This document shows, piece after piece, positions 1-64,000 of a stretch of 64,000 bases of DNA. Position 1 is the first letter of the stretch, and every line of letters begins with the position of its first letter. Under the pieces are notes generated by a model that was given only the letters and a program-made list of their open reading frames with translations, did not search any database and had not been told where the DNA came from. A program made the position numbers and the translations under genes. The stretch is from NCBI GenBank assembly GCA_001600635.1, contig BCKL01000001.1, positions 213,550-277,549 of the forward strand. The letters run 5' to 3'. This DNA is from Leucosporidium creatinivorum (taxonomy: Eukaryota > Basidiomycota > Microbotryomycetes > Leucosporidiales > Leucosporidiaceae).

Positions 1-364
1 CGAGGGCGAGGGCGAGGCGGCGAGCGACGTCGAACGGAGGGCTGGTATGTCGCTTCCTCTCTCTGTGCTCTCTCTTTCTTCCTTCTCTCCCTCTCTCTCT
101 TCCCTCTTTGCTCGGTGCGAGGTGCGCTCGTTAAGCTGACATTATCTCTGCTCTGCCTGCTCTCGTACAGTGCACGCCCACGCCCACGCCCCCCACCACC
201 AAGCGCGAGGATTGACTCGACAAGGCCACGCCCCTCGACTTGGGCTCGGCGCTGCTCCCAACTCGCCGAAGCAGGGGGAGAAGGAGAAGATGAGGGTCAA
301 GAGGGTGTATAAGGCGAGGGAGGGGTTTGTGGAGAGGAGGAGGGGGGTGAAGCAGGTGGAGTAG
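1..364 (+). CDS. 3' end of an unrecognised gene (partial)
   Basis: Only the tail of this gene lies in the window. An intron runs from the GT at about 46 to the tctcgtacag acceptor ending at 170, with a TTAAGCTGAC branch-like site at 131-140. The terminal exon starts at 171 and stays open to the TAG at 362-364. The encoded tail is rich in His, Ala, Arg and Lys (for example KVERRRGV-like basic patches near the end) and shows no domain I recognise. Coding direction rests on the intron signals and the open frame; the upstream frame cannot be checked because it is off the edge. It could also be a non-coding terminal exon. Confidence 0.35.
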
Positions 365-904
365 GGAGGAGGGAGTAGGGGAGTCGGAAGTGGAGGGGAA
401 GGAGGTCGAGCGCCGAGAAAGGGAAGGGAGGTGGATCAGCGATCATACGTCGGTCGTTCATGTAGCATAGCCTTCTGCTAACTTATCTTGTAGCTCACTG
501 TGTCCCTCTGCGACTTTGCTCGCTCGCTCTCGCGTTCGAAAGCAAGCTCGGCGATGATGGCCAAGTTCGAGCTCGGCTGTACTTGATTTCGAGCGACTCG
601 AAACATACATAGCGCCGAGATTCATTTTGTTTGCTCTTTCGCTTCCTCCGTCGGTCATTTTAACCTGCTCTGCACGCTCGGTCTCAGTCCCGCTCGACAC
701 CTTCGACGCGTGAGTTGGGAGCTAGCTGGGCGAGCAGCGGAGGAAACGCCGAGCGAGCTATAGCTGGATCGAGCAAGCGCGAGCAGGGGGCAGATTACTC
801 GTCTAAGTTAGCTAAGCTGCCCCGGAAGCGCTCTTGTACAGCATCGCACCCCTTTCGCTAGCTCAAACAGTTCGAAACGGTCGACGCGCCTTTCTTTCTT
901 CCCG
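365..904. other. Intergenic stretch, no gene seen
   Basis: G-rich purine tract near 300-440 followed by mixed sequence. The frames here are short and lack splice logic or similarity. The last 100 bases are probably the promoter and 5' leader of the gene starting at 905. Confidence 0.5.
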
Positions 905-2131
905 ATGCCTACCTCGCCCAAAATGACCACCGCCTCTTCAGGACTCGGACCTGCTTTCGAACAGAACTACAGAAGTCCACTCACCGCCTCCACCTCGTCC
1001 TCCTCCTCCGACTCGTCCTCCTCGTCTCTTTTCTCCCACCCGCCAAGGAGCTCGTCCGCGCCCTCGACGCCTTTCACACCAGCCGGCAGCAAGAAGGAGG
1101 AGAAGCAGATCAAGGCTATACTGTCTCCACCGGCACAGCCCATAATCGTTTACGACGCTGTAGCTCTTCAGGCGCTCGTCGACAAGCTCGAAAGCGAGCA
1201 CGCGCCAGGTCAGACCTACGTCGAGGCGCGCTTCGTGGGGAGGGGGGGCAGCCCGTTTGAGCAGCTCAGGACGCGCCTCCACGTTGAATACTTGAACTGC
1301 TACGGCATCATCACCTGCACGACTGCGGTGCATGATGCGGGGACTCGGTTCTTTGAGGGTTGGTTGCAATTCGCCCTTGGCCGTAACCTGTGGATGAAAG
1401 TTGTCAGTGTGTTGGGGAGCGCTAGTATGTCTCTTGATCGAGTCCAGCTCTCCGCTCTCATCGCTGACCACCTCGCAGGGGTACAGGTCGGCAAGGCTAA
1501 GCTCCAGCCCGACGGTAGCTTCTACTACGCCAAGGACGTTAGCAACCCAACAGCCTCACCTCGCGTCCTTTTTGAGGTCGCCTTCTCGCAAAGCTGGGAA
1601 AGCGCGCACACGAAAGTGGTGTGGTATTTTGACGCCTTTCCGATGGTGGGCCGTTTCGTCCGCTCGAGTGTCGCTTCACCCGCTGACTTCCTCAAAATGG
1701 TTTCCCTTCCGATTCAGCTCCGGCGCGCGTGGATCCTGAATATCGACGACACGAAATCCGACTTCAAGCTCAGCTTCAAGCAATACGTCCGAAACGCCGC
1801 CCGAGATGTTGTTCTCGTAGAAGGCAACTCTTCCTCCTTCGACTACGACACTGAGAACCCCCCGGAGGTCCTCCCCACTCTCGAGCTGCCTCGATCCATA
1901 TTCTACGACCCAATCGAGCTCAATGGGCTTCCCCCCACCATGCGATCCGCCGAGCTTCTCCTCGTCGACGAGCCGTTGGTTGCCGGCCCGGAGGACATGA
2001 AAATGCTCGTGGGTCTGATTAAGGATGCATTGGTGAGGGAGGGCAAGTGCGAGAAGCGCACTTGGAAGACGACAGCCGAGGAGGATGAGATCCTTGAGGG
2101 AGGCATGGGAGGTGTGCAGATTGGGGAGTAG
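905..2131 (+). CDS. Uncharacterised 408-aa protein, possible PD-(D/E)XK-like fold
   Basis: A single uninterrupted frame of 408 residues, unusual among the intron-rich neighbours. The N-terminus (about 1-70) is a Ser/Thr/Pro-rich disordered stretch. The rest looks globular, with a segment near residue 220-240 reading VLFEVAFSQSWE followed by a Lys and aromatic residues. That resembles the E-V-x-x-S-x-S strand seen in Uma2/PD-(D/E)XK-like repetitive proteins of basidiomycetes, a family resemblance recalled from memory and only weakly supported. No signal peptide or membrane segment is visible. The start is the first ATG after a pyrimidine-rich leader; a second in-frame ATG lies six codons on. 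The lack of introns would suit a retrogene or a lineage-specific dispersed family. Confidence 0.6.
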   Translation: MPTSPKMTTASSGLGPAFEQNYRSPLTASTSSSSSDSSSSSLFSHPPRSSSAPSTPFTPAGSKKEEKQIKAILSPPAQPIIVYDAVALQALVDKLESEHAPGQTYVEARFVGRGGSPFEQLRTRLHVEYLNCYGIITCTTAVHDAGTRFFEGWLQFALGRNLWMKVVSVLGSASMSLDRVQLSALIADHLAGVQVGKAKLQPDGSFYYAKDVSNPTASPRVLFEVAFSQSWESAHTKVVWYFDAFPMVGRFVRSSVASPADFLKMVSLPIQLRRAWILNIDDTKSDFKLSFKQYVRNAARDVVLVEGNSSSFDYDTENPPEVLPTLELPRSIFYDPIELNGLPPTMRSAELLLVDEPLVAGPEDMKMLVGLIKDALVREGKCEKRTWKTTAEEDEILEGGMGGVQIGE

Positions 2132-2439
2132 GTACCTCTGGTTCGCCGAGAAGTGGAGGTGAGTTCCGTTGCTCCCGCTCTCACTCGCTGGAGGCTGACC
2201 CTCGCCGATTCTTTCCCTTTGCTGCTCGTCGTCCATTCCCAGCGCCCATCCCCCGCTCTTCTCTCCTCCTTCTTCCTCTCTCCTCTCTCCTTCCTCCCTC
2301 TCTCCCTCTCCCATCCTCTTCTCGCCGTCTCCTCGCCACTTGCCTCCTTACTCCCTCCCACCTCACTCTCTCGCCTCGCTCCTTCAACTCGCTCGCAACC
2401 CCCGCTCCCTCCGCCGCTCCTCCTCCCTCGATCCCATTC
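2132..2439. other. Pyrimidine-rich spacer
   Basis: Long CT-rich tracts (about 2220-2420) between the orphan gene and the Ufd4-like fragment. I see no coding signal on either strand; the frames that stay open do so because of composition. Confidence 0.45.
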
Positions 2440-3524
2440 ACCGCATCGTTCCAGCACCTCTCCTTCCACGTCCAACGCACGGCCGTCACCGCCGCCGCCA
2501 ACTGCCGCCGCTCCCTCGCGCTCGACTCGTTCACCATGGTACAGGATGTCATCCCCATCTTCAAGAACATCCTCGGCTACCCCGACCAACGCGTCGTCAA
2601 GCAAGAATGGCTCGCCGTCTTTCGCATCGTCGACTCATACCGCCACTACCCCGAGAAGCTCGAAGCCCTTCTCAGCTGACCTCCTCACCGCCGTTCGCGC
2701 TCTCCTCAACCCCAATAGCACGACCGTCGGACCCAACACCTATACGCAGACACTCAAGTTGCTTTCCACCGCCTCCAAGGCCTCGCTCGGAGTTGCCATC
2801 ACCCTCGTCGACTTCAGAATCGCCCATCTCGCTCTACCGCTTTCTTGCGCGCTGATTGGAACCTTCTCGTGAGTTTGTGCTCTCGGCGCTGTGCTTCAAG
2901 AGCTAAGAGAGCTTCCAAAGCTGACTCGTCTCTCCTTCGCAGACCGTCTCGATCTCCTCCTTCCTCACCGCCATCCTTCCTCCCGCGACCAAGGACCTTG
3001 ATCAACATCGCTCTCCAGCTCGTCGAGCTCCTCCTCGTCAAAACGCCGGACGCCTACCAGTACTTCTTACGCCGCAAGGGCGTCATGCACGAGATTGCGG
3101 CGATTCGAGCGACGCGGCCTTCGTCCACAGCGCTGCAGGACTCTTCCCCGCGCCGCTCGACGACGACCGAGGCGGGCAAGAAGGCGCTCAAGATCTTCCA
3201 TGTTCTCGAGCAGTTTGTCGCCGAGTGTGAGTGGTGTCTCGATTATTCGTCGAGCTGTTCATACTCACTCCTCCTTTCACAGCCATGACGGACTCGCGCA
3301 TCATCGAAGTCCACTCCAACCGCGCCTTCATGTGCCTCGTCCTCGACCGAGAGCTTCCTCTCACCATCGCTGCAGCCGAGGTACGTCCCCTTCTGCGTTC
3401 TCTTGGAACGCCTCGCTCACTCTCCGGCTCGCAAACCGTCGACCAGAACCTCGGCTTCTCGCTCGTCTTCAATACCCTCTCGACTCGAATGCAAGCGCTC
3501 GAGCACGGCGAGTACAAGTTCTAA
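2440..3524 (+). pseudogene. Broken fragment of an Ufd4/TRIP12-type HECT E3 ligase
   Basis: Three reading frames in succession encode pieces that match the Armadillo region of Ufd4/TRIP12 ligases. These are HVQRTAVTAAANC and FKNILGYPDQRVV followed by a RIVDSYRHYPEKLEALL segment, then TYTQTLKLLSTASKASLGVA, then LYRFLARADWNLLV spread over further frames. After a bona fide intron (about 2870-2941, GTGAGT..GCTGAC..CGCAG) come NIALQLVELLLVKTP and FRRKGVMHEI-like residues, then a jump to the linker before the HECT domain (SRIIEVHSNRAFM.., then VDQNLGFSLVFN) ending at a TAA near 3522. Frame changes occur at about 2680, 2830, 2855 and 2960, and the HECT domain is absent. Family assignment is from recalled Ufd4 motifs. 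It is a dead partial copy; a working Ufd4 presumably lies elsewhere. Confidence 0.65.
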
Positions 3525-4993
3525 AATGTGAGCTTCCGACAACCGCCTCCGCTCGACCCGAGCTGAGCCCTACCTCCTGCGTAGATCCACGCCGAGCCAC
3601 CGAGCTCTCCCAGCCCAAACCCTCCACCGCAAGCGACCACTTTTCGACGTGTGCATAGTTTCATCAGTATCTCTTCCTTCTTCTTCTTTCTAGCTCGCCC
3701 TCATAGTACCCTCAGTGTTGATGTTAACCCCCGTATCGTAATTTCTACATCTCGTTTTCTCTTCAACATTGGGCTTGATAGAGAGAGAGAGAGAGACAGG
3801 GAGAGCTGGGTCGAAGGAGCTGGAAGGACAGTGGTAGTCAGGAGAAATTTGCGCAGAGCAGGGTGGAGGAGGTGGCCCATCCGGAGGGGGATTGGAACCC
3901 CGAGCTTAAAGCTCGAGCTCGCCGACGGAGGAGGGCGACTAGGAAGTGGGCGAGCAAAGTGGGTCTGTAGCTGCTCCGAGGCTTAGCACTTGATAAACTC
4001 TCACAGCCGTTCCGTCTGTCTCAAGACTCATCTTTGCACGTAATGTCTTCGTCCATGCCATTCGGCAGCAAAAAGATGGCTCGGCGGTGGCTCGACGAGA
4101 GAGACGGAGGGAGCTGAACACTGCTCGTCGTTGTGCAGCAAAAGAACACATAGTCCTTCAAGCTCAGAGTTTTTTTTCTCCTCTCTTCTCAACTCTGAGC
4201 GACGACAAGTTGGCCACCTATCGTGCAGGAAGAGAGCGGCAGCCTGAGCTCGGCCTCGGCGAAGGAGCCTGCGAGACCATCCGCAGAAAGTCACGTTCAA
4301 CGAGTCTTGCTGCTTCTTCCACCCGTTTCCATCGGAGTAGCAGACTCTAATCTCACCACTAGAGGTGTACAACTCGTCGTCGCCGTCGTTCTGGGCCCTG
4401 CTCTCCTCGACCGAGCCGCGCCGTGACCCGCCTTTCGCGTTGTTCGTCACTGATCCTGGCGCGCACCATTCCATTGCCTCTCTCTTCCACTCGAGCAACT
4501 AGCCTCTCCGACCTCTCCAGCCTTTCAAGATCAGCCATCTACCTCATCAGCTTCCCTTTGAAGCGACACCGGCTCGTCTTCGGCGCGGCGCTGCACTCGA
4601 GCAAGATCTAACGGCTTTTCGAGGAGCAGGGAGCCTAAGCCGATCTGGATGACGCTGTAGATATTGTCGATGCCGTTATTTAGTTGGGAGCGGACGAGAA
4701 GAGGATGAGGAAGCTGAGAGAGCGGCGAGAAGAAGCTCGGCGCGCGGAGCAGAGAGGTCGACCGAGTGAGAAAGGGATGCAGCTCGTTGAGAGGTCGGAG
4801 TTGAGCTGAGTTGTACTTTGATTACTCTTCAATAGATATTCGGGCGATTTTTGAGCCTACTTTGATGCAAGTCTGCGAAGCCCCCCTCTCGATCCGAGCT
4901 CGAAAATCCTAAGTCCGTCCTCAGCCCTTGCTCTCCTGCTCATCTCCTCGCTCGTCTCCCAACACCTCAACAGCACCAAAAGTACAGCACAAA
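3525..4993. other. 1.47-kb gene-poor stretch
   Basis: It contains a (GA)n run at about 3779-3797 and several copies of the GCTCGGCG/CGCCGAGC octamer common in this genome's introns and spacers. Frames on both strands (for example 4028-4498 on the minus strand) lack recognisable motifs, and I treat them as chance. The last 100 bases are the likely promoter of the gene starting at 4994. Confidence 0.45.
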
Positions 4994-5626
4994 ATGCACC
5001 TCACCTCTACTCTCCGTTCCCCCGCGACAGCTCTCGTCCGACAAACACTGCTAAGCCAAGGTTTGTCCTCTCTCTCCTTCTCGCTCGCTCTCTCCTTACT
5101 AACTCGACGCTGTAACCCTGCAGGACCTCAAACCACTGCCACCCTCCACACGCTACTCCACTCCCCTTCCACCACCACCTCACCGCTCCCCTCCCGCCCC
5201 GCGCCATCCAACTTCCTAGCCGGCGCCTCACGACGCGGTTCCGCTCCTCCTCCCCTCTCCAAGCCCTTCCCGGGGCAGCAGGCCAGCGCAGAGGGAAAGT
5301 GGAGTATGAGTTATTTGAAGAAACAGGTGTTGAAGGGCATGGAGGAGAGGGGGGAGGTGGTTAAGATTACGAGGGGGAAGTGGGAGAAGGCGTCCCCTGC
5401 CGACGCCCCTTCCTCAGCAACAGGGGGAGGGGAGAAGGAGAGTGTCACAGCGGCCAAGAGTCAGACGAAGCATGAGGAGGAACATGTTTGGGTTGTTGCT
5501 GAGGAGTGGAGTAGGGTTGTTAGGGAGGGAAGTGAGGGGAGGAGAAAGGAGAAGGAGGGGAGGAGGGAAGTGAGGGAGGAGAAAGTGGGCGAGGAATTGA
5601 GGAGGGATTATGGAGTGCAGCTGTAA
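4994..5626 (+). CDS. Small basic protein of unknown function, possibly mitochondrial
   Basis: Two exons, 4994-5060 and 5124-5626, joined over a 63-nt intron with a GTTTGT donor, a perfect TACTAAC branch site at 5098-5104 and a CTGCAG acceptor. The spliced product is 189 aa. Because 63 is a multiple of three, retention would give a 210-aa form in the same frame. The N-terminus (MHLTSTLRSPATALVRQTL) is rich in Arg, Ser, Thr and Leu without acidic residues, which fits a mitochondrial presequence. The middle holds a compact segment YLKKQVLKGMEERGEVVKI that could be a small winged-helix-like fold, and the C-terminus is a Glu/Arg/Lys-rich helix. It converges on the mitochondrial release-factor-like gene only about 100 bp away. 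I do not recognise the family. Confidence 0.6.
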   Translation: MHLTSTLRSPATALVRQTLLSQGLSSLSFSLALSLLTRRCNPAGPQTTATLHTLLHSPSTTTSPLPSRPAPSNFLAGASRRGSAPPPLSKPFPGQQASAEGKWSMSYLKKQVLKGMEERGEVVKITRGKWEKASPADAPSSATGGGEKESVTAAKSQTKHEEEHVWVVAEEWSRVVREGSEGRRKEKEGRREVREEKVGEELRRDYGVQL

Positions 5627-5729
5627 GATGCGATGTTGACCGGTGCACTTGTGGCGGGGAGAGAGCTCGGCGACGAGAGGAGAAAGAGGGTTCGGCGCTC
5701 GCTCTCGGTCCTGCTTGAGGTGGGGGCCA

Positions 5730-6883
5730 TCAAGGTTTCTCCTGCTCTACACCATCTACACCATCCTCTCCCTCACCATCACCGTCCTCCTCACCCACCG
5801 CCCGACTCCGCTTCCCCTTCCTCCTCCTCGCCTCCTTCTTCCGCCTCTCCCTCTCCCACCTCATGCTCATCCTACTGTCTTCCCCATTGACATGCTGGTC
5901 GACCTGCCCAAATCTCCTGGTCAACAATCTCTTTCTATTGAGGGCAAGGCGGGAACAAGAACGCACCTTATCCCTCAACAACCGCCTCCCGACCAACCGA
6001 TTCACCTCGCGACTCCTCGTTTCTTGACATTTGACCCGGATGCCCGTGGGGATGTGCAGGAGGGAGACGAGGATACTGGATTTGTTGATGACTTGACCGC
6101 CTGGTCCGCGGCCTGCGAGCGAGGGAAGGGGGAGGGGAAAGAAGTCAGCGAGCTGCTCGGCTCTGTCGTTTCTGTCTTGTCTGCGAGCCCTGCCGGCAAG
6201 CAAGTTCGGCGAAGGGAGCAAGCACTTGGCCCGCGCGCGAGTCGCCCACTCGAAGGGAAAGAGAAAGGGAGGGAGCTCGACTCAGCGAGCTCGGCGCCGA
6301 GGTCGGGTCAAGGTTTGGTCTGCTGGGAGCTCGGCAAGCGCGGTTGGAGTGAGTCGCCGCGTGAGCTGCTCCCCTCCGACCATCGACGAGACGACAAAGT
6401 TCTAGCAGTCAGTCGCTGAGCGGCGAGCCTAGCTTGGTCGGCGGCGCACGCCGAGCACCTCCGCCTCCTCGTCCCCTCCCCCGCCGCAGCCAGCTTCAGC
6501 AGAGAAAACACAGGCGAATAAAAGCACACCAAAAACGCACCCCTTAAAAACTCCTCCTCGACCTCCTCCTCCGGCAAGGCAGGCAGCGGCCGAAGCTGTC
6601 GGTTCTTTGGCGGCGTTCGAGCGGGGCCTTTGCGTTTGCTTGCTGGCGGTTCGATAGCTGTTGTTGAAGTGGAAGCAGCAGAGGGTGTAGCTGTTGCCGT
6701 CGTTGGTCTTGGAGCTGTCGGCGGCGGCGGTTGAGAAGAGGACGACGTGAGGCGTCTTGAGTTGGCCCTCGACAGCGATGGAGACGGTACAGGCAGGCGA
6801 GAGGTCGATGCGTCGACCCTGAATATTGGGCTACAGCGGCAGGTGCTCACTGTGCGAGCGAGGCGGGGCAGAAAGCGGTACAT
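5730..6883 (-). CDS. Mitochondrial GGQ-domain release-factor-like protein (mtRF-R/C12orf65 type)
   Basis: Three exons on the minus strand, 6883-6541, 6112-5967 and 5903-5730, give 220 aa. Introns are 428 nt (GTGCGT..CTCGCAG) and 63 nt (GTGCGT..GGGCAG). After a basic, Ser/Arg-rich presequence comes EEEVEEEFLRG, then RGPGGQVINK with the GGQ tripeptide that in class I release factors reaches the peptidyl-transferase centre and hydrolyses peptidyl-tRNA. This is followed by HIPTGIRVKCQETRS and a Lys/Arg-rich helix (RERRKKEARRRKGKR). There is no codon-recognition domain, so by family knowledge it should act in rescue of stalled mitochondrial ribosomes (C12orf65/mtRF-R, yeast Rso55). The first intron falls inside the glycine codon just before RGPGGQ, so correct splicing is essential for catalysis. 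Confidence 0.85.
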
Positions 6884-7276
6884 GAGCGACGAGGTGAGAG
6901 CGCGGGGGGAGGGAGAGAAGCGCGACAGCTGAGCGGAGTATGGAGATGCGTCGTAAGGGGTCCAAAACGGCGTGGTGAGTGGGTGCAGAACCGTCGTTCA
7001 CAGCTTGGCAGAAAAGATATAGTGCTTCCTGTAGCTCTCAGCAGCTCGCGAATCAGACTTCGGCGCTCTCTTGGCAGCTCGCCGCGAGCGCAAAGGACTG
7101 ATCAATCATTTGCTTTCCTGTGCATCGTATATCTACAGTTTGTTTCCCTCTCCTCGGCCCTTACTCAAAGCTGCCAGTCTGCTCACTCCTCTCGACGGGG
7201 CTGCGATGCGAGATCCGATTCAGGGTCAGCTCGGCGCCGAAGGGCGAAGACGAGAGAGAGAGAGAGGGAAAGAGAC
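6884..7276. other. Spacer upstream of the release-factor gene
   Basis: Promoter-length gap between the 5' end of the release-factor-like gene and the 3' end of the next minus-strand gene. It contains GCTCGGCG-type octamers and no supported coding. Confidence 0.4.
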
Positions 7277-8461
7277 TCACGCAGCCCCATACCCCTTCGC
7301 GCCCTCGTACTCTCCACCATCCTCGTAATCCCCGCGTCCGTTGCCGCCGTCCGAACGCTGCTGGGTCGAGGAGGAAGGGGCGCCGGAGGAAGCGCCGGTG
7401 GCGGGGGCGGAGGAGCGCTCGTTGTTGATGTCTGTTTGGGCGTTACGGTTCAGCAAGGGAGAAGAGGAAGGAGAGGACATGGGCAGGACGTGCTGCGCTC
7501 GGAGGACTGTGAGGCAAGAGGGGGAGAGGGGGAGAGGCGGAGGGAGAGGGTCAGCTCGGCGCTCGCTCTGTCATCATCGCAGGCGTCTCCAACCCCTTCC
7601 TTTCCCCTGCCCAACGGGAAGAAAAAGGCAGGAGGGGAGCAGAAGGGAGAATGTAACGCACCGTATCGCCACCCTCACTCGAATCCTCATCGCCCATCTG
7701 CCTTCCCACCTCTCGGCCCTTACTCTCCGAGTCGTCCGATCCAGCCGAGTAAGTCTCGTTCGACTCGGTGGGGTCTGCACATCATTGTATCACTGTCAGC
7801 TTTCCTTCTCGACTCTACACCCTCATCATCCGTCGCTCGAAGGAAGGAAGGAAGGAAGGAGGAGGGAGGGGAAGCGAGACTCACCAGCGCCCGAGTTGCT
7901 AGCGTAGTTGCCCGACGAGCCAATGCCCCCAGCGCCCGACTGTCCAGCAGAAGTAGCGCTCGAAGCGCCCTCGGCACTGAACCTATCGCTCGACCCTCCC
8001 TCTCCGGCCTCGAAAGTAGAATCGGAGGTCGCGCCTTCGTTGTTGACGTCTGTTCGGCGCAATGGGGAGCGTCAGCGAGCCTGTACAAGGGAAGGATAAG
8101 AGGGGAGAGAGTAAGACGGACTGTCGCGGTTGGACTACAGCGCCGAGGAAAGCAAGCAAACCGAGGATCAGCGACTGGTGACGACGGGCGCCTTTCCCAA
8201 GCCTCGAGCAGCAGGGGAGAGAAGGCATGAAGACGTACAGTATCCCCCGACATGCTCGCATTGTTATCGTTCATTTCCCTTCCTCCTCCAGCGGCAGTAG
8301 AATCGTTCGAGTCTGTTTCGCGGCGAAGACGAGACGAGGGTCAGCGACGAGTGGGGCGTCATCGCTGCAGCGCTCGGAGGGGGAGGGGAGACGTACAAGA
8401 CCTGTAGAGTGATAGACTGTCAGCTAGGGTGAGGAGAGGGTACAGAGGAGACAGCGTACAT
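7277..8461 (-). CDS. Gly/Ser/Asn/Asp-rich disordered protein, seven exons with a 5-nt micro-exon
   Basis: Exons on the minus strand: 8461-8460, 8401-8397, 8312-8239, 8134-8122, 8049-7885, 7774-7662 and 7492-7277, giving 195 aa. The start codon is split: AT ends exon 1 and the G begins a 5-nt micro-exon (GTCTT) flanked by ctctacag and gtacgt, yielding M-S-Y-S-N-D-S-T. The 13-nt exon is needed to restore frame. All phases agree. The protein is almost entirely Ser, Gly, Asn, Asp, Glu, Ala and Thr, with recurring D(V/I)NNE and MND/SND motifs, and ends GDYEDGGEYEGAKGYGAA. There are no cysteines, membrane segments or signal peptide. The composition resembles hydrophilin or stress-induced disordered proteins, an inference only. 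Exons from 8312 onward are well supported; the micro-exon and 13-nt exon rest on frame logic. Confidence 0.6.
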
Positions 8462-8873
8462 AATTGAGAGTTGTGAGAAAGCGGCAAAGTTGTGGGAGGA
8501 GCGAGAGAGGTGAGGCTGACGTAGCGCTCGAGACGGGGGGAGGGAGAGAGGATGTATGCTGATAGGGAGGGGTCCTCTAATGATTGTGGCGGGCTTTTCG
8601 GTGATGAAGTGAGCGAGAGGTATAATACAGCGGGATGAGCTTGACTGAGCTGTAGACGAGCACTATCGCCGAGCTCGGTGCCGGCGCCGGGAAGCTCAAC
8701 GGCGCTGTAAGCGGCTAGAGAGTCAAGGTGAAGGCGGGTGACGAGTCTAGCATGCTAATAGCTTAGCAGGAAGCTCCAAAGAAGTGAGGCAAGCCGGTTA
8801 AAAAAGGCAGAGGTACCGAGCGAGCAGCTCCGAGTCAGAGGTCTTCGCCGAACGCGCGCGCGACGCTCAAGCT
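8462..8873. other. Upstream region of the disordered-protein gene
   Basis: The intergenic gap carries the probable promoter and pyrimidine-rich leader (minus strand, about 8466-8560) of the gene starting at 8461. G-rich AGGGG-like blocks on the plus strand near 8520-8575 read as CCCCT on the minus strand and could be stress-element-like sites, unproven. Confidence 0.35.
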
Positions 8874-10073
8874 TCACAACCACCACGGTTTCTCAATCAC
8901 CAAATCTACGCTCACCTTTTGACAGCACTCCACCGCCGTCTCCCACCACACTCTCTGCTCCTCATCCGCCCCCGCCTCGTTCAGAGCGAACCACACATCT
9001 CTCCCAAGCCGAATCACCTCGAGGTGTGGCGGAGGCGTAATATTGCGGTGGTTGAAAGGCTGGATAATGCACGAGGGGTGCGTGTTGATGCTCTGCAGGT
9101 TGAGTATTTGGAGTGTCGAGGGAAGGTGAGGGAGGAGAGCGGTCGGGAGGGGATGGGCCGACGTCCCAGGGCCGTGCTTTAGCTCCAGGTCTTCGAGCGC
9201 TGGGAGCAATGAGATGCGCAATGCAACTTGGTGAGGGTATAGAGCGCAGGAAGTCGTCACAAAGATGTGTAGCTTGCGAAGGGCGACAAAGTCGGGAAGC
9301 GTTCGGCCGAGTTCGTCGTCGATGAGCACGTCCGAGTGAATGCGGAGGGAGCGTACAGTCGAGTCTGAGTTGACGAGGAGTGCACGGAAGAGGGGACAGT
9401 CGACCGTATCAATGTCGAGGTAGGTAAGAGCGAAGGGGAAGACGGGGAGCGGAGGGACCGGTCCCAGCGCATCGTAGAGTGATAACCTGCGCAGGCTCGG
9501 CAGTTGGGCGAAGAACTCGAGTATCCGCCCTTCGAGGGAGCGAATCGACAGCTCTGTCAAGGGGAGGCGTCGGCCGAGCTTCAAGATCGTAGCGACGACG
9601 TCGGCCGTGGCGTCCCAGTCGCCGTGCTGCTCGAGGTCTAGCTCTGTGACGTTGGGGCAGGCGGATAGGACAATCTGAAGGGAGGGTCGGATCGTCTCTG
9701 CGTCTTGCCTGGTGTACTTGAAGAAGGAGAGGTCGATTGTGAGACGGCGAAGGTGAAGGCCGAGGTCAGGCGCCTCGGTGAGGGTGCGAAGGAAGGTAGC
9801 ATCGTCCGTGATCAGGCCCGTAGGCTCTTCGACGGCCTCTTTATCGTCGTCGACATCCCAGCGCTGATAGCTGAGCCTCGTGGACTGGTAGAGCTCTTCC
9901 TGGATCCGAGGGCAGAACGCCTTCGATACCAGGCAAAGTGGGGCGATATCCTGTCTCTGGTGGAAACCTTTGGCTGTTTGCTCGAGGATGAAACTGAGGA
10001 TTTCGAGTGGTAGGCGAGAGAAGAGCTCGATGAGGGACGGCGTTTCGGCGGAGGGAGCCTCGGCGGAGGGCAT
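8874..10073 (-). CDS. F-box/LRR-like protein, left-arm copy
   Basis: Single 399-aa coding exon starting at the MPSAEA methionine. An upstream non-coding exon is joined by a 67-nt intron (10178-10112, GTGAGT..GCTGAC..CTACAG). That intron length is not a multiple of three, which is why the frame upstream of 10073 is not used. Residues 14-50 form an F-box (LPLEILSFILEQ, then LCLVSKAF), the Skp1-binding motif of SCF ubiquitin ligases. The rest is a run of leucine-rich repeats (LRRLTIDLSF, VTELDLEQHG, LTELSIRSLEG, LRRLSLYDAL) expected to bind substrates. It is one of four relatives in the window (13330-14532, 34834-35985, 43461-44657), all with the same leader intron layout. It lies head to head with NTAQ1 at 10784. 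Substrate unknown. Confidence 0.82.
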   Translation of the reverse strand: MPSAEAPSAETPSLIELFSRLPLEILSFILEQTAKGFHQRQDIAPLCLVSKAFCPRIQEELYQSTRLSYQRWDVDDDKEAVEEPTGLITDDATFLRTLTEAPDLGLHLRRLTIDLSFFKYTRQDAETIRPSLQIVLSACPNVTELDLEQHGDWDATADVVATILKLGRRLPLTELSIRSLEGRILEFFAQLPSLRRLSLYDALGPVPPLPVFPFALTYLDIDTVDCPLFRALLVNSDSTVRSLRIHSDVLIDDELGRTLPDFVALRKLHIFVTTSCALYPHQVALRISLLPALEDLELKHGPGTSAHPLPTALLPHLPSTLQILNLQSINTHPSCIIQPFNHRNITPPPHLEVIRLGRDVWFALNEAGADEEQRVWWETAVECCQKVSVDLVIEKPWWL

Positions 10074-10111
10074 GTTGGCGATGGGAGGGTCGGAAGAGGG
10101 GTAGGGTCGGT

Positions 10112-10178
10112 CTGTAGATGTTGGCAGGTCAGCTCGGCTCTGCTGGGGCCTGCCTCGAACGCGAACGCGACTACTCAC
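10112..10178 (-). other. 5'-leader intron of the F-box gene
   Basis: GTGAGT donor after CTTCAG, GAGCTGAC branch region and CATCTACAG acceptor on the minus strand. Equivalent introns sit in front of the F-box copies at 14532 and 34834, so the leader structure was copied with the gene. Confidence 0.6.
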
Positions 10179-10265
10179 CTGAAGGCGAGCAGGGGAAGTG
10201 CCAAGGCGAAGCGACGACCGAGCTTTGAGGAGCGATCGAAGCAAGTTCTGCGAGCGAGAAAGCAC

Positions 10266-10783
10266 CGCGTCAGTACTGTAGCGATCTCCAGTTGTCTGAG
10301 ACCCTCTCGAGCAGCTCAGCGAAGCTCGGACCCTCTCGTAACGACGCGACTGCTTCAGCGCGTCGACTGAGCGATAATCTTGCTGTTCTTACGCCTTTCT
10401 AAGGGCGATGCAGTGGAAGGATAGCAGAGAAACTTACCCGATGTGACTCGACGATGCTTGAGCACCAGTACAAGCGTCCTGCAGCTTCGGATCCGAGCGA
10501 GAAGCGAGGTCGACGAGTGCGCGACGAGCAACGAGTGTAGCTGAGCGAGGGCTAGTTGATGAGCTCTGCAGCGCGCGAGCGAGTCCTTCTGTAGTCCAGC
10601 AACTGTAGCGAGGTCGAAGAAGCGAGACGAGCCGAGTTGTAGCGAGAGCGAAACCCTCGAAGTCGAAGCGAGCGGCCCTTGCCCTCCGCCAAATTTCCAA
10701 AGCTGTAGCTCTCGCCTTCCAATCTCGGTTCTCGCTCTTTAGTCACGTCGACTGTCTGCCGCGCTACAGCTGCTCTACCTCGC
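10266..10783. other. Shared F-box/NTAQ1 divergent promoter, repeated in both arms
   Basis: About 500 bp between divergent starts. The part from about 10434 to 10783 recurs inverted at about 34140-34490 and in a more diverged form at 45000-45362. It is dense in TGTAGC/GCTACA words, so it may contain the control elements common to the duplicated gene pairs. Confidence 0.5.
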
Positions 10784-11778
10784 ATGCACCTTTCGCCAGC
10801 GCTTCGCCCTCCGCGAGCGCTCCCCTCGCCTCCCTCGCTGCACACGCCCTACTACTGCGAGGAGAACGTCCATCTCCTTCTGCAGTCGCTCAATACCACC
10901 CGACGAAAAGCCTACGCCCTCTTCATCACCAACTTCGACCGAGCCGCCCTTCTCTTCCACCAAAAGGCCTCCCCGCCCGAGCGAGCGGATCAGGGTCACT
11001 ACGTGGTGTGGGATTACCATGTGATCGCTGTTACGGTAGAGGAGGATGGTACACGATGGGTGTGGGATCAGGATTCAAGGCTAGGCTACCCGGTAGAGCT
11101 GCAAGGTGTGTTCGGCGCTGCTCTCCTCCCTTCTCCGCCGAGAGCAAGCCTGATCTTTCCGCTCAACGCAAGCAGAATACCTCGAAGCCAACTTCCGACC
11201 CGACTTGTTCGATCTGGGCGTCCTCCCTGCTCTGATGGCTAGGTGAGCCCTCCTGCTCTGCGCTTCGCCGACGACCGAGCTGAACATCGCCGCCCCTCAC
11301 CACACGTACAGCCGCTTTCGCATCGTCCCCGCTCAAGATCTGTTCAACAACTTTGCCTCTGACCGATCTCATATGGTCCGTCTAGCCTTTCTTCGCTCCA
11401 TCTCGTGCTCGGCGCTGACCTACTCCTGACCGACAGCTCTCACCACCGTCGGCATGCTCCTCCTCCTCGAATTCGGCACCTGTCGTAGGGCTTTCACATC
11501 CTGTTGTACCCACCTACATCTACCCTCCACCGCCCTATCCTCCTCTGCTCGGTCCGGCAGCACTCGCCCGAGGAGAGCGGATGAACCTGTTCGAGAAGTG
11601 GCTGGATGTGAGGATTGGAACTGAGATGGAGGGAGAAGAGCAGATGGAGGGATTTGGAGTCGTGCTGAAGGACGTTGCAGAGGTGTTGGAGTGGAGTGCT
11701 GGGAAGAGTGAAAAGAATGAAAAAGGGAGCGGCGGGGGGCGGTCTAGTACGGAGGAGGGCGAGGCAGTTCAACGATAG
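10784..11778 (+). CDS. NTAQ1: Protein N-terminal glutamine amidohydrolase (NTAQ1/WDYHV type), left-arm copy
   Basis: Four exons, 10784-11105, 11176-11242, 11312-11375 and 11437-11778, give 264 aa with consistent phases. NTAQ1 deamidates N-terminal Gln to Glu, feeding proteins into the Arg/N-degron pathway. The signature residues are present: PYYCEENVHLLLQ with the catalytic Cys, HYVVWDYHVI with the catalytic His, and WDQDSRLGYPVELQ with the Asp. Exon 2 encodes the YLEANFRPDLF segment and exon 3 RFRIVPAQDLFNNFASDRSHM, both typical of the family. A Pro/Tyr-rich linker and an NLFEKWLDVR helix follow. The tail beyond LEWS is low-complexity Lys/Gly/Ser. The right-arm copy matches almost perfectly in exons 1-3 but differs in the C-terminus. 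Confidence 0.9.
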
Positions 11779-11787
11779 TGAGGAGCT

Positions 11788-12429
11788 ATGTCAGTAAGCT
11801 TGTCGTCCTCATTCCTCACGCCGAGCAGCGAGAGACCGCTCAAGCCAGCGCCGCAAGGTGGACCGAGCTCAACTGCGAGACGACGGACGGCCACCGGTGT
11901 TGATCAGGTGCAAGCTTTTCTCGCTTTTTCCATGTCGCTGGAGCCGGTATGATGGTGAGCTGTAAGTGTGAGGTCGGAGGAGCAAAGCCTACAGCGTATA
12001 AACTTCAACTCATGCTCTCTCTCCTTCGCAGACCCCGCCGAAGCCGAGCCGAAAGGCCTGACGGTCGAGGTCGGAGGAGTCACCTTCAAGCTCTCCGCCC
12101 GACAGCTAGCCAAAGATGGGCCGAACATCTTCAGCCAATCGCCATCCTCTCACCCTCTCATACTCGACCGCAGCCCCGAGCTGTTCAAGCTCATCCGTGA
12201 CCACCTCTCCGGCTACCGAATCTTTCCCCTCAATCCCTACTATTTCGCCACGGCACTCGATATGACCTACAGCAATCTCCTCGACGATGCTCTGGCGTAT
12301 AAGCTAAGAAGCCTGGCGAAGGGGATCATCTATACGATGAGGGATGTCGGCGCTCAGCCGAACGAGGTTCAGAAGCAGTTGGCGGTGGAGCTGGGTCTCT
12401 TCACACTGCACGAGGCGTCCTTTCTTTAG
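11788..12429 (+). CDS. KCTD-like BTB (T1-type) protein
   Basis: Proposed exons 11788-11907 and 11995-12429, 184 aa. The intron starts GTGCAAG and ends CCTACAG, phase 0 on both sides. The first exon is Ser/Pro-rich. The second carries a T1/KCTD-style BTB fold: LTVEVGGVTFKLSARQL, then HPLILDRSPELFKLIRDHL, SGYRIFPL and YSNLLDDALAYKLRSLAK. Family members are often Cul3 adaptors, but no Cul3-binding residue was checked. It starts 9 bp after the NTAQ1 stop and on the same strand, a spacing kept in the decayed 45.4-47.4 kb module. The first exon is the least certain part; an alternative acceptor at 12031 needs a different upstream exon. Confidence 0.6.
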
Positions 12430-12894
12430 GTGTGCTTCTCTTGTCTTTCCAGTGACGACCGCAGATCCTCAGGGCTAACCTGTCGCCCGATTCTTCCCTT
12501 CGCTCAGCGTCGGCGATGGACTGTAAAGGTTGAACCTGCAAGGAAGCGGCTCGGAGTTGTGCGAGGGTATAGTTATACGATCATGGAAGTCATCGCGCGG
12601 TTTAGGAAAAGCCGAAAAGTTGGTGGTTGACCTCGAGGAGAGGATCGCCGAGAGGGGGCGAAGCTAGATCTGCAGTTGACGACCAGCAGAAGGCACTCCT
12701 GCGAGAACGGCTGGCTGCACGGGTTGCGGTCACATCAGCTCTACTCCGAGCCTGACGAGTACTATCAGCTCCCAAAGCTGCAGGAGAAAGTCAAGAAGGA
12801 GCTCGCTAAGAAGGGAGCGGCGGCGGGTCAGGCTCTCCGAGGGAGCGCAGGCGCGGGTGAGGGCAAGAAGGGCAAAAGCTTCAGACGGCTTTGA
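12430..12894 (+). pseudogene. Remnant of a second KCTD-like gene
   Basis: Beyond the stop at 12429 the plus strand still carries protein-like pieces in shifting frames: VVRGYSYTIMEVIARFRKS, EKLVVDLEERIAERG, and at 12740-12894 SEPDEYYQLPKLQEKVKKEL ending in a Gly/Lys-rich tail. The last piece aligns by eye with the DARFYELKGLEELVEKEV plus tail of the KCTD-like gene at 18297-18914. It appears to be the 3' portion of a dead paralogue, or downstream exons of the preceding gene that I could not connect in frame. Confidence 0.4.
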
Positions 12895-13329
12895 AAGCGA
12901 TCAAGGGGCATCCCAGGGAGGATGGATCCTCGGGCGGCGCTGGCGTGTGCGTTCTGCGCCTCTTTCTCCTCCTCGTCTCACCGAGCTGACCCTCACCTCA
13001 CTTTGCAGAGCTCCGCAGGCCCAGTAGTTTCCTCGCACAACTTGGACATGCAGGCCGCTACATTGGTCAGCGCTGAAAGAGCCCGAGACTCTATAGCTGG
13101 CTGCAAATGAACGGTAGCAGACGAAGCGGGTGGGAACCGAGCAGCGCCGAGCTTTGCGAGCGCGTCTCGCCGCGGGCGAGGTCCCGCAACGCCTCCTTTT
13201 GCGTCAGCTCGTTGCTCTACGCAGGTGATCTGAGTGAGCTTGATGCTTATTCGACCCTCTCACCCAGACTGGAGGTCGCGAAGCCCGAACCTCTCGCCGA
13301 GCGCGCCTTGTCGCTTCAAGCCGACAACC
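12895..13329. other. No gene seen
   Basis: Spacer between the KCTD remnant and the 3' end of the minus-strand F-box copy. Short frames only. Confidence 0.4.
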
Positions 13330-14532
13330 TCAGTAATTTTCAACCTTGACCTCTACACCAGCTCCTACACAACACTGTACAGCAGTTTCCCACCACAGGC
13401 GCTCCCCTTCGTCTTTTCCTTCCAGCGCCCGCTTCACCCCTCGGCCGAGGCGAATGAACTTGAGATTCGGTGGACAAGTGATGTCGCGGTGGTGAAAGAG
13501 TTGGATGAGACTGGTTGGGTGTGCGTGGATTAACTGCAGGTCCAGCTCCTTGAGAGAGAGGGGGAGGCGAGGGAGTAGGGCTGTAGCGAGTGGGTGGGGA
13601 TTGGGGGCGAGGATCCCAATGGCGGAGAGGGTGAGATGCCTGAGCTGGGTAAGGGACGAGATGGCAAGGGCGGTGGCCTGACAAAGTTCGACGTCCTCCG
13701 ATCGCTGAAAAATGTGGAGCTTGCGCAAAGCGACAAACTCGGGAAGCAGGTTCCGAACGGCTTCCTCGGCGAGTACGTCCGATCCGACGATGAGGTTTGC
13801 AAGAGTTGCAAAGGAGTGGGAGGTGAGGGGACAGAAGAGTCGGAGCGGGCTGTCGACGCATGAGAGGCTGGTAAGGGAGCAGGGGAACGAGGGGGGTATA
13901 TCGAGATGGTCGTCGTTTCGGAAGCCGGCGATGTCGAGATGGAGGTCACGCAGATGTGGCAGTCGTTTGAGGAGAGAGATGACACCTGGTCCGACGTGTG
14001 AGATCTCGAGCGTCTCGATTGGCGGCAGGCGCTCGAGCTCGGCGACGATGGCCGCAATATCGTCGGTCGCCTACCACGCCGCATGGTGATCCACGGTGAG
14101 CTCTGTGAGGTGCGGGCAGAGCCTCAGCACTTTCTGCATCGACAGCAGGACGCCTAGCTCGTCCTCCTCGGTATAGCTCCAGAACTCGACGAAGATGTTG
14201 AGGTGGCGAACGAGTGGTCGGAGATGGGGCGCCCGCTTCAGCGTATGGCGGATGGCGTCCTCGACTTCAAGCTCTGGTTGAGGGTCGATAGGTTCCTCAT
14301 TGTCGTCGATGTCCCATCTCTTGTAGCTGATCGACGCCTTGTGGTAGAGCTCTCGCTGTATGCGGGGCAAGAAGGTCTTGGACACGAGGCAGAGTGGGGC
14401 GACGTCCTTGCGAGAGTAGGTCATCTGGGCCTTTTGCTCGAGGATGAGGCCGAGTATCTCGAGAGGTAGGCGGGAGAAGAGCTCGGCGAGAGAGGGCGAT
14501 TCGGCGGAGGGAGGAGCTTCGGCGGAGGGCAT
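13330..14532 (-). pseudogene. F-box/LRR-like gene with a single in-frame UAG
   Basis: The 401-codon frame from the MPSAEAPPSAE start at 14532 to the stop at 13330 is broken only by a TAG at 14073-14071, after codon 153 (HHAAW, stop, ATDDIAAIVAEL). Both halves are well formed: an F-box at residues 14-50 (LPLEILGLILEQ, LCLVSKTF) and LRRs on both sides of the stop. The leader intron matches those of the sister genes (GTGAGTGCTCG..GAGCTGAC..GCGCACAG). One stop with no frameshift implies a very recent loss, read-through, or a sequence or consensus error in this repeat-rich locus. As drawn, the product is an F-box with a truncated LRR. The right arm has no counterpart. Confidence 0.75.
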
Positions 14533-16095
14533 GTCGGCGGTGAGAGCGGCGGGGGATGTGGAACGTCGAGCTGTGCGCGACGGAAGGTCAGCTCGCTGTG
14601 TGTGAAGCTCATTCTCAATACTCGAGCACTCACCTGAAGGCGAGGGAGGGTACAGCGAGAGCTCAGCAGCGGCGAACGAGCTTTCCGAGGTGGTAGCGGC
14701 GAGCTGGAAAGCGAGAAGCAGGAAGTCAGCAGTGAGATACCTAATACTCTGTTCCCTTTGTCCACAGCAGCAGGGCCGGCTCCTGCAGCCTGCCTTCCAG
14801 CGCGGCTCCCTCTGCGCGTCGACTTGGCACCCCTTGCCGTTTGCGGCGATCGAGAGGGCAAGGGAGCTCTGACAGGATAAATAAGCTCACGCAAAGTACT
14901 CCGATGGGCGCTGAGGTCCAGCACGAGTCTCCAGCAGCTTCGAGCGGGACGTGAAGCGAGGTCGACGAAAGCGCGACGAGTAGCGGATGTAGCTTAGCGA
15001 GTTCCGGCTGCTGCTCTCTGTAGCACGAGCGACTCCTCCTGTAGTCCCGCAGGCGTAGCGAGGGCGAAGAAGCTAAACGAGCGGAGTTCTAGCCGGAGCA
15101 AGAACTGCGAGCAGCTCGATTTCCTCTCTTCCTTCGTCGCCTACCTCGCTACAACTCGTCTCTCACCTCCGACAGCGAGGACGATAAAGTAGGACTAGCG
15201 TGCACTGCTCGCCTGGTCAACAAGCTACCCTTCTCGGCCTGTTCGGTCGTTAAGCTTCGAGGTGCTTGCTCCCCGTGTAGGAGCTCTTGCAGGCTACGAA
15301 TGACTGCATTCGGACCGGTAGCAAGCTGGCCGCCTGTACGAGCTCTACTCCGGTCTCTCTGTCTTGCAGTCAGACTGACCTGATCGATCCTGCTCTCTGC
15401 AGGCGGAACAGTTCGGCGACTGGAGCTCTGGCGCTCTTCGAGCGGGAACGGACCTCGCTGCAGGTAAGCCACGCGTTCAAAGTTCCCTAACAGCTCGCTA
15501 CTACACCGCTAACCTCTTCGGTACCAACTTCCCTTGCAAAGCGTCTCGCCTTTCCCTCGTCCCCTCCGCCGAGCTTCACAAGCTCCCGTCTCGGCGCCTC
15601 ATTTCGGGAAGGAGGAGAGCTCTTTGGACGTCGGTCATCTTAAGACTTGGATTACAAAGTATCAGCAAGTTTCCGAACCACGCCCACCTCTTCATCTCGC
15701 CACTCTGGAAGGAGGCTCGGCGCCGGCCTCGGCTCAGCTCGGTCGGCTCTTGTTCAGCAGGCGCTTCCATCTTGTGAGACGGCGACAAGGCTTTCAGCAG
15801 TATTACATCCTCACTCTGGGCCGGGATCCTCGATGCTGTCTCTCCGCCCACGCTTCGCTGAGCTGGTTCGGCGCTCGGTCGGCCCAGGTCAGAGGTGGTC
15901 TCGTAGCGGATGAGGTACAGACGAAGCTGGGACAGGTGACCTAGGGACGGAGAATTTATGTCAGCCTATCTTCGACTGCACATCTGAGCGCAAAGCTACA
16001 CGAGCCTCGAAGGACACAAGAGGCGACGACGCCGAGCTCCGCCCTGTCTCGCCTTCTCACCACACCGCTCGCGACTCTTTGCTCGACACAGCAAC
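14533..16095. other. Spacer; part of the inverted repeat
   Basis: About 15130-16095 recurs inverted at about 32148-33110. I see no continuous gene, though a Leu/Arg-rich frame near 15534-15944 and its mirror may be a shared remnant. The segment 14600-15130 is unique to the left arm and is rich in TGTAGC/GCTACA words. Confidence 0.4.
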
Positions 16096-16744
16096 ATGTC
16101 CACCACCAACGAGGAAAACAAGCAGGTCGCCATCCAGTACGTCAACGAGGTCTGGGGCAAGGGCAACGTCGATTTGGTGAGCTACAGCTTCGCTCGCTCT
16201 CTGGCTCGTCTTCCGCGCTCGGCGTCAGCTCACCTACGTCGCTCGGCTCGCCCAACAGATCGACAAGCTCATGAACGATAAGGTCAAGCTCATCTCGCCT
16301 TTGACCGGTCCTCTTGTAGGTCATTCTCGCCCGTTCTCGAGCCCTCGCTCATCGCCGCGCTCTTAACGACTCGCTCGCTCACTCTAACACTTCCCTGCAC
16401 CCTCACAGGCCGGTCGCGAGGCGCTCAAGAAGACCATCCATGGCCTCCGCAAGTCCTTCCCCGACGTCACCAGCAAGCTCATCTCGCCCGTCATCGCCGA
16501 GACGACCGCCGAGGGAGAGTTTGTCGTCCTCCGCTACTCGTCGCAGGGCACGCATACCGGTCCCGCCTACACCGACGTCCCCGCTGGCATGCCCAAGATG
16601 ACACAGGACAACACGGGCAAGCAGTTCGACCTTACGGGCATCGCCTGGATCCGCTTCGAGGAGGGCAAGATTGTCGAGGTCGTCGAGGAGGAGAGCGCGT
16701 TGGAGGTGCTCGCGCAGCTTGGCTTGGTCGAGATGAAGAAGTAG
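16096..16744 (+). CDS. SnoaL-like/NTF2-like ester cyclase family protein, left copy
   Basis: Three exons, 16096-16176, 16259-16315 and 16409-16744, give 157 aa, all phase 0. The N-terminus NKQVAIQYVNEVWGKGNVDL, then LISPLTGPLAGREALKKTI, then LRYSSQGTHTG and a closing GIAWIRFEEGKIVEVVEEE fit the SnoaL-like branch of the NTF2 fold: a compact cone whose cavity binds a small substrate. Known members include polyketide cyclases, but many fungal ones are uncharacterised, so no reaction is assigned. There is no signal peptide. The mirror copy at 31504-32147 differs at a few positions (for example E7 to D). It converges with the BTB gene. Confidence 0.82.
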
Positions 16745-17007
16745 GCTTGAGGGAGCAGTTCTTGATGTAGGAGGATAGGCTTGCTGCGATACGAAGGCTC
16801 TTTCGCTTGACCTTCGCCGAGCGTTGCGAAGACCGAGACTCTCTCGTTCTCGGGCTCTTTCCTCCGCCACAGGGGACAGCGATCAGGAGCAAGCACTCCT
16901 ACGGAATGGCTCGTACTCTCATCAGCAGAGCAGCCGCACACCTCTCCGTAAAGTCAGTACCTCGGCGATGGCTGCTCAGCGAAAACCTGGCTCAAGCGCT
17001 GTGTGGA

Positions 17008-18176
17008 TTACAAGCTCAAGAACTCGGAGAGAAGACTAACAGANAGTGTCTCCAAACTCTTCACCAGTCCGTCAACCGTGTATTCCCACTCCATCAGAGG
17101 CCAGTCGCCATCGCAGCCAGGAGTGCGCCCCATCGCCGCGCGAGCTTCAACTTTGCCCTCGGAAACGAAGACCTTGAGCTGTGCAAGCGACCTGTAACGC
17201 CTCGTCTTCTCCCAAATCATCCAGGCGAGCCCCACGTTGTAGCAGTTGGTGTCCCCGTCTTCGTGTCGAACGAGCTCGTCNACCATCTCGGCAAGCTTCG
17301 ATGCGGCGTCATCTCGAATCTTGCGGGCGCGCTCACGGCGGACGCGAAGGGCTTCAGTCTGCGGAGCGCATCGGAGGGGATGAAGCTGTGTCAGCACCAA
17401 CCCTTGGCGGAGAAGGAAACGCAGACTGAGCCGACCGGAAAGCTGGCTTACCCGCGCCGACGAGTTGTCCACCGGGTACGACGGTCGGATCCTCTCTGGC
17501 CAACAAACAACGTCTTCCTTGGAGGCTTCCTCGATCACCCGTTTGGCAGCAGTCGCTCGGAGGTTGAGATTGTGGTGTGAAGCGAAGACGAAGGCCTGGT
17601 AGTCGTGCTCACGCTTGGGCGGCGATTCGGAGAGCATGCGGTAGCTGCGGGACGAGAGGAGGTCAGCTCCGTGAAATGTGTACAGCTTAATGCTTCCACT
17701 TGCCTGAAGGCGGCGGAGATGGCCTCCAGTGCTCGGTCGATCTGCAAGGCGAAGCGGTCAGCTCGGCGGTCTCGTAGCTGTAGCCTACCTCCTGCTGCAC
17801 TCACCTCGTACTTATCAGCAGCCGAGATCAGGCTCCAACTCTGAGGGAAGCTCAACTCGAGAGGAGGGACGATGCCAGGGTAGACGTAGGGCAAGAGCGC
17901 CTCGAGAACCTCGCTCGATTCGGTGAGGTCGACTTGAGGACGCTGGCTCTCGCTGGGAGTTCCACAGGTTTCGAACATGCTCCTGAAGACTTCGGATCCT
18001 CCCTCGAGTCGTTTGCGGTGGACGGCGAAGTGTACTCCGCTGCAGCAAGGGCGAGTCGTTAGCGAGTCGTGCGAGAGAGAAAGGTGCAGACAAGCTCACT
18101 CGGAGGAGATGAGAAGCACATCAGCGTCGTCCGCCTTGAACTTCTGAGAGTAGATGGTTTCCGAGTCTGTAGCCAT
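17008..18176 (-). CDS. BTB/POZ domain protein, full-length left copy
   Basis: Five exons on the minus strand, 18176-18100, 18039-17805, 17741-17704, 17644-17452 and 17358-17008, give 297 aa with consistent phases. The N-terminal BTB fold shows FKADDADVLLISSD, GVHFAVHRKRL, EVFRSMFET and LTESSEVLEALLPYVYPG, which normally mediates dimerisation and, in Cul3 adaptors, ligase binding. The C-terminal half (about 132-297) is a helical Arg/Glu-rich region with MIWEKTRRYRSLAQLKVF and no known domain. The third intron uses a GC donor (TTCAG, then gcaagt), whereas the right-arm copy has GT there. Two ambiguous bases (17044, 17281) lie in the last exon. It is divergent from the KCTD-like gene 120 bp away. 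Confidence 0.8.
17044..17281. other. Ambiguous bases mirrored in the other arm
   Basis: Single N characters at 17044 and 17281 correspond exactly to N at 31204 and 30967 (each pair sums to 48248). The same two uncertain bases in both arms suggest a shared or collapsed consensus. Confidence 0.9.
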
Positions 18177-18296
18177 GTTGAGCGAGAAGCAAAGAGGCGA
18201 GACGAGCAGCGAGCGGGTAAAGGGAGAGAGGCGAAAGGCGGGGAGCGGCGCCTTTCTTGCTCCTCCCACAACCTTGTCTCAACTTGACTTCGGCCG
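18177..18296. promoter_or_regulatory. 120-bp bidirectional promoter (BTB / KCTD-like)
   Basis: The only sequence between the divergent start codons at 18176 and 18297. The mirrored pair in the right arm is separated by 112 bp (29953-30064). Both contain a CTCCCACAAC-type block and an ACTTCG..CG block, so co-regulation of the two genes is likely. Confidence 0.6.
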
Positions 18297-18914
18297 ATGA
18301 CTGCGCTACAGGAGAGTGAGTAGTACTACAGAAGCCTGCTGGACGTGCATAGCTCACTCCGAACTCCCCTACAGCCATCGCCGAGCCGCTTCGTCCCGCT
18401 CCTCCCGCTTCTCCTTCCAGCTCGGCGCACTACACCATCTCCCTTCGTGGCACTCACTTCACCCTCTCTGGGACTCTCTTTCGATCCCACGCTCCCAACT
18501 ACTTCACCCGCACCCTCCTCGCCCCTCTCTCGTCCCAGCTCGTCACCCCTCGCTGCTCGGCGTGGGAGCTCGACCGCGATCCCAAGCTGTTTGAGGTTGT
18601 CGTCAACTACCTCGTGGGATACGAGGTGCTTCCTCTTGATGGCTCAGCCTTCCTCGCCGATCGAGAGACGGCCACCCGCAACCTGCTGCTCGATGCGAGG
18701 TTCTACGAGTTGAAGGGATTGGAGGAGCTCGTCGAGAAAGAGGTACAGAGGCTCGATAAGGGGTGTGTGTACTAGAGATCAGATCTCCGACATGTCCCTG
18801 ACCACCTTTCACCCCAGCAGTGCTCTCAAGGACAAGAACAAGCAGCTCGGCGATGGCGGCGCTGGCTCGGCGCAGCACGACGAGCCTTTCAAGGGCATCT
18901 TCTCGGCGATGTAG
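18297..18914 (+). CDS. KCTD-like BTB (T1-type) protein, left copy
   Basis: Three exons, 18297-18315, 18375-18762 and 18818-18914, give 167 aa. The T1-type BTB fold is complete: TISLRGTHFTLSGTLFRSH, PNYFTRTLL, LDRDPKLFEVVVNYLVGYEV and RNLLLDARFYELKGLEELV. A short tail ends in FKGIFSAM. The first coding exon encodes only MTALQE. T1/KCTD proteins oligomerise and many recruit substrates to Cul3 ligases; here that role is inferred. The mirror copy (29338-29952) is one residue shorter but intact. Confidence 0.8.
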
Positions 18915-19542
18915 CTGTCGCGTACTGCTGTGGGATGATTTGAAACTGTGGAGAGACTATATCCGGCTTTTTACCTACTGCAGCGAGGCTAACATGGAAC
19001 CCGACTTCTCATCGCCGAAGCACCGAGGGAGGCTGCCTTCTCACGAGGGACTGATGAGATACGGCGAGCGCGCGAAGAGTAAGTCCGCTCTAGTATACTA
19101 CATGCTGGACGATCCAGGAAGTTTTGCTCCTGTAAGCCAAGCAGTCGCCAGCCAAGCTCGGTAGTGGCAGTATATACTCGCTGTTTTGTACTTCGCTACA
19201 GCAGCTCGGACCCCTCGCTCCCTCTCGTTTCGCTACGTCTCTCTGTATCTAGACCTCTCGAGGCGTCTCATACCACCCTTCGAACATTTCGCGGTAAGTC
19301 TCGGTCGAGCTTTGACCCCCCTTCGTCCGCGAGCTCCAAGCTTGCCTTCGACCTGTTGCCGCAGCATCCTTCGCTCTGTCTCCACTTTCTGCATCTTCTC
19401 CCTCTCTTTCACCCCTCTCCCTATCCTTCCTCTCGTCCTCATCGGCAGCTGATTCGTCGAAACCTGGAAGGTCCTCACTCTCCCTCACGCCTTTTCGCCA
19501 ACAAGGCGAACGGAGAAGGCGCCGCCGAGAGCACAAGGAGCT
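18915..19542. other. Arm end and upstream region of the zinc-finger gene
   Basis: Up to about 18941 the sequence belongs to the inverted repeat. The remainder is unique and CT-rich (19200-19480), and probably holds the promoter and leader of the gene at 19543. Confidence 0.45.
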
Positions 19543-21948
19543 ATGAGCATGCACCAACAATGGACCACCAGCCAGGCTTCCACACCAGCGCCCTTCCCCT
19601 CCAATTACTTCTCTCTCCCGCTGCCCGGTCTCCCCGCCCCGCACGCTGCCAACGCTCAAGCTGGACCATCAACCGCTCCGCTGCCTTCCCCGCCCTCCGG
19701 TAGCGGCTCCCATCAGTCATCGCTCGACTGTAGCCTCTGCGAGACGCCCATCGCCCCCATCGCCGGACCAGGAGGAGCAGGAGCAGGGCTCGCCTTCTGT
19801 TGTGAAGAGCCGCAGTGCTTGCCCCTCGCCAACGACGTTTGCGGGCCCGCATGTCCTTCGACGAGCTTTGTCGGCTGGGACGAGATGCTGCTGGACGACT
19901 GCAAGGAATGCGCGCCCGCCCTCGACGGATCATCGAGCGTCCCCGCCGCCGAAGGAGATCCCTGCTGTTCGCCGTGGCCAGCCGGACCATCTAGCACGCC
20001 TTTCGACTCGTTCACCGAATGTTGTACGGAAGGATGCTTCGACTTGCCCGATCTGAGCATGGGAACGGCCGGAGGGAATGGATCGACCGACGATTGCGCC
20101 GAGTGCTGGAGTGCTCGACCGCCGAGCATTGGCGGAAGTCGCGAGGATGAGCTCACCGAGAGTGGATCGAGCGTGGCGACGCCTGCGGACCGAGATATGC
20201 TGTCGACCAGTCCGAAGGGTCTCAGCGCCGTGATGAAGGGCTTGGACGAGAAGACCATCCAGGAGATCGTGAGCCCTCCTTCCCTCGTCTCCCCGATTCG
20301 CGCGACGTAGCTGACCACGCCCTGTTCAATTTCGCACAGCTTCAGTGCTGCTGCTGTCTACCCGAGATCCAGCAGAACCCCGGCGGTTGGGATCCCTCGC
20401 AACATGCTTCGCACCAGCACATCGCCCAGCACCCTCAATTCCCCTCGTCGTCGCATCAGCTCGTCTTCCCACCACTCGACGCTTCCTCCCCTTTCCTACC
20501 GAATCACTCTCCAGCCCTCGCTCAGCAGCCGCACGAACAGCAGCAGCAGCAGCAGATCTTTGCGCCGAGCTTCCATCTTCCTTCGCTCGTCGGTCTCCTC
20601 CCCTTCGGCTGCAAATGGAGCGACTGCACCCTCACCTTCGGCACCAAGGATCTCCTTGTCGCTCATGTTAATACGGAGCATCTCTCCGTCTCCCCTCCGG
20701 CCAACAAGTCATCGAGCACCGCGCTCGACCTCGCCGCCCTCGGACTCAAGCTCGATGCCGGTCTCGCCGCTGGAATCTGGGACCCTTCAGCGTCCTCGGC
20801 GCCGTCAAATCAGGCTTCGCCCTTTGGTACGCCCGAGCCCTCGGGATCAACTTCGATGTCGACGACCCCCGCTAGGACTCAAGCTCAAGCCGACGACAAG
20901 CTCGCTGCCGCCTCTTCAACGCTCCAGCACCTCCTGCAAGAGCACCTCGCCAAGCTCGACCCCTCAGTAGCTCTCGCTCTCACCTCATCCCTCGCCAACG
21001 CCGCCAAGAGCTCCAGCACCGCCTCAGCCGAACCTCATCACACCCATCCTCATCCTCACTCGCATCCACACTCGCATCCTCACGCTCATCCTCATCGCCA
21101 TCGAGGTCACTCCCACCACGCACATCCCTACGGCGTCCACCCTCGCACCTCTGGCGCCTCTACACCAACCACCGCTCCCCTACCTTCCGCCTCGGGCACT
21201 CACCTCTGTCGATGGAAAGGCTGCTCCCTTACGTTCGAGACGAGCGCCGACTTGATGACGCATTTGAGCTTGGAGCATGTGGGGAGCGGGAAGGCGACGT
21301 ATGGATGCGAGTGGGAAGGATGTGAGAGGGCGAGCGACGCGCCGGGGGGTGGAAGGGGGTTCGCGCAGAGGCAGAAGGTTATGAGGCATTTGCAGACGCA
21401 TACTGGTGAGGTTTAGCTTCTCTACGCTCTATGGAGCTTCGCTGATCGAGCTTTGACCAACAGGCGACCGTCCCTTCGTCTGCGAGGTATGCAACAAGTC
21501 CTTCTCCGAGGCCATGACCCTCACCCAGGTGCGCTGCTTCACACTGTTGTCGCCGAGCTTTCGCTCATCTCTCTCCACCTACAGCACATGCGCGTTCACA
21601 CCAACGAGCGACCGTACAAATGCACCTACGAAGGCTGCGAGAAGGCCTTCTCCCTCGCCTCGGCTCTGACGATCCACCTCCGTTCGTCTCTCCTCCTCCT
21701 CTCCCTCGTCCCTCACACTGACCTTCTCTCTGCCTGTAGGAACGCACACCGGCTCCAAGCCCTTCGCCTGCCCCTACCCGGGCTGCACCTCCGCCTTTTC
21801 CGAATCCTCCAACCTCTCCAAGCATGTCCGAACGCATAAGGGGGAGAAGAGCTACGGGTGCGACGAGTGTGGGAAGGCGTTTAGTAGGAGCGATCAGTTG
21901 GCGAGGCATAGGAAGATTCATGCCAAGGCGAGGGGGGAGGAGGTTTAG
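19543..21948 (+). CDS. C2H2 zinc-finger transcription factor, Zap1-like
   Basis: Five exons, 19543-20268, 20340-21405, 21464-21528, 21585-21681 and 21740-21948, encode 720 aa. The N-terminal third holds several Cys clusters ([37 protein letters not shown]) and [10 protein letters not shown] follows the first intron. Two isolated fingers follow ([38 protein letters not shown]), separated by a long linker with a His-rich block at about residues 390-420. The C-terminus has five adjacent fingers joined by TG(D/S)(R/K)PF or TNERPY linkers and ending [18 protein letters not shown]. Isolated upstream finger pairs, Cys-rich activation segments and a C-terminal array are the plan of yeast Zap1, the zinc-deficiency regulator. 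The Zap1 link is an inference from architecture. Confidence 0.85.
21046..21120. repeat. His-codon repeat inside the zinc-finger gene
   Basis: Tandem CAT/CAC codons alternate with Pro, Ser and Ala codons and encode a run of [19 protein letters not shown]. It is a low-complexity, probably metal-binding stretch. Confidence 0.75.
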
Positions 21949-22110
21949 AGTGGGGAGGGATGCGGCGAGCGCCGAGCAGGAGGAGGGAGCTGTAGATAGA
22001 TGAGCTTCGTCGGGAGAGGGCGTTTATGTTATCGTAACGATTCGTACTATTCCATTGGCGGCGTCAGGCGAAGCAAGCATCTTTTCTCTGCAGCTGTTCC
22101 TCATTACTTT

Positions 22111-22725
22111 CTGGGCTCCACACGGTACGGAACATACACTTTTCGACCCTCTGTACCCGTACCGTACCGGTTAAAAGACGTATGTACCCGGTACAGGTCG
22201 GTACGGGTACAGAGTGCACCTGTACCCCGAGAAAATGGGCGGAGAGGGCGAGGTCCGAGCTCGGCGCTGCCTGGGGAGGCGTGAAAAGCTGTATTCAAAG
22301 GTTGACCGCGAAAAAAATGCTGTTCGCTACTGCATTGCAATGCATTTCTTTTGTTAACCGAGTCTTGTAGTGAATTAAAGATGCTCAGCGCTTCGATTCA
22401 CGAGCCGGCGAAGGAGGCAAAAAGCTTTTGGCCCTGCAAAATCACTTTCGAAAACGTCCGACAAAGTACTCGAAGTCTACAGAATAGACCACTAGGCTAT
22501 CTGGGCCTCAAAGCTGGCCAGTGAAGCGAGCTAGCTCGCCTGTAGACGACATTTGAGCCTCCGCCGAGCGACCTTCGCCGAGCTCTCTCCATCCCGCGGT
22601 ACAGTGGTGCAGTGGTACATTTTAAACCCCCCTGTAATGTACCGCACCACTACCTCCAGGCGGGTACAAACGAGCTTCAACCGGAGCAGTACGGCACCTT
22701 CGGTACCGTACGGCGTGGAGCCCAG
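22111..22725. repeat. GTAC-rich inverted-repeat element (MITE-like)
   Basis: The arm at 22111-22130 (GGGCTCCACACGGTACGG) is nearly the reverse complement of 22706-22725, and related GTAC-rich sequence continues inward to about 22195 and 22660. Inside are many GGTACC/CGTACC words not found elsewhere in the window. Inverted ends, short length and no coding capacity suggest a small non-autonomous DNA transposon. The stop codon and last 65 codons of the neighbouring KCTD-like gene lie within it. I could not identify a target duplication. Confidence 0.45.
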
Positions 22726-23463
22726 GTACTTTCCCGCTTCCTTGAGCCAATCGCTCCAATCCTGCTCGCGGGGATTGATGGTGCACCCGATTGCCCACCC
22801 TACAGTCGTGTCTGCCACAATTCCATCAAGGCTGTAAGCTCGAAGGATGCGGACGTTGCTGATGCCTTGACCAACGAGCTTCGAATAGACCTTGCCGAGG
22901 GTGAGCTCCTCCAATCCGCACCAGTGGAGGTAGTTGTGTAAGTTGTGAGGCCCGGACTTCGAGTCTGGCCTCTTTTCAGTAGCTGCGACGTCGGCGGCGG
23001 CGGAACCTCTCCTGATAGGCGCCAGCGAGTCTCGAAGCTCGGCGCCGAGCTTATCGAGCTGAAAGTACTCGGCGTCGGCGATAAGGTTGGCGAGGGCTAC
23101 ATCGGCGTTCATGGTAGGAGGAAGAGCTGTCTCGGCGAGCGGAAGGATCCTGTATCCCGAGAGATGCTCGACGACCAGCGCGAAGAGCTGAGGGTTCTTG
23201 TCGGTGTAGAGCACCTTTGACTCGGCTTCAGCGAAATCGTGCTCGAGGAACGCTGCGGTGAAGTAGTTGGGCGAGTCGTATTCGATCTGAGCGAGCGAGA
23301 GGTGGAACGAGATGCCGCGGGTGATGACGGTGTAGCGTTCGGGCTGCTGAGAAGAGGGCGAGCTCGGCGACGAGGCTTTAAAGGTGGTGGAGGGTCCTGT
23401 AGGGAGTGTGTGGGCAGTGATAGAGTGCTAGAGTCCAGGTTGATACTCACCAGCAGCTTCCAT
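22531..23463 (-). CDS. KCTD-like BTB (T1-type) protein in the palindrome loop
   Basis: Two exons on the minus strand, 23463-23451 and 23396-22531, give 292 aa. The 54-nt intron has GTGAGT and CCCTACAG ends. The T1 fold is clear: YTVITRGISFHLSLAQIEYD, PNYFTAAFL, LYTDKNPQLFALVVEHLSGY and LANLIADAEYFQLDKLGAEL. A conserved-looking block follows (NYLHWCGLEELTLGKVYSKL, AYSLDGIVADTTVGWAIG). From about residue 228 (STPYGTEG onward) to the end the code is supplied by the GTAC-rich inverted-repeat element, so the C-terminus was probably acquired by insertion. The family is shared with 11788, 18297 and 29338. Confidence 0.78.
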
Positions 23464-23917
23464 GGCGATGTGAGACGAGAGCGAGCGAGCGAGCGAAGTG
23501 AAGCGGAGGAGAGAGAGAGGTGCTCGGCGCTTCTTTCGAGAGAAGGGGACCCGCTCAGGGGTAGTCGCAAGCAGGGAGCAGCTTCTGACGAGCTTCAACA
23601 TTTCCTCGCTTCCCAGTCTGCTCTACCTGTTACTCAACAGGCGAAACCCCTTGCCTTCGCTTCTGATGACAGCACCGCTCGAATCTCGAGTCGCGAGTCG
23701 CGCTGCAGCTTGGCCTCTCCCTCGTCGTCTCAAATCGTCTCGCTACTCGCCAACAACTCGAGAGCTCGCTCGTACATCCTACCAAGCTACAGTTTCGCCC
23801 CGTAACTCCCTCTCGCGCAGGCCGGCCGATTAAGAGCTCCTCTCGAGCGACCCCCCCTCTCGAGCTTCCAGCGCGACACTTCGGCTGTTGATGCGTCGAA
23901 CAGCCTCGAGGGGCGAC
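23464..23917. other. Divergent promoter region (KCTD-like / Rsp5-type)
   Basis: No coding seen. An in-frame upstream ATG at 23891 could extend the Rsp5-type protein by nine residues, but it has T at -3, while the 23918 start has G at -3. Confidence 0.5.
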
Positions 23918-27502
<3,585 letters not shown>

Positions 27503-27938
27503 AACTCGGCGCCTCTTCCTCCTTCATTTCGTTCCCACCCTCGCATGTTTGTCGTTTCTTATCTATACCCACCACCTGTTCGTTTCTCTATAATCTACCT
27601 TGTGGCGGTACATAGCTGTAAAGTCGTTGATCGTGCTCTCCTCCGACTCGACGCGGAGAGAGCGAGCCGAGGTCGGCGCGCGAAGGCGGGGGCGAGGTCG
27701 CTCAGCACACGTCGATGGCGGTGCAGTGCGGTACTGTCTCTTCAAGCGACGCGCCCGTGATCGTTCCAGCGCGCACAGCTTACGAAAGTCAATCGGAATC
27801 GCTGTCGAGATCGCCGCTCGGCGCTCGCAGAGCCTGCTCTCATTCCCGCGATTCTTGGCTTCCTCGCTCTCTTCGCTTCTCTGCTCCTCTTCTTCTCTTT
27901 CCCGTCCATCACAGCTGCCCCTCATCAGCCTAATCAGC
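27503..27938. other. Spacer between the Rsp5-type and DUF7729-like genes
   Basis: Terminator and leader region; the AT-richer part (27545-27620) may hold the 3' end signal of the ligase gene. No gene seen. Confidence 0.45.
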
Positions 27939-29151
27939 ATGCCCTGCTCTGCACTGCACCTCACTGTCCTCACCCTGCTCGTCTTGCTCCTCCCGTTCTC
28001 AGCAGCGCAACTCGACCTGGGGTTGTCGGGAAGCTGTCAAGCGGCCGCCACTTCTCTAGTAGCTACTCGTGAGTACCTTCAAGCTCCTTGCACATCTTCC
28101 CGCCGTCGGCATGCTGCAGCACGCCCTCCGCCGAGCTTCCCGAATCCGAGCAAGTTGACTGATCGCTCATCCTTCATATCGATAGCTTTCGCCGCCTGTA
28201 TTGACATTGTTGGACTAGCGGGTGTATTTTCAGCCGGTGGCTCAATAATTCAGCCACGTAAGATCACTTCCGTGAGCTCCCTTGCGTTGAAGCTAATTCT
28301 CGGCCCTCTTTCGCACACAGTGGACAATTGGCTGCACGGCGCCTGTGCTCGTACATGCTCGGCTGGTGATCTCCAAAGTGCCAAGATTGTGCTGGATCAA
28401 GGGTGCAAGGAGGACATCGCTAATGGGAGCGCGTTAGCGGTGAATTGGCAGAAGCTCGGCGTTATTGCTTGCGAGTGCTGATCCTTTGCGCCTGCAGATC
28501 GGACTCAACGCCGTCGTCGCCAACTATACGGAAGCGAGAGATATGCTCTGTCTACAAGCCAAGTCAAACTCGTCGTTCTGTCTCCCTGCGTTCGTCCTCT
28601 CGCGCTCCTGCTATCGCCGAGCTTGCTAACCACTACCATCGCTCTGCCGACACAGGACATTACACACCCTCGAGTCCCAGTCCATCTCGAAGAACCTCAC
28701 GGAGCCCTTGCCCTCTCAATTCGTCTTCTCCCTCTTCACTACCGGCGCCTCTGGTGCCTACGACCTCATCCTCGCTCTTCAAAGCATCCCTCGGCCTTTG
28801 CTATGCACCGACTGCCTTCACGCACTCCTCACCAAATTACTCGTCTTCATTGGCGTCGACTCAGCGAGTAGTGGCGTTGCCGGCAGTGGATTGATCGACC
28901 TGTGCGGCGAGGACTTCGGCGATCGCAAGATCCCTCCCTCGGTCGTTGTCGCGCCTGCTACCGACTCCAGCGACACTGTGACAGCTAGTGGGACCTCTAC
29001 ATCGGGTGCCGCGGGCAGCACCGGATCGACCACCAGCAAAGACAAGACGAGCGGCGCTTCGGCGAGGAGTAGAAAGGAGCAGGCGGGAAGAGCGGCGCTC
29101 TTGGCGCTCGCGGGCCTGATGGCGTTGGGTGGCGGGATAGTCTTGCTGTAG
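27939..29151 (+). CDS. Secreted, probably GPI-anchored protein, DUF7729-like
   Basis: Five exons, 27939-28068, 28186-28257, 28321-28439, 28498-28589 and 28656-29151, give 302 aa. A clear signal peptide (MPCSALHLTVLTLLVLLLPF, then SAAQ) starts the protein. The body has spaced cysteines (GSCQAAATSL, ACIDIVG, CARTCSAGDL, DQGCKEDI, FCLPATLHTLES, LLCTDCLHALLTKL, DLCGEDFGD), the pattern I associate with the fungal DUF7729 family. The C-terminus is a Ser/Thr/Gly-rich stalk followed by a hydrophobic tail (AALLALAGLMALGGGIVLL), as expected for a GPI-anchor signal, so it likely sits at the cell surface or wall. The phase of every junction is consistent. Function unknown. Confidence 0.75.
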
Positions 29152-29337
29152 TTCTTGACCTCGGTTGCACTGTGGACGGAGAGCTGGGCTTTGCAGTTGC
29201 CGCCGTCTTTTTTGCGAATCGCCGAGCTCTGTGTCGAGCGGGAAACCTGCTTTCTCGGCTCTCGAGGTTGCAATCTGGCTGGGCGGGCCGCTCTCTCGTC
29301 GTCGTTTACTACAGCAACCCACAGCAGCACGCGACAG

Positions 29338-29952
29338 CTACATCGCCGAGAAGATGCCCTTGAAAGGCTCGTCGTGCTGCGCCGAGCCAGCGCCGCCATC
29401 GCCGAGCTGCTTGTTTTTGTCCTTGAGAGCACTGCTGGGGTGAAAGGTGGTCAGGGACATGTCTGAGATCTGATCTCGAGTTCACAAACCCCTTCTCGAG
29501 CCTCTGCACCTCCTTCTGGACCAGTTCCTCCAATCCCTTTAACTCGTAGAACCTCGCATCGAGCAGAAGGTTGCGAGTGGCCGTCTCTTGGTCGGTGAGG
29601 AAGGCCGTCTCGCTGAGGGGCAGTACCTCGTATCCCGCGAGGTAGTTGACGACCACCTCGAACAGCTTGGGATCGCGGTCGAGCTCCCACGCCGAGCAGC
29701 GAGGGGTGACGAGCTGGGACGAGAGAGGCGCGAGGAGGGTGCGAGTGAAGTAGTTGGGAGCTTGGGATCGAAGGAGAGTCCCAGAGAGGGTGAAGTGAGT
29801 GCCGCGAAGGGAGATGGTGTAGTGCGCCGAGCTGGAAGGAGAAGCGGGAGGAGCAGGACGAGGCTCGGCGATGGCTGTTGGGGAGCTGGGGGTGAGCTGT
29901 GCACGTCCAGCAGGCTTCTGCAGTACTACTCACTCTTCTGTAACGCAGTCAT
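29338..29952 (-). CDS. KCTD-like BTB (T1-type) protein, right copy
   Basis: Exons on the minus strand, 29952-29934, 29874-29490 and 29434-29338, give 166 aa. It has the same architecture as 18297-18914: MTALQK start, T1-type BTB with FEVVVNYLAGYEVLPL and NLLLDARFYELKGLEELV, and the FKGIFSAM end. It is three bases shorter in exon 2 and has scattered substitutions, yet the frame and all splice sites are intact, so both copies look usable. Confidence 0.8.
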
Positions 29953-30064
29953 GTCCGAGACGAAGCCGAGACGAAGTTGTGGGAGGAGGAAGAGGAGCGC
30001 CGGTCTTCGCCTCTCTCCCTTCGGCCGCTCGCTGCTCGTCTCGCTTCTTCGCTTCTCGCTCGAC
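29953..30064. promoter_or_regulatory. 112-bp bidirectional promoter (right arm)
   Basis: Mirror of 18177-18296. It contains the same GTTGTGGGAGGA-type block between the divergent KCTD-like and BTB starts. Confidence 0.55.
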
Positions 30065-30646
30065 ATGGCTACAGATTCGGACACCGTCTACTCACAGCGC
30101 TTCAAGGCAGACGACGCTGATCTACTCCTCATCTCCTCCGAGTGAGCCCTTCTGCACCACTCTCGCTCGCAAGGCTTGCTGACGACTTTCCCCCTCTGCA
30201 GCGGAGTACACTTTGTCGTTCACCGCAAGCGACTTGAAAGAGGATCCGAAGTCTTCAGGAGCATGTTCGAGACCTGTGGACCTCCTTGGGAGGGCCAGCG
30301 GCCTCAAGTCAACCTCACCGAATCGAGCGAGGTTCTTGAGGCGCTCTTGCCCTACGTCTACCCTGGCATCGTCCCTCCTCTCGAGTTGAGTTTTCCTCAG
30401 AGTTGGAGCTTGATTTCGGCTGCTGACAGGTATGAGGTGAGTGCAGCAGGAGGTAGGCTACAACGAGACGAGCGCCGAGCTAACCCGCTCCGCCTCGCAG
30501 ATCGACCGAGCTCTGGAGGCTATCGCCGCCGCCTTCAGGTAGCTTGAAGCATTAAGCTGTACACATTTTACGGAGCTGACTTCCTCTCGTCCCGCAGCTA
30601 CCGCATGCTCTCCGAATCGCCGCCCAAGCCCGAGCACGACTACTAG
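30065..30646 (+). CDS. BTB/POZ protein, right copy truncated by an early stop
   Basis: Exons 30065-30141, 30202-30436, 30501-30538 and 30598-30646 give 132 aa ending at TAG 30644-30646. The BTB domain is complete (DDADLLLISSD, GVHFVVHRKRL, LTESSEVLEALLPYVYPG). Compared with the left copy, six extra bases (TAGTAC) after the HDY codons create the stop. The rest of the left-copy reading frame continues downstream to 31240, still open apart from the shared intron. The third intron has a normal GT donor where the left copy has GC. Either this is a BTB-only derivative or the left copy has lost the stop; the sequence cannot say which is ancestral. Confidence 0.7.
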
Positions 30647-31240
30647 TACCAGGCCTTCGTCTTCGCTTCACGCCACAATCTCAACCTCCGAGCGACTGCT
30701 ACCAAGCGGGTGATCGAGGAAGCCTCTAAGGAAGACGTTGTTTGTTGGACAGAGAGGATCCGACCGTCGTATCCGGTGGACGACTCGTCGGCGCGGGTAA
30801 GCCAGCTTTCCGGTCGGCTCAGTCTGCGTTTCCTTCTCCGCCAAGGGTTGGTGCTGACACAGCTTCATCCCCTCCGATGCGCTCCGCAGACTGAAGCCCT
30901 TCGCGTCCGCCGTGAGCGCGCCCGCAAGATTCGAGATGACGCCGCATCGAAGCTTGCCGAGATGGTNGACGAGCTCGTTCGACACGAAGACGGGGACACC
31001 AACTGCTACAACGTGGGGCTCGCCTGGATGATTTGGGAGAAGACGAGGCGTTACAGGTCGCTTGCACAGCTCAAGGTCTTCGTTTCCGAGGGCAAAGTTG
31101 AAGCTCGCGCGGCGATGGGGCGCACTCCTGGCTGCGATGGCGACTGGCCTCTGATGGAGTGGGAATACACGGTTGACGGACTGGTGAAGAGTTTGGAGAC
31201 ACTNTCTGTTAGTCTTCTCTCCGAGTTCTTGAGCTTGTAA
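30647..31240 (+). pseudogene. Untranslated 3' half of the right BTB copy
   Basis: Sequence equivalent to the C-terminal half of the 297-aa left-arm protein, with the same intron (GTAAGCCAGC..CTCCGCAG) and the same MIWEKTRRYRSLAQLKVF block. It lies downstream of the early stop and therefore is probably not translated. It contains ambiguous bases at 30967 and 31204. Confidence 0.65.
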
Positions 31241-31503
31241 TCCACACAGCGCTTGAGCCAGGTTTTCGCTGAGCAGCCATCGCCGAGGTACTGACTTTAC
31301 GGAGAGGTGTGCGGCTGCTCTGCTGATGAGAGTACGAGCCATTCCGTAGGAGTGCTTGCTCCTGATCGCTGTCCCCTGTGGCGGAGGAAAGAGCCCGAGA
31401 ACGAGAGAGTCTCGGTCTTCGCAACGCTCGGCGAAGGTCAAGCGAAAGAGCCTTCGTATCGCAGCAAGCCTATCCTCCTACATCAAGAACTGCTCCCTCA
31501 AGC

Positions 31504-32147
31504 CTACTTCTTCATCTCGACCAAGCCAAGCTGCGCGAGCACCTCCAACGCGCTCTCCTCCTCGACGACCTCGACAATCTTGCCCTCCTCGAAGCGGATC
31601 CAGGCGATGCCCGTAAGGTCGAACTGCTTGCCCGTGTTGTCCTGTGTCATCTTGGGCATGCCAGCGGGGACGTCGGTGTAGGCGGGACCGGTATGCGTGC
31701 CCTGCGACGAGTAGCGGAGGACGACAAACTCTCCCTCGGCGGTCGTCTCGGCGATGACGGGCGAGATGAGCTTGCTAGTGACGTCGGGGAAGGACTTGCG
31801 GAGGCCATGGATGGTCTTCTTGAGCGCCTCGCGACCGGCCTGTGAGGGTGCAGATGAGAGTGAGAGTGAGCGAGCAAATTTAGCAGCGCGGCGATGAGCG
31901 AGGACTCGAGAAGGGACGAGAATGACCTACAAGAGGACCGGTCAGAGGCGAGATGAGCTTGACCTTGTCTTTCATGAGCTTGTCGATCTGTTGGACGAGC
32001 CGAGCGATGCAGATTAGCTGACGCCGAGCGCGGATGAGCGAGAGAGCGAGCGGAGCTGTAGCTCACCAAGTCGACGTTGCCCTTGCCCCAGACCTCGTTG
32101 ACGTACTGGATGGCGACCTGCTTGTTATCTTCGTTGGTGGTTGACAT
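31504..32147 (-). CDS. SnoaL-like/NTF2-like protein, right copy
   Basis: Exons on the minus strand, 32147-32067, 31987-31931 and 31839-31504, give 157 aa. Exon lengths are identical to those of the left copy, with very few amino-acid changes. The open frame and conserved splice sites indicate both copies are functional or only recently duplicated. Converges on the BTB right copy. Confidence 0.82.
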
Positions 32148-33146
32148 GTTGCTGTTTCGAGAAGAGAGTTGCGAGCGGTGTGGTGAGAAGGCGAGAAAGG
32201 GCGGAGCTCGGCGTCGTCGCCTCTTGAGTCCTACGAGGCTCGTGTAGCTTTGCGCTCAGACTGTGCGCTCGGAGTGAGACTGACACACAATCTCAGTCCT
32301 CAGGACAACTGCCCCAGCTTCTTCTGTACCTCTGTCCGCTACGCGACCACCTCTGATCTTGGCCGAATGAGCGCCGAACCAGCTCAGCGAAGCGTGGGCG
32401 GAGACAGCACCGAGTATCCCGGCCCAGCGAGTGGGGAGGTCAGGATGCTGAAAGCCTTGTCGCCGCCTCAGAAGATGGAAGCGCCTGCTGAATAAGAGCG
32501 GACCAAGCTGAGCCCAGGCCGGCGCCGGACCTCGTTCCAGAGTGACGAGGTGACGAGGCGGCGAGGTTCGAGAAGTTGCTGATGCCTTGTACTCCAAGTT
32601 GTAAGACGGCCGACGTTCGAAGAGCTCGCCTCCTTCCCGATACGAGGCGCTGAGACGGAAGCTTGTGGAGCTCGGCGGAGGTGATGAGGGACAGGCGAGA
32701 CGCTTTGCGAGGGGAGTTGGTACCGAAGGGGTCAGCGGCGTAGTAGCGAGCTGTCGGGGAATTTTGGACGTGCTGCTTACCTGCAGCGAGGTCCGTTCCC
32801 GCTCGAAGAGCGCCAGAACTCCAGTCGCCGAACTGTTCCGCCTGCAGAGCGAGCAGAATCGATCAGGTCAGTCTGACTGCAGGACAGAGAGACCAAAGTA
32901 GAGCTCCTACAGAAGGTTAGCTTGCTACCGGTTCGAACGCAGCCAGTCGTAGCCTGCAGGAGTTCCTACACGGCGAGCAAGCACCTCGAAGCTCAACGAC
33001 CGCGAACAGGCCGAGAACGGTAGCTTGCTGTTCAGACGAGCAGTGCGAGCCAGTCCTAGTTAATCGTCCTCGCTGTCGGAGGTGAGAGACAAGTTGTAGC
33101 GAGATGGACGTCGAAGGAAGAGAGCGAAGTCTATTGACATACCTAC
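32148..33146. other. Spacer of the right arm
   Basis: Inverted counterpart of about 15130-16095 up to about 33110; no gene identified. The last 35 bases before the NTAQ1 stop are unique to this arm. Confidence 0.4.
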
Positions 33147-34138
33147 TCACAAGCGGCGAACTTGCCTCGTCCTCGCTTGTACTCGACCAGCCCGGTCCCC
33201 TCCCTCCCCGGGCTCTTCCCAGCCAGTCCACTCCAGTAGCTCTCCAACATCCTTCAACACCACCCCAAATCCCTCCAAGTGCTCTTCTCCCTCTTTCTCA
33301 CTGGCGAGCCGCACATCCAGCCACTTCTCGAACAGGTTCATCCGCTCTCCTCGGGCGAGTGCTGCCGGACCGAGCAGAGGAGGATACGGCGGTGGAGGTT
33401 GGATGTAGGTGGGTACAACAGGATGCGAAGACGCTATGAGAGGTGCCGAAGTTGAGGAGGAGGAGCATGCCGACGGTGGTGAGAGCTGTCGGTTAGGAGT
33501 AGGTCAGCGCCGAGCACGAGATGGAGCGAAGAAAGGCTAGACGGACCATATGAGATCGGTCAGAGGCAAAGTTGTTGAACAGATCTTGAGCGGGGACGAT
33601 GCGAAAGCGGCTGTACGTGTGGTGAGGNGCGGCGANGTTCAGCTCGGTCGTCGGCGAAGCGCAGAGCAGGAGGGCTCACCTAGCCATCAGAGCAGGGAGG
33701 ACGCCCAGATCGAACAAGTCGGGTCGGAAGGTGGCTTCGAGGTATTCTGCTTGCGTTGAGCGGAAAGATCAGGCTTGCTCTCGGCGGAGAAGGGAGGAGA
33801 GCAGCGCCGAACACACCTTGCAGCTCTACCGGGTAGCCTAGCCTTGAATCCTGATCCCACACCCATCGTGTACCATCCTCCTCTACCGTAACAGCGATCA
33901 CATGGTAATCCCACACCACGTAGTGACCCTGATCCGCTCGCTCGGGCGGGGAGGCCTTTTGGTGGAAGAGAAGGGCGGCTCGGTCGAAGTTGGTGATGAA
34001 GAGGGCGTAGGCTTTTCGTCGGGTGGTATTGAGCGACTGCAGAAGGAGATGGACGTTCTCCTCGCAGTAGTAGGGCGTGTGCAGCGAGGGAGGCGAGGGG
34101 AGCGCTCGCGGAGGGCGAAGCGCTGGCGAAAGGTGCAT
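33147..34138 (-). CDS. NTAQ1: Protein N-terminal glutamine amidohydrolase (NTAQ1 type), right-arm copy
   Basis: Exons on the minus strand, 34138-33817, 33746-33680, 33610-33547 and 33485-33147, give 263 aa. Exon 1 and its catalytic residues (PYYCEENVH, VVWDYHVI, WDQDSRLGYP) are the same as in the left copy, and exon 2 differs by about one residue. Exon 4 shares the Pro/Tyr-rich linker and NLFEKWLDVR helix but diverges after LEWTGWEEP into an Arg-rich tail. Identity that is patchy along one gene suggests gene conversion between the arms. Two ambiguous bases (about 33628 and 33636) lie in the third intron. Confidence 0.88.
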
Positions 34139-34833
34139 GAGAGGTAGAGCAGCTGTAGCGCGGCAGACAGTCGACGTGACTAAAGAGCGAGAACCGAGAT
34201 TGGAAGGCGAGAGCTACAGCTTTGGAAATTCGGCGGAGGGCAAGGGCCGCTCGCTCGACTTCGAGGGTTTCGCTCCCGCTACAACTCGGCTCGTCTCGCT
34301 TCTTCGACCTCGCTACGGTTGCTGGACTACAGGACTCGCTCGTGCTACAAAGCTCATCAGCTAGGACTCGCTCAGCTATACCCGTTGCTCGTCGCGCACT
34401 CGTCGACCTCGCTTCTCGCTCGGATCCGAAGCTGCCGGTCGCTTGTACTGGAGCTCAAAGCATTGTCGAGTTACGTCGAGTAAGTCCCTCTGCTCTCTCC
34501 CCGCCCCATCACCCTCGGAGCGGCGCAGAGAGAGCCATACTCCCTCACTTGACGCGCAGGACCAGTCGCGCTGAGCGGGAGAGGGCAGCTCCGCTGAAGT
34601 GCTCAAGAGGTCGCAGACGACCGGAAGGCATCGCATACTGACTCGTGCTCCCTCGCGTGCAGATCTTCTTGCTACCGCCTGTGAACGCTTGGTCGTCGCT
34701 TCCTCGCTCCCGCACCTCCTCGTCTCGCCACCAGGTGAGTGCCCGACCTCTCGCACGGGCTTCAAGACAACCAGCTGACCTCTTAACTCGTACAGCTGAA
34801 CCTTCCACCTGTCCCGACCCTCCCATCGCCGAC
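34139..34833. other. Divergent promoter and F-box leader (right arm)
   Basis: About 34140-34490 mirrors 10434-10783. The F-box leader intron lies at about 34735-34797 (GTGAGTGCCC..CAGCTGACC..CGTACAG). Confidence 0.55.
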
Positions 34834-35985
34834 ATGCCCTCCGCCGAAGCTTCAATCTCGGCGCTCTCCCTCGCCGACTCGGGACCCAGCCCTCGATTAC
34901 CGTTCGACGTGTTGAACCTCATCATCGGGGAGACAGTCAGAGTCAGCACCCTCCAGACGGCTGGTCGTTTCTGCCTCATCAACAAGTCGCTGCTCGCAAC
35001 CGCTCAGCGCGGACTCTACAAGTGCCTACCCATCTCCTACACGCTCAAAACGCAGGAGACCGAGGACAACACTACACTAGTCGGAGTGTGGTCACATGAC
35101 GCACTCCCTCGGCGTACGCTCAAGGATGCACCCCAGCTCGGCCAGCACGTTCGCATGGTCCACCTCATCGTCAACTTCGGCGAGCACTACACCGAGGGCG
35201 ACCTCCTACATATTCAGAAGTCTCTGCAGGAAATTGTAGCAGCGTGTCCGAACGTTGCAAAGCTGGTCATCGAAGATCACGGGATGGTCGAAGTCCCGGA
35301 CAACGTCGCCGCCGTTCTCTCTCGGTCGAGCTGGGTCGACACATTGCGAAACGTACAGATCGACTATACTGGTGAAGGAGCCGTTGCACTTCTCTCGAAG
35401 CTTCGTCAGCTCCAGTTCCTCGCCATCAGCAGCCTCAACTCATACGGCGAGCTCGAACACTCGGATTCCCCTCCCGCCATACCCGAATCCTTCCCCTTCT
35501 CTCTCACCGAGTTGGACTTCCGCCTCTACACCCCTCAGATATTTACCTCGCTCGTACACAACTCTCTGAGCACCCTCACCTCGCTTGTAATCCCCGACCA
35601 CGTCCTGATCGACCTCGAAGTCCTGAAAGCGGTTCCCGCCATGGTCAATCTTCGGAGCCTCCAGCTCGATCTCTGGGAGGTCACAAACGTGCCAGACACT
35701 CGGGCCATCGCGTCGGCCATATCTTCGCTTCCCAATCTCGAATCTCTCACTCTTTGGGTCTTCGGCACCACTCCGGAAGCTCATCCTCTTCCCGCCATCC
35801 TCTTCCCTCGCCTCCCTCAATCCCTCCAACGACTCGATATCTCGGACATCAAGTACCATCCGACCACACTCATCAAGCTCTTCAATCACCGCAAGATCAC
35901 ACCGCCCCCTCGTCTCAAGGAGATTGTGCTCGGGCGCGATGTGCTGGCGGCGATGAGGGGCGATATAGCGGAGGAAAGGCTGTGA
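34834..35985 (+). CDS. F-box/LRR-like protein, right-arm copy
   Basis: Single 383-aa exon starting at the MPSAEAS methionine, after a leader intron like those of its paralogues. The F-box is at about residues 20-60 (RLPFDVLNLIIGE, FCLINKSLL). LRR-like segments follow (VRMVHLIVNF, VAKLVIEDHG, LQFLAISSLN, LTSLVIPDHV, LRSLQLDLWE, LESLTLWVFG, LQRLDISDIKY). It keeps the C-terminal motif LIKLFNHRKITPPPRLKEI but lacks the WW(E/D)TAVECC block that ends the sister proteins. It is much more diverged from the left-arm F-box than the flanking spacer is, so the arms are not uniformly similar. Role as an SCF substrate adaptor is inferred. Confidence 0.8.
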   Translation: MPSAEASISALSLADSGPSPRLPFDVLNLIIGETVRVSTLQTAGRFCLINKSLLATAQRGLYKCLPISYTLKTQETEDNTTLVGVWSHDALPRRTLKDAPQLGQHVRMVHLIVNFGEHYTEGDLLHIQKSLQEIVAACPNVAKLVIEDHGMVEVPDNVAAVLSRSSWVDTLRNVQIDYTGEGAVALLSKLRQLQFLAISSLNSYGELEHSDSPPAIPESFPFSLTELDFRLYTPQIFTSLVHNSLSTLTSLVIPDHVLIDLEVLKAVPAMVNLRSLQLDLWEVTNVPDTRAIASAISSLPNLESLTLWVFGTTPEAHPLPAILFPRLPQSLQRLDISDIKYHPTTLIKLFNHRKITPPPRLKEIVLGRDVLAAMRGDIAEERL

Positions 35986-36233
35986 TGGTCAACGGCTGTA
36001 GAGTGTTGTGCTGTCAGGGGTGTAGCGGTGCTGGTTGGTAGGTAAAGCATGAAGTGAGCCCGTAAGACCCCGTCAGGGATCGAGCTCGAGCGAACTCTCC
36101 CTCTGTGCTCCTCCTCTCCCCTGCTCGCTCTCCTCGTCTCTCTGCGGAGAAGAACCAAAACAAGCACATCGAGTTTCAACCCGCACTCCCTCTCTACTCT
36201 TCATTCTACTGCTCTCCTCAGCCGTAAAGGGAA

Positions 36234-37910
36234 TTAATCGACGGTGTGGTAGGTAGGCTGGCGCAGCTTGATGCCTCCCGAGGTGATGGGGAGGTCAAAG
36301 TATGCACTGTGGGCGAAGAGAACGTCAGTCTGCGCGCTCCGAGGCGGAGCGGAGCGAAGGAGAACTCACCTTGAGCGGTATCGCCGAAGGTAGACGATCG
36401 CAACATCCTCCAACACGTCCGGCTCGATTCCCAAGTCCGCGAATCCCTTCAAGCCCTCTTCAATCACCGCATCGTTGATGTACCTCCTCGTGACCTCATC
36501 AGGCGAGACCGTTGGCCACCAGACGAGGTCCCACAGGCGAGCGGCGAGAGCGAGGATGGGCTTGGGGAAGTTGGGACCCGAGAGCTTCTTGAGGGTAAGG
36601 GCCTCGACGAGGTGGAGGAGCTGCTCGAAGGTGTAGGTCTTGGGGCCGGCGAGAGCGAAGGTGGAAGAGGCGGTGGAGGGGGCAGTGAGCATCACGTTGA
36701 GAGCCTGAGCGACGTCCATGACCTGTAGTGCCGAGTGAGAGGGTCAGCTCGAGCTTTACAAGACGAGCAATAGTTCTACGCACGTGAACGGGAGCGATCT
36801 GAGTCTCTCCGTGGTTGACGCGGTAAACGCTCGGGCTAACGGCGATGGTGTTGAGAAGGCGGTCCTCGTGTCCGTACATCCATCCAGGGCGGACAATGGT
36901 GGCGGTAGGGAATGCCTCCTTGACGGCCTGCTCTCCCTCGAACTTGGTGCGGTAGAACTTGGAGGGCGAGTCGGGGGAAGCGTTGAGGTGGGAGAGGTGG
37001 ATGAAGCGGTCGACGCCTGAGAGCTGGGCGATGCGAGCAAGACGACGCGCTCCAGAGACGTGGACGTCGTTGAAATCAAAGTTCCTGCGAGTGCGAACAA
37101 GAGGTGAGCACCAGCGCCGAGGGAGGAGCTCCGACAGGCGAGAGAGCGCACTTGGTGGTGTAGTCGCGGCCGACGAGGTTGTAGACGGTGTCCGAGTGCC
37201 TCAGGCATTCCTCAATCTGAGTATCGTTCATGAGGTCCCACTCCTGTACAGCGAGCAGAGCAGGTCAGCTCCGTCTTCAGCTCACCGCTCTCCCGCCAAC
37301 GAGGTCGACGCACCATAGGGACGACCTGTCCGAGATCTCCGCAGACCTTGAGGTGACGCCTGTAAGGAGCGTAGATTAGCTTGAAATATCGCCTTCAAGA
37401 GCCGGAAGCACTCACGCCTCATCCTGATCCCTGTAGGGGACCACCACCTGAGTTCCAGCCTTTGCGAGCTTTGAGACGAGGTAACGGCCCAAGAAGCCAG
37501 TCGCTCCAAAGACGGTAGCGACACGACCAGTCGACGAGTGCCTGTAGTAGAGTAGAAGCGGTGCAGCTTGTCAGCCCCTTGCTCGAGCTGATCCGCTGCA
37601 GCCTAGCCGGGGAGAGCACCAATCCCAGCGCGAGCAGTCTCAAGCGTCGAGCTCACCTTCCTCCGGGGCCTTTGGTGACAAAGACCTTCTCACCGCGAAC
37701 GGCAGGGACAACTGAGGTGCTGAGCGCGCGCGACTAGGGTACAGAGCAGGAGTCAGCGAGGAAGCGGCTGGACGAGCTGAGAGGGCGACAAACAGCTTGG
37801 GGAGCAGAGCGGCGCAGAGGTGCCGCTACAGCGGACGAGACTGTAGAGGTACAGGTTAGTATGAGTCTGTAGCATCTGTAGCTGAGCTACTTACGAGCAC
37901 GAGACGCCAT
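36234..37910 (-). CDS. NDUFA9: NADH:ubiquinone oxidoreductase (complex I) 39-kDa subunit, NDUFA9 type
   Basis: Nine exons on the minus strand, 37910-37895, 37840-37794, 37733-37657, 37541-37416, 37359-37314, 37243-37152, 37084-36784, 36722-36370 and 36306-36234, encode 376 aa with consistent phases. After a mitochondrial presequence ([20 protein letters not shown]) comes a Rossmann fold of the atypical SDR type: [20 protein letters not shown] with its Gly-rich NADPH-binding loop, then [31 protein letters not shown] and [20 protein letters not shown]. The C-terminus ([32 protein letters not shown]) is typical of NDUFA9. It stabilises the peripheral arm of complex I in mitochondria. It is outside the duplicated region and appears single-copy here. 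Confidence 0.92.
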
Positions 37911-38195
37911 GGCCAAGCGAAGAAGTGGGGAAGAGGGAGAGCAGCGCGCTGGGCGCATCTTCGGGTCGTCGTTGCGGGAGTGAAAGGTAAGGAGAGGCCT
38001 ACAGCTGGCGTCACCGCCATGAGGGTGGCAAACGAGCTATCAGAGACCGCTTGCACCAGCTCAGCTCTTGCTGAGATGCCTTCGAGCCTTCTCGGCTCGC
38101 TCCTCCCTTCGCAGCCTTCGCCGAGCCCATCTCGAGCAGTCCTGCAACATGCACATCTTTACACAAACTTCCTCCCTCACACCTACTAAGTAAAA
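37911..38195. promoter_or_regulatory. Promoter region of the NDUFA9 gene
   Basis: Gap of about 285 bp between the NDUFA9 start and the golgin 3' end; both genes are on the minus strand. Nothing else seen. Confidence 0.4.
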
Positions 38196-41100
38196 CTACG
38201 AGTTACTCGCCTTGGCCGCCAGCCTCCTCGACTCGGAGGGCGTAAAATGGAGGATCACGCCGAGGACAGAGATGAGATGAGGCTGTTCGGCGAGGGAGTC
38301 CAGGTCAGCGTGCGGCTTTCAGAGAGGAGTAGGAAAACACAGACTCACCCTCATCTCTGGCCGCTCGAGGAACTGGAGGATGACGTTCCGCAGGTACTCG
38401 AAGTTGAGCGCCTCGTCGCCGGTGCCGACTCCTCCTGCTGTTCCATTCGATTCGGTCGGGCTCTTGAGACTGGCGGTCGGGGTCGCTCGAGGGGAAGAAG
38501 AGGAGGAGAGGTCGGGAGAGGTGGGTACGGTGGAGGTCGATTGGTTGAAGGAGGAGAAGTAGCCGACGCCGGGGTTGCGCTGCTTCTCGGAGAGGAGGAC
38601 GCCCGATTGAAGCTTGCGCAGTTCGTCGCGGAGGGTCTGTTGGGACGATAAAGAGACGAGTGAGCGGGGTCGTGAAGACGGAGGGAGAGAGCGCAGCGCA
38701 CCTTATTGCTGGAGCGAAGCGACGACTCCTTCGCTTGAACCTCCTCAAGTCGGCCCTCGAGCTCCGAGGCGCGTTGGGAGCGATCGCCGAGCTCCTCTCG
38801 AACGGCGGCCTGTCAAGGTGTATCGAGGGTCAGCGCGAGCTCGCGACAGACCAAGCGAAACGAACCCACCTCGGCCTTGGCACTCTTCTCCGCATCCTCC
38901 TTGACCGAGCTCAACAGCGCCTCGACGCTCTTCAACCTCGCCTGCAACTCCCTCCTCTCCATCTCACCCTCCTCGATCCTCGCCTCCCGCTGCCTCGAGC
39001 TATGCACGCTCTCGGCATAATCCACATCCTTCTGCGCCAATTGGGCCCGCATCCGCTCCACCTCCTTCAACCGTTCCTGCAGATTCCTGCCCATCTCCTC
39101 CTCCGTCTCGGCTCGGTCCTTCTCCAACTGCCTCTGCCGCGCCTCCAAATCCCGCACCTTAGCCTCATGCCTCCCCTCCGCCTCACTGAGCAACCTCCTC
39201 CCATTCATATCCTCCCTACTCTCGTCCCTGCCCCTCTTCCTCAACTCCTCCACCTCACCCATCAACGCTGTCGCTCGATCCCTCGCCTCCCTCAACTCAA
39301 ACTCCATCTCCCCCCTCCTCTCCTCCAACTCCTCCTGCCGACTCCTCGCGCTCTCCATCTCCGCCGTCCTCAGCTCCATCTTCTCAAACACGTCATCCCG
39401 GCTCCTCTCGACCTCTCTCAACGTCTTCTCCAACTCCCGCACCCTCGCTTCCTTCTCCTTCACCTCCTTCCCCCAAGCCGCTTTGAGGGTAATGACCTCC
39501 AACTCCCACTTCTCTTTCCTCCCCGCCGCCTCCCTCTCCCCCTGCTGCTTAACAGCCTGCATCTCCCTCTCGAAACTCCCCCTCACTTTGCCCAACTGCA
39601 ACTCCTGCGCCGCTCTGAGCGACACAATCTCCTGATCAAACCTCGTCCGGTCATTCTTGGCGCCCTCGGCTTGCTCCTTGAACGCCGCGTTCTCGGCCAC
39701 GAGGTCCTCCTTGTCCTTCTCCGATTTGACGAGCTTCTGCCTCAGCGCGCGGAGGAGGGAAAGAGCTTTCACGCGCTTCTCCTCCTCCTCCTTGGCGACG
39801 AGCTTGAGCTTCTCGTACTCCTCGCTCCCCTTGCCTAGATGGGCCGCTTGATCCCGCTGAGAAGCTTCGAGGGAGGAGAGCTTGGTCGTGAGGGAGAGGA
39901 GGGTGGCGTCTTTGTCCGAGAGTTGGGAGCGGAGCGTCGAGAGTTCCGAGGAGGTGGTAGAGGAGGACGAGGCGTGGTCGGTGCGGAGGGAGTGGAGGAG
40001 CGTTTGGTGCTCGGCGAGTTGGGTGCGGAGGGTGAGGGTCTCGGCGGTGGAGGTCTGTTATAGGTTGCCGAATGCGAGTTAGCGAGATGCTTGGCGGCAA
40101 AGCAGCGAGCGAACAGCGACGCACCTCGGCCTTGTTCTTGAGACTCTTGAGCTCGCCTTCCAAGCTCTCCAGATCGTCTACGCCCCCGACGGAGGGGAGA
40201 ACGGAGGAAACCACTCTATCGAGCGAGGACTTGAGCACTTGTAGCTTCGAGTAGGCGGCGGTGATCTCTGCGACCGGGCGACGAGTAAGCAAAGGCTCAG
40301 CGAGAAGAGAGAGAAGAGGATCGAGGACGAACCAGCGAGTCGAGGATCCTCCTTTGCTGGTGGCGCAGGCGCGGGAGGAGAAGGGGGAGCAGCGGAAGAG
40401 GGCTCTTGCGCGGTGGCGGGAGTCGGTTCGGCGGCGAGAGGGAGAGGGGGCGACAAGTCGACGGGCGGCTCGTCGAGAGGGGCGTCGAGCATATCTGCAA
40501 TGGCCTTCGCGGAGGCGGGCAGGGCGGTCTCGAGTTCGGGAGAGGGCTCGGCGACGGGTTCGGGTTCGGGCGAGGGTGCCGGCTGCTCCTCCTCCTCCTC
40601 CTCGTCGACGGGCAGAGGCATCCCCTCGACCTTCTCCTCGACCTTCTCCTCCTCCTGCTCAACTTCCAGCTCGACGACCTCCTCGCTCATCTCCTCATCT
40701 TTCATCTCGGCGACCGGCGCCGAGCCAACTTGCTCCTCCTCCTCCTCCTCCTCCTGCCTCATCGACGGCTCCTCCTTTGTCTCCACTGCAGCAGCAGGGA
40801 TCTCCTCCGACTCCTCTGCAGGCTCCATCGTCGTCGGCTTAGGCACCTCTTCCTCCCCCTCGGCAGCAGCAGTCGGCGCCTCGTCGAGAAGAACGATCGG
40901 CGGGACTTGCTCCTCCCCCTCTAGCTGCTCGGCGGGAGGGTCGACGAGCGTAGCGGGTATCTCGACAGGCTCGGTTTCGGGTTCGTCGAGGAGGGTGTCG
41001 GTGTTGGGGAGTGGGTCGGTGGTAGGAGAAGGAGCGGGTGGGGAGAGAGTCGCGTCGAGGGGCGAAGAAGTGGTAGCGCCGAGAGGGTCGATTGTCGGCT

Positions 41101-41788
41101 CTTCGACAGTGGGGGTTGGTGCTGTAGTGTCCTCGATGATGGGTAAGGAAGTAGAGGACGCGTCCCCCGCTGTTGGAGGATCTACGACGGTAGGAGCGGG
41201 CGATTCCTCCGCCTCCGCTTCGGCGGGTTCTGTGGTATCCTCGATGCCCCAGCCGTCTTCCTCCTCTTCTTCGACAGCAGCTGGTGGTTCCTCCTCCTTT
41301 GGCTGTTGGACTGTAGCTGGCGGCTGCTCGACGGGAACGACGACGGCGGCGGGGGTAGGCGTGTCGGGCTGAGGCTTGTCCTCCTTGGCCGGGGCTGGCG
41401 GCTCTGGTACAGCAGGGACGGGGGTAGGTTCCTGCTCCTCCTTGACGGGTTGTTCTACCCTCCTTTGACTATCGGACGAGGTGGAGCGCTGAGGACTGTC
41501 GCGTTTAACGTCCAACGAAGCGCGTTGTTTCCTCAGTCGTTCCCTGAAGCTGTCTGCCACCGAAGAAGCCGAGACATGAGTCCCTCCTGGTGAAGTAGCC
41601 GTAGCTGTAGCAGGTGAAGATGGGCGCTGTTCGAGGGAAGGGCGAGGGGAGGAAGTAGAGATACGAGCTGGGCGGGATGAGGAAGGAGGTGGGGAGGTTG
41701 GTGAAGTAGCTGCTGCTAGAGAGTTTTCGAGGTCTTGTATCGAATTCCCAATAGAAGCGCCGAATGCTTTTAAGTTGGAGAAATTCAT
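38196..41788 (-). CDS. GRIP-domain golgin (Imh1-like coiled-coil protein)
   Basis: Six exons on the minus strand, 41788-40333, 40267-40125, 40054-38870, 38809-38702, 38636-38349 and 38282-38196, encode 1088 aa. The first 480 residues are disordered and extremely rich in Glu, Pro, Thr and Ala after an MNFSNLKAFGASIGNSIQDL helix. About residues 490-960 form long coiled coils (for example EEEEKRVKALSLLRALRQKL and RDRATALMGEVEELRKRGRD). The C-terminus has a GRIP domain, LNFEYLRNVILQFLERPEMR then LISVLGVILHFTPSES, including the aromatic residue needed for Arl1-GTP binding in known GRIP domains. Such golgins tether vesicles at the trans-Golgi. It starts 132 bp from the divergent gene at 41921. Confidence 0.9.
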
Positions 41789-41920
41789 CCCTTAGAGAGG
41801 GGGACGATTGGAGCTGTAGCGCACGACGAGAGAGAGCGAGAGAGTCGAAGCGAGAGAGGTTGACAATTGAAACGCGCTTCTTACTCCGACCTGTAATTCC
41901 TCGTTACTAAGTCTCGACTA
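41789..41920. promoter_or_regulatory. 132-bp bidirectional promoter
   Basis: Only spacer between the divergent golgin and 41921 starts. It contains a GA-rich run and an AT-richer patch near 41880-41920; no motif identified. Confidence 0.5.
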
Positions 41921-43202
41921 ATGGCCAAGAAATCCACCCCAAGAAGAGGTACTACTACAGATGATTTCGGTCCCACTTCGCCCGCCCCTCCTTCCCCCTC
42001 ACCAGCAACCCCTCCCCGCCGCTCTTCCTCCTCTTCCTCCTCGTCTGCGCTCGCTTCTCCCGTCCCTCGCGGCCCTCTCCCTTCCACCTCTGAGACTTCC
42101 TACCATAAACGACTAAGGACTATCCTCCTGGACCACAAGAAATGCCGCAAAGAGTGGAACGAGTTGGTCATTCGAGGTTGTCTGGCAAGGACGAGGGCCG
42201 CCATTGAGCTGTGGAGTGATATCGAGTGAGTCTACGCGCGAGGCAAAAGTGTTCCTGGTACTGTAGCTGACTACTGCTGCTCTACCGTACTACAGGAACG
42301 GCCTCAAAGTCGTCAACTCCCCTTTTGCCGCCAAGAAGAAGGGCTCGCAAGCCTCTGCCGTTCGTGCAGGGTACCTCTTTGCACAATCCGCACGACTCAG
42401 CGAGCAACTAGCGACCATCACCGCTGTAGTCACATCCCTCGTACGTCCCTTCTCTCGCTGTTCTTGCCCGTCGCCCCCATCGCCGAGCGCTGACCCCGAC
42501 CCAATAGACCGACCTCGTCGCCAACATGTCCCTCCTCGCCGACCGAGCAGAAGCGCTCACCATTGAAGCGGCCAAAACGCGAGGGACCATGTTCGCCTTC
42601 CGCGACTCGCTGTGGGTGACTTGGCCTTTGGCTCGGTTCGGTCAGTCGTCGGTTTCTCTTGCTTCTGCCCCTTACCAGCCGCCGTGCATTGGTTGAGCTA
42701 TGTAGTGCTGACGCTATCTTCCGCCTTCACTTTCTCCTTCTCTTCTTCGCTTCTCCTCTCTCTCCTGCTCCGTCCCTTCCCTCTATACCCCTCCGCTCCT
42801 CACCGCGCTCGCTCCATCCCTCCGCTCGCCCCCACAGCCGACGAACTCCAACTGCAAACGACCCCCTACCTGCACTCCCTGACCCTCATCCGCGAGCTCC
42901 TCGACACATTGACGACCTTCCCTCCCTTGCCTTCGTCTCTCACCTCCCCTGCCCTTCCTACCTCCGCCTCCGACCCCGCCTCTCCCTCGGACCCTCCACC
43001 ACCACCACCCCAAGAGGAGCAGCAGAAAGCTACAGAGGAGAAGGCAAGACCCCGCCCCCGCCCCAAAGCCGAGCAACTGCAAGCGGCCATGTCGCTCCTT
43101 GCTGTCCAACCGCTTTTGCCGGGGAAAGCAAGGGATGCCGGGGCGGAGGCGTGGGAGGAGATTATGGGCGTGGAGGTGGGGGGTTGGGGGGATGGGCGGT
43201 AG
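41921..43202 (+). CDS. Unrecognised 315-aa protein
   Basis: Four exons, 41921-42225, 42296-42440, 42508-42640 and 42838-43202, phases consistent. The N-terminus is Ser/Pro-rich. A helical core follows, starting YHKRLRTILLDHKKCRKEWN and WNELVIRGCLARTRAAIELW, then VRAGYLFAQSARLSEQLATI and LVANMSLLADRAEALTIEAA, ending in a Pro/Gln/Lys-rich tail with AMSLLAVQPLLPGKA. The heptad-like spacing suggests a helical-bundle adaptor. No domain, signal peptide or membrane segment is recognised. Sharing a short promoter with a Golgi golgin may hint at a trafficking role, but that is speculative. Confidence 0.75.
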
Positions 43203-43460
43203 AAGCTGCGGGAGGAGTGGATGGGGAGGGAGCGAAGGAGCGGGAGAGGGAGAGGGAGAGAGAGAGCGGCTTCAAGTGCTGAAGGCGTGGGATCTCTGAG
43301 TGGAGGGTCCAGGCAATTGATGCGTCAACAGACTGCTGAACTCGCTGAGGGTACGAGAGCGAGAGAGAGACAGAGCACAGGCGAGCAAAGCCAGCTTCTC
43401 ATCTCTCGGCGCGCGCCGAGCTCGCCACATCGCTCATGCCTCATGCAGCTATTCCATCCC
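43203..43460. other. Convergent spacer
   Basis: Short 3'-to-3' gap between the 41921 gene and the F-box copy, with a GA-rich run at 43230-43265. Confidence 0.4.
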
Positions 43461-44657
43461 TCACCTCCTCGGCGCACTAGCCTTCACCCCATTCACCTTA
43501 CAGCACCCCACCACCGTATCCCACCACACCTTCTCCTCCCCCTCCTCTCCCTCAATAGCCCGTTCCACCGCCTTGGGAAACACAATCTCCCTCAAGTTCC
43601 TCGGGATCGTAGCCTCCTGGTGGTTGAACATCCTGACGATCAGGGCTGGGTGAACGGGGATGTGCGAGATGTCGAGGATGGTGAGGCTGGCGGGCAGGTT
43701 CGGGAGGAGGAAGGGAGGGAGAGGGTGGGGAGGGTCGGAGAGGGAGACGGAGTCGAGGGCGTGGAGGGTGAGGTCCTGGAGGTTGGGGAAGAGGCCGGTT
43801 GCCATGGCTAGCGCTTGGATCTCAGTGTTGTTGGCCATGTCCAGGGTGGACAGGTGGAGGGTCCGGAGGGCGCTCATCGCCGAGAGAGCGTGATGCGCTT
43901 CCCAGGAGTTGAGCGCCCAAGTGTTGATCTTGAGGGAGGTGAGGGTGTGTACCGAGTTACGGATGAGGGAGAGGAATATGTGAGGGGACTGGAGCTGGAG
44001 GCTGAGGTGGTTGAGGGCGAAGGAGAAGCCGGCGTCCGGGAAGAAGAAGTCGGTAATGGAGCCCGAGCCGTCAAGGGTGAGGCTACGGAGCTGTTGCGCC
44101 TTGGTGAGGAGTTCGACAGCTCCTTCTCCCGTGTAGTCAAGCTGTAAGCTGCGGAGGCGCCCGGCCCAGCTGGACTGGGCCACGATGGCTGCGACGTCGT
44201 CCGGCGCTTCGTTCTCGCCATGCTGCTCAATTGAAAGCTCTGTGACGTTGGGACAAGCTCCAATGATCTCCCCCATTGACTGCTCCATCTCCGTTGCGTG
44301 CTCCATCCCGTAATGCTCGGTGAAGTCAACTCGGAGGTGCATCGACCGAGCATGCTGACCAAGGTGGGTCGAGTCGGCCAAAGTGCATCGCAGGGGTCCA
44401 TCGTTTGATTGTACTCCGGGAACTTCCGCCTCGTTGCCATCCGCCGGCGCCTTACTCCAGTAAGCCGCCGAAAGCGAGCTGTAGAGCCGACGCTGAGCGG
44501 CCGGGAGCAGCGCCGGGTGGACGAGGCAGCAGGCGCTGCCATCCTTCCTGGTGGGGTCTTCTAGCTTGTCTGACTCCTCAAGGACGAGCTCCAACACGTC
44601 GAAGGGGAGTCGAGGGCTCGAGGAGGAGTCGGCGAGGAGGGGTCCGGCGATGGGCAT
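43461..44657 (-). CDS. F-box/LRR-like protein, third-module copy
   Basis: Single exon of 398 aa starting MPIAGPLL. It has an F-box at about residues 14-55 (RLPFDVLELVLEESD, CCLVHPALL) and LRR-like repeats (SMHLRVDFTE, VTELSIEQHG, LRSLQLDYTGEGA, LRSLTLDGSG, LTSLKINTWA, LQDLTLHALD, LTILDISHIP). It ends EEKVWWDTVVGCCKVNGVK, the motif shared with the left-arm copies. It is closest in layout to the right-arm copy (both share an LDYTGEGA/IDYTGEGA segment), although it is placed in a direct repeat of the left-arm order F-box, NTAQ1, KCTD. Looks intact while its module neighbours are decayed. Confidence 0.8.
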   Translation of the reverse strand: MPIAGPLLADSSSSPRLPFDVLELVLEESDKLEDPTRKDGSACCLVHPALLPAAQRRLYSSLSAAYWSKAPADGNEAEVPGVQSNDGPLRCTLADSTHLGQHARSMHLRVDFTEHYGMEHATEMEQSMGEIIGACPNVTELSIEQHGENEAPDDVAAIVAQSSWAGRLRSLQLDYTGEGAVELLTKAQQLRSLTLDGSGSITDFFFPDAGFSFALNHLSLQLQSPHIFLSLIRNSVHTLTSLKINTWALNSWEAHHALSAMSALRTLHLSTLDMANNTEIQALAMATGLFPNLQDLTLHALDSVSLSDPPHPLPPFLLPNLPASLTILDISHIPVHPALIVRMFNHQEATIPRNLREIVFPKAVERAIEGEEGEEKVWWDTVVGCCKVNGVKASAPRR

Positions 44658-45362
44658 GGCGGTGGGGAGGGTCGAGGGGTGAGGGGCAAGAAAGGTAGGT
44701 AGGTAGCTGCAGAAGTTTGTATGTTAGCGGAGGTCTGTGCAGCTGAACAAGCTCAGAGACTTACAGACAGCACAAGCGATCCGGCGGAACGAGCGTGCGC
44801 CGAGCGAAGACTCCAGGCTAGTAGGGCAATCCCTGCAGGTGAAAGAGCAGGAGCTTAGTACTGTTGTACTACTCGGCTAATCCGTAGAGTCTGTAGCGGA
44901 ACTGTGAGCTCCTTCGCCTCCTCCAAGCGCCGCGAAGGCCCCTGCGCGCCGGCCACGCCTCGATGACAATGCGCAGGCTGATTGAGGGTGCGGTGGAGCA
45001 GCAACAGGTATACTCACTAATGCTGATCCGCGGGCCTCTGGCGTATGCGCAGGCTTTCAAAGCTAAGAGAAGGCGAGCGAGAACAAAGGCGAAACGAAGT
45101 GGGGGCGGCGGGGAGCAAGTTGTAGCTGAACGAGTGCGGATTAACCGGGCTGTAGCGTGTAGAAGGCTCGATACTAGTCAGGAGCTGTAGGGAGGTCGAA
45201 GCAGCGAGATGTGCGGATTTGTAGCGGGAGCGAAACTCTCGAAGTGAAAGCGAGCGGCCCTTGCCCTCAGCCGTACCTGTAGCTCTCGTCGTTCGACCTC
45301 GGTCCTCGCTCTTTCGCACTCGGTCTCGTTGATTCTGTACCGCGCTACAGCTGCTCTGTCGC
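44658..45362. other. Promoter region of the third module
   Basis: The 45000-45362 part is a diverged direct copy of 10434-10783, including the block before the NTAQ1 start. No gene seen. TGTAGC words are frequent. Confidence 0.5.
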
Positions 45363-46324
45363 CCATGCACCTGTCATGTCACCGGCGCCTCGCCCACTGA
45401 CACTCCCCTCGCCTTCACCGCTGCACACGCCCTATTAGTGCGAGGAGAACGTCCATCTCATTCTACTGTCTCTCAATACCACTCAGCGACAATCCTGCGC
45501 CCTCTTCATCACCAATCTCGACCGGACCGCCCTTCTGTTCCACCAAAAGGCCTCTCCGCCCGAACGAGCGAATCAGGGTCACTACGTGGTGTGGGACTAT
45601 CATGTGATCGCTGTTACGGTAGAGTAGGATGGTACGAGCTGGGTCTGGGATCAGGATTCAAGGCTAGGCTGCCCGGTAGAGCTGCAAGGTGTGTTCGGCG
45701 CTGCTCTCCTCCCGCAGTTTTCGCCCAGCTCGACACTAATCTCCTCGCTGCATGCAAACAAAATACCTAGAGATTACCTTTTGACCCGACTTGTTCGCTC
45801 TGGACGTCCTCCCGGCTTCGATGGGAAGGTGAGCAGTCACGCTCTGCCCTTAACCGAACTGAGCCGGACTCCCCTCTTGCGCACGCCCAGCCGTTTTCGC
45901 ATCGTCTCCGCTCAAGAACTGTTCGAGAACTTCGCTTCAGACCGCTCACACATGGCTAGCTTAGCATTCCCCGGCTCCCTCTCGTGCTCGGCGCTGAACT
46001 ACTTCTTGCCGACAGCTCTCACCTTCGTCAACAAGCTCCTCATCCTTGACTTCGGCAGCTCTCATAGAGTCTTTGCATACTCTTGAAGCCACGCACATCC
46101 ACCCTCCCCCACCGTATCCTCCTCTGCTCGGTCCGGCAGCACTCGCCCGAGGGGAGCGGATGAACCTGTTTGAGCGGTGGCTGGATGTGAGAATCGGAAC
46201 CAAGAAAGAGGGAGAAGAGCATGTCGAGGGATTTGGAGTGGTGTTGAAGGGTGTTGGAGAGCTGCTGGAGTGGACTGGCTGGGAAGAGCAGAGGGAGTAA
46301 GGGGATTTGGCTGGTCATCACAAG
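45363..46324 (+). pseudogene. NTAQ1 pseudogene
   Basis: Clear relatives of NTAQ1 exons 1-4 persist: CEENVHLILLSLNTT, NQGHYVVWDYHVIAVTVE, GTSWVWDQDSRLGCPVELQ, SRFRIVSAQELFENFASDR and NLFERWLDVRIGTKKEG. The codon just before the catalytic Cys is a stop (CCC TAT TAG TGC), a second stop follows VTVE, and the first exon has lost the frame of its start region. It is a dead copy. It lies between an intact F-box copy and a broken KCTD-like copy, the same order as at 8.9-12.4 kb. Confidence 0.8.
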
Positions 46325-46327
46325 CGA

Positions 46328-47390
46328 TGGCGAGGCAGTTCAACATTAGTAAGTAGCTGTGTCAGTAGACTACTCGGTCTCATCCCTTGCAACCAAGAGA
46401 AGCAGCGAGAGACCGACCAAGCCAGGGCTGAAAGGTGGACCGAGCTCAGTGCGCGAGTCGACGGACGGCCACCAGTGATGATCAGGTGCAAGTTTTCCTG
46501 GCTCTTCCACATTGCTGAAGCCGGTCTGATGTTGAGCTGTAAGTATGAGGTAGGAGGAGCAAAGCCTACAGCCTATAACTTTCAACTAATGCTCTCTCCT
46601 GGGTCACTCTCCCCTTTGCAATCCAGCAGACCCCGCCGAACCCGAGCCAAAAGGCCTGACAGTCGAGGTCGGAGAAGTCACCTTCAGGCTTTCCGCCCAA
46701 CAGCTAGCAATAGCTGCACCCAGCATCTTCAGCCAAATCACCATTCTCTTACCCTCCTCATCCTCAACCGCAGCCCCGCGCTCTTCAAGCTCATCCGCGA
46801 CCACCTCTTTTTAAGACCCTCTACTCCTCCTACCTACTTGAGCGCAACTTCCCTTCGCCTATCACTCGCTTCGCCTTTCACTTCGCACTCGTCTCAGCAT
46901 CCTCCTCGCTCATGTTGGCCATCATCATCATCATTCGTCTTCGGTATTGTCTACTACAGCATCTACCATCGCCTCTACCTTGACTACCTCAACAGCTTCG
47001 TCCTCCATCACCTCTCCCTCGCCTTTCCTCCGCTGGCTCGGACTTAGGCGGCTCGGCTCGAGTCTCAAGGGACTCGCTCCTCGTGTGGAAGCTCAGGGAG
47101 AGTAGGGATAGGAGGGCACGGTCTTTAGGGATTGGAGTATGCGACTCCACGTCGCAGGGAGTGAGGTGGAGGTGGACCCCTATCCACTCAGGCGCGGTCA
47201 AGTCAGATGCGCGCTGAGCAGGGACTGTCTCTCTTCTTCAGCTTCGCTAGAACTGAGGAGAGCGACAGGTGAGTAGTTATGTATCACTGCTATGTATTAG
47301 TGCTTCGCTAGAACTGAGGAGAGCGATACCTCTCCGGCTACCAAATCTTCCCCGTCAGTCTCTACTACAATTATGTTCTTCCCAAACCCC
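46328..47390 (+). pseudogene. KCTD-like pseudogene split by an LTR-like insertion
   Basis: Upstream part to about 46807: a leader-like exon, then an intron with AAGCCTACAGC, then PAEPEPKGLTVEVGEVTFRL, SAQQLAIAAPSIFSQ and, in another frame, LNRSPALFKLIRDHL. The coding sequence resumes at about 47328 with LSGYQIFPVSLYYNYVLPK, matching LSGYRIFPLNPYYF of the 11788 gene. Between the two parts lies an insertion of about 520 bp. Frame differences within the BTB region show the copy was already decaying or decayed later. Confidence 0.7.
46808..47327. mobile_element. Solo-LTR-like insertion
   Basis: About 520 bp inserted into the KCTD pseudogene and flanked by ACCTC (46803-46807 and 47328-47332), a 5-bp target duplication as made by LTR-element integrases. 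Its right end carries a 25-bp direct repeat (47241-47265 and 47302-47326) around a CAGGTGAG spacer, a structure shared with the two copia LTR types further on. No coding part. It is a fossil of an LTR element; the ends do not show a clean TG..CA, so the family is uncertain. Confidence 0.5.
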
Positions 47391-48969
47391 TACAGCCTCT
47401 GCCTCATTCACCCCCTGCCTTGCAAGATCTAGAGCCTTGCACAAATGATCACCTCTCTTGTGGGCCAAACAAGACTTGAAGATAAATGTGTATAACAATT
47501 CTTCAGCTTTTCAGAGTCTGCTCTGTAATGGATAACAGCACACAGCCAATTCAGATGAGAGAATATCCCACCCGGCCTTTATTTTGTGGCCCAAGCTCAA
47601 GGCTGCCTCTTCAGAATCAGCGGATTGCCTCTCTCTTTCCTACTTGTCACTCCTCCACCCACACCAACTCTTCTCAGCCATGAGCAGAGCAAAAGTAGTC
47701 CCATTAACAGAAGCCTTCCACTACAAGCATGCACGCTCAGGTCAGGACTACCACACTGCAGACTCCCCCTCTGTAGTCAATCATTTCAGCAGGCATTGTC
47801 CTAAAGGACTACAGGATCCATCTGCCTTTGAGCTACATGCACCTCAGCGTAGGGCACCAGTGTCCATCAAATGGCAAGGAAGGGTGCAGAAGCCTACTCC
47901 CATACAGAAGTCTGCCCAGGTGTGTTGGCCCAGGTCCCATGGTCTGGACAGTGAACCTGCTGACTTTTTGCTGTTGAACTGTTGATTATGCTGAGCGTGC
48001 AAGGCCAGACGTCAAGATCTTAACGTCCCAGGCTGCCACATGTTGCAGCAAGACGAGTGAGCCAGAACCAACTTGAATTGCTTGAGTTGCAGGAGTTGAC
48101 CTTCCATGCAGCCACCTCACCATCAATTGGCTCCAGCAGCAACACTCCCCAGCCATCACACTCCACCAAGACTCCACCACCTCCACCCCCTTGCCTTCCT
48201 TCCAGCCCCCTAATGGAGTCTCGTTTTCCAACCACCAGCTACCCTGCCATCATCATCCGTGCTGTGAAGGCCTAGCCTCCACCTTCACTTCTGGGGTTCA
48301 AATAGTCCGTCAAGAGAACAAGTCGGCACTTGTTCTACTAGCCTTTTGGGCCAGCGGTCTAAGAAGACAGTTACATTATTGACGGGTGTAGCACGGTCCT
48401 TGACACGTGCGCCAAGTCGTGAGCCGGCGCTTCCTCCAGAGCCTAGTGACGAGCTCCCCCACCTCCACCCTTCTGGGACACCTGCACAACCTCACTTCAT
48501 TCTGCCCACATTGGTGCACTCTCTCAATCATTCCCCTTCCTTTACCCCTCCCCAGGGATGTCTTTCCCGGGCTCAGCAAGCCATCCACTCCCCGGCATCC
48601 ACCTCTTGCTCCCCACCAATCACAGGCCAGAGCACTTCTTCTGCAAAGCTTGGACAACACCCAGACCCTCTAGCTCCACCTACTCTTTGCCCCCCTCTCC
48701 GTTTGCCACTTCTCCCCACGCTGCATAGCTCGTCCCCCTTTCCAACCCGGCACCACCCCAAACGTGCACGGCTTTCTCCTACTCAGCTCCTGCCTGGGCT
48801 TGAGATACTCCAGGGATGGCGCTACCGGTCTCCCAGAGAGGTAAAGAGGATACAGATGAAGAAGAGAAAAAGAGCAGAAGAGGAGATGAGGAAGATGAGC
48901 AGCCCTAAGGACACCTCTGGGAGGGTGCAGTGGACAGGAAAGAAGAGCCGGGTGGGTAAGCCATAGCAT
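47391..48969. other. Compositionally distinct stretch, no recognised gene
   Basis: Sequence here is less GC-rich and lacks the TCGGCG and GAGCTC words that pervade the host DNA. Open frames exist (for example 47584-47985 and 48346-48966 on the plus strand, the latter ending in a Lys/Arg/Glu-rich tail KRIQMKKRKRAEEEMRKM), but I recognise no family and see no introns of the host type. It is bordered by retroelement debris, so it is probably part of a foreign or very old element. Confidence 0.4.
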
Positions 48970-48999
48970 ACAGCAATCTCACAGCAATAGTAAAATACT

Positions 49000-49330
49000 T
49001 CAGACTGCCGTAATTTAGCTGCCACGATCCGTCTGTAAGCTTCCTGGTTCAAATTACAAGGATCATCTTGGGCTAGACGCCAGCTTGAGTCCGAACCTGG
49101 CGGTGAGGAAAGACTTCTGACAGTCAATCTCACTCTGGAGGAGAGATGCATGCAGATTGTCATCAACATAGACGGCCATAAGGTGGTGCACAATTTTGTT
49201 GCCAAGCTTCTTGGTGTGCACATAGACGCAGGAGTTGGGCGCTATGGACTTGTAGCCAAGGTTCTTCTTGATGGTGCCGTTGTAAGTCTTGCGCCAGATC
49301 CTTCCCAACTGAGGTAGACCGTAGACCGAC
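49000..49330 (-). mobile_element. Ty1/copia reverse transcriptase fragment (fossil)
   Basis: A short minus-strand piece of copia polymerase around the YVDD catalytic box (AVYVDDNLHASLL), in opposite orientation to the larger copia remnant downstream. Broken and partial. Confidence 0.7.
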
Positions 49331-49353
49331 TGCTTGAGGTGGAGAGCTGTAAG

Positions 49354-49868
49354 TGTTGCAACTACGCCATGCGAGCAGTAGCTACCTCGCTACAGCTCAG
49401 CGACCTCCCTCCTCCTCCTCCTACTACTCAAACTCCCTTCGCTCGCTTCGCCTTCCTCGCTTTGCTTTCCTCCCCCTCCTTTGCATCAACTTTCCTCTTT
49501 ATCATCATCATCCTATCGTCAGGACGACTCTTCCCCTGCTCAGGAATTGAGCGCCAACCGGCTGGACCATTCGGCGCGCTTCAGGGAGTCGGCAGTGACC
49601 AACTCCCCTCGGATGGGCTAGCCTCGGGGGAGACAGCCCCATGGCTGGATTGGTGGATGGGTATGCATGGCATTGATGGTGGTATTGGGTTTTCCTGCCT
49701 CCTACTCTCACTCAGCTCAAGACCCCTATCTCTGAGTGGATTTAGGAGCGGTGGGCTGCCTCTGCAGGGGGTCTCTCTCTAACTTCATCTGAGAGAGTCT
49801 CCTGCAGGTGAGCATTTGTAGTCTCTCTTTCTGCTGCATTAGAACTTCATCTGAGAGAGTCTCCTGCA
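49354..49868 (+). repeat. LTR type A, first copy (515 bp)
   Basis: Starts TGTTGCA and ends CCTGCA; same length as the copy at 53328-53842 and only slightly diverged. Its end carries an approximately 27-bp direct repeat around CAGGTGAGC. It abuts copia pol sequence on the right, so this copy is a solo LTR or a recombination joint, not a normal 5' end. Confidence 0.75.
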
Positions 49869-51829
49869 GCCTTTGCGACAGACAGCTTGATGAGGGAGCT
49901 CAAGTCGCTCAAGGACGACTATGACGTCTACGACATGGTCGACCGCTTTTCACTCCCTCCCAACGCCAAGGTCATCCCCTCCATGTTTGTCTACATGACC
50001 AAGCGCGACTCGGACAGAGAGATCAAGGAGCACAAGGCCCGTCTCGTTTAGTTTAGTTTAGTTTATTGTGTTTCAGTCTATGTCAAGCTTTTGCCCATTG
50101 AGACCACCTATAAGAGTAGACAAAGCGGAGAGGGGAAGGAGGAGGGGTGGCTCAGGCCTGGAAGGGTGCAGATACTCTAATAGTGTGGTGGGTGACCTGG
50201 GTGTCTACTGAGGGACCATTGAGAAGCTACTCATCATCATCATCATCATCATCAACACTGCACTTCAAGGCCCGTCTCGTCGCCATAGGGAACAACCAGC
50301 GTGAGGGAGTCAACTTCCACCAGACCTTCCTCCCGACGCTTCAAGCTCCCGCAATGCGCTCCATCTTCGCTCTCGTCGCTCAGGAGGACCTCATTGTTGA
50401 GCAGACCAACATCAACAAGGCGTACCTTCATGGCAAGCTCAACGCCGACCACCTCTTCATGCTCATCCCCGACGGAATCGTCCAGGCCACCCCGAGCTCA
50501 AGGGCAAGATCCTTCATCTCAAACAAGGCCCTCTACGGTCTCCCTCAAGCCGACAACATCTGGAACAAGACCTACGACACCAACATCCGCGAGAACCTTG
50601 GCTACACGCCCAACGTCAGCAACGGATGCGTCTACGTCAAGTCCGAGATGCTCAACGGTTGCCGAGTCTACCACATCCTTGCCATCTACGTCAACAACAA
50701 CATCCACGTCTCGGCTACGCGGAAGGAGATTGACAGGCAGAAGAAGGTCCTCAACGTCAAGCTTGGCCTCAAACAGCGAGGAAAGCCCAAGTTCCTACTC
50801 AGCATCCAGTTTTGCCACGGCAAGGATGGCTCATGGCACCTCTTGCAGGGCAATTACATCCGCAAGACCACCAAGAAGTTCATCGGAGACGAGCCGCATC
50901 ACGCCACCTACACGCCGTTCCATCCGAGCATCCTCACCTCCCTGCCAGACGTTGACAAGCAGTGCACGCCCGAGACTAGGAAGCAGTACCTCTCCATCAT
51001 CAGCTTGCTACTCTACATCTCTGGAGGAACCCGCCCCGAGATCGCCTTCCATGTCAACTTCTTTGCACGCTTCAGCAGAGGACCAACTGGGGCGCATTTT
51101 GACGCAGCTTGCCAAGTCCTCCGCTATATCTATTCGACTCTCGACCTCGGGCTACTCTACCGCCAGCTCAAGCAGGGAGGAGGAGACGCGACGGGCTACA
51201 TCCAGACAAACAAGGTCACCGTTGAGGAGCGCCAAGAGCGGAGTCGTCGGATTCACCGACGCAGGATGGGCAGACGATCAAAAGACGCACCGCTCGACGA
51301 TTTCCTACGTCTGCCTCCAAGCAGGCGCGGCTACATCATGGGCAAGCAAGCAGACCAAGATGCCTTCTCTCTCGTCATGCGAGTCCGAGCTCAATGCCCT
51401 CACCGAAGGAGCACACAAGGCCAAGCTCATCCAGAAGCTCAAGTCAGAACTTGGGCATCCTCACAAGGAACTGATTGTCATCTTCGGCGACAACACGGGA
51501 GCCAACTCGGCAGCTTGCAACGCCAAGAACAGCACAAGGCAGAAGCACATGGAGATCAAGAACCTCTGGATTTGCAAGGCAGCTCAAAACAAGGTGGTCG
51601 CCATCGAGTAGATCAGCACCCAGGACCAGGTCGCCGACGCTCTCACCAAGCCCCTCGCTTGTCCCGCTTTCGAGCGTCACCGAACCTCGCTCGGCATCGT
51701 CAATCCCCCATGGGATTACGGGAGGGTATCGAGCAGGGGCTCTAGAACGCCGCCATTGTCATGTACCACATCATCATGTACCTCATCATCTACCCTCATC
51801 GTCTACCTTGACCTCATGTACCACTACAA
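49869..51829 (+). mobile_element. Ty1/copia pol remnant, RT to RNase H (fossil)
   Basis: Plus-strand copia element lacking gag and most of the integrase. Parts in order: start of the reverse transcriptase (LKDDYDVYDMVD), the core (QTNINKAYLHGKL, LYGLPQAD, AIYVNNNIHV) and the RNase H end (NSTRQKHMEIK, DQVADALTKPLA), then a type B LTR. Broken, with a few disruptions, including a 218-bp insertion. Age is probably moderate since long frames survive. Confidence 0.8.
50048..50265. mobile_element. 218-bp SINE-like insertion with 15-bp target duplication
   Basis: Flanked by CAAGGCCCGTCTCGT at 50033-50047 and 50266-50280. It starts with a TTTAG repeat and ends with a (TCA)n run and ACACTGCACTT. A long target duplication and a simple-repeat tail are typical of insertion by LINE-type target-primed reverse transcription. 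No coding. I do not see clear Pol III A/B boxes, so the SINE call is tentative. Confidence 0.55.
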
Positions 51830-52255
51830 TGTTGAGACGGCCGACTAGTACCTCATGATTGGCATCTACCACAAGTTCTACCACAAGTTCATCATCATCA
51901 TCTACCTCACCATCTACCTCATCATGTACACACCATCAGGACGTCTTCCTCGAGTTCATCTCCCATCGGTTCAATTCCTCTTCGGCGCGCCTTCAAGTGT
52001 TGGCCCTCTCTCCTCAACTTTTGCTCGTCCCTCTTGGCCAGGTACTTGCTCAAGAGGGTTGACTCCCACTGGACATCATCTAGGAGGAGTGCGGAGTGAT
52101 TTGTTTGAAGTGAGGGAAGCGAGTCTTTGGGGTTAAGACCCGAGGCCGGGCGCTCACCTGGGTCTCTCTTCAGCTAGTCTGAAGCAGTCAACCTCAGGTG
52201 AGTTTGAGTAGTTGTAGCATGTCTGTAAGGAGCTAGTCTGAAGCAGTCAACCTCA
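51830..52255 (+). repeat. LTR type B (426 bp)
   Basis: Starts TGTTGAGACGG and ends CAACCTCA, directly after the copia pol remnant, so it is that element's 3' LTR. It is matched in inverted orientation by 56086-56525. It contains CATCATCATCTACC runs and, at its end, an approximately 27-bp direct repeat around CAGGTGAGTTTG. Confidence 0.75.
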
Positions 52256-53327
52256 GGCTTGCACATACAAAGCCTTCCTCGGCGTCGGGCTCTCGCCCTC
52301 CTTGACCTTTGCTTCCTCGACCTCTCCTGGACGTCCAGATCATCGGAAGAGTAGTGATCCTCACCGGGGGATCACTGGGAGAAGTTTGGTGGAGTTTGGT
52401 GAAGTTTGGTGGAGTTTGGTGAAGTTTGGTGGAGTTTGGGAATGAGACTCCTATCGGGGACTTAGGCGGAGTGGGACTTAAGTCCCAGGGGGCGGGCGCT
52501 CCCTAGGTTGTCCTCAGCTCAGTCTGAGGGTTCTCAGCCTAGTATAAGTACAAAGATGAAGCGACCATTGCACAGCCAATGACTCCATGACAACGCTTCC
52601 CATGTCTCTACAAGGTACTCAACGTTGGAAAGAGCGACGGAGAGGCTTCTTGCTGCAAGTGTGGCTCAATGACCATCTGTCCATTGTCCTTGCTGTTCCC
52701 TCGACACCTAAAACATCACTGTGTCACCTTGGGAAAGATATTAGCTAGACAAAGTGTTGCTTCTGATGCGGGTTGACAAGATGAAGGGACCCTTGCACAG
52801 CTGATGACTCCATGACAATGCTTCCCATGTCTCTGCAAGGTACTCAACGTTGGAAAGAACAACAAAGAGGCTTCTTGCTGCAAGTGTGGCTCAATGACCA
52901 TCTGTCCATTGTCCTTGCTGTTCCCTCGACACCTAAAGCATCACTGCGTCACCTTGAGCAGAGTGCGGCGGGAGGGAGACGCGCCAACACTTCCTCCTCT
53001 CCTGCCCACTCTACTCCACCGCACGCAGCTCTTTACGTCGAGAAGTAGGCAAGGTGTGGTGGGTCGGGCCTCGTCGCCTGCCTTTACGCCGACTTCGCCC
53101 AACTTCGCCTACAACCCCCTCGTCGACGAGCCAAGGGAGGAGGACCTCGCTCTACCTATCAACTTCACCAGCACTACGTCGGTCAACCACTCAGTCACGC
53201 CTGCTCCCATGCCCATCCCTTCGCCCATCACCACTCCTATTGCCGACTCGCTCATCGTCGAGTCAAACATTGAGATGAACACCACCGTTGGAGAAGGATC
53301 GGCTGCTTGCACTACACCCGTCGACAA
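52256..53327. other. Mixed retroelement debris
   Basis: It contains a short tandem repeat of GTTTGGTGGA/GTTTGGTGAA units (about 52383-52440), a duplicated block (separate entry) and, at about 52990-53327, a Pro/Ser/Thr-rich frame resembling the linker between integrase and reverse transcriptase of copia elements. No host gene seen. Confidence 0.5.
52552..52967. repeat. Tandem duplication, approximately 185-bp units
   Basis: The block starting AAGATGAAGCGACCATTG at about 52552 recurs at about 52778 with few changes, the two starts being 226 bp apart. Both contain a CTTGCTGCAAGTGTGGCTCA segment. Origin unknown. Confidence 0.7.
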
Positions 53328-53842
53328 TGTTGCGACTACGCCATCCGAGCAGTAGCTACCTCGCTACAGCTCAGCGACCTCCCTCCTCCTCCTCCTACAA
53401 CTCGGACTTCCTTCGCTCGCTTCGCCTTCCTCGCTTTGCCTTCCTCCTCCTCCTTTGCATCGACTTTCCTCTTTATCATCATCATCCTATCGTCAGGACG
53501 ACTCTTCCCCTGCTCAGGAATTGAGCGCCGACCGGCTGGACCGTTTGGCGCGCTTCAGGGAGTCGGCGGTGACCGACTCCCATCGGATGGGCTAGTCTCG
53601 AGGGAGACAGCCCCATGGCTGGAGTGGTGGATGGGTATGCATGGCATTGATGGTGGTATTGGGTTTCCCCGGCTCCTACTCTCACTCAGCTCAAGACCCC
53701 TATCTCTGAGTGGATTTAGGAGCGGCGGGCTGCCTCTGCAGGGGGTCTCTCTCTAACTTCATCTGAGAGAGTCTCCTGCAGGTGAGCATTTGTAGTCTCT
53801 CTTTCTGCTGCAATAGAACTTCATCTGAGAGAGTCTCCTGCA
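53328..53842 (+). repeat. LTR type A, second copy (515 bp), 5' LTR of a copia element
   Basis: Starts TGTTGCG, ends CCTGCA and is followed by a leader and then a gag-like frame, so it is the 5' LTR of the element that follows. It lies inside older copia debris. Near-identity with 49354-49868 indicates recent activity of this family. Confidence 0.8.
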
Positions 53843-56085
53843 GCCTTAGCGACAGCCCAGGAGCCCTTAATGAGCTACAAGCGACTGCTGTGAGTCCAGC
53901 CAATCAAAACAAGTGCAACTCGATCCAGCTCTCGCTGCCGCTACTTGCCTACAACTCGCTCGCTCGCTGCACCCTCTCATCCAGATGGCCTCAGACAACG
54001 CCCCCTGGGGCGAAGCCAACTTCCAGGACCCGACGGAGCGTCGGTTGAGATCGCCCCCGCCAGACGCGTCTCAGCAAGGTCGCGGAGGCTCTCCTTGTCG
54101 TCGCTCGCCTTTCGGAGAGCTCCCTCATCCTAGCAACTACTCAGGTACATTGTCCTGGTGTCCCTGGTGGTCCCCCTCCTCGATCAAGCCTCTGGACATC
54201 AAGTACCATCTCCAGGGTCGAGCCAACTTCCCCGAGTGGGAGACACAGATCCGCAACCTCATCAAGCTCGAGGCGCACAAGCTCTTCGACGTCAAGAACG
54301 AACCGACTACTGGTACGAACAAGCACGAGGACTGGAGAGCCAAGCAGGTCTGGGCGGTCGGCCTCATCCTCAACTCGATCTCGACCAAGGTCGCTCAAGT
54401 CGTTCCCTCGGGCAAGAAGACCGTCGCCATCGTCTGGGCAGTGCTACAGGAAGCCTGCGTCGGCGGAGACACCTCCACCCTCCTCGACGCGCTGCACAAG
54501 CTCAAGGATCTGCACCCCCAAGGCGACCCTCCTTTGCAAGACGCATTCGACAACTTCCGCACAACATCCTCAAGCAGTCCATCATCTCGCGCGGAGCCAC
54601 CGTCAAGACCTTCTTCTCCTCCTTCCTCCTCGACGCCCTCAACGGAGCGGGATTCGACTCGATGAAGGAGCTCCTCCTCGCCCTCGGTCGCGCTATGAGC
54701 GAAGTCGACTCGCGTCAAGTCTCGGCCGCCTCCATCATCCCTTCCACCGAGGCCATCTTCGAGTACGCTTGTCACAAGATCACGGCCAGCAACGAGTCGG
54801 CCAAGTCGGCGTACCAGGCCTCGACCAAGAAGGGCGGCAAGGGATCCGGCTTCTACTCCCAGCCTCCGACGACCGGGTGACCCTGCTGCCACAAGGGCTT
54901 CCACTGGTCAAAGGACTGCAAGGATCCCAAGGCCCCCAAGTGGCGCGCCGAGCGCAAGACGAGTCGCAAGCCCAAGGCCGACACCGAGACGGCTTCGGCG
55001 AACGTCGGCGCGTGGACCGACACGACCTCGACGCCCTCGGCTGGAGGGTACAACACTTTGCTCAACGACGAGCTCCCTACCGCTACCATCTTTGAGCACC
55101 ACAACTACACCGCCACCATCGCCTCGCCGGTCGGCGCCTTTGCGGCTTCGGTCAACAAGATCATCCTCGACACCGGCGCCTCCATCTCGATGACGGGAGC
55201 AGAGGAGTTGCTCACCAACGTCAAGGAGATCAGGCCGATCACAATCCATGGTGTAGCGCCCGGAGCGGTTGCGCACAAGAAGGGAGACCTCGCCCTCGAG
55301 CTCAAGTCGGGCCGCCTCATCATCTTGCCCGTCCTCGTCGTCAAGTCGCTCAAGAACACTCTTATTGCGACTCACGCGCTCACCGACCACCGCGTCGGCT
55401 TCACCGTCCTCGTCGACCAGTTCGGCGCCCTCCTCAAGGACAAGAACGGCAAGGTCATCGCTCGCGTCAAGCTCACGTCGGACAACCTCCTCGAGTTCGC
55501 CGACCCTTTCGCTTCGACCTCTTTCCTCTCGAGTGTGTCCTGTCCCCCCTCGGTCGGTCTTGTCGCTGGGGTGGACGAGCTGACCTGGCATCATCGGATG
55601 GCCCACCTCTCTACGCGTTCGTGTCAGAAGCTCGCGACGTCTGACTCAGTTCGAGGCATGACGATTACTGCAGCTAGTACCAATAGCAAAGAAGTGAAAA
55701 TCTGTAGGGTCTGCATTCCCGCGAAAGCGGTTGCTTTCCCGCATCCTCCATCCTCCTCCCACGTGAAGCGCCCTCTCGATCTTATCGCCTCCGATCTTAT
55801 CAGCTTTGAGGCTCCCTCCCTCAGCGGCAAGCTCTACGCCGTCATCTTCCTCAACGACCACTCGCGCAAGGTCGACGCCTACATCCTCCGCTACAAGTCG
55901 GAGACCCTCGCCGCCTTCAAGCACTACAAGGCGGCTGTAGAGAACGAACTCGGGCGCAAGATCAAGACGCCCCGCACCAACAACGGCGGCGAGTACATCT
56001 CCAAGGCGTTCAAGGCCTTCACTGACGAAGCGGGCATCAAGCACCAGTTCTCGGTCCCCTACACACCTCAGAACATATCAGAGCC
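53843..56085 (+). mobile_element. Ty1/copia element, gag-protease-integrase half (fossil)
   Basis: After the type A 5' LTR come a leader, a gag frame starting MASDNAPWGEANFQDP (53985), a CCHC-type knuckle (CHKGFHWSKDC), an aspartic protease (ILDTGASISM), a GAG-pre-integrase HHxxC-like region (TWHHRMAHLSTRSC) and the integrase core (DLISFEAPS.., TNNGGEYISKAF). The element is interrupted by a type B copia element near 56086; its 3' half is not in the window. Broken, with roughly two or three disruptions besides the insertion. Confidence 0.82.
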
Positions 56086-56525
56086 TGAGGTTGACTGCTT
56101 CAGACTAGCTCCTTACAGACATGCTACAACTACTCAAACTCACCTGAGGTCGACTGCTCTGAGGTCGACTGCTTCAGACTAGCTGAAGAGAGACCCAGGT
56201 GAGTGCCCGGCCTCGGGTCTTAACCCCCAAAGACTCGCCTCCCTCACTTCCACCAAATCACTCCATACTCCTCCTAGATGATACTCAGTGGGAGTAAACC
56301 CTCTTGAGCGAGTACCTGGCCGAGAGGGACGAGCGAAAGTCGAGGAGAGAGGGCCGACACTTGAAGGCGCGCCGAAGAGGAATCAAACCGATGGGAGATG
56401 AACTCGAGGTAGACGTCCTGATGGTGTACATGATGAGGTAGGCGATGAGGTAGATGATGATGGTGATCTCGNGGTAGAACTCGTGGTAGATGCCAATCAT
56501 GAGGTAGTAGTCGGCCGTCTCAACA
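56086..56525 (-). repeat. LTR type B, inverted copy (440 bp)
   Basis: Reverse complement of the 51830-52255 LTR (TGTTGAGACGG at 56525, CCTCA end at 56086). It is the 3' LTR of the minus-strand copia element that extends to the right edge of the window. One ambiguous base near 56472. Confidence 0.78.
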
Positions 56526-56840
56526 CTCCCCCGTAATCCCACTGGGGGGATTAGCGAGTCCGAGCGCAGCTTGGTGCTTCTCGAACGCCGGTCGAGGAAG
56601 CGCTTTGGTGAAGGTGTCGGCGACCTGCTCCGCTGTCGGCGTGTAGGCGATGTCAACCTGTCCTTGGCAAACCGCACGACGCACGAACATGTCGCGAATG
56701 TCCATGTGCTTGCTGCGTCGAGCGTGCTTGGGGTTGCGAGCGCAGGTGATGGCTCCAGTATTGTCGCCGAGGATCTTGATGGGCTGGTCGAGGGGGAAGC
56801 TGAGCTCCGCAATGATGTTGCGGATGGCGAGAGCCTCCCT

Positions 56841-59800
56841 TGCTCCGCCTCAGTCAAAGCAGCGGTACCCGTCTCTCGGCCGTCCTTGAAGGCATTGCCC
56901 TGGTGGAACGAGGAGTTAGCGGTGATCGTCAACAAGGCGAGAAGGGAGCAGGCGCACGCAGACGGTCGACCTCTGGATCTTATGGCGAGGAAGGTCGCTA
57001 GCTTCGCCAGGAAGCGCAAGACGGCTGCTATCCGCCGAGCACAGCGTCAGTACTGGCACAACTTCCTCTCCAACGTCGACGAGCGCAACCTCTGGCCCTC
57101 CGCCCGCCTCGCCACGGGTGTCGACTCCTCCGCCCCTCCTCCGCCGCTCCAGCGAGGAGACTGATCCTACGCACTCTCCTGGAACGAGAAGATGGACTTT
57201 CTCAAGACTGTACTCCTCCCTGAGCGCGCGAGACGAGGAGAGGTTGGAGGAGAGGTTGGAGGAGAGGCAGGTGAGGGAACGCAAGTTTTTGAGGCGCTCA
57301 AGTTGGGGGAGCGGGAGGGAGAGGGAGGGGAGAGATGTAGTGAGGTGCAGGAGGTGCAGGAGAGTAGTAGGAGTGGCCAAGACGGAGCGGCATGTTGAGA
57401 CAAAACGAGCGAGATGTGGGAGGAGGGAGAGAGGGAGGAGGCAGGTCGAGCCTCGTCAAGAGCAGAGGTCAGCAGCAGCCGACCTACAACGCCAGAGGGG
57501 CGCCAGCAAGTAAGTCAACATTTTAATGTACCTGCTAGAGGCGCCTTTCCACAACAAACACGCCGCACAAGCGAGCCGGTTTCCCCTCCCTAGGCCACCC
57601 CTCGCCGAAGGACGACTCGTTGCATTCGCCGACTCCCGAGGTCGAAGAGGACGACTTCCAATATCATCCCAGCTACAAAAACACCTCTCTCCTCAACCCT
57701 CGCGCCCACGACTTCCTTCCCAACCGCTCCGTCGACCTCGCCGACCAGTCCTTCGACTCCGACAATGCCGAATCCAACGCCAAGTCCGACGAAGGCGAGT
57801 CCTAGGAGGAGGAAGACGACCTGCAGGATGCGGAGGAGTCAGCCTCTTCGTCCCTCCCACCTGCCTCTCCGCCTCAGCCCCCTCCTCCCCCGCCCAGCGC
57901 GTCGACCAAATGGCAAGAACTCACTGACGAAGAATGTCGCTCCGCCATCTTCTCCTCGCGCCCCAATGGCGCCGTTGGCCACGATGGCATCCCTTTCCTC
58001 ATCCTCCAACACCTCTGGCCCGTCGCCAGTCACCAAATTTCCGACCAGTACCGCGCAAGTGTCAGCCTCGGCTTCCTCCCTCTCGTGTTCAAGCACGCCC
58101 TCGGCCTCGTCCTCAAGAAGCCGAAAAAGCCCGACTACTCGCTCCCCAAGGCTTACCGGCTGATCTCGTTTGAGCCCACGCTCGCTCGAGGCTTGGAGAA
58201 GGTCATGGAGCGGCGATTGAGTTGGATCGCCGAAGCGGAGGGGATGCTGCCGAAGGAGGCATTCGGAGGTCGGCCAGGTCGGTCAACTGAGGATGCACTG
58301 CATTACCTAGTCAACGAGATCAAGGGTCTGTGGCGTCGGAGGAACGTCGTCGTCGCAGTCGCGCTCGACATCAAGGGAGCCTTCCCGAGCGTGGTCAAGG
58401 CGCGGCTCTTCGAGAACATGAGGAAGAGGAACGTACCAGAGGAGATGGTGAGGTGGATAGAGTTGTTTATGAGTGAGAGGACAGTGTCAATGATGCTGGA
58501 TGGGATTAGGACGGGTCAGCTCCCCGCCGACTGTGGCATTCCCCAAGGCTCACCTCTATCCCCCATCCTATACGTCTTCTACATCGCCAACGTCTATGAG
58601 CTCCTCCGATCCGACTCTTCCAACTCGATGGGCTGGATCGACGATACGACTCTATGGACATGGGGAAAGGACGAGGTGTCAGCAATCGCTCAGGCCAACC
58701 TCCTCCTCGCCCGCCTTCCAGCTTGGGCCGAGTCCCACGAGTCGGAATTCGAGGCGTCAAAATCGACCGCCATCATCTTCTCCACTCGTCGGAACCCTCC
58801 TCCAGCCTCCGCTGTCCCCTCCGTCCTCCTCGGCGATGTCCCCATCCCCTTCGCCGAGTCGATGACCCTCCTTGGCGTTGAACTCGACAGGAAGCTCACC
58901 TTCAAACGCCACGTCGCTTCGGTCGTCGAGAAAGGCCTCGTCGCTTTAGGAGGAATCGCAACGTTAGCCAAGGCGGCGAAGGGCATCGCTCCCCATCTCC
59001 TACGCACCTTGGTCGGCGCCTGCGTCAATACGAAGTCGGATTATGCTTCCACTCTGTGGTTCAAGCCGGAGGGGACGGTGATGATGGTGAGAAGTTGGAG
59101 AGACTGCAGAGGGTGGCGGTTAAGATGGTCAGCGGAGGGTTCAAGGCAGCGGCGCTCTCGGCGCTCGAAGTCGAGTCCAACATCCTCCCTGTCCGCCTTT
59201 GCCTCCAGCATCGGTCCCTCAAGGTTGCCCTCCGTACCATCTCCCACCCACCTTCCCATCCTCTCTACCTCCAAGCCACCTCAGCTCGCTCGGCGCTTCC
59301 AAGTCGGCACACCTCGCCTCTCCACCTCCTCCTCCACTCTTTCCCCCTCCTCCCTCCCTCTCTCATCGTCGAGACGATCCAGCCGTTCCCCATTCCACCA
59401 TGGGACCATCTCTCGCCTCCCACCTCCATCGCCGACTCGAAAGAGAAAGCATTAGAAGCTCACCTTAAGCTACTAAAGGAGATGGGACCGGACGATGTGG
59501 CAATGTACAGCGATGGTTCATTGATGGATGGCCGATCAGGTGCAGGATTGGCGGTCAGAATGGCGTTGAGAGAGGGGGAGCGAGGGAGAGAAGGAGAGGG
59601 AGAGCGAGAAGGCGACGGCAAGGAGAAGGAAGGGAGCAGGAAAGGTGGCAAGCGAGGGGGAGGAGGAGTCGATGTGGGTGAGCGAGAGGTGGAAGAGAGG
59701 AGCGTCGGAGAAGGAGCAGGAGAGGAGCGGGAGTGGGTCACGATGGGGACAGGACTCGGTCAGCACCAGACCGTCTACGCCGCCGAACTCATCGGCATCC

Positions 59801-61236
59801 ACCTCGCACTCACCTCTATCCCCATCCTACCGAACCCCCGCCCGTCCCTCCCTCGTCGCATCATTATCCTCGTCGATAAGCAAGCCGCCATCGGTTCGCC
59901 CTGCGGAGGAGCCAAGTCCTTGGGTCAATTCATCCGCCTCGCCAACCGCCAGGTGTACCAGGACCTACAGAAGATGTGAAGATGTTGCCCAACACTCGCG
60001 TCGAGTTCCAGTGGGTCCCTGGTCACCGAGACGTCGAGGGAAATGAGTTAGCCGACGTGGAGGTGAAGGCGGGAGCGAAGGCGGAGGAGCAGGTGGAGGA
60101 GCTCACAGAAAGGTGTAGGAGAGCAGAGGGAGTTGGATGGAAGGCCATTGCACCTAGCGGTCGCTTGGCCGAGGCGCGGGAGACGAGTGAGACGAGCAGC
60201 AGGAGGGAGAAGGAGGAGGGAGCCGAGCCGATTTTTGCTAAGTCGTGCTGGGGGTCCGAGGGGCTGAGGAAGGCGACGACAGGGCTCCAAGCGGCTCACA
60301 AAGCCCAGGTGATGCAGGGATGGGCAGAACAGTGGGCCTCTGCTCCCACTGGCGCTGCCCTTTGCCTCATTGACCGCGCTCCCCACGGTCCTCGAGTCGC
60401 CCGCCTTCACATCGGCCTACCTCGGCCTCACTCCTCGCTCCTCACCCAGCTTCGGACCGGTCGCTCGCACCTCAACGCATCTCTACGCACCATTGGCGTC
60501 CACTCAACGGGCCTATGCGATTGCGGCAAGCTCGAAACGCGGCACCATTTCCTCCTCGCCTGCCCTCTCCATTGCCGAGCCCGTCAACAGCTCCAACACA
60601 ACATCGGAGACAACGGTTTCGACCTCTGTTCCCTCCTCTCCAACCCCCTCTGCATTCCCGCCACCCTCCGCTACATCACAGCAACCGACCGCTTCCCGCG
60701 GTACTTCACGATTCCCAAGCCGCCCTCTCCCTCTCCTTCGCCTTCTCTCTCGGCGTTGGAACAGCGCAGGCGCGCTCGGATGGATGCGATGAGGTTGATC
60801 GAGTTGCAGGAAGAGGAGGGTGCAGACAGAGATGACGAGGAGGAGGAGTAGGCGAGAGAGGGAGTTGGAGGAGCGGAGGTGGGAGAGGTGGGAGGAGTGG
60901 GAGGGGAGAGCTGGAGGAGAGTAGGAGGGCTAGGGGAGGGCTAGGCCGGATAGGTTGGTGGGTGGGATCGGATTTTTCAAGCAGCGGAGGTGGACAAGGA
61001 AGGAGGTCAGGTCAATGGAGGGGCGGAGGGACTTGGACGGGCGGGAGCGCCGACAGAGGGACCATCCTCACCACATCACTTTCCCCCCACACTATTATTT
61101 ACACTACAAGCGCTTCGGCGCATGGCTTCTCCGGTTCCCTTTTGGTTCAGATTCTTTTCTGATAGACTACATAAGCCTTGGTAGCTTGCAGGTCTTTAAA
61201 CGAGATAGATTCATTCATTCATTCATTCATTCATTC
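56841..61236 (+). mobile_element. LINE with reverse transcriptase and RNase H (I/Tad-like), decayed
   Basis: About 4.4 kb, flanked by CCTCCCT (56834-56840 and 61237-61243), with an (ATTC)n tail at 61211-61236. The 5' part encodes only the linker after the endonuclease (LPWWNEELAVIVNKARREQA), so the endonuclease is missing and the copy is 5'-truncated. RT landmarks: FGGRPGRSTEDALHYL, VALDIKGAFPSV (catalytic Asp), GIPQGSPLSPILYV and GWIDDTTLW (the catalytic DD box). RNase H: YSDGSLMDGRSGAG, YAAELIGIHLAL and WVPGHRDVEGNELADVEV. It ends with a zinc motif LCDCGKLETRHHFLLACPLH. RT, RNase H and C-terminus lie in three frames (shifts near 59060 and 59975) and in-frame stops occur near 57162 and 57803. 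Confidence 0.85.
61211..61236. repeat. (ATTC)n tail of the LINE
   Basis: Six ATTC units at the 3' end of the LINE, immediately before the target duplication; the usual simple-repeat tail of a non-LTR element. Confidence 0.85.
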
Positions 61237-64000
61237 CCTCCCTCGCTGAGAGCAGCGAGCTCGGCCTCGACGGTGGACATGGCGACGCCTCGATGCTGCT
61301 TGCTCGACCATGACGTTGCTGCTCCGCCTTGCCTGAAGACGTAGCCGAGAGTCGAGCNCCTCGACACAACGTCGTCGCCCCACGCCGCGTCGGCGAAGCC
61401 CTCGATGCGCTCGAATCCATCGCGCGGCGACATGACCTTGACAAATCCCTGCGGCGATCCTCCCGAGCTCCCGCGACGGTAGAGGAGGCCGAGGTCTGGT
61501 GTCGTGCGAAGGTAGCGGAGGACGTGACGAGCGGCGTTAAAGTGCTCCTCCCTCGGGCCTGCGCTGTAGCGGGCGAGGAGGTTGACAGCGAAGGTGACGT
61601 CTGGGCGAGTCGCTCCCAAGACGTAGAGCATGGAGCCGATGAGGGAGAGGTAGGCTTTCTTGCGCTCGGGCGTGCAGAGTGCGTCGACGGGAGGGAGGTT
61701 GAGGTTGGCGGGCATGGGCGTGTAGACGGGTCGAACTGGCTCTCCAGGAAGGTACTTGTCGACCGTTGTGCAAACGTATTTGCCCTACGAGAGATGCCAC
61801 TCTCCCTCCTTGCCGCGACGGAACTGGATGCCGAGCAGCACCTGAGGTGATCCTCGCTCCTTGATGCCAAGGGCGACCTTGAGCGCCGCCTTCTGCCGCT
61901 TGATCTCCTCCTTGTCGACCAATCCATGCACGTTGTCGTCGACATAGATGGCCATGACATGGAAGCGGTTGACGCCCTCGACGACGTTCTTCTTGACGTA
62001 GATGCAGGGGTCGGCGACGAGAGGAGTGTAGCCGACGCTGCGGAGGATCGAGTCGTACTTGGTGTTCCAGCAGCGTCCTGCTTGGCGAAGGCCGTAGAGC
62101 GACTTCTTGAGGTGCAGGAGCTTGCCGGCGAGCGAAGGACGCAACTTGACNAACTCGTCGGGGATGGTCATGTAGAGGTGGTCCTCCTTGAGCTCGCCAT
62201 GAAGGTACGCCTTGTTGATGTCCGTTTGCTCAACAATGTAGTCGTGCTCGACGAAGTGGGCGATGAGGGAGCGAAGTGACGTGAACTTGAGCGTCGGCGA
62301 GAAGGTCTCCTTGAAGTCGAGCTGCTCGCGCTGAGTGTTGCCCATGGCAACCATGCGGACCTTCTTGTCGATGATGACTCCCTTGGCGTTGTACTTGTAC
62401 GTGAGGACGAGCTTGGAGCGGAGGATCTTGGCGTTGCGTGGGAGGCTGCCGCGCTCGACNTAGTCGTAGACCTTGTACTCGTCTCGGAGCGAGTCGAACT
62501 CCTCGAACGCCTTGGCAGTCCACGCTTCTGCATCCTCGGACTCGAGCGCCTTCTTGAACGACTTGGGAGCCTTGGTCGGGAGCGTGAATTCGTCCTGAGC
62601 CNAGCNGGCGAAGGCGCTGTTGAGGGCGGCGAGGAAGCCGGTCATCTCGAGAGGATCTTGTGAATCGTCCGAGCCCTCCTCCTGGAACGAGCCACGAGGG
62701 ATGTTGGGGTCGTTGACGGTTCCCGCCTCGGCGTTCGTTGGCTCGAGGAAGTCAAATTCGCTCCCATCTTGGTTGCTCGATGCGGCGGGCGATCCAACGG
62801 TTCCAAGCGCGTCCGAGTCCTCCTGCGAGGGTGAAGGCAAGTTCCCGCGAAGCGAAGCCGTCGAATCTCGGTGGAGGATGCGTCCTGGAGCTGCTCCCGA
62901 GTGCGAGATGTCCGATGCTGAGCCCGAGGACGACGAGGACGACGATGAGGACGAGGACGACGACGAAGAAGATGTATCCTGCTGCTGCTGCTCTGCCGAG
63001 GCTTGAGGAGAAGACGAGCGCTCGGGAGAAGAAGTGGTCGCGCGAAGGGGCGTCAGCAGCGTCAAAGTCGTCTCGTACTCAGTGCTCTCGCCANGACGTA
63101 CNGACGGCGGTGAGGGTCTCNAAAGATTCCCATCACCGCGAACGTTGTCCTGCTTGAGAGGGAACTCGTCCTCGTTGAAGTAGACGCTCCTTGCTCGGAT
63201 GATTCCCTTGGTTGGCGACTTGGACTCGTCCCAGATGCGGTAGAAGCCGTCCTTGGACTCGAAGCCGAGGAGGATGCAATCGACGGTGATCGGGTCGAGC
63301 TTGGTGCGGAGCTCCTTCGGCTTGTAGACGCGAGCGCGAATGCCGAAGGTGCGGATGTGGGCGAGAGAAGGTGTCTTGCCGCTCCAGCGGAAGATGGGAG
63401 TCTTGCCCTTGAGCGCGGTGTGGCCGGTGCGGTTGTAGACGTGCAGGGTGTACTTGAGCGCCTCTCCCCACCACTGCTTGCCCATCCCCGACTGGAAGAG
63501 GAGGGCGCGAACCGACTCTGCGAGAGTGCGGTTGATGCGCTCTGCGCGCGCGTTGTTGCGAGGTGTGTAGGGAATGGTGAGCTCGTGNNTNATCCCGCGC
63601 TCGTCGAGGTAGGCGATGAACTCCTTGGANAGGTACTCGCCGCCGTTGTCCGTACGGAAGGCGATGAGNTTCTTGCCGGTGGAGCGTTCGGCGGAGGCGA
63701 GCCAGGACTTGAACTCGGCGAAGGCGTCGCTCTTGTTCTTGAGGAGCCTGACCTCGAGGAGGCGACTCGCGTCGTAAGTGATCGTCATGGCGTAGCGTGC
63801 TCCTCCAAAGGTGCGAGTGCCGAAGTCGAGGAGATCCGAGTGAGTAGACGAGCTCGAGGATGTCGGACGCGAGGGAAGGGGAGGGGGGAAACGGCNACTG
63901 TGTAGCTTTNGCTTGAACACACGCCTCGCACTTTTTCACTTCATCTACACTGTTATCAGTCACTGCTACATCAAGGCCCGAGACGGCGCCCGACTTCACA

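Follow-up and report, generated by a model that had tools for sequence, protein, structure and literature searches.

Background

A large palindrome consists of two symmetric arms around a spacer. Such palindromes on mammalian sex chromosomes have inverted arms with more than 99% identity between them and arm-to-arm conversion (PMC8981503). In fungi, the flip/flop (FF) region of Saccharomyces chromosome XIV consists of 24 kb between 4.2-kb repeats, and both orientations occur among strains (PMC9731477). Its repeats are inverted, gene-bearing and almost identical, they flank a gene-bearing segment and they are homogenized by non-allelic gene conversion; the presence of both orientations is attributed to continual homogenization (PMC9731477). 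No flip was counted there in approximately 53,800 mitoses and 950 meioses (PMC9731477), so that flips may be rare even at proven loci. The authors also ask whether assembly errors could have given a false impression of homogenization, and they answer with independent long-read assemblies (PMC9731477).

The window analysed here is a 64-kb stretch of DNA, positions C1:213550-277549 of an assembly of 27.7 Mb in 63 contigs, and carries a left (L) and a right (R) inverted arm around a gene-bearing loop. Like the FF region, it has gene-bearing inverted repeats flanking a gene-bearing segment, and like the sex-chromosome palindromes it has inverted arms with signs of conversion between them. It differs from the FF region in the identity of its arms, about 90%, in the shortness of its two homogenized tracts and in the single orientation present in one draft assembly; unlike the sex-chromosome palindromes, its two arm pairs reach 91.7% and 89.5% identity and the arms are interrupted by a 3.3-kb indel. 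L and R are a genuine segmental duplication in inverted orientation, decayed in part and of a known kind. They belong to a set of four or more partial copies of one gene block that lie within 80 kb on C1.

Architecture of the inverted arms

Comparison of the whole window with itself gave two inverted pairs (E = 0 each). The left inner arm (15121-18937, plus strand), comprising a spacer and the SnoaL-like, BTB and KCTD-like genes, matches 33128-29315 with 91.7% identity over 3838 columns, the right inner arm thus being 29315-33128 on the minus strand. The left outer arm (10056-11708, plus strand), comprising the 5' end of an F-box-like gene, a common upstream region and NTAQ1, matches 34851-33213 with 89.5% identity over 1671 columns (right outer arm 33213-34851, minus strand). 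Outside 16395-17465, 289 of 2727 gap-free sites in the inner arms are mismatched, corresponding to about 89% identity.

The initial annotation placed a single centre near 24124. This is indeed the centre of the inner arms, but the outer arms are centred at 22453, a shift that arises from about 3.3 kb of sequence, lying between NTAQ1 and the SnoaL spacer, which only the left arm has. This left-only stretch (11709-15120, or about 11790-15120; no strand assigned) contains an outer KCTD-like frame and a second F-box-like gene. It is missing from the right arm, and kept in the left arm and in a further copy upstream on the contig (copy a), and partly in a fourth copy (copy T); a loss in R is therefore the simplest reading on grounds of parsimony. 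The outer flanks on the right and left differ from each other.

The loop between the arms (18938-29314, 10.4 kb; no strand assigned) is single-copy except for a 0.6-kb repeat at 22111-22728, which has five other copies. Genome DNA searches with three loop pieces (19000-21900, 22800-25900 and 25900-29300) found each piece itself and otherwise short pieces of 69-90% identity, with no second long copy of any of the three in the assembly. The arms and the loop together are inverted repeats around a unique segment.

Gene content of the arms and the loop

The NTAQ1, SnoaL-like, BTB and KCTD-like genes were modelled by hand splicing with GT-AG introns in both arms. Left NTAQ1 (10784-11778, plus strand) has four exons without internal stop and matches Nt_Gln_amidase (PF09764) with 129 bits against a cut-off of 27; right NTAQ1 (33147-34138, minus strand) likewise has four exons and no internal stop. 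The SnoaL-like gene has three exons at 16096-16744 on the left (plus strand; Pfam SnoaL, 66 bits) and three at 31504-32147 on the right (minus strand). The BTB gene has five exons in both arms, at 17008-18176 on the left (minus strand; Pfam BTB, 40 bits), where there is no internal stop, and at 30065-31240 on the right (plus strand), where an in-frame TAG is found at 30644-30646. The inner KCTD-like gene has three exons at 18297-18914 (plus strand) and at 29338-29952 (minus strand), and the left copy scores 19 bits for BTB_2, under the cut-off of 21.4. We take NTAQ1 and BTB to be duplicated genes of protein-degradation type.

The outer ends of the pair carry F-box/LRR-like open frames, given here from stop to stop, at 8874-10388 on the left (minus strand) and 34642-35985 on the right (plus strand). 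The left frame, scanned over 8877-10388, has no Pfam match and takes its label from the initial annotation and our own reading; the right one has an LRR match of 17 against a cut-off of 27. Their protein identity of 37% agrees with the low similarity that had been noted for these copies. The mirrored order of F-box, NTAQ1, SnoaL-like, BTB and KCTD-like genes proposed in the initial annotation was also borne out, with four hand-spliced genes in both arms and the F-box label as a reading of the frames. The outer KCTD-like frame (11959-12426) gave no Pfam match, and its label comes from the initial annotation and our own reading. In the second F-box-like gene there is an in-frame TAG at 14071-14073, and its Pfam scores, 14.1 bits for F-box-like (cut-off 24.3) and 16.3 for LRR (cut-off 40), are below threshold. 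Many fragments were left unnamed by Pfam scans of single ORFs.

As for the loop, the Zap1-type and Rsp5-like genes named earlier are supported by Pfam, with Zap1-type zinc fingers in the former and WW plus HECT pieces in the latter, but the KCTD-like and DUF7729-like labels found no Pfam match on the loop ORFs scanned.

Between the arms, dS and dN/dS were 0.14 and 0.53 for NTAQ1, 0.06 and 0.09 for SnoaL, 0.14 and 0.21 for BTB, and 0.22 and 0.16 for the inner KCTD-like pair; the homogenized tracts contribute to these averages, from which codons containing N or a stop were excluded.

Other copies on the same contig

Searches of the genome with left-arm DNA gave at least 10 and at least 9 matches, the query's own place being counted. 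The matches listed lay on C1, with a single exception per search, a match of 126-127 bases on C4. Copy a (C1:180434-185723, minus strand) is collinear with window positions 10044-15327. It has one match of 4584 columns at 85.8%, in which most of the left outer arm lies, and its main matches have 73-88% identity; its gene order of NTAQ1, KCTD-like and the second F-box-like gene is that of the left arm, and no N occurs in 9,500 bases there. Beyond it lies a further F-box-like piece (C1:187438-188210). Copy T (window 45175-46808, plus strand) consists of a decayed NTAQ1 and the beginning of the outer KCTD-like gene and is 79% identical to 10592-12208. A distant SnoaL-like stretch with 66% identity is located at C1:154443-155105. 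The order and orientation of the copies along C1 is a(-), L(+), R(-), T(+).

A genome search with the PF09764 family gave eight exon matches; these fall at L, R, a and T, four places that are all on C1. The first-exon frame of NTAQ1 has one stop in copy a and two in copy T, so that, of the NTAQ1 genes found, only those of L and R are free of such stops. The description of the locus as a giant imperfect palindrome is correct for the inverted arms, which the self-comparison recovered, but overstates the case for two symmetric arms: L and R form one pair in a local group of four or more partial copies that extends to C1:180 kb, outside the window, and the arms are unequal by 3.3 kb. With several multi-gene copies nearby and mosaic similarity among them, the locus fits a cluster of local segmental duplications that have undergone ectopic conversion.

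Gene conversion at the NTAQ1 tract

The near-identity of NTAQ1 exons 1-3 reported in the initial annotation is confirmed by the alignment of L and R. The tract comprises these exons and their introns (left 10692-11427, plus strand; right 33495-34230, minus strand), and copy a provides an independent comparison at this place. With borders at L 10657-11427 that were picked post hoc, after the alignment had been seen, the two-state sites inside were distributed as 52 with L=R, 2 with L=a and 1 with R=a, as compared to 28, 41 and 36 outside the tract (10360-10656 and 11428-11780 together). In a test that is free of borders, the longest unbroken run of L=R was 32 among 160 sites, which was reached in none of 20000 shuffles.

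This discordance with copy a makes gene conversion between the arms at the NTAQ1 tract well supported. Strong purifying selection alone would be an extremely improbable cause of the identity in the tracts. The tracts do overlap coding exons, and dN/dS is 0.16 in the inner KCTD-like pair, but within the tracts the introns and the SnoaL-BTB spacer match just as closely as the exons do, so selection on proteins does not explain them. Moreover, over three 100-base blocks (11060-11359) L and R match at 99-100% of the compared sites, whereas either of them shows a difference of 10-20% from copy a, and slow evolution is therefore not the cause of this tract. For the NTAQ1 tract we regard selection alone as refuted by these two observations.

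Nor is this tract one pasted consensus, as it retains separately called differences between L and R at 10782 and 11191, and two one-sided Ns in R (33628 and 33636). Exchanges among the copies may not have been limited to L and R. L shares 97% identity with a at 11460-11559, where R is 89-90% like either, which points to further exchanges. Along NTAQ1 the identity between L and a also rises abruptly from about 80% to 99%, so that the history is a mosaic of several events.

Ambiguous bases and the SnoaL-BTB tract

The second tract covers 16472-17465 on the left (plus strand) and, as an exact mirror, 30783-31776 on the right (minus strand), with differences between L and R resuming at 17466. It had been placed at 16.8-17.6 kb; the tract exists, with other bounds. 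Its 994 columns without difference, in which N against N is scored as a match, form the longest matching run of the inner arms, compared to a maximum of 184 in 2000 shuffles, and the uneven similarity that had been pointed out is thereby substantiated.

The tract also contains two mirrored pairs of Ns, of which the initial annotation made no use. They stand at 17044 and 17281 on the left and at 31204 and 30967 on the right, and the position sums are 48248 for both pairs. The chance of two random Ns coinciding with two others is approximately one in half a million (1 in C(994,2), position only). Both are third codon positions of BTB (GTN and CTN) and are synonymous for any base, as would be the case if two constrained copies truly differed there. 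In the window, the 22 Ns all fall in repeats, which amount to 16,472 bases, and the remaining 47,528 bases contain none; repeats are here stretches with a known copy of at least about 88% identity, the list was compiled after the repeats had been found, and the clustered Ns are not mutually independent.

According to the passages of the Pilon description that deal with ambiguous bases, one cause is the piling up of reads from several true copies where these copies differ, and the other causes are heterozygous sites and regions that are hard to sequence (PMC4237348); the assembly used here may come from other software. One ambiguous assembly consensus was probably written into both arms at this tract, as the mirrored positions suggest. 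The perfect identity, the exact ends of the tract and the path through it are consequently not independent observations. The window Ns could also come from some other source.

Common Ns were also found elsewhere, as the retroelement copies on C20 and C14 have eight of them inside an identical run of 182. In the other four of the five retroelement pairs compared (out of six pairs among four copies) there was no common N, and in three of these four both members bear Ns in the aligned part. For the Ns at 33628, 33636 and 56472 there was no N at the corresponding place in the other copy.

The flanks of the tract, with 79-98% identity per 100 columns, were resolved arm by arm. This argues that the arms are truly near-identical in the tract, yet with copies that the assembly could not tell apart. 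In the genome DNA search an 801-base piece of the tract was found at two places only, and there was no close third copy. Gene conversion is likely here too, judging from the sequence, and the true copies would differ at the two N sites, with perhaps no other difference between them.

Origin of the locus

In the reading that we consider quite probable, the locus is a local segmental-duplication cluster, on what its gene content and short introns suggest is a fungal chromosome, in which the right copy lost 3.3 kb, two tracts were reset by conversion and one consensus for the second tract was entered in both arms. An ancestral block (F-box-like, NTAQ1, KCTD-like, second F-box-like, SnoaL-like, BTB and KCTD-like genes) would have been copied several times, whole or in part and in alternating orientation, over about 80 kb, and the reported palindrome would be the best preserved pair of these copies. 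The right copy would then have dropped approximately 3.3 kb, as parsimony suggests, while L and R diverged to about 89% in the inner arms outside the second tract, and non-allelic gene conversion may have reset two stretches of approximately 0.7 and 1.0 kb.

It is unlikely that the identity of the second tract is wholly an assembly artefact, in which the sequence of one arm filled the other and the two are truly about 90% identical. The exact mirroring of the Ns, and the common Ns in one of the five other repeat pairs, would fit such filling, but merging is expected for near-identical copies only and the flanks were resolved, and conversion between the same arms is evident at the NTAQ1 tract. 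A draft assembly with ambiguous bases might also suggest a pair of haplotypes or a misjoin in place of a duplication. This we find very improbable and have rejected, as the copies are inverted, the outer flanks differ, the arms differ in structure by a 3.3-kb stretch and three pieces of the loop showed no second long copy; in addition, the absence of Ns from the other 47,528 bases of the window gives no sign of heterozygosity there. A useful caution follows: what looks like the strongest sign of conversion is probably a common consensus, as the mirrored ambiguous bases show. The conversion proposed in the initial annotation thus holds at the NTAQ1 tract, where the third copy gives an independent test, and is likely at the SnoaL-BTB tract, whose perfect identity includes the mirrored Ns.

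Possible inversion of the loop

Inversion of the loop by crossover is mechanistically possible, by analogy with known inverted repeats. Crossovers between the inverted tracts would invert the approximately 13 kb at 17466-30782, and both orientations would then be expected in the species. We regard such a flip/flop locus as a little less likely even than the artefact discussed above. Near-identical inverted tracts of about 1 kb lie 13.3 kb apart, and Saccharomyces offers a precedent with the same logic, but no flip was counted in the mitoses and meioses of that precedent (PMC9731477), a single orientation with no visible second one is present in the one assembly, and the tract piece occurs at two places only. 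Homogenization of the repeats by conversion, which characterizes the FF region, is indicated by the discordance at the NTAQ1 tract and is confounded by the common consensus at the SnoaL-BTB tract. A full fungal analogue of the Saccharomyces system, in which repeated conversion would keep two recombination tracts alive and toggle the zinc-finger and HECT ligase genes of the loop, seems more doubtful again. If flipping were shown, the locus would extend a small class of toggling inversions to another lineage.

Finally, one frame of the loop has nine matches within 84 kb at C7:1116798-1200377, which are short, 69-78% identical and on both strands. The genome therefore contains one or more further local clusters with copies in both orientations; the one on C7 is like the L/R locus in this respect and belongs to another family.

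Repeats and reverse transcriptase frames in the window

Comparison of the window with itself revealed 528-base direct repeats at 49354-53855, which were 95.5% identical and had a spacing of 3974. These repeats enclose a reverse transcriptase domain of the RVT_2 type (96 bits), and the layout of this segment is LTR-retrotransposon-like. Further to the right, the segment 57806-60851 contains an open frame with an RVT_1 reverse transcriptase domain (94 bits), and the frame that follows it gave an RNase H match of 20.9, below the cut-off of 25.8. A polyprotein frame with RVT_2 (127 bits) was located at 61000-64000, inside a genomic repeat with at least 65 genome matches (40 of 50 candidates were scored), and this repeat carries 15 of the 22 ambiguous bases of the window.

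Within the loop between the inverted arms, a 0.6-kb element with inverted ends CTGGGCTCCAC...GTGGAGCCCAG was detected at 22111-22728, and a DNA search of the genome gave five further places 90-96% like it. When the flanks were judged by eye, exact 7-base flanking repeats were present in three of four copies and none was seen in the remaining one; the flanks of the loop copy agreed at 6 of 7 positions.

Relatives of loop stretches and in-frame stops

The loop stretch 23047-23347 had nine matches (69-78%, both strands) on another contig of the assembly, at C7:1116798-1200377, which is a further local multi-copy family in mixed orientation. On the same contig as the window, five pieces at C1:1029036-1030489 were 70-89% like portions of the HECT ligase gene region (window 26081-27297) and may represent a second HECT-type ligase. 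Among the arm genes, an in-frame TAG was observed in the second left F-box-like gene (14071-14073) and in the right BTB copy (30644-30646).
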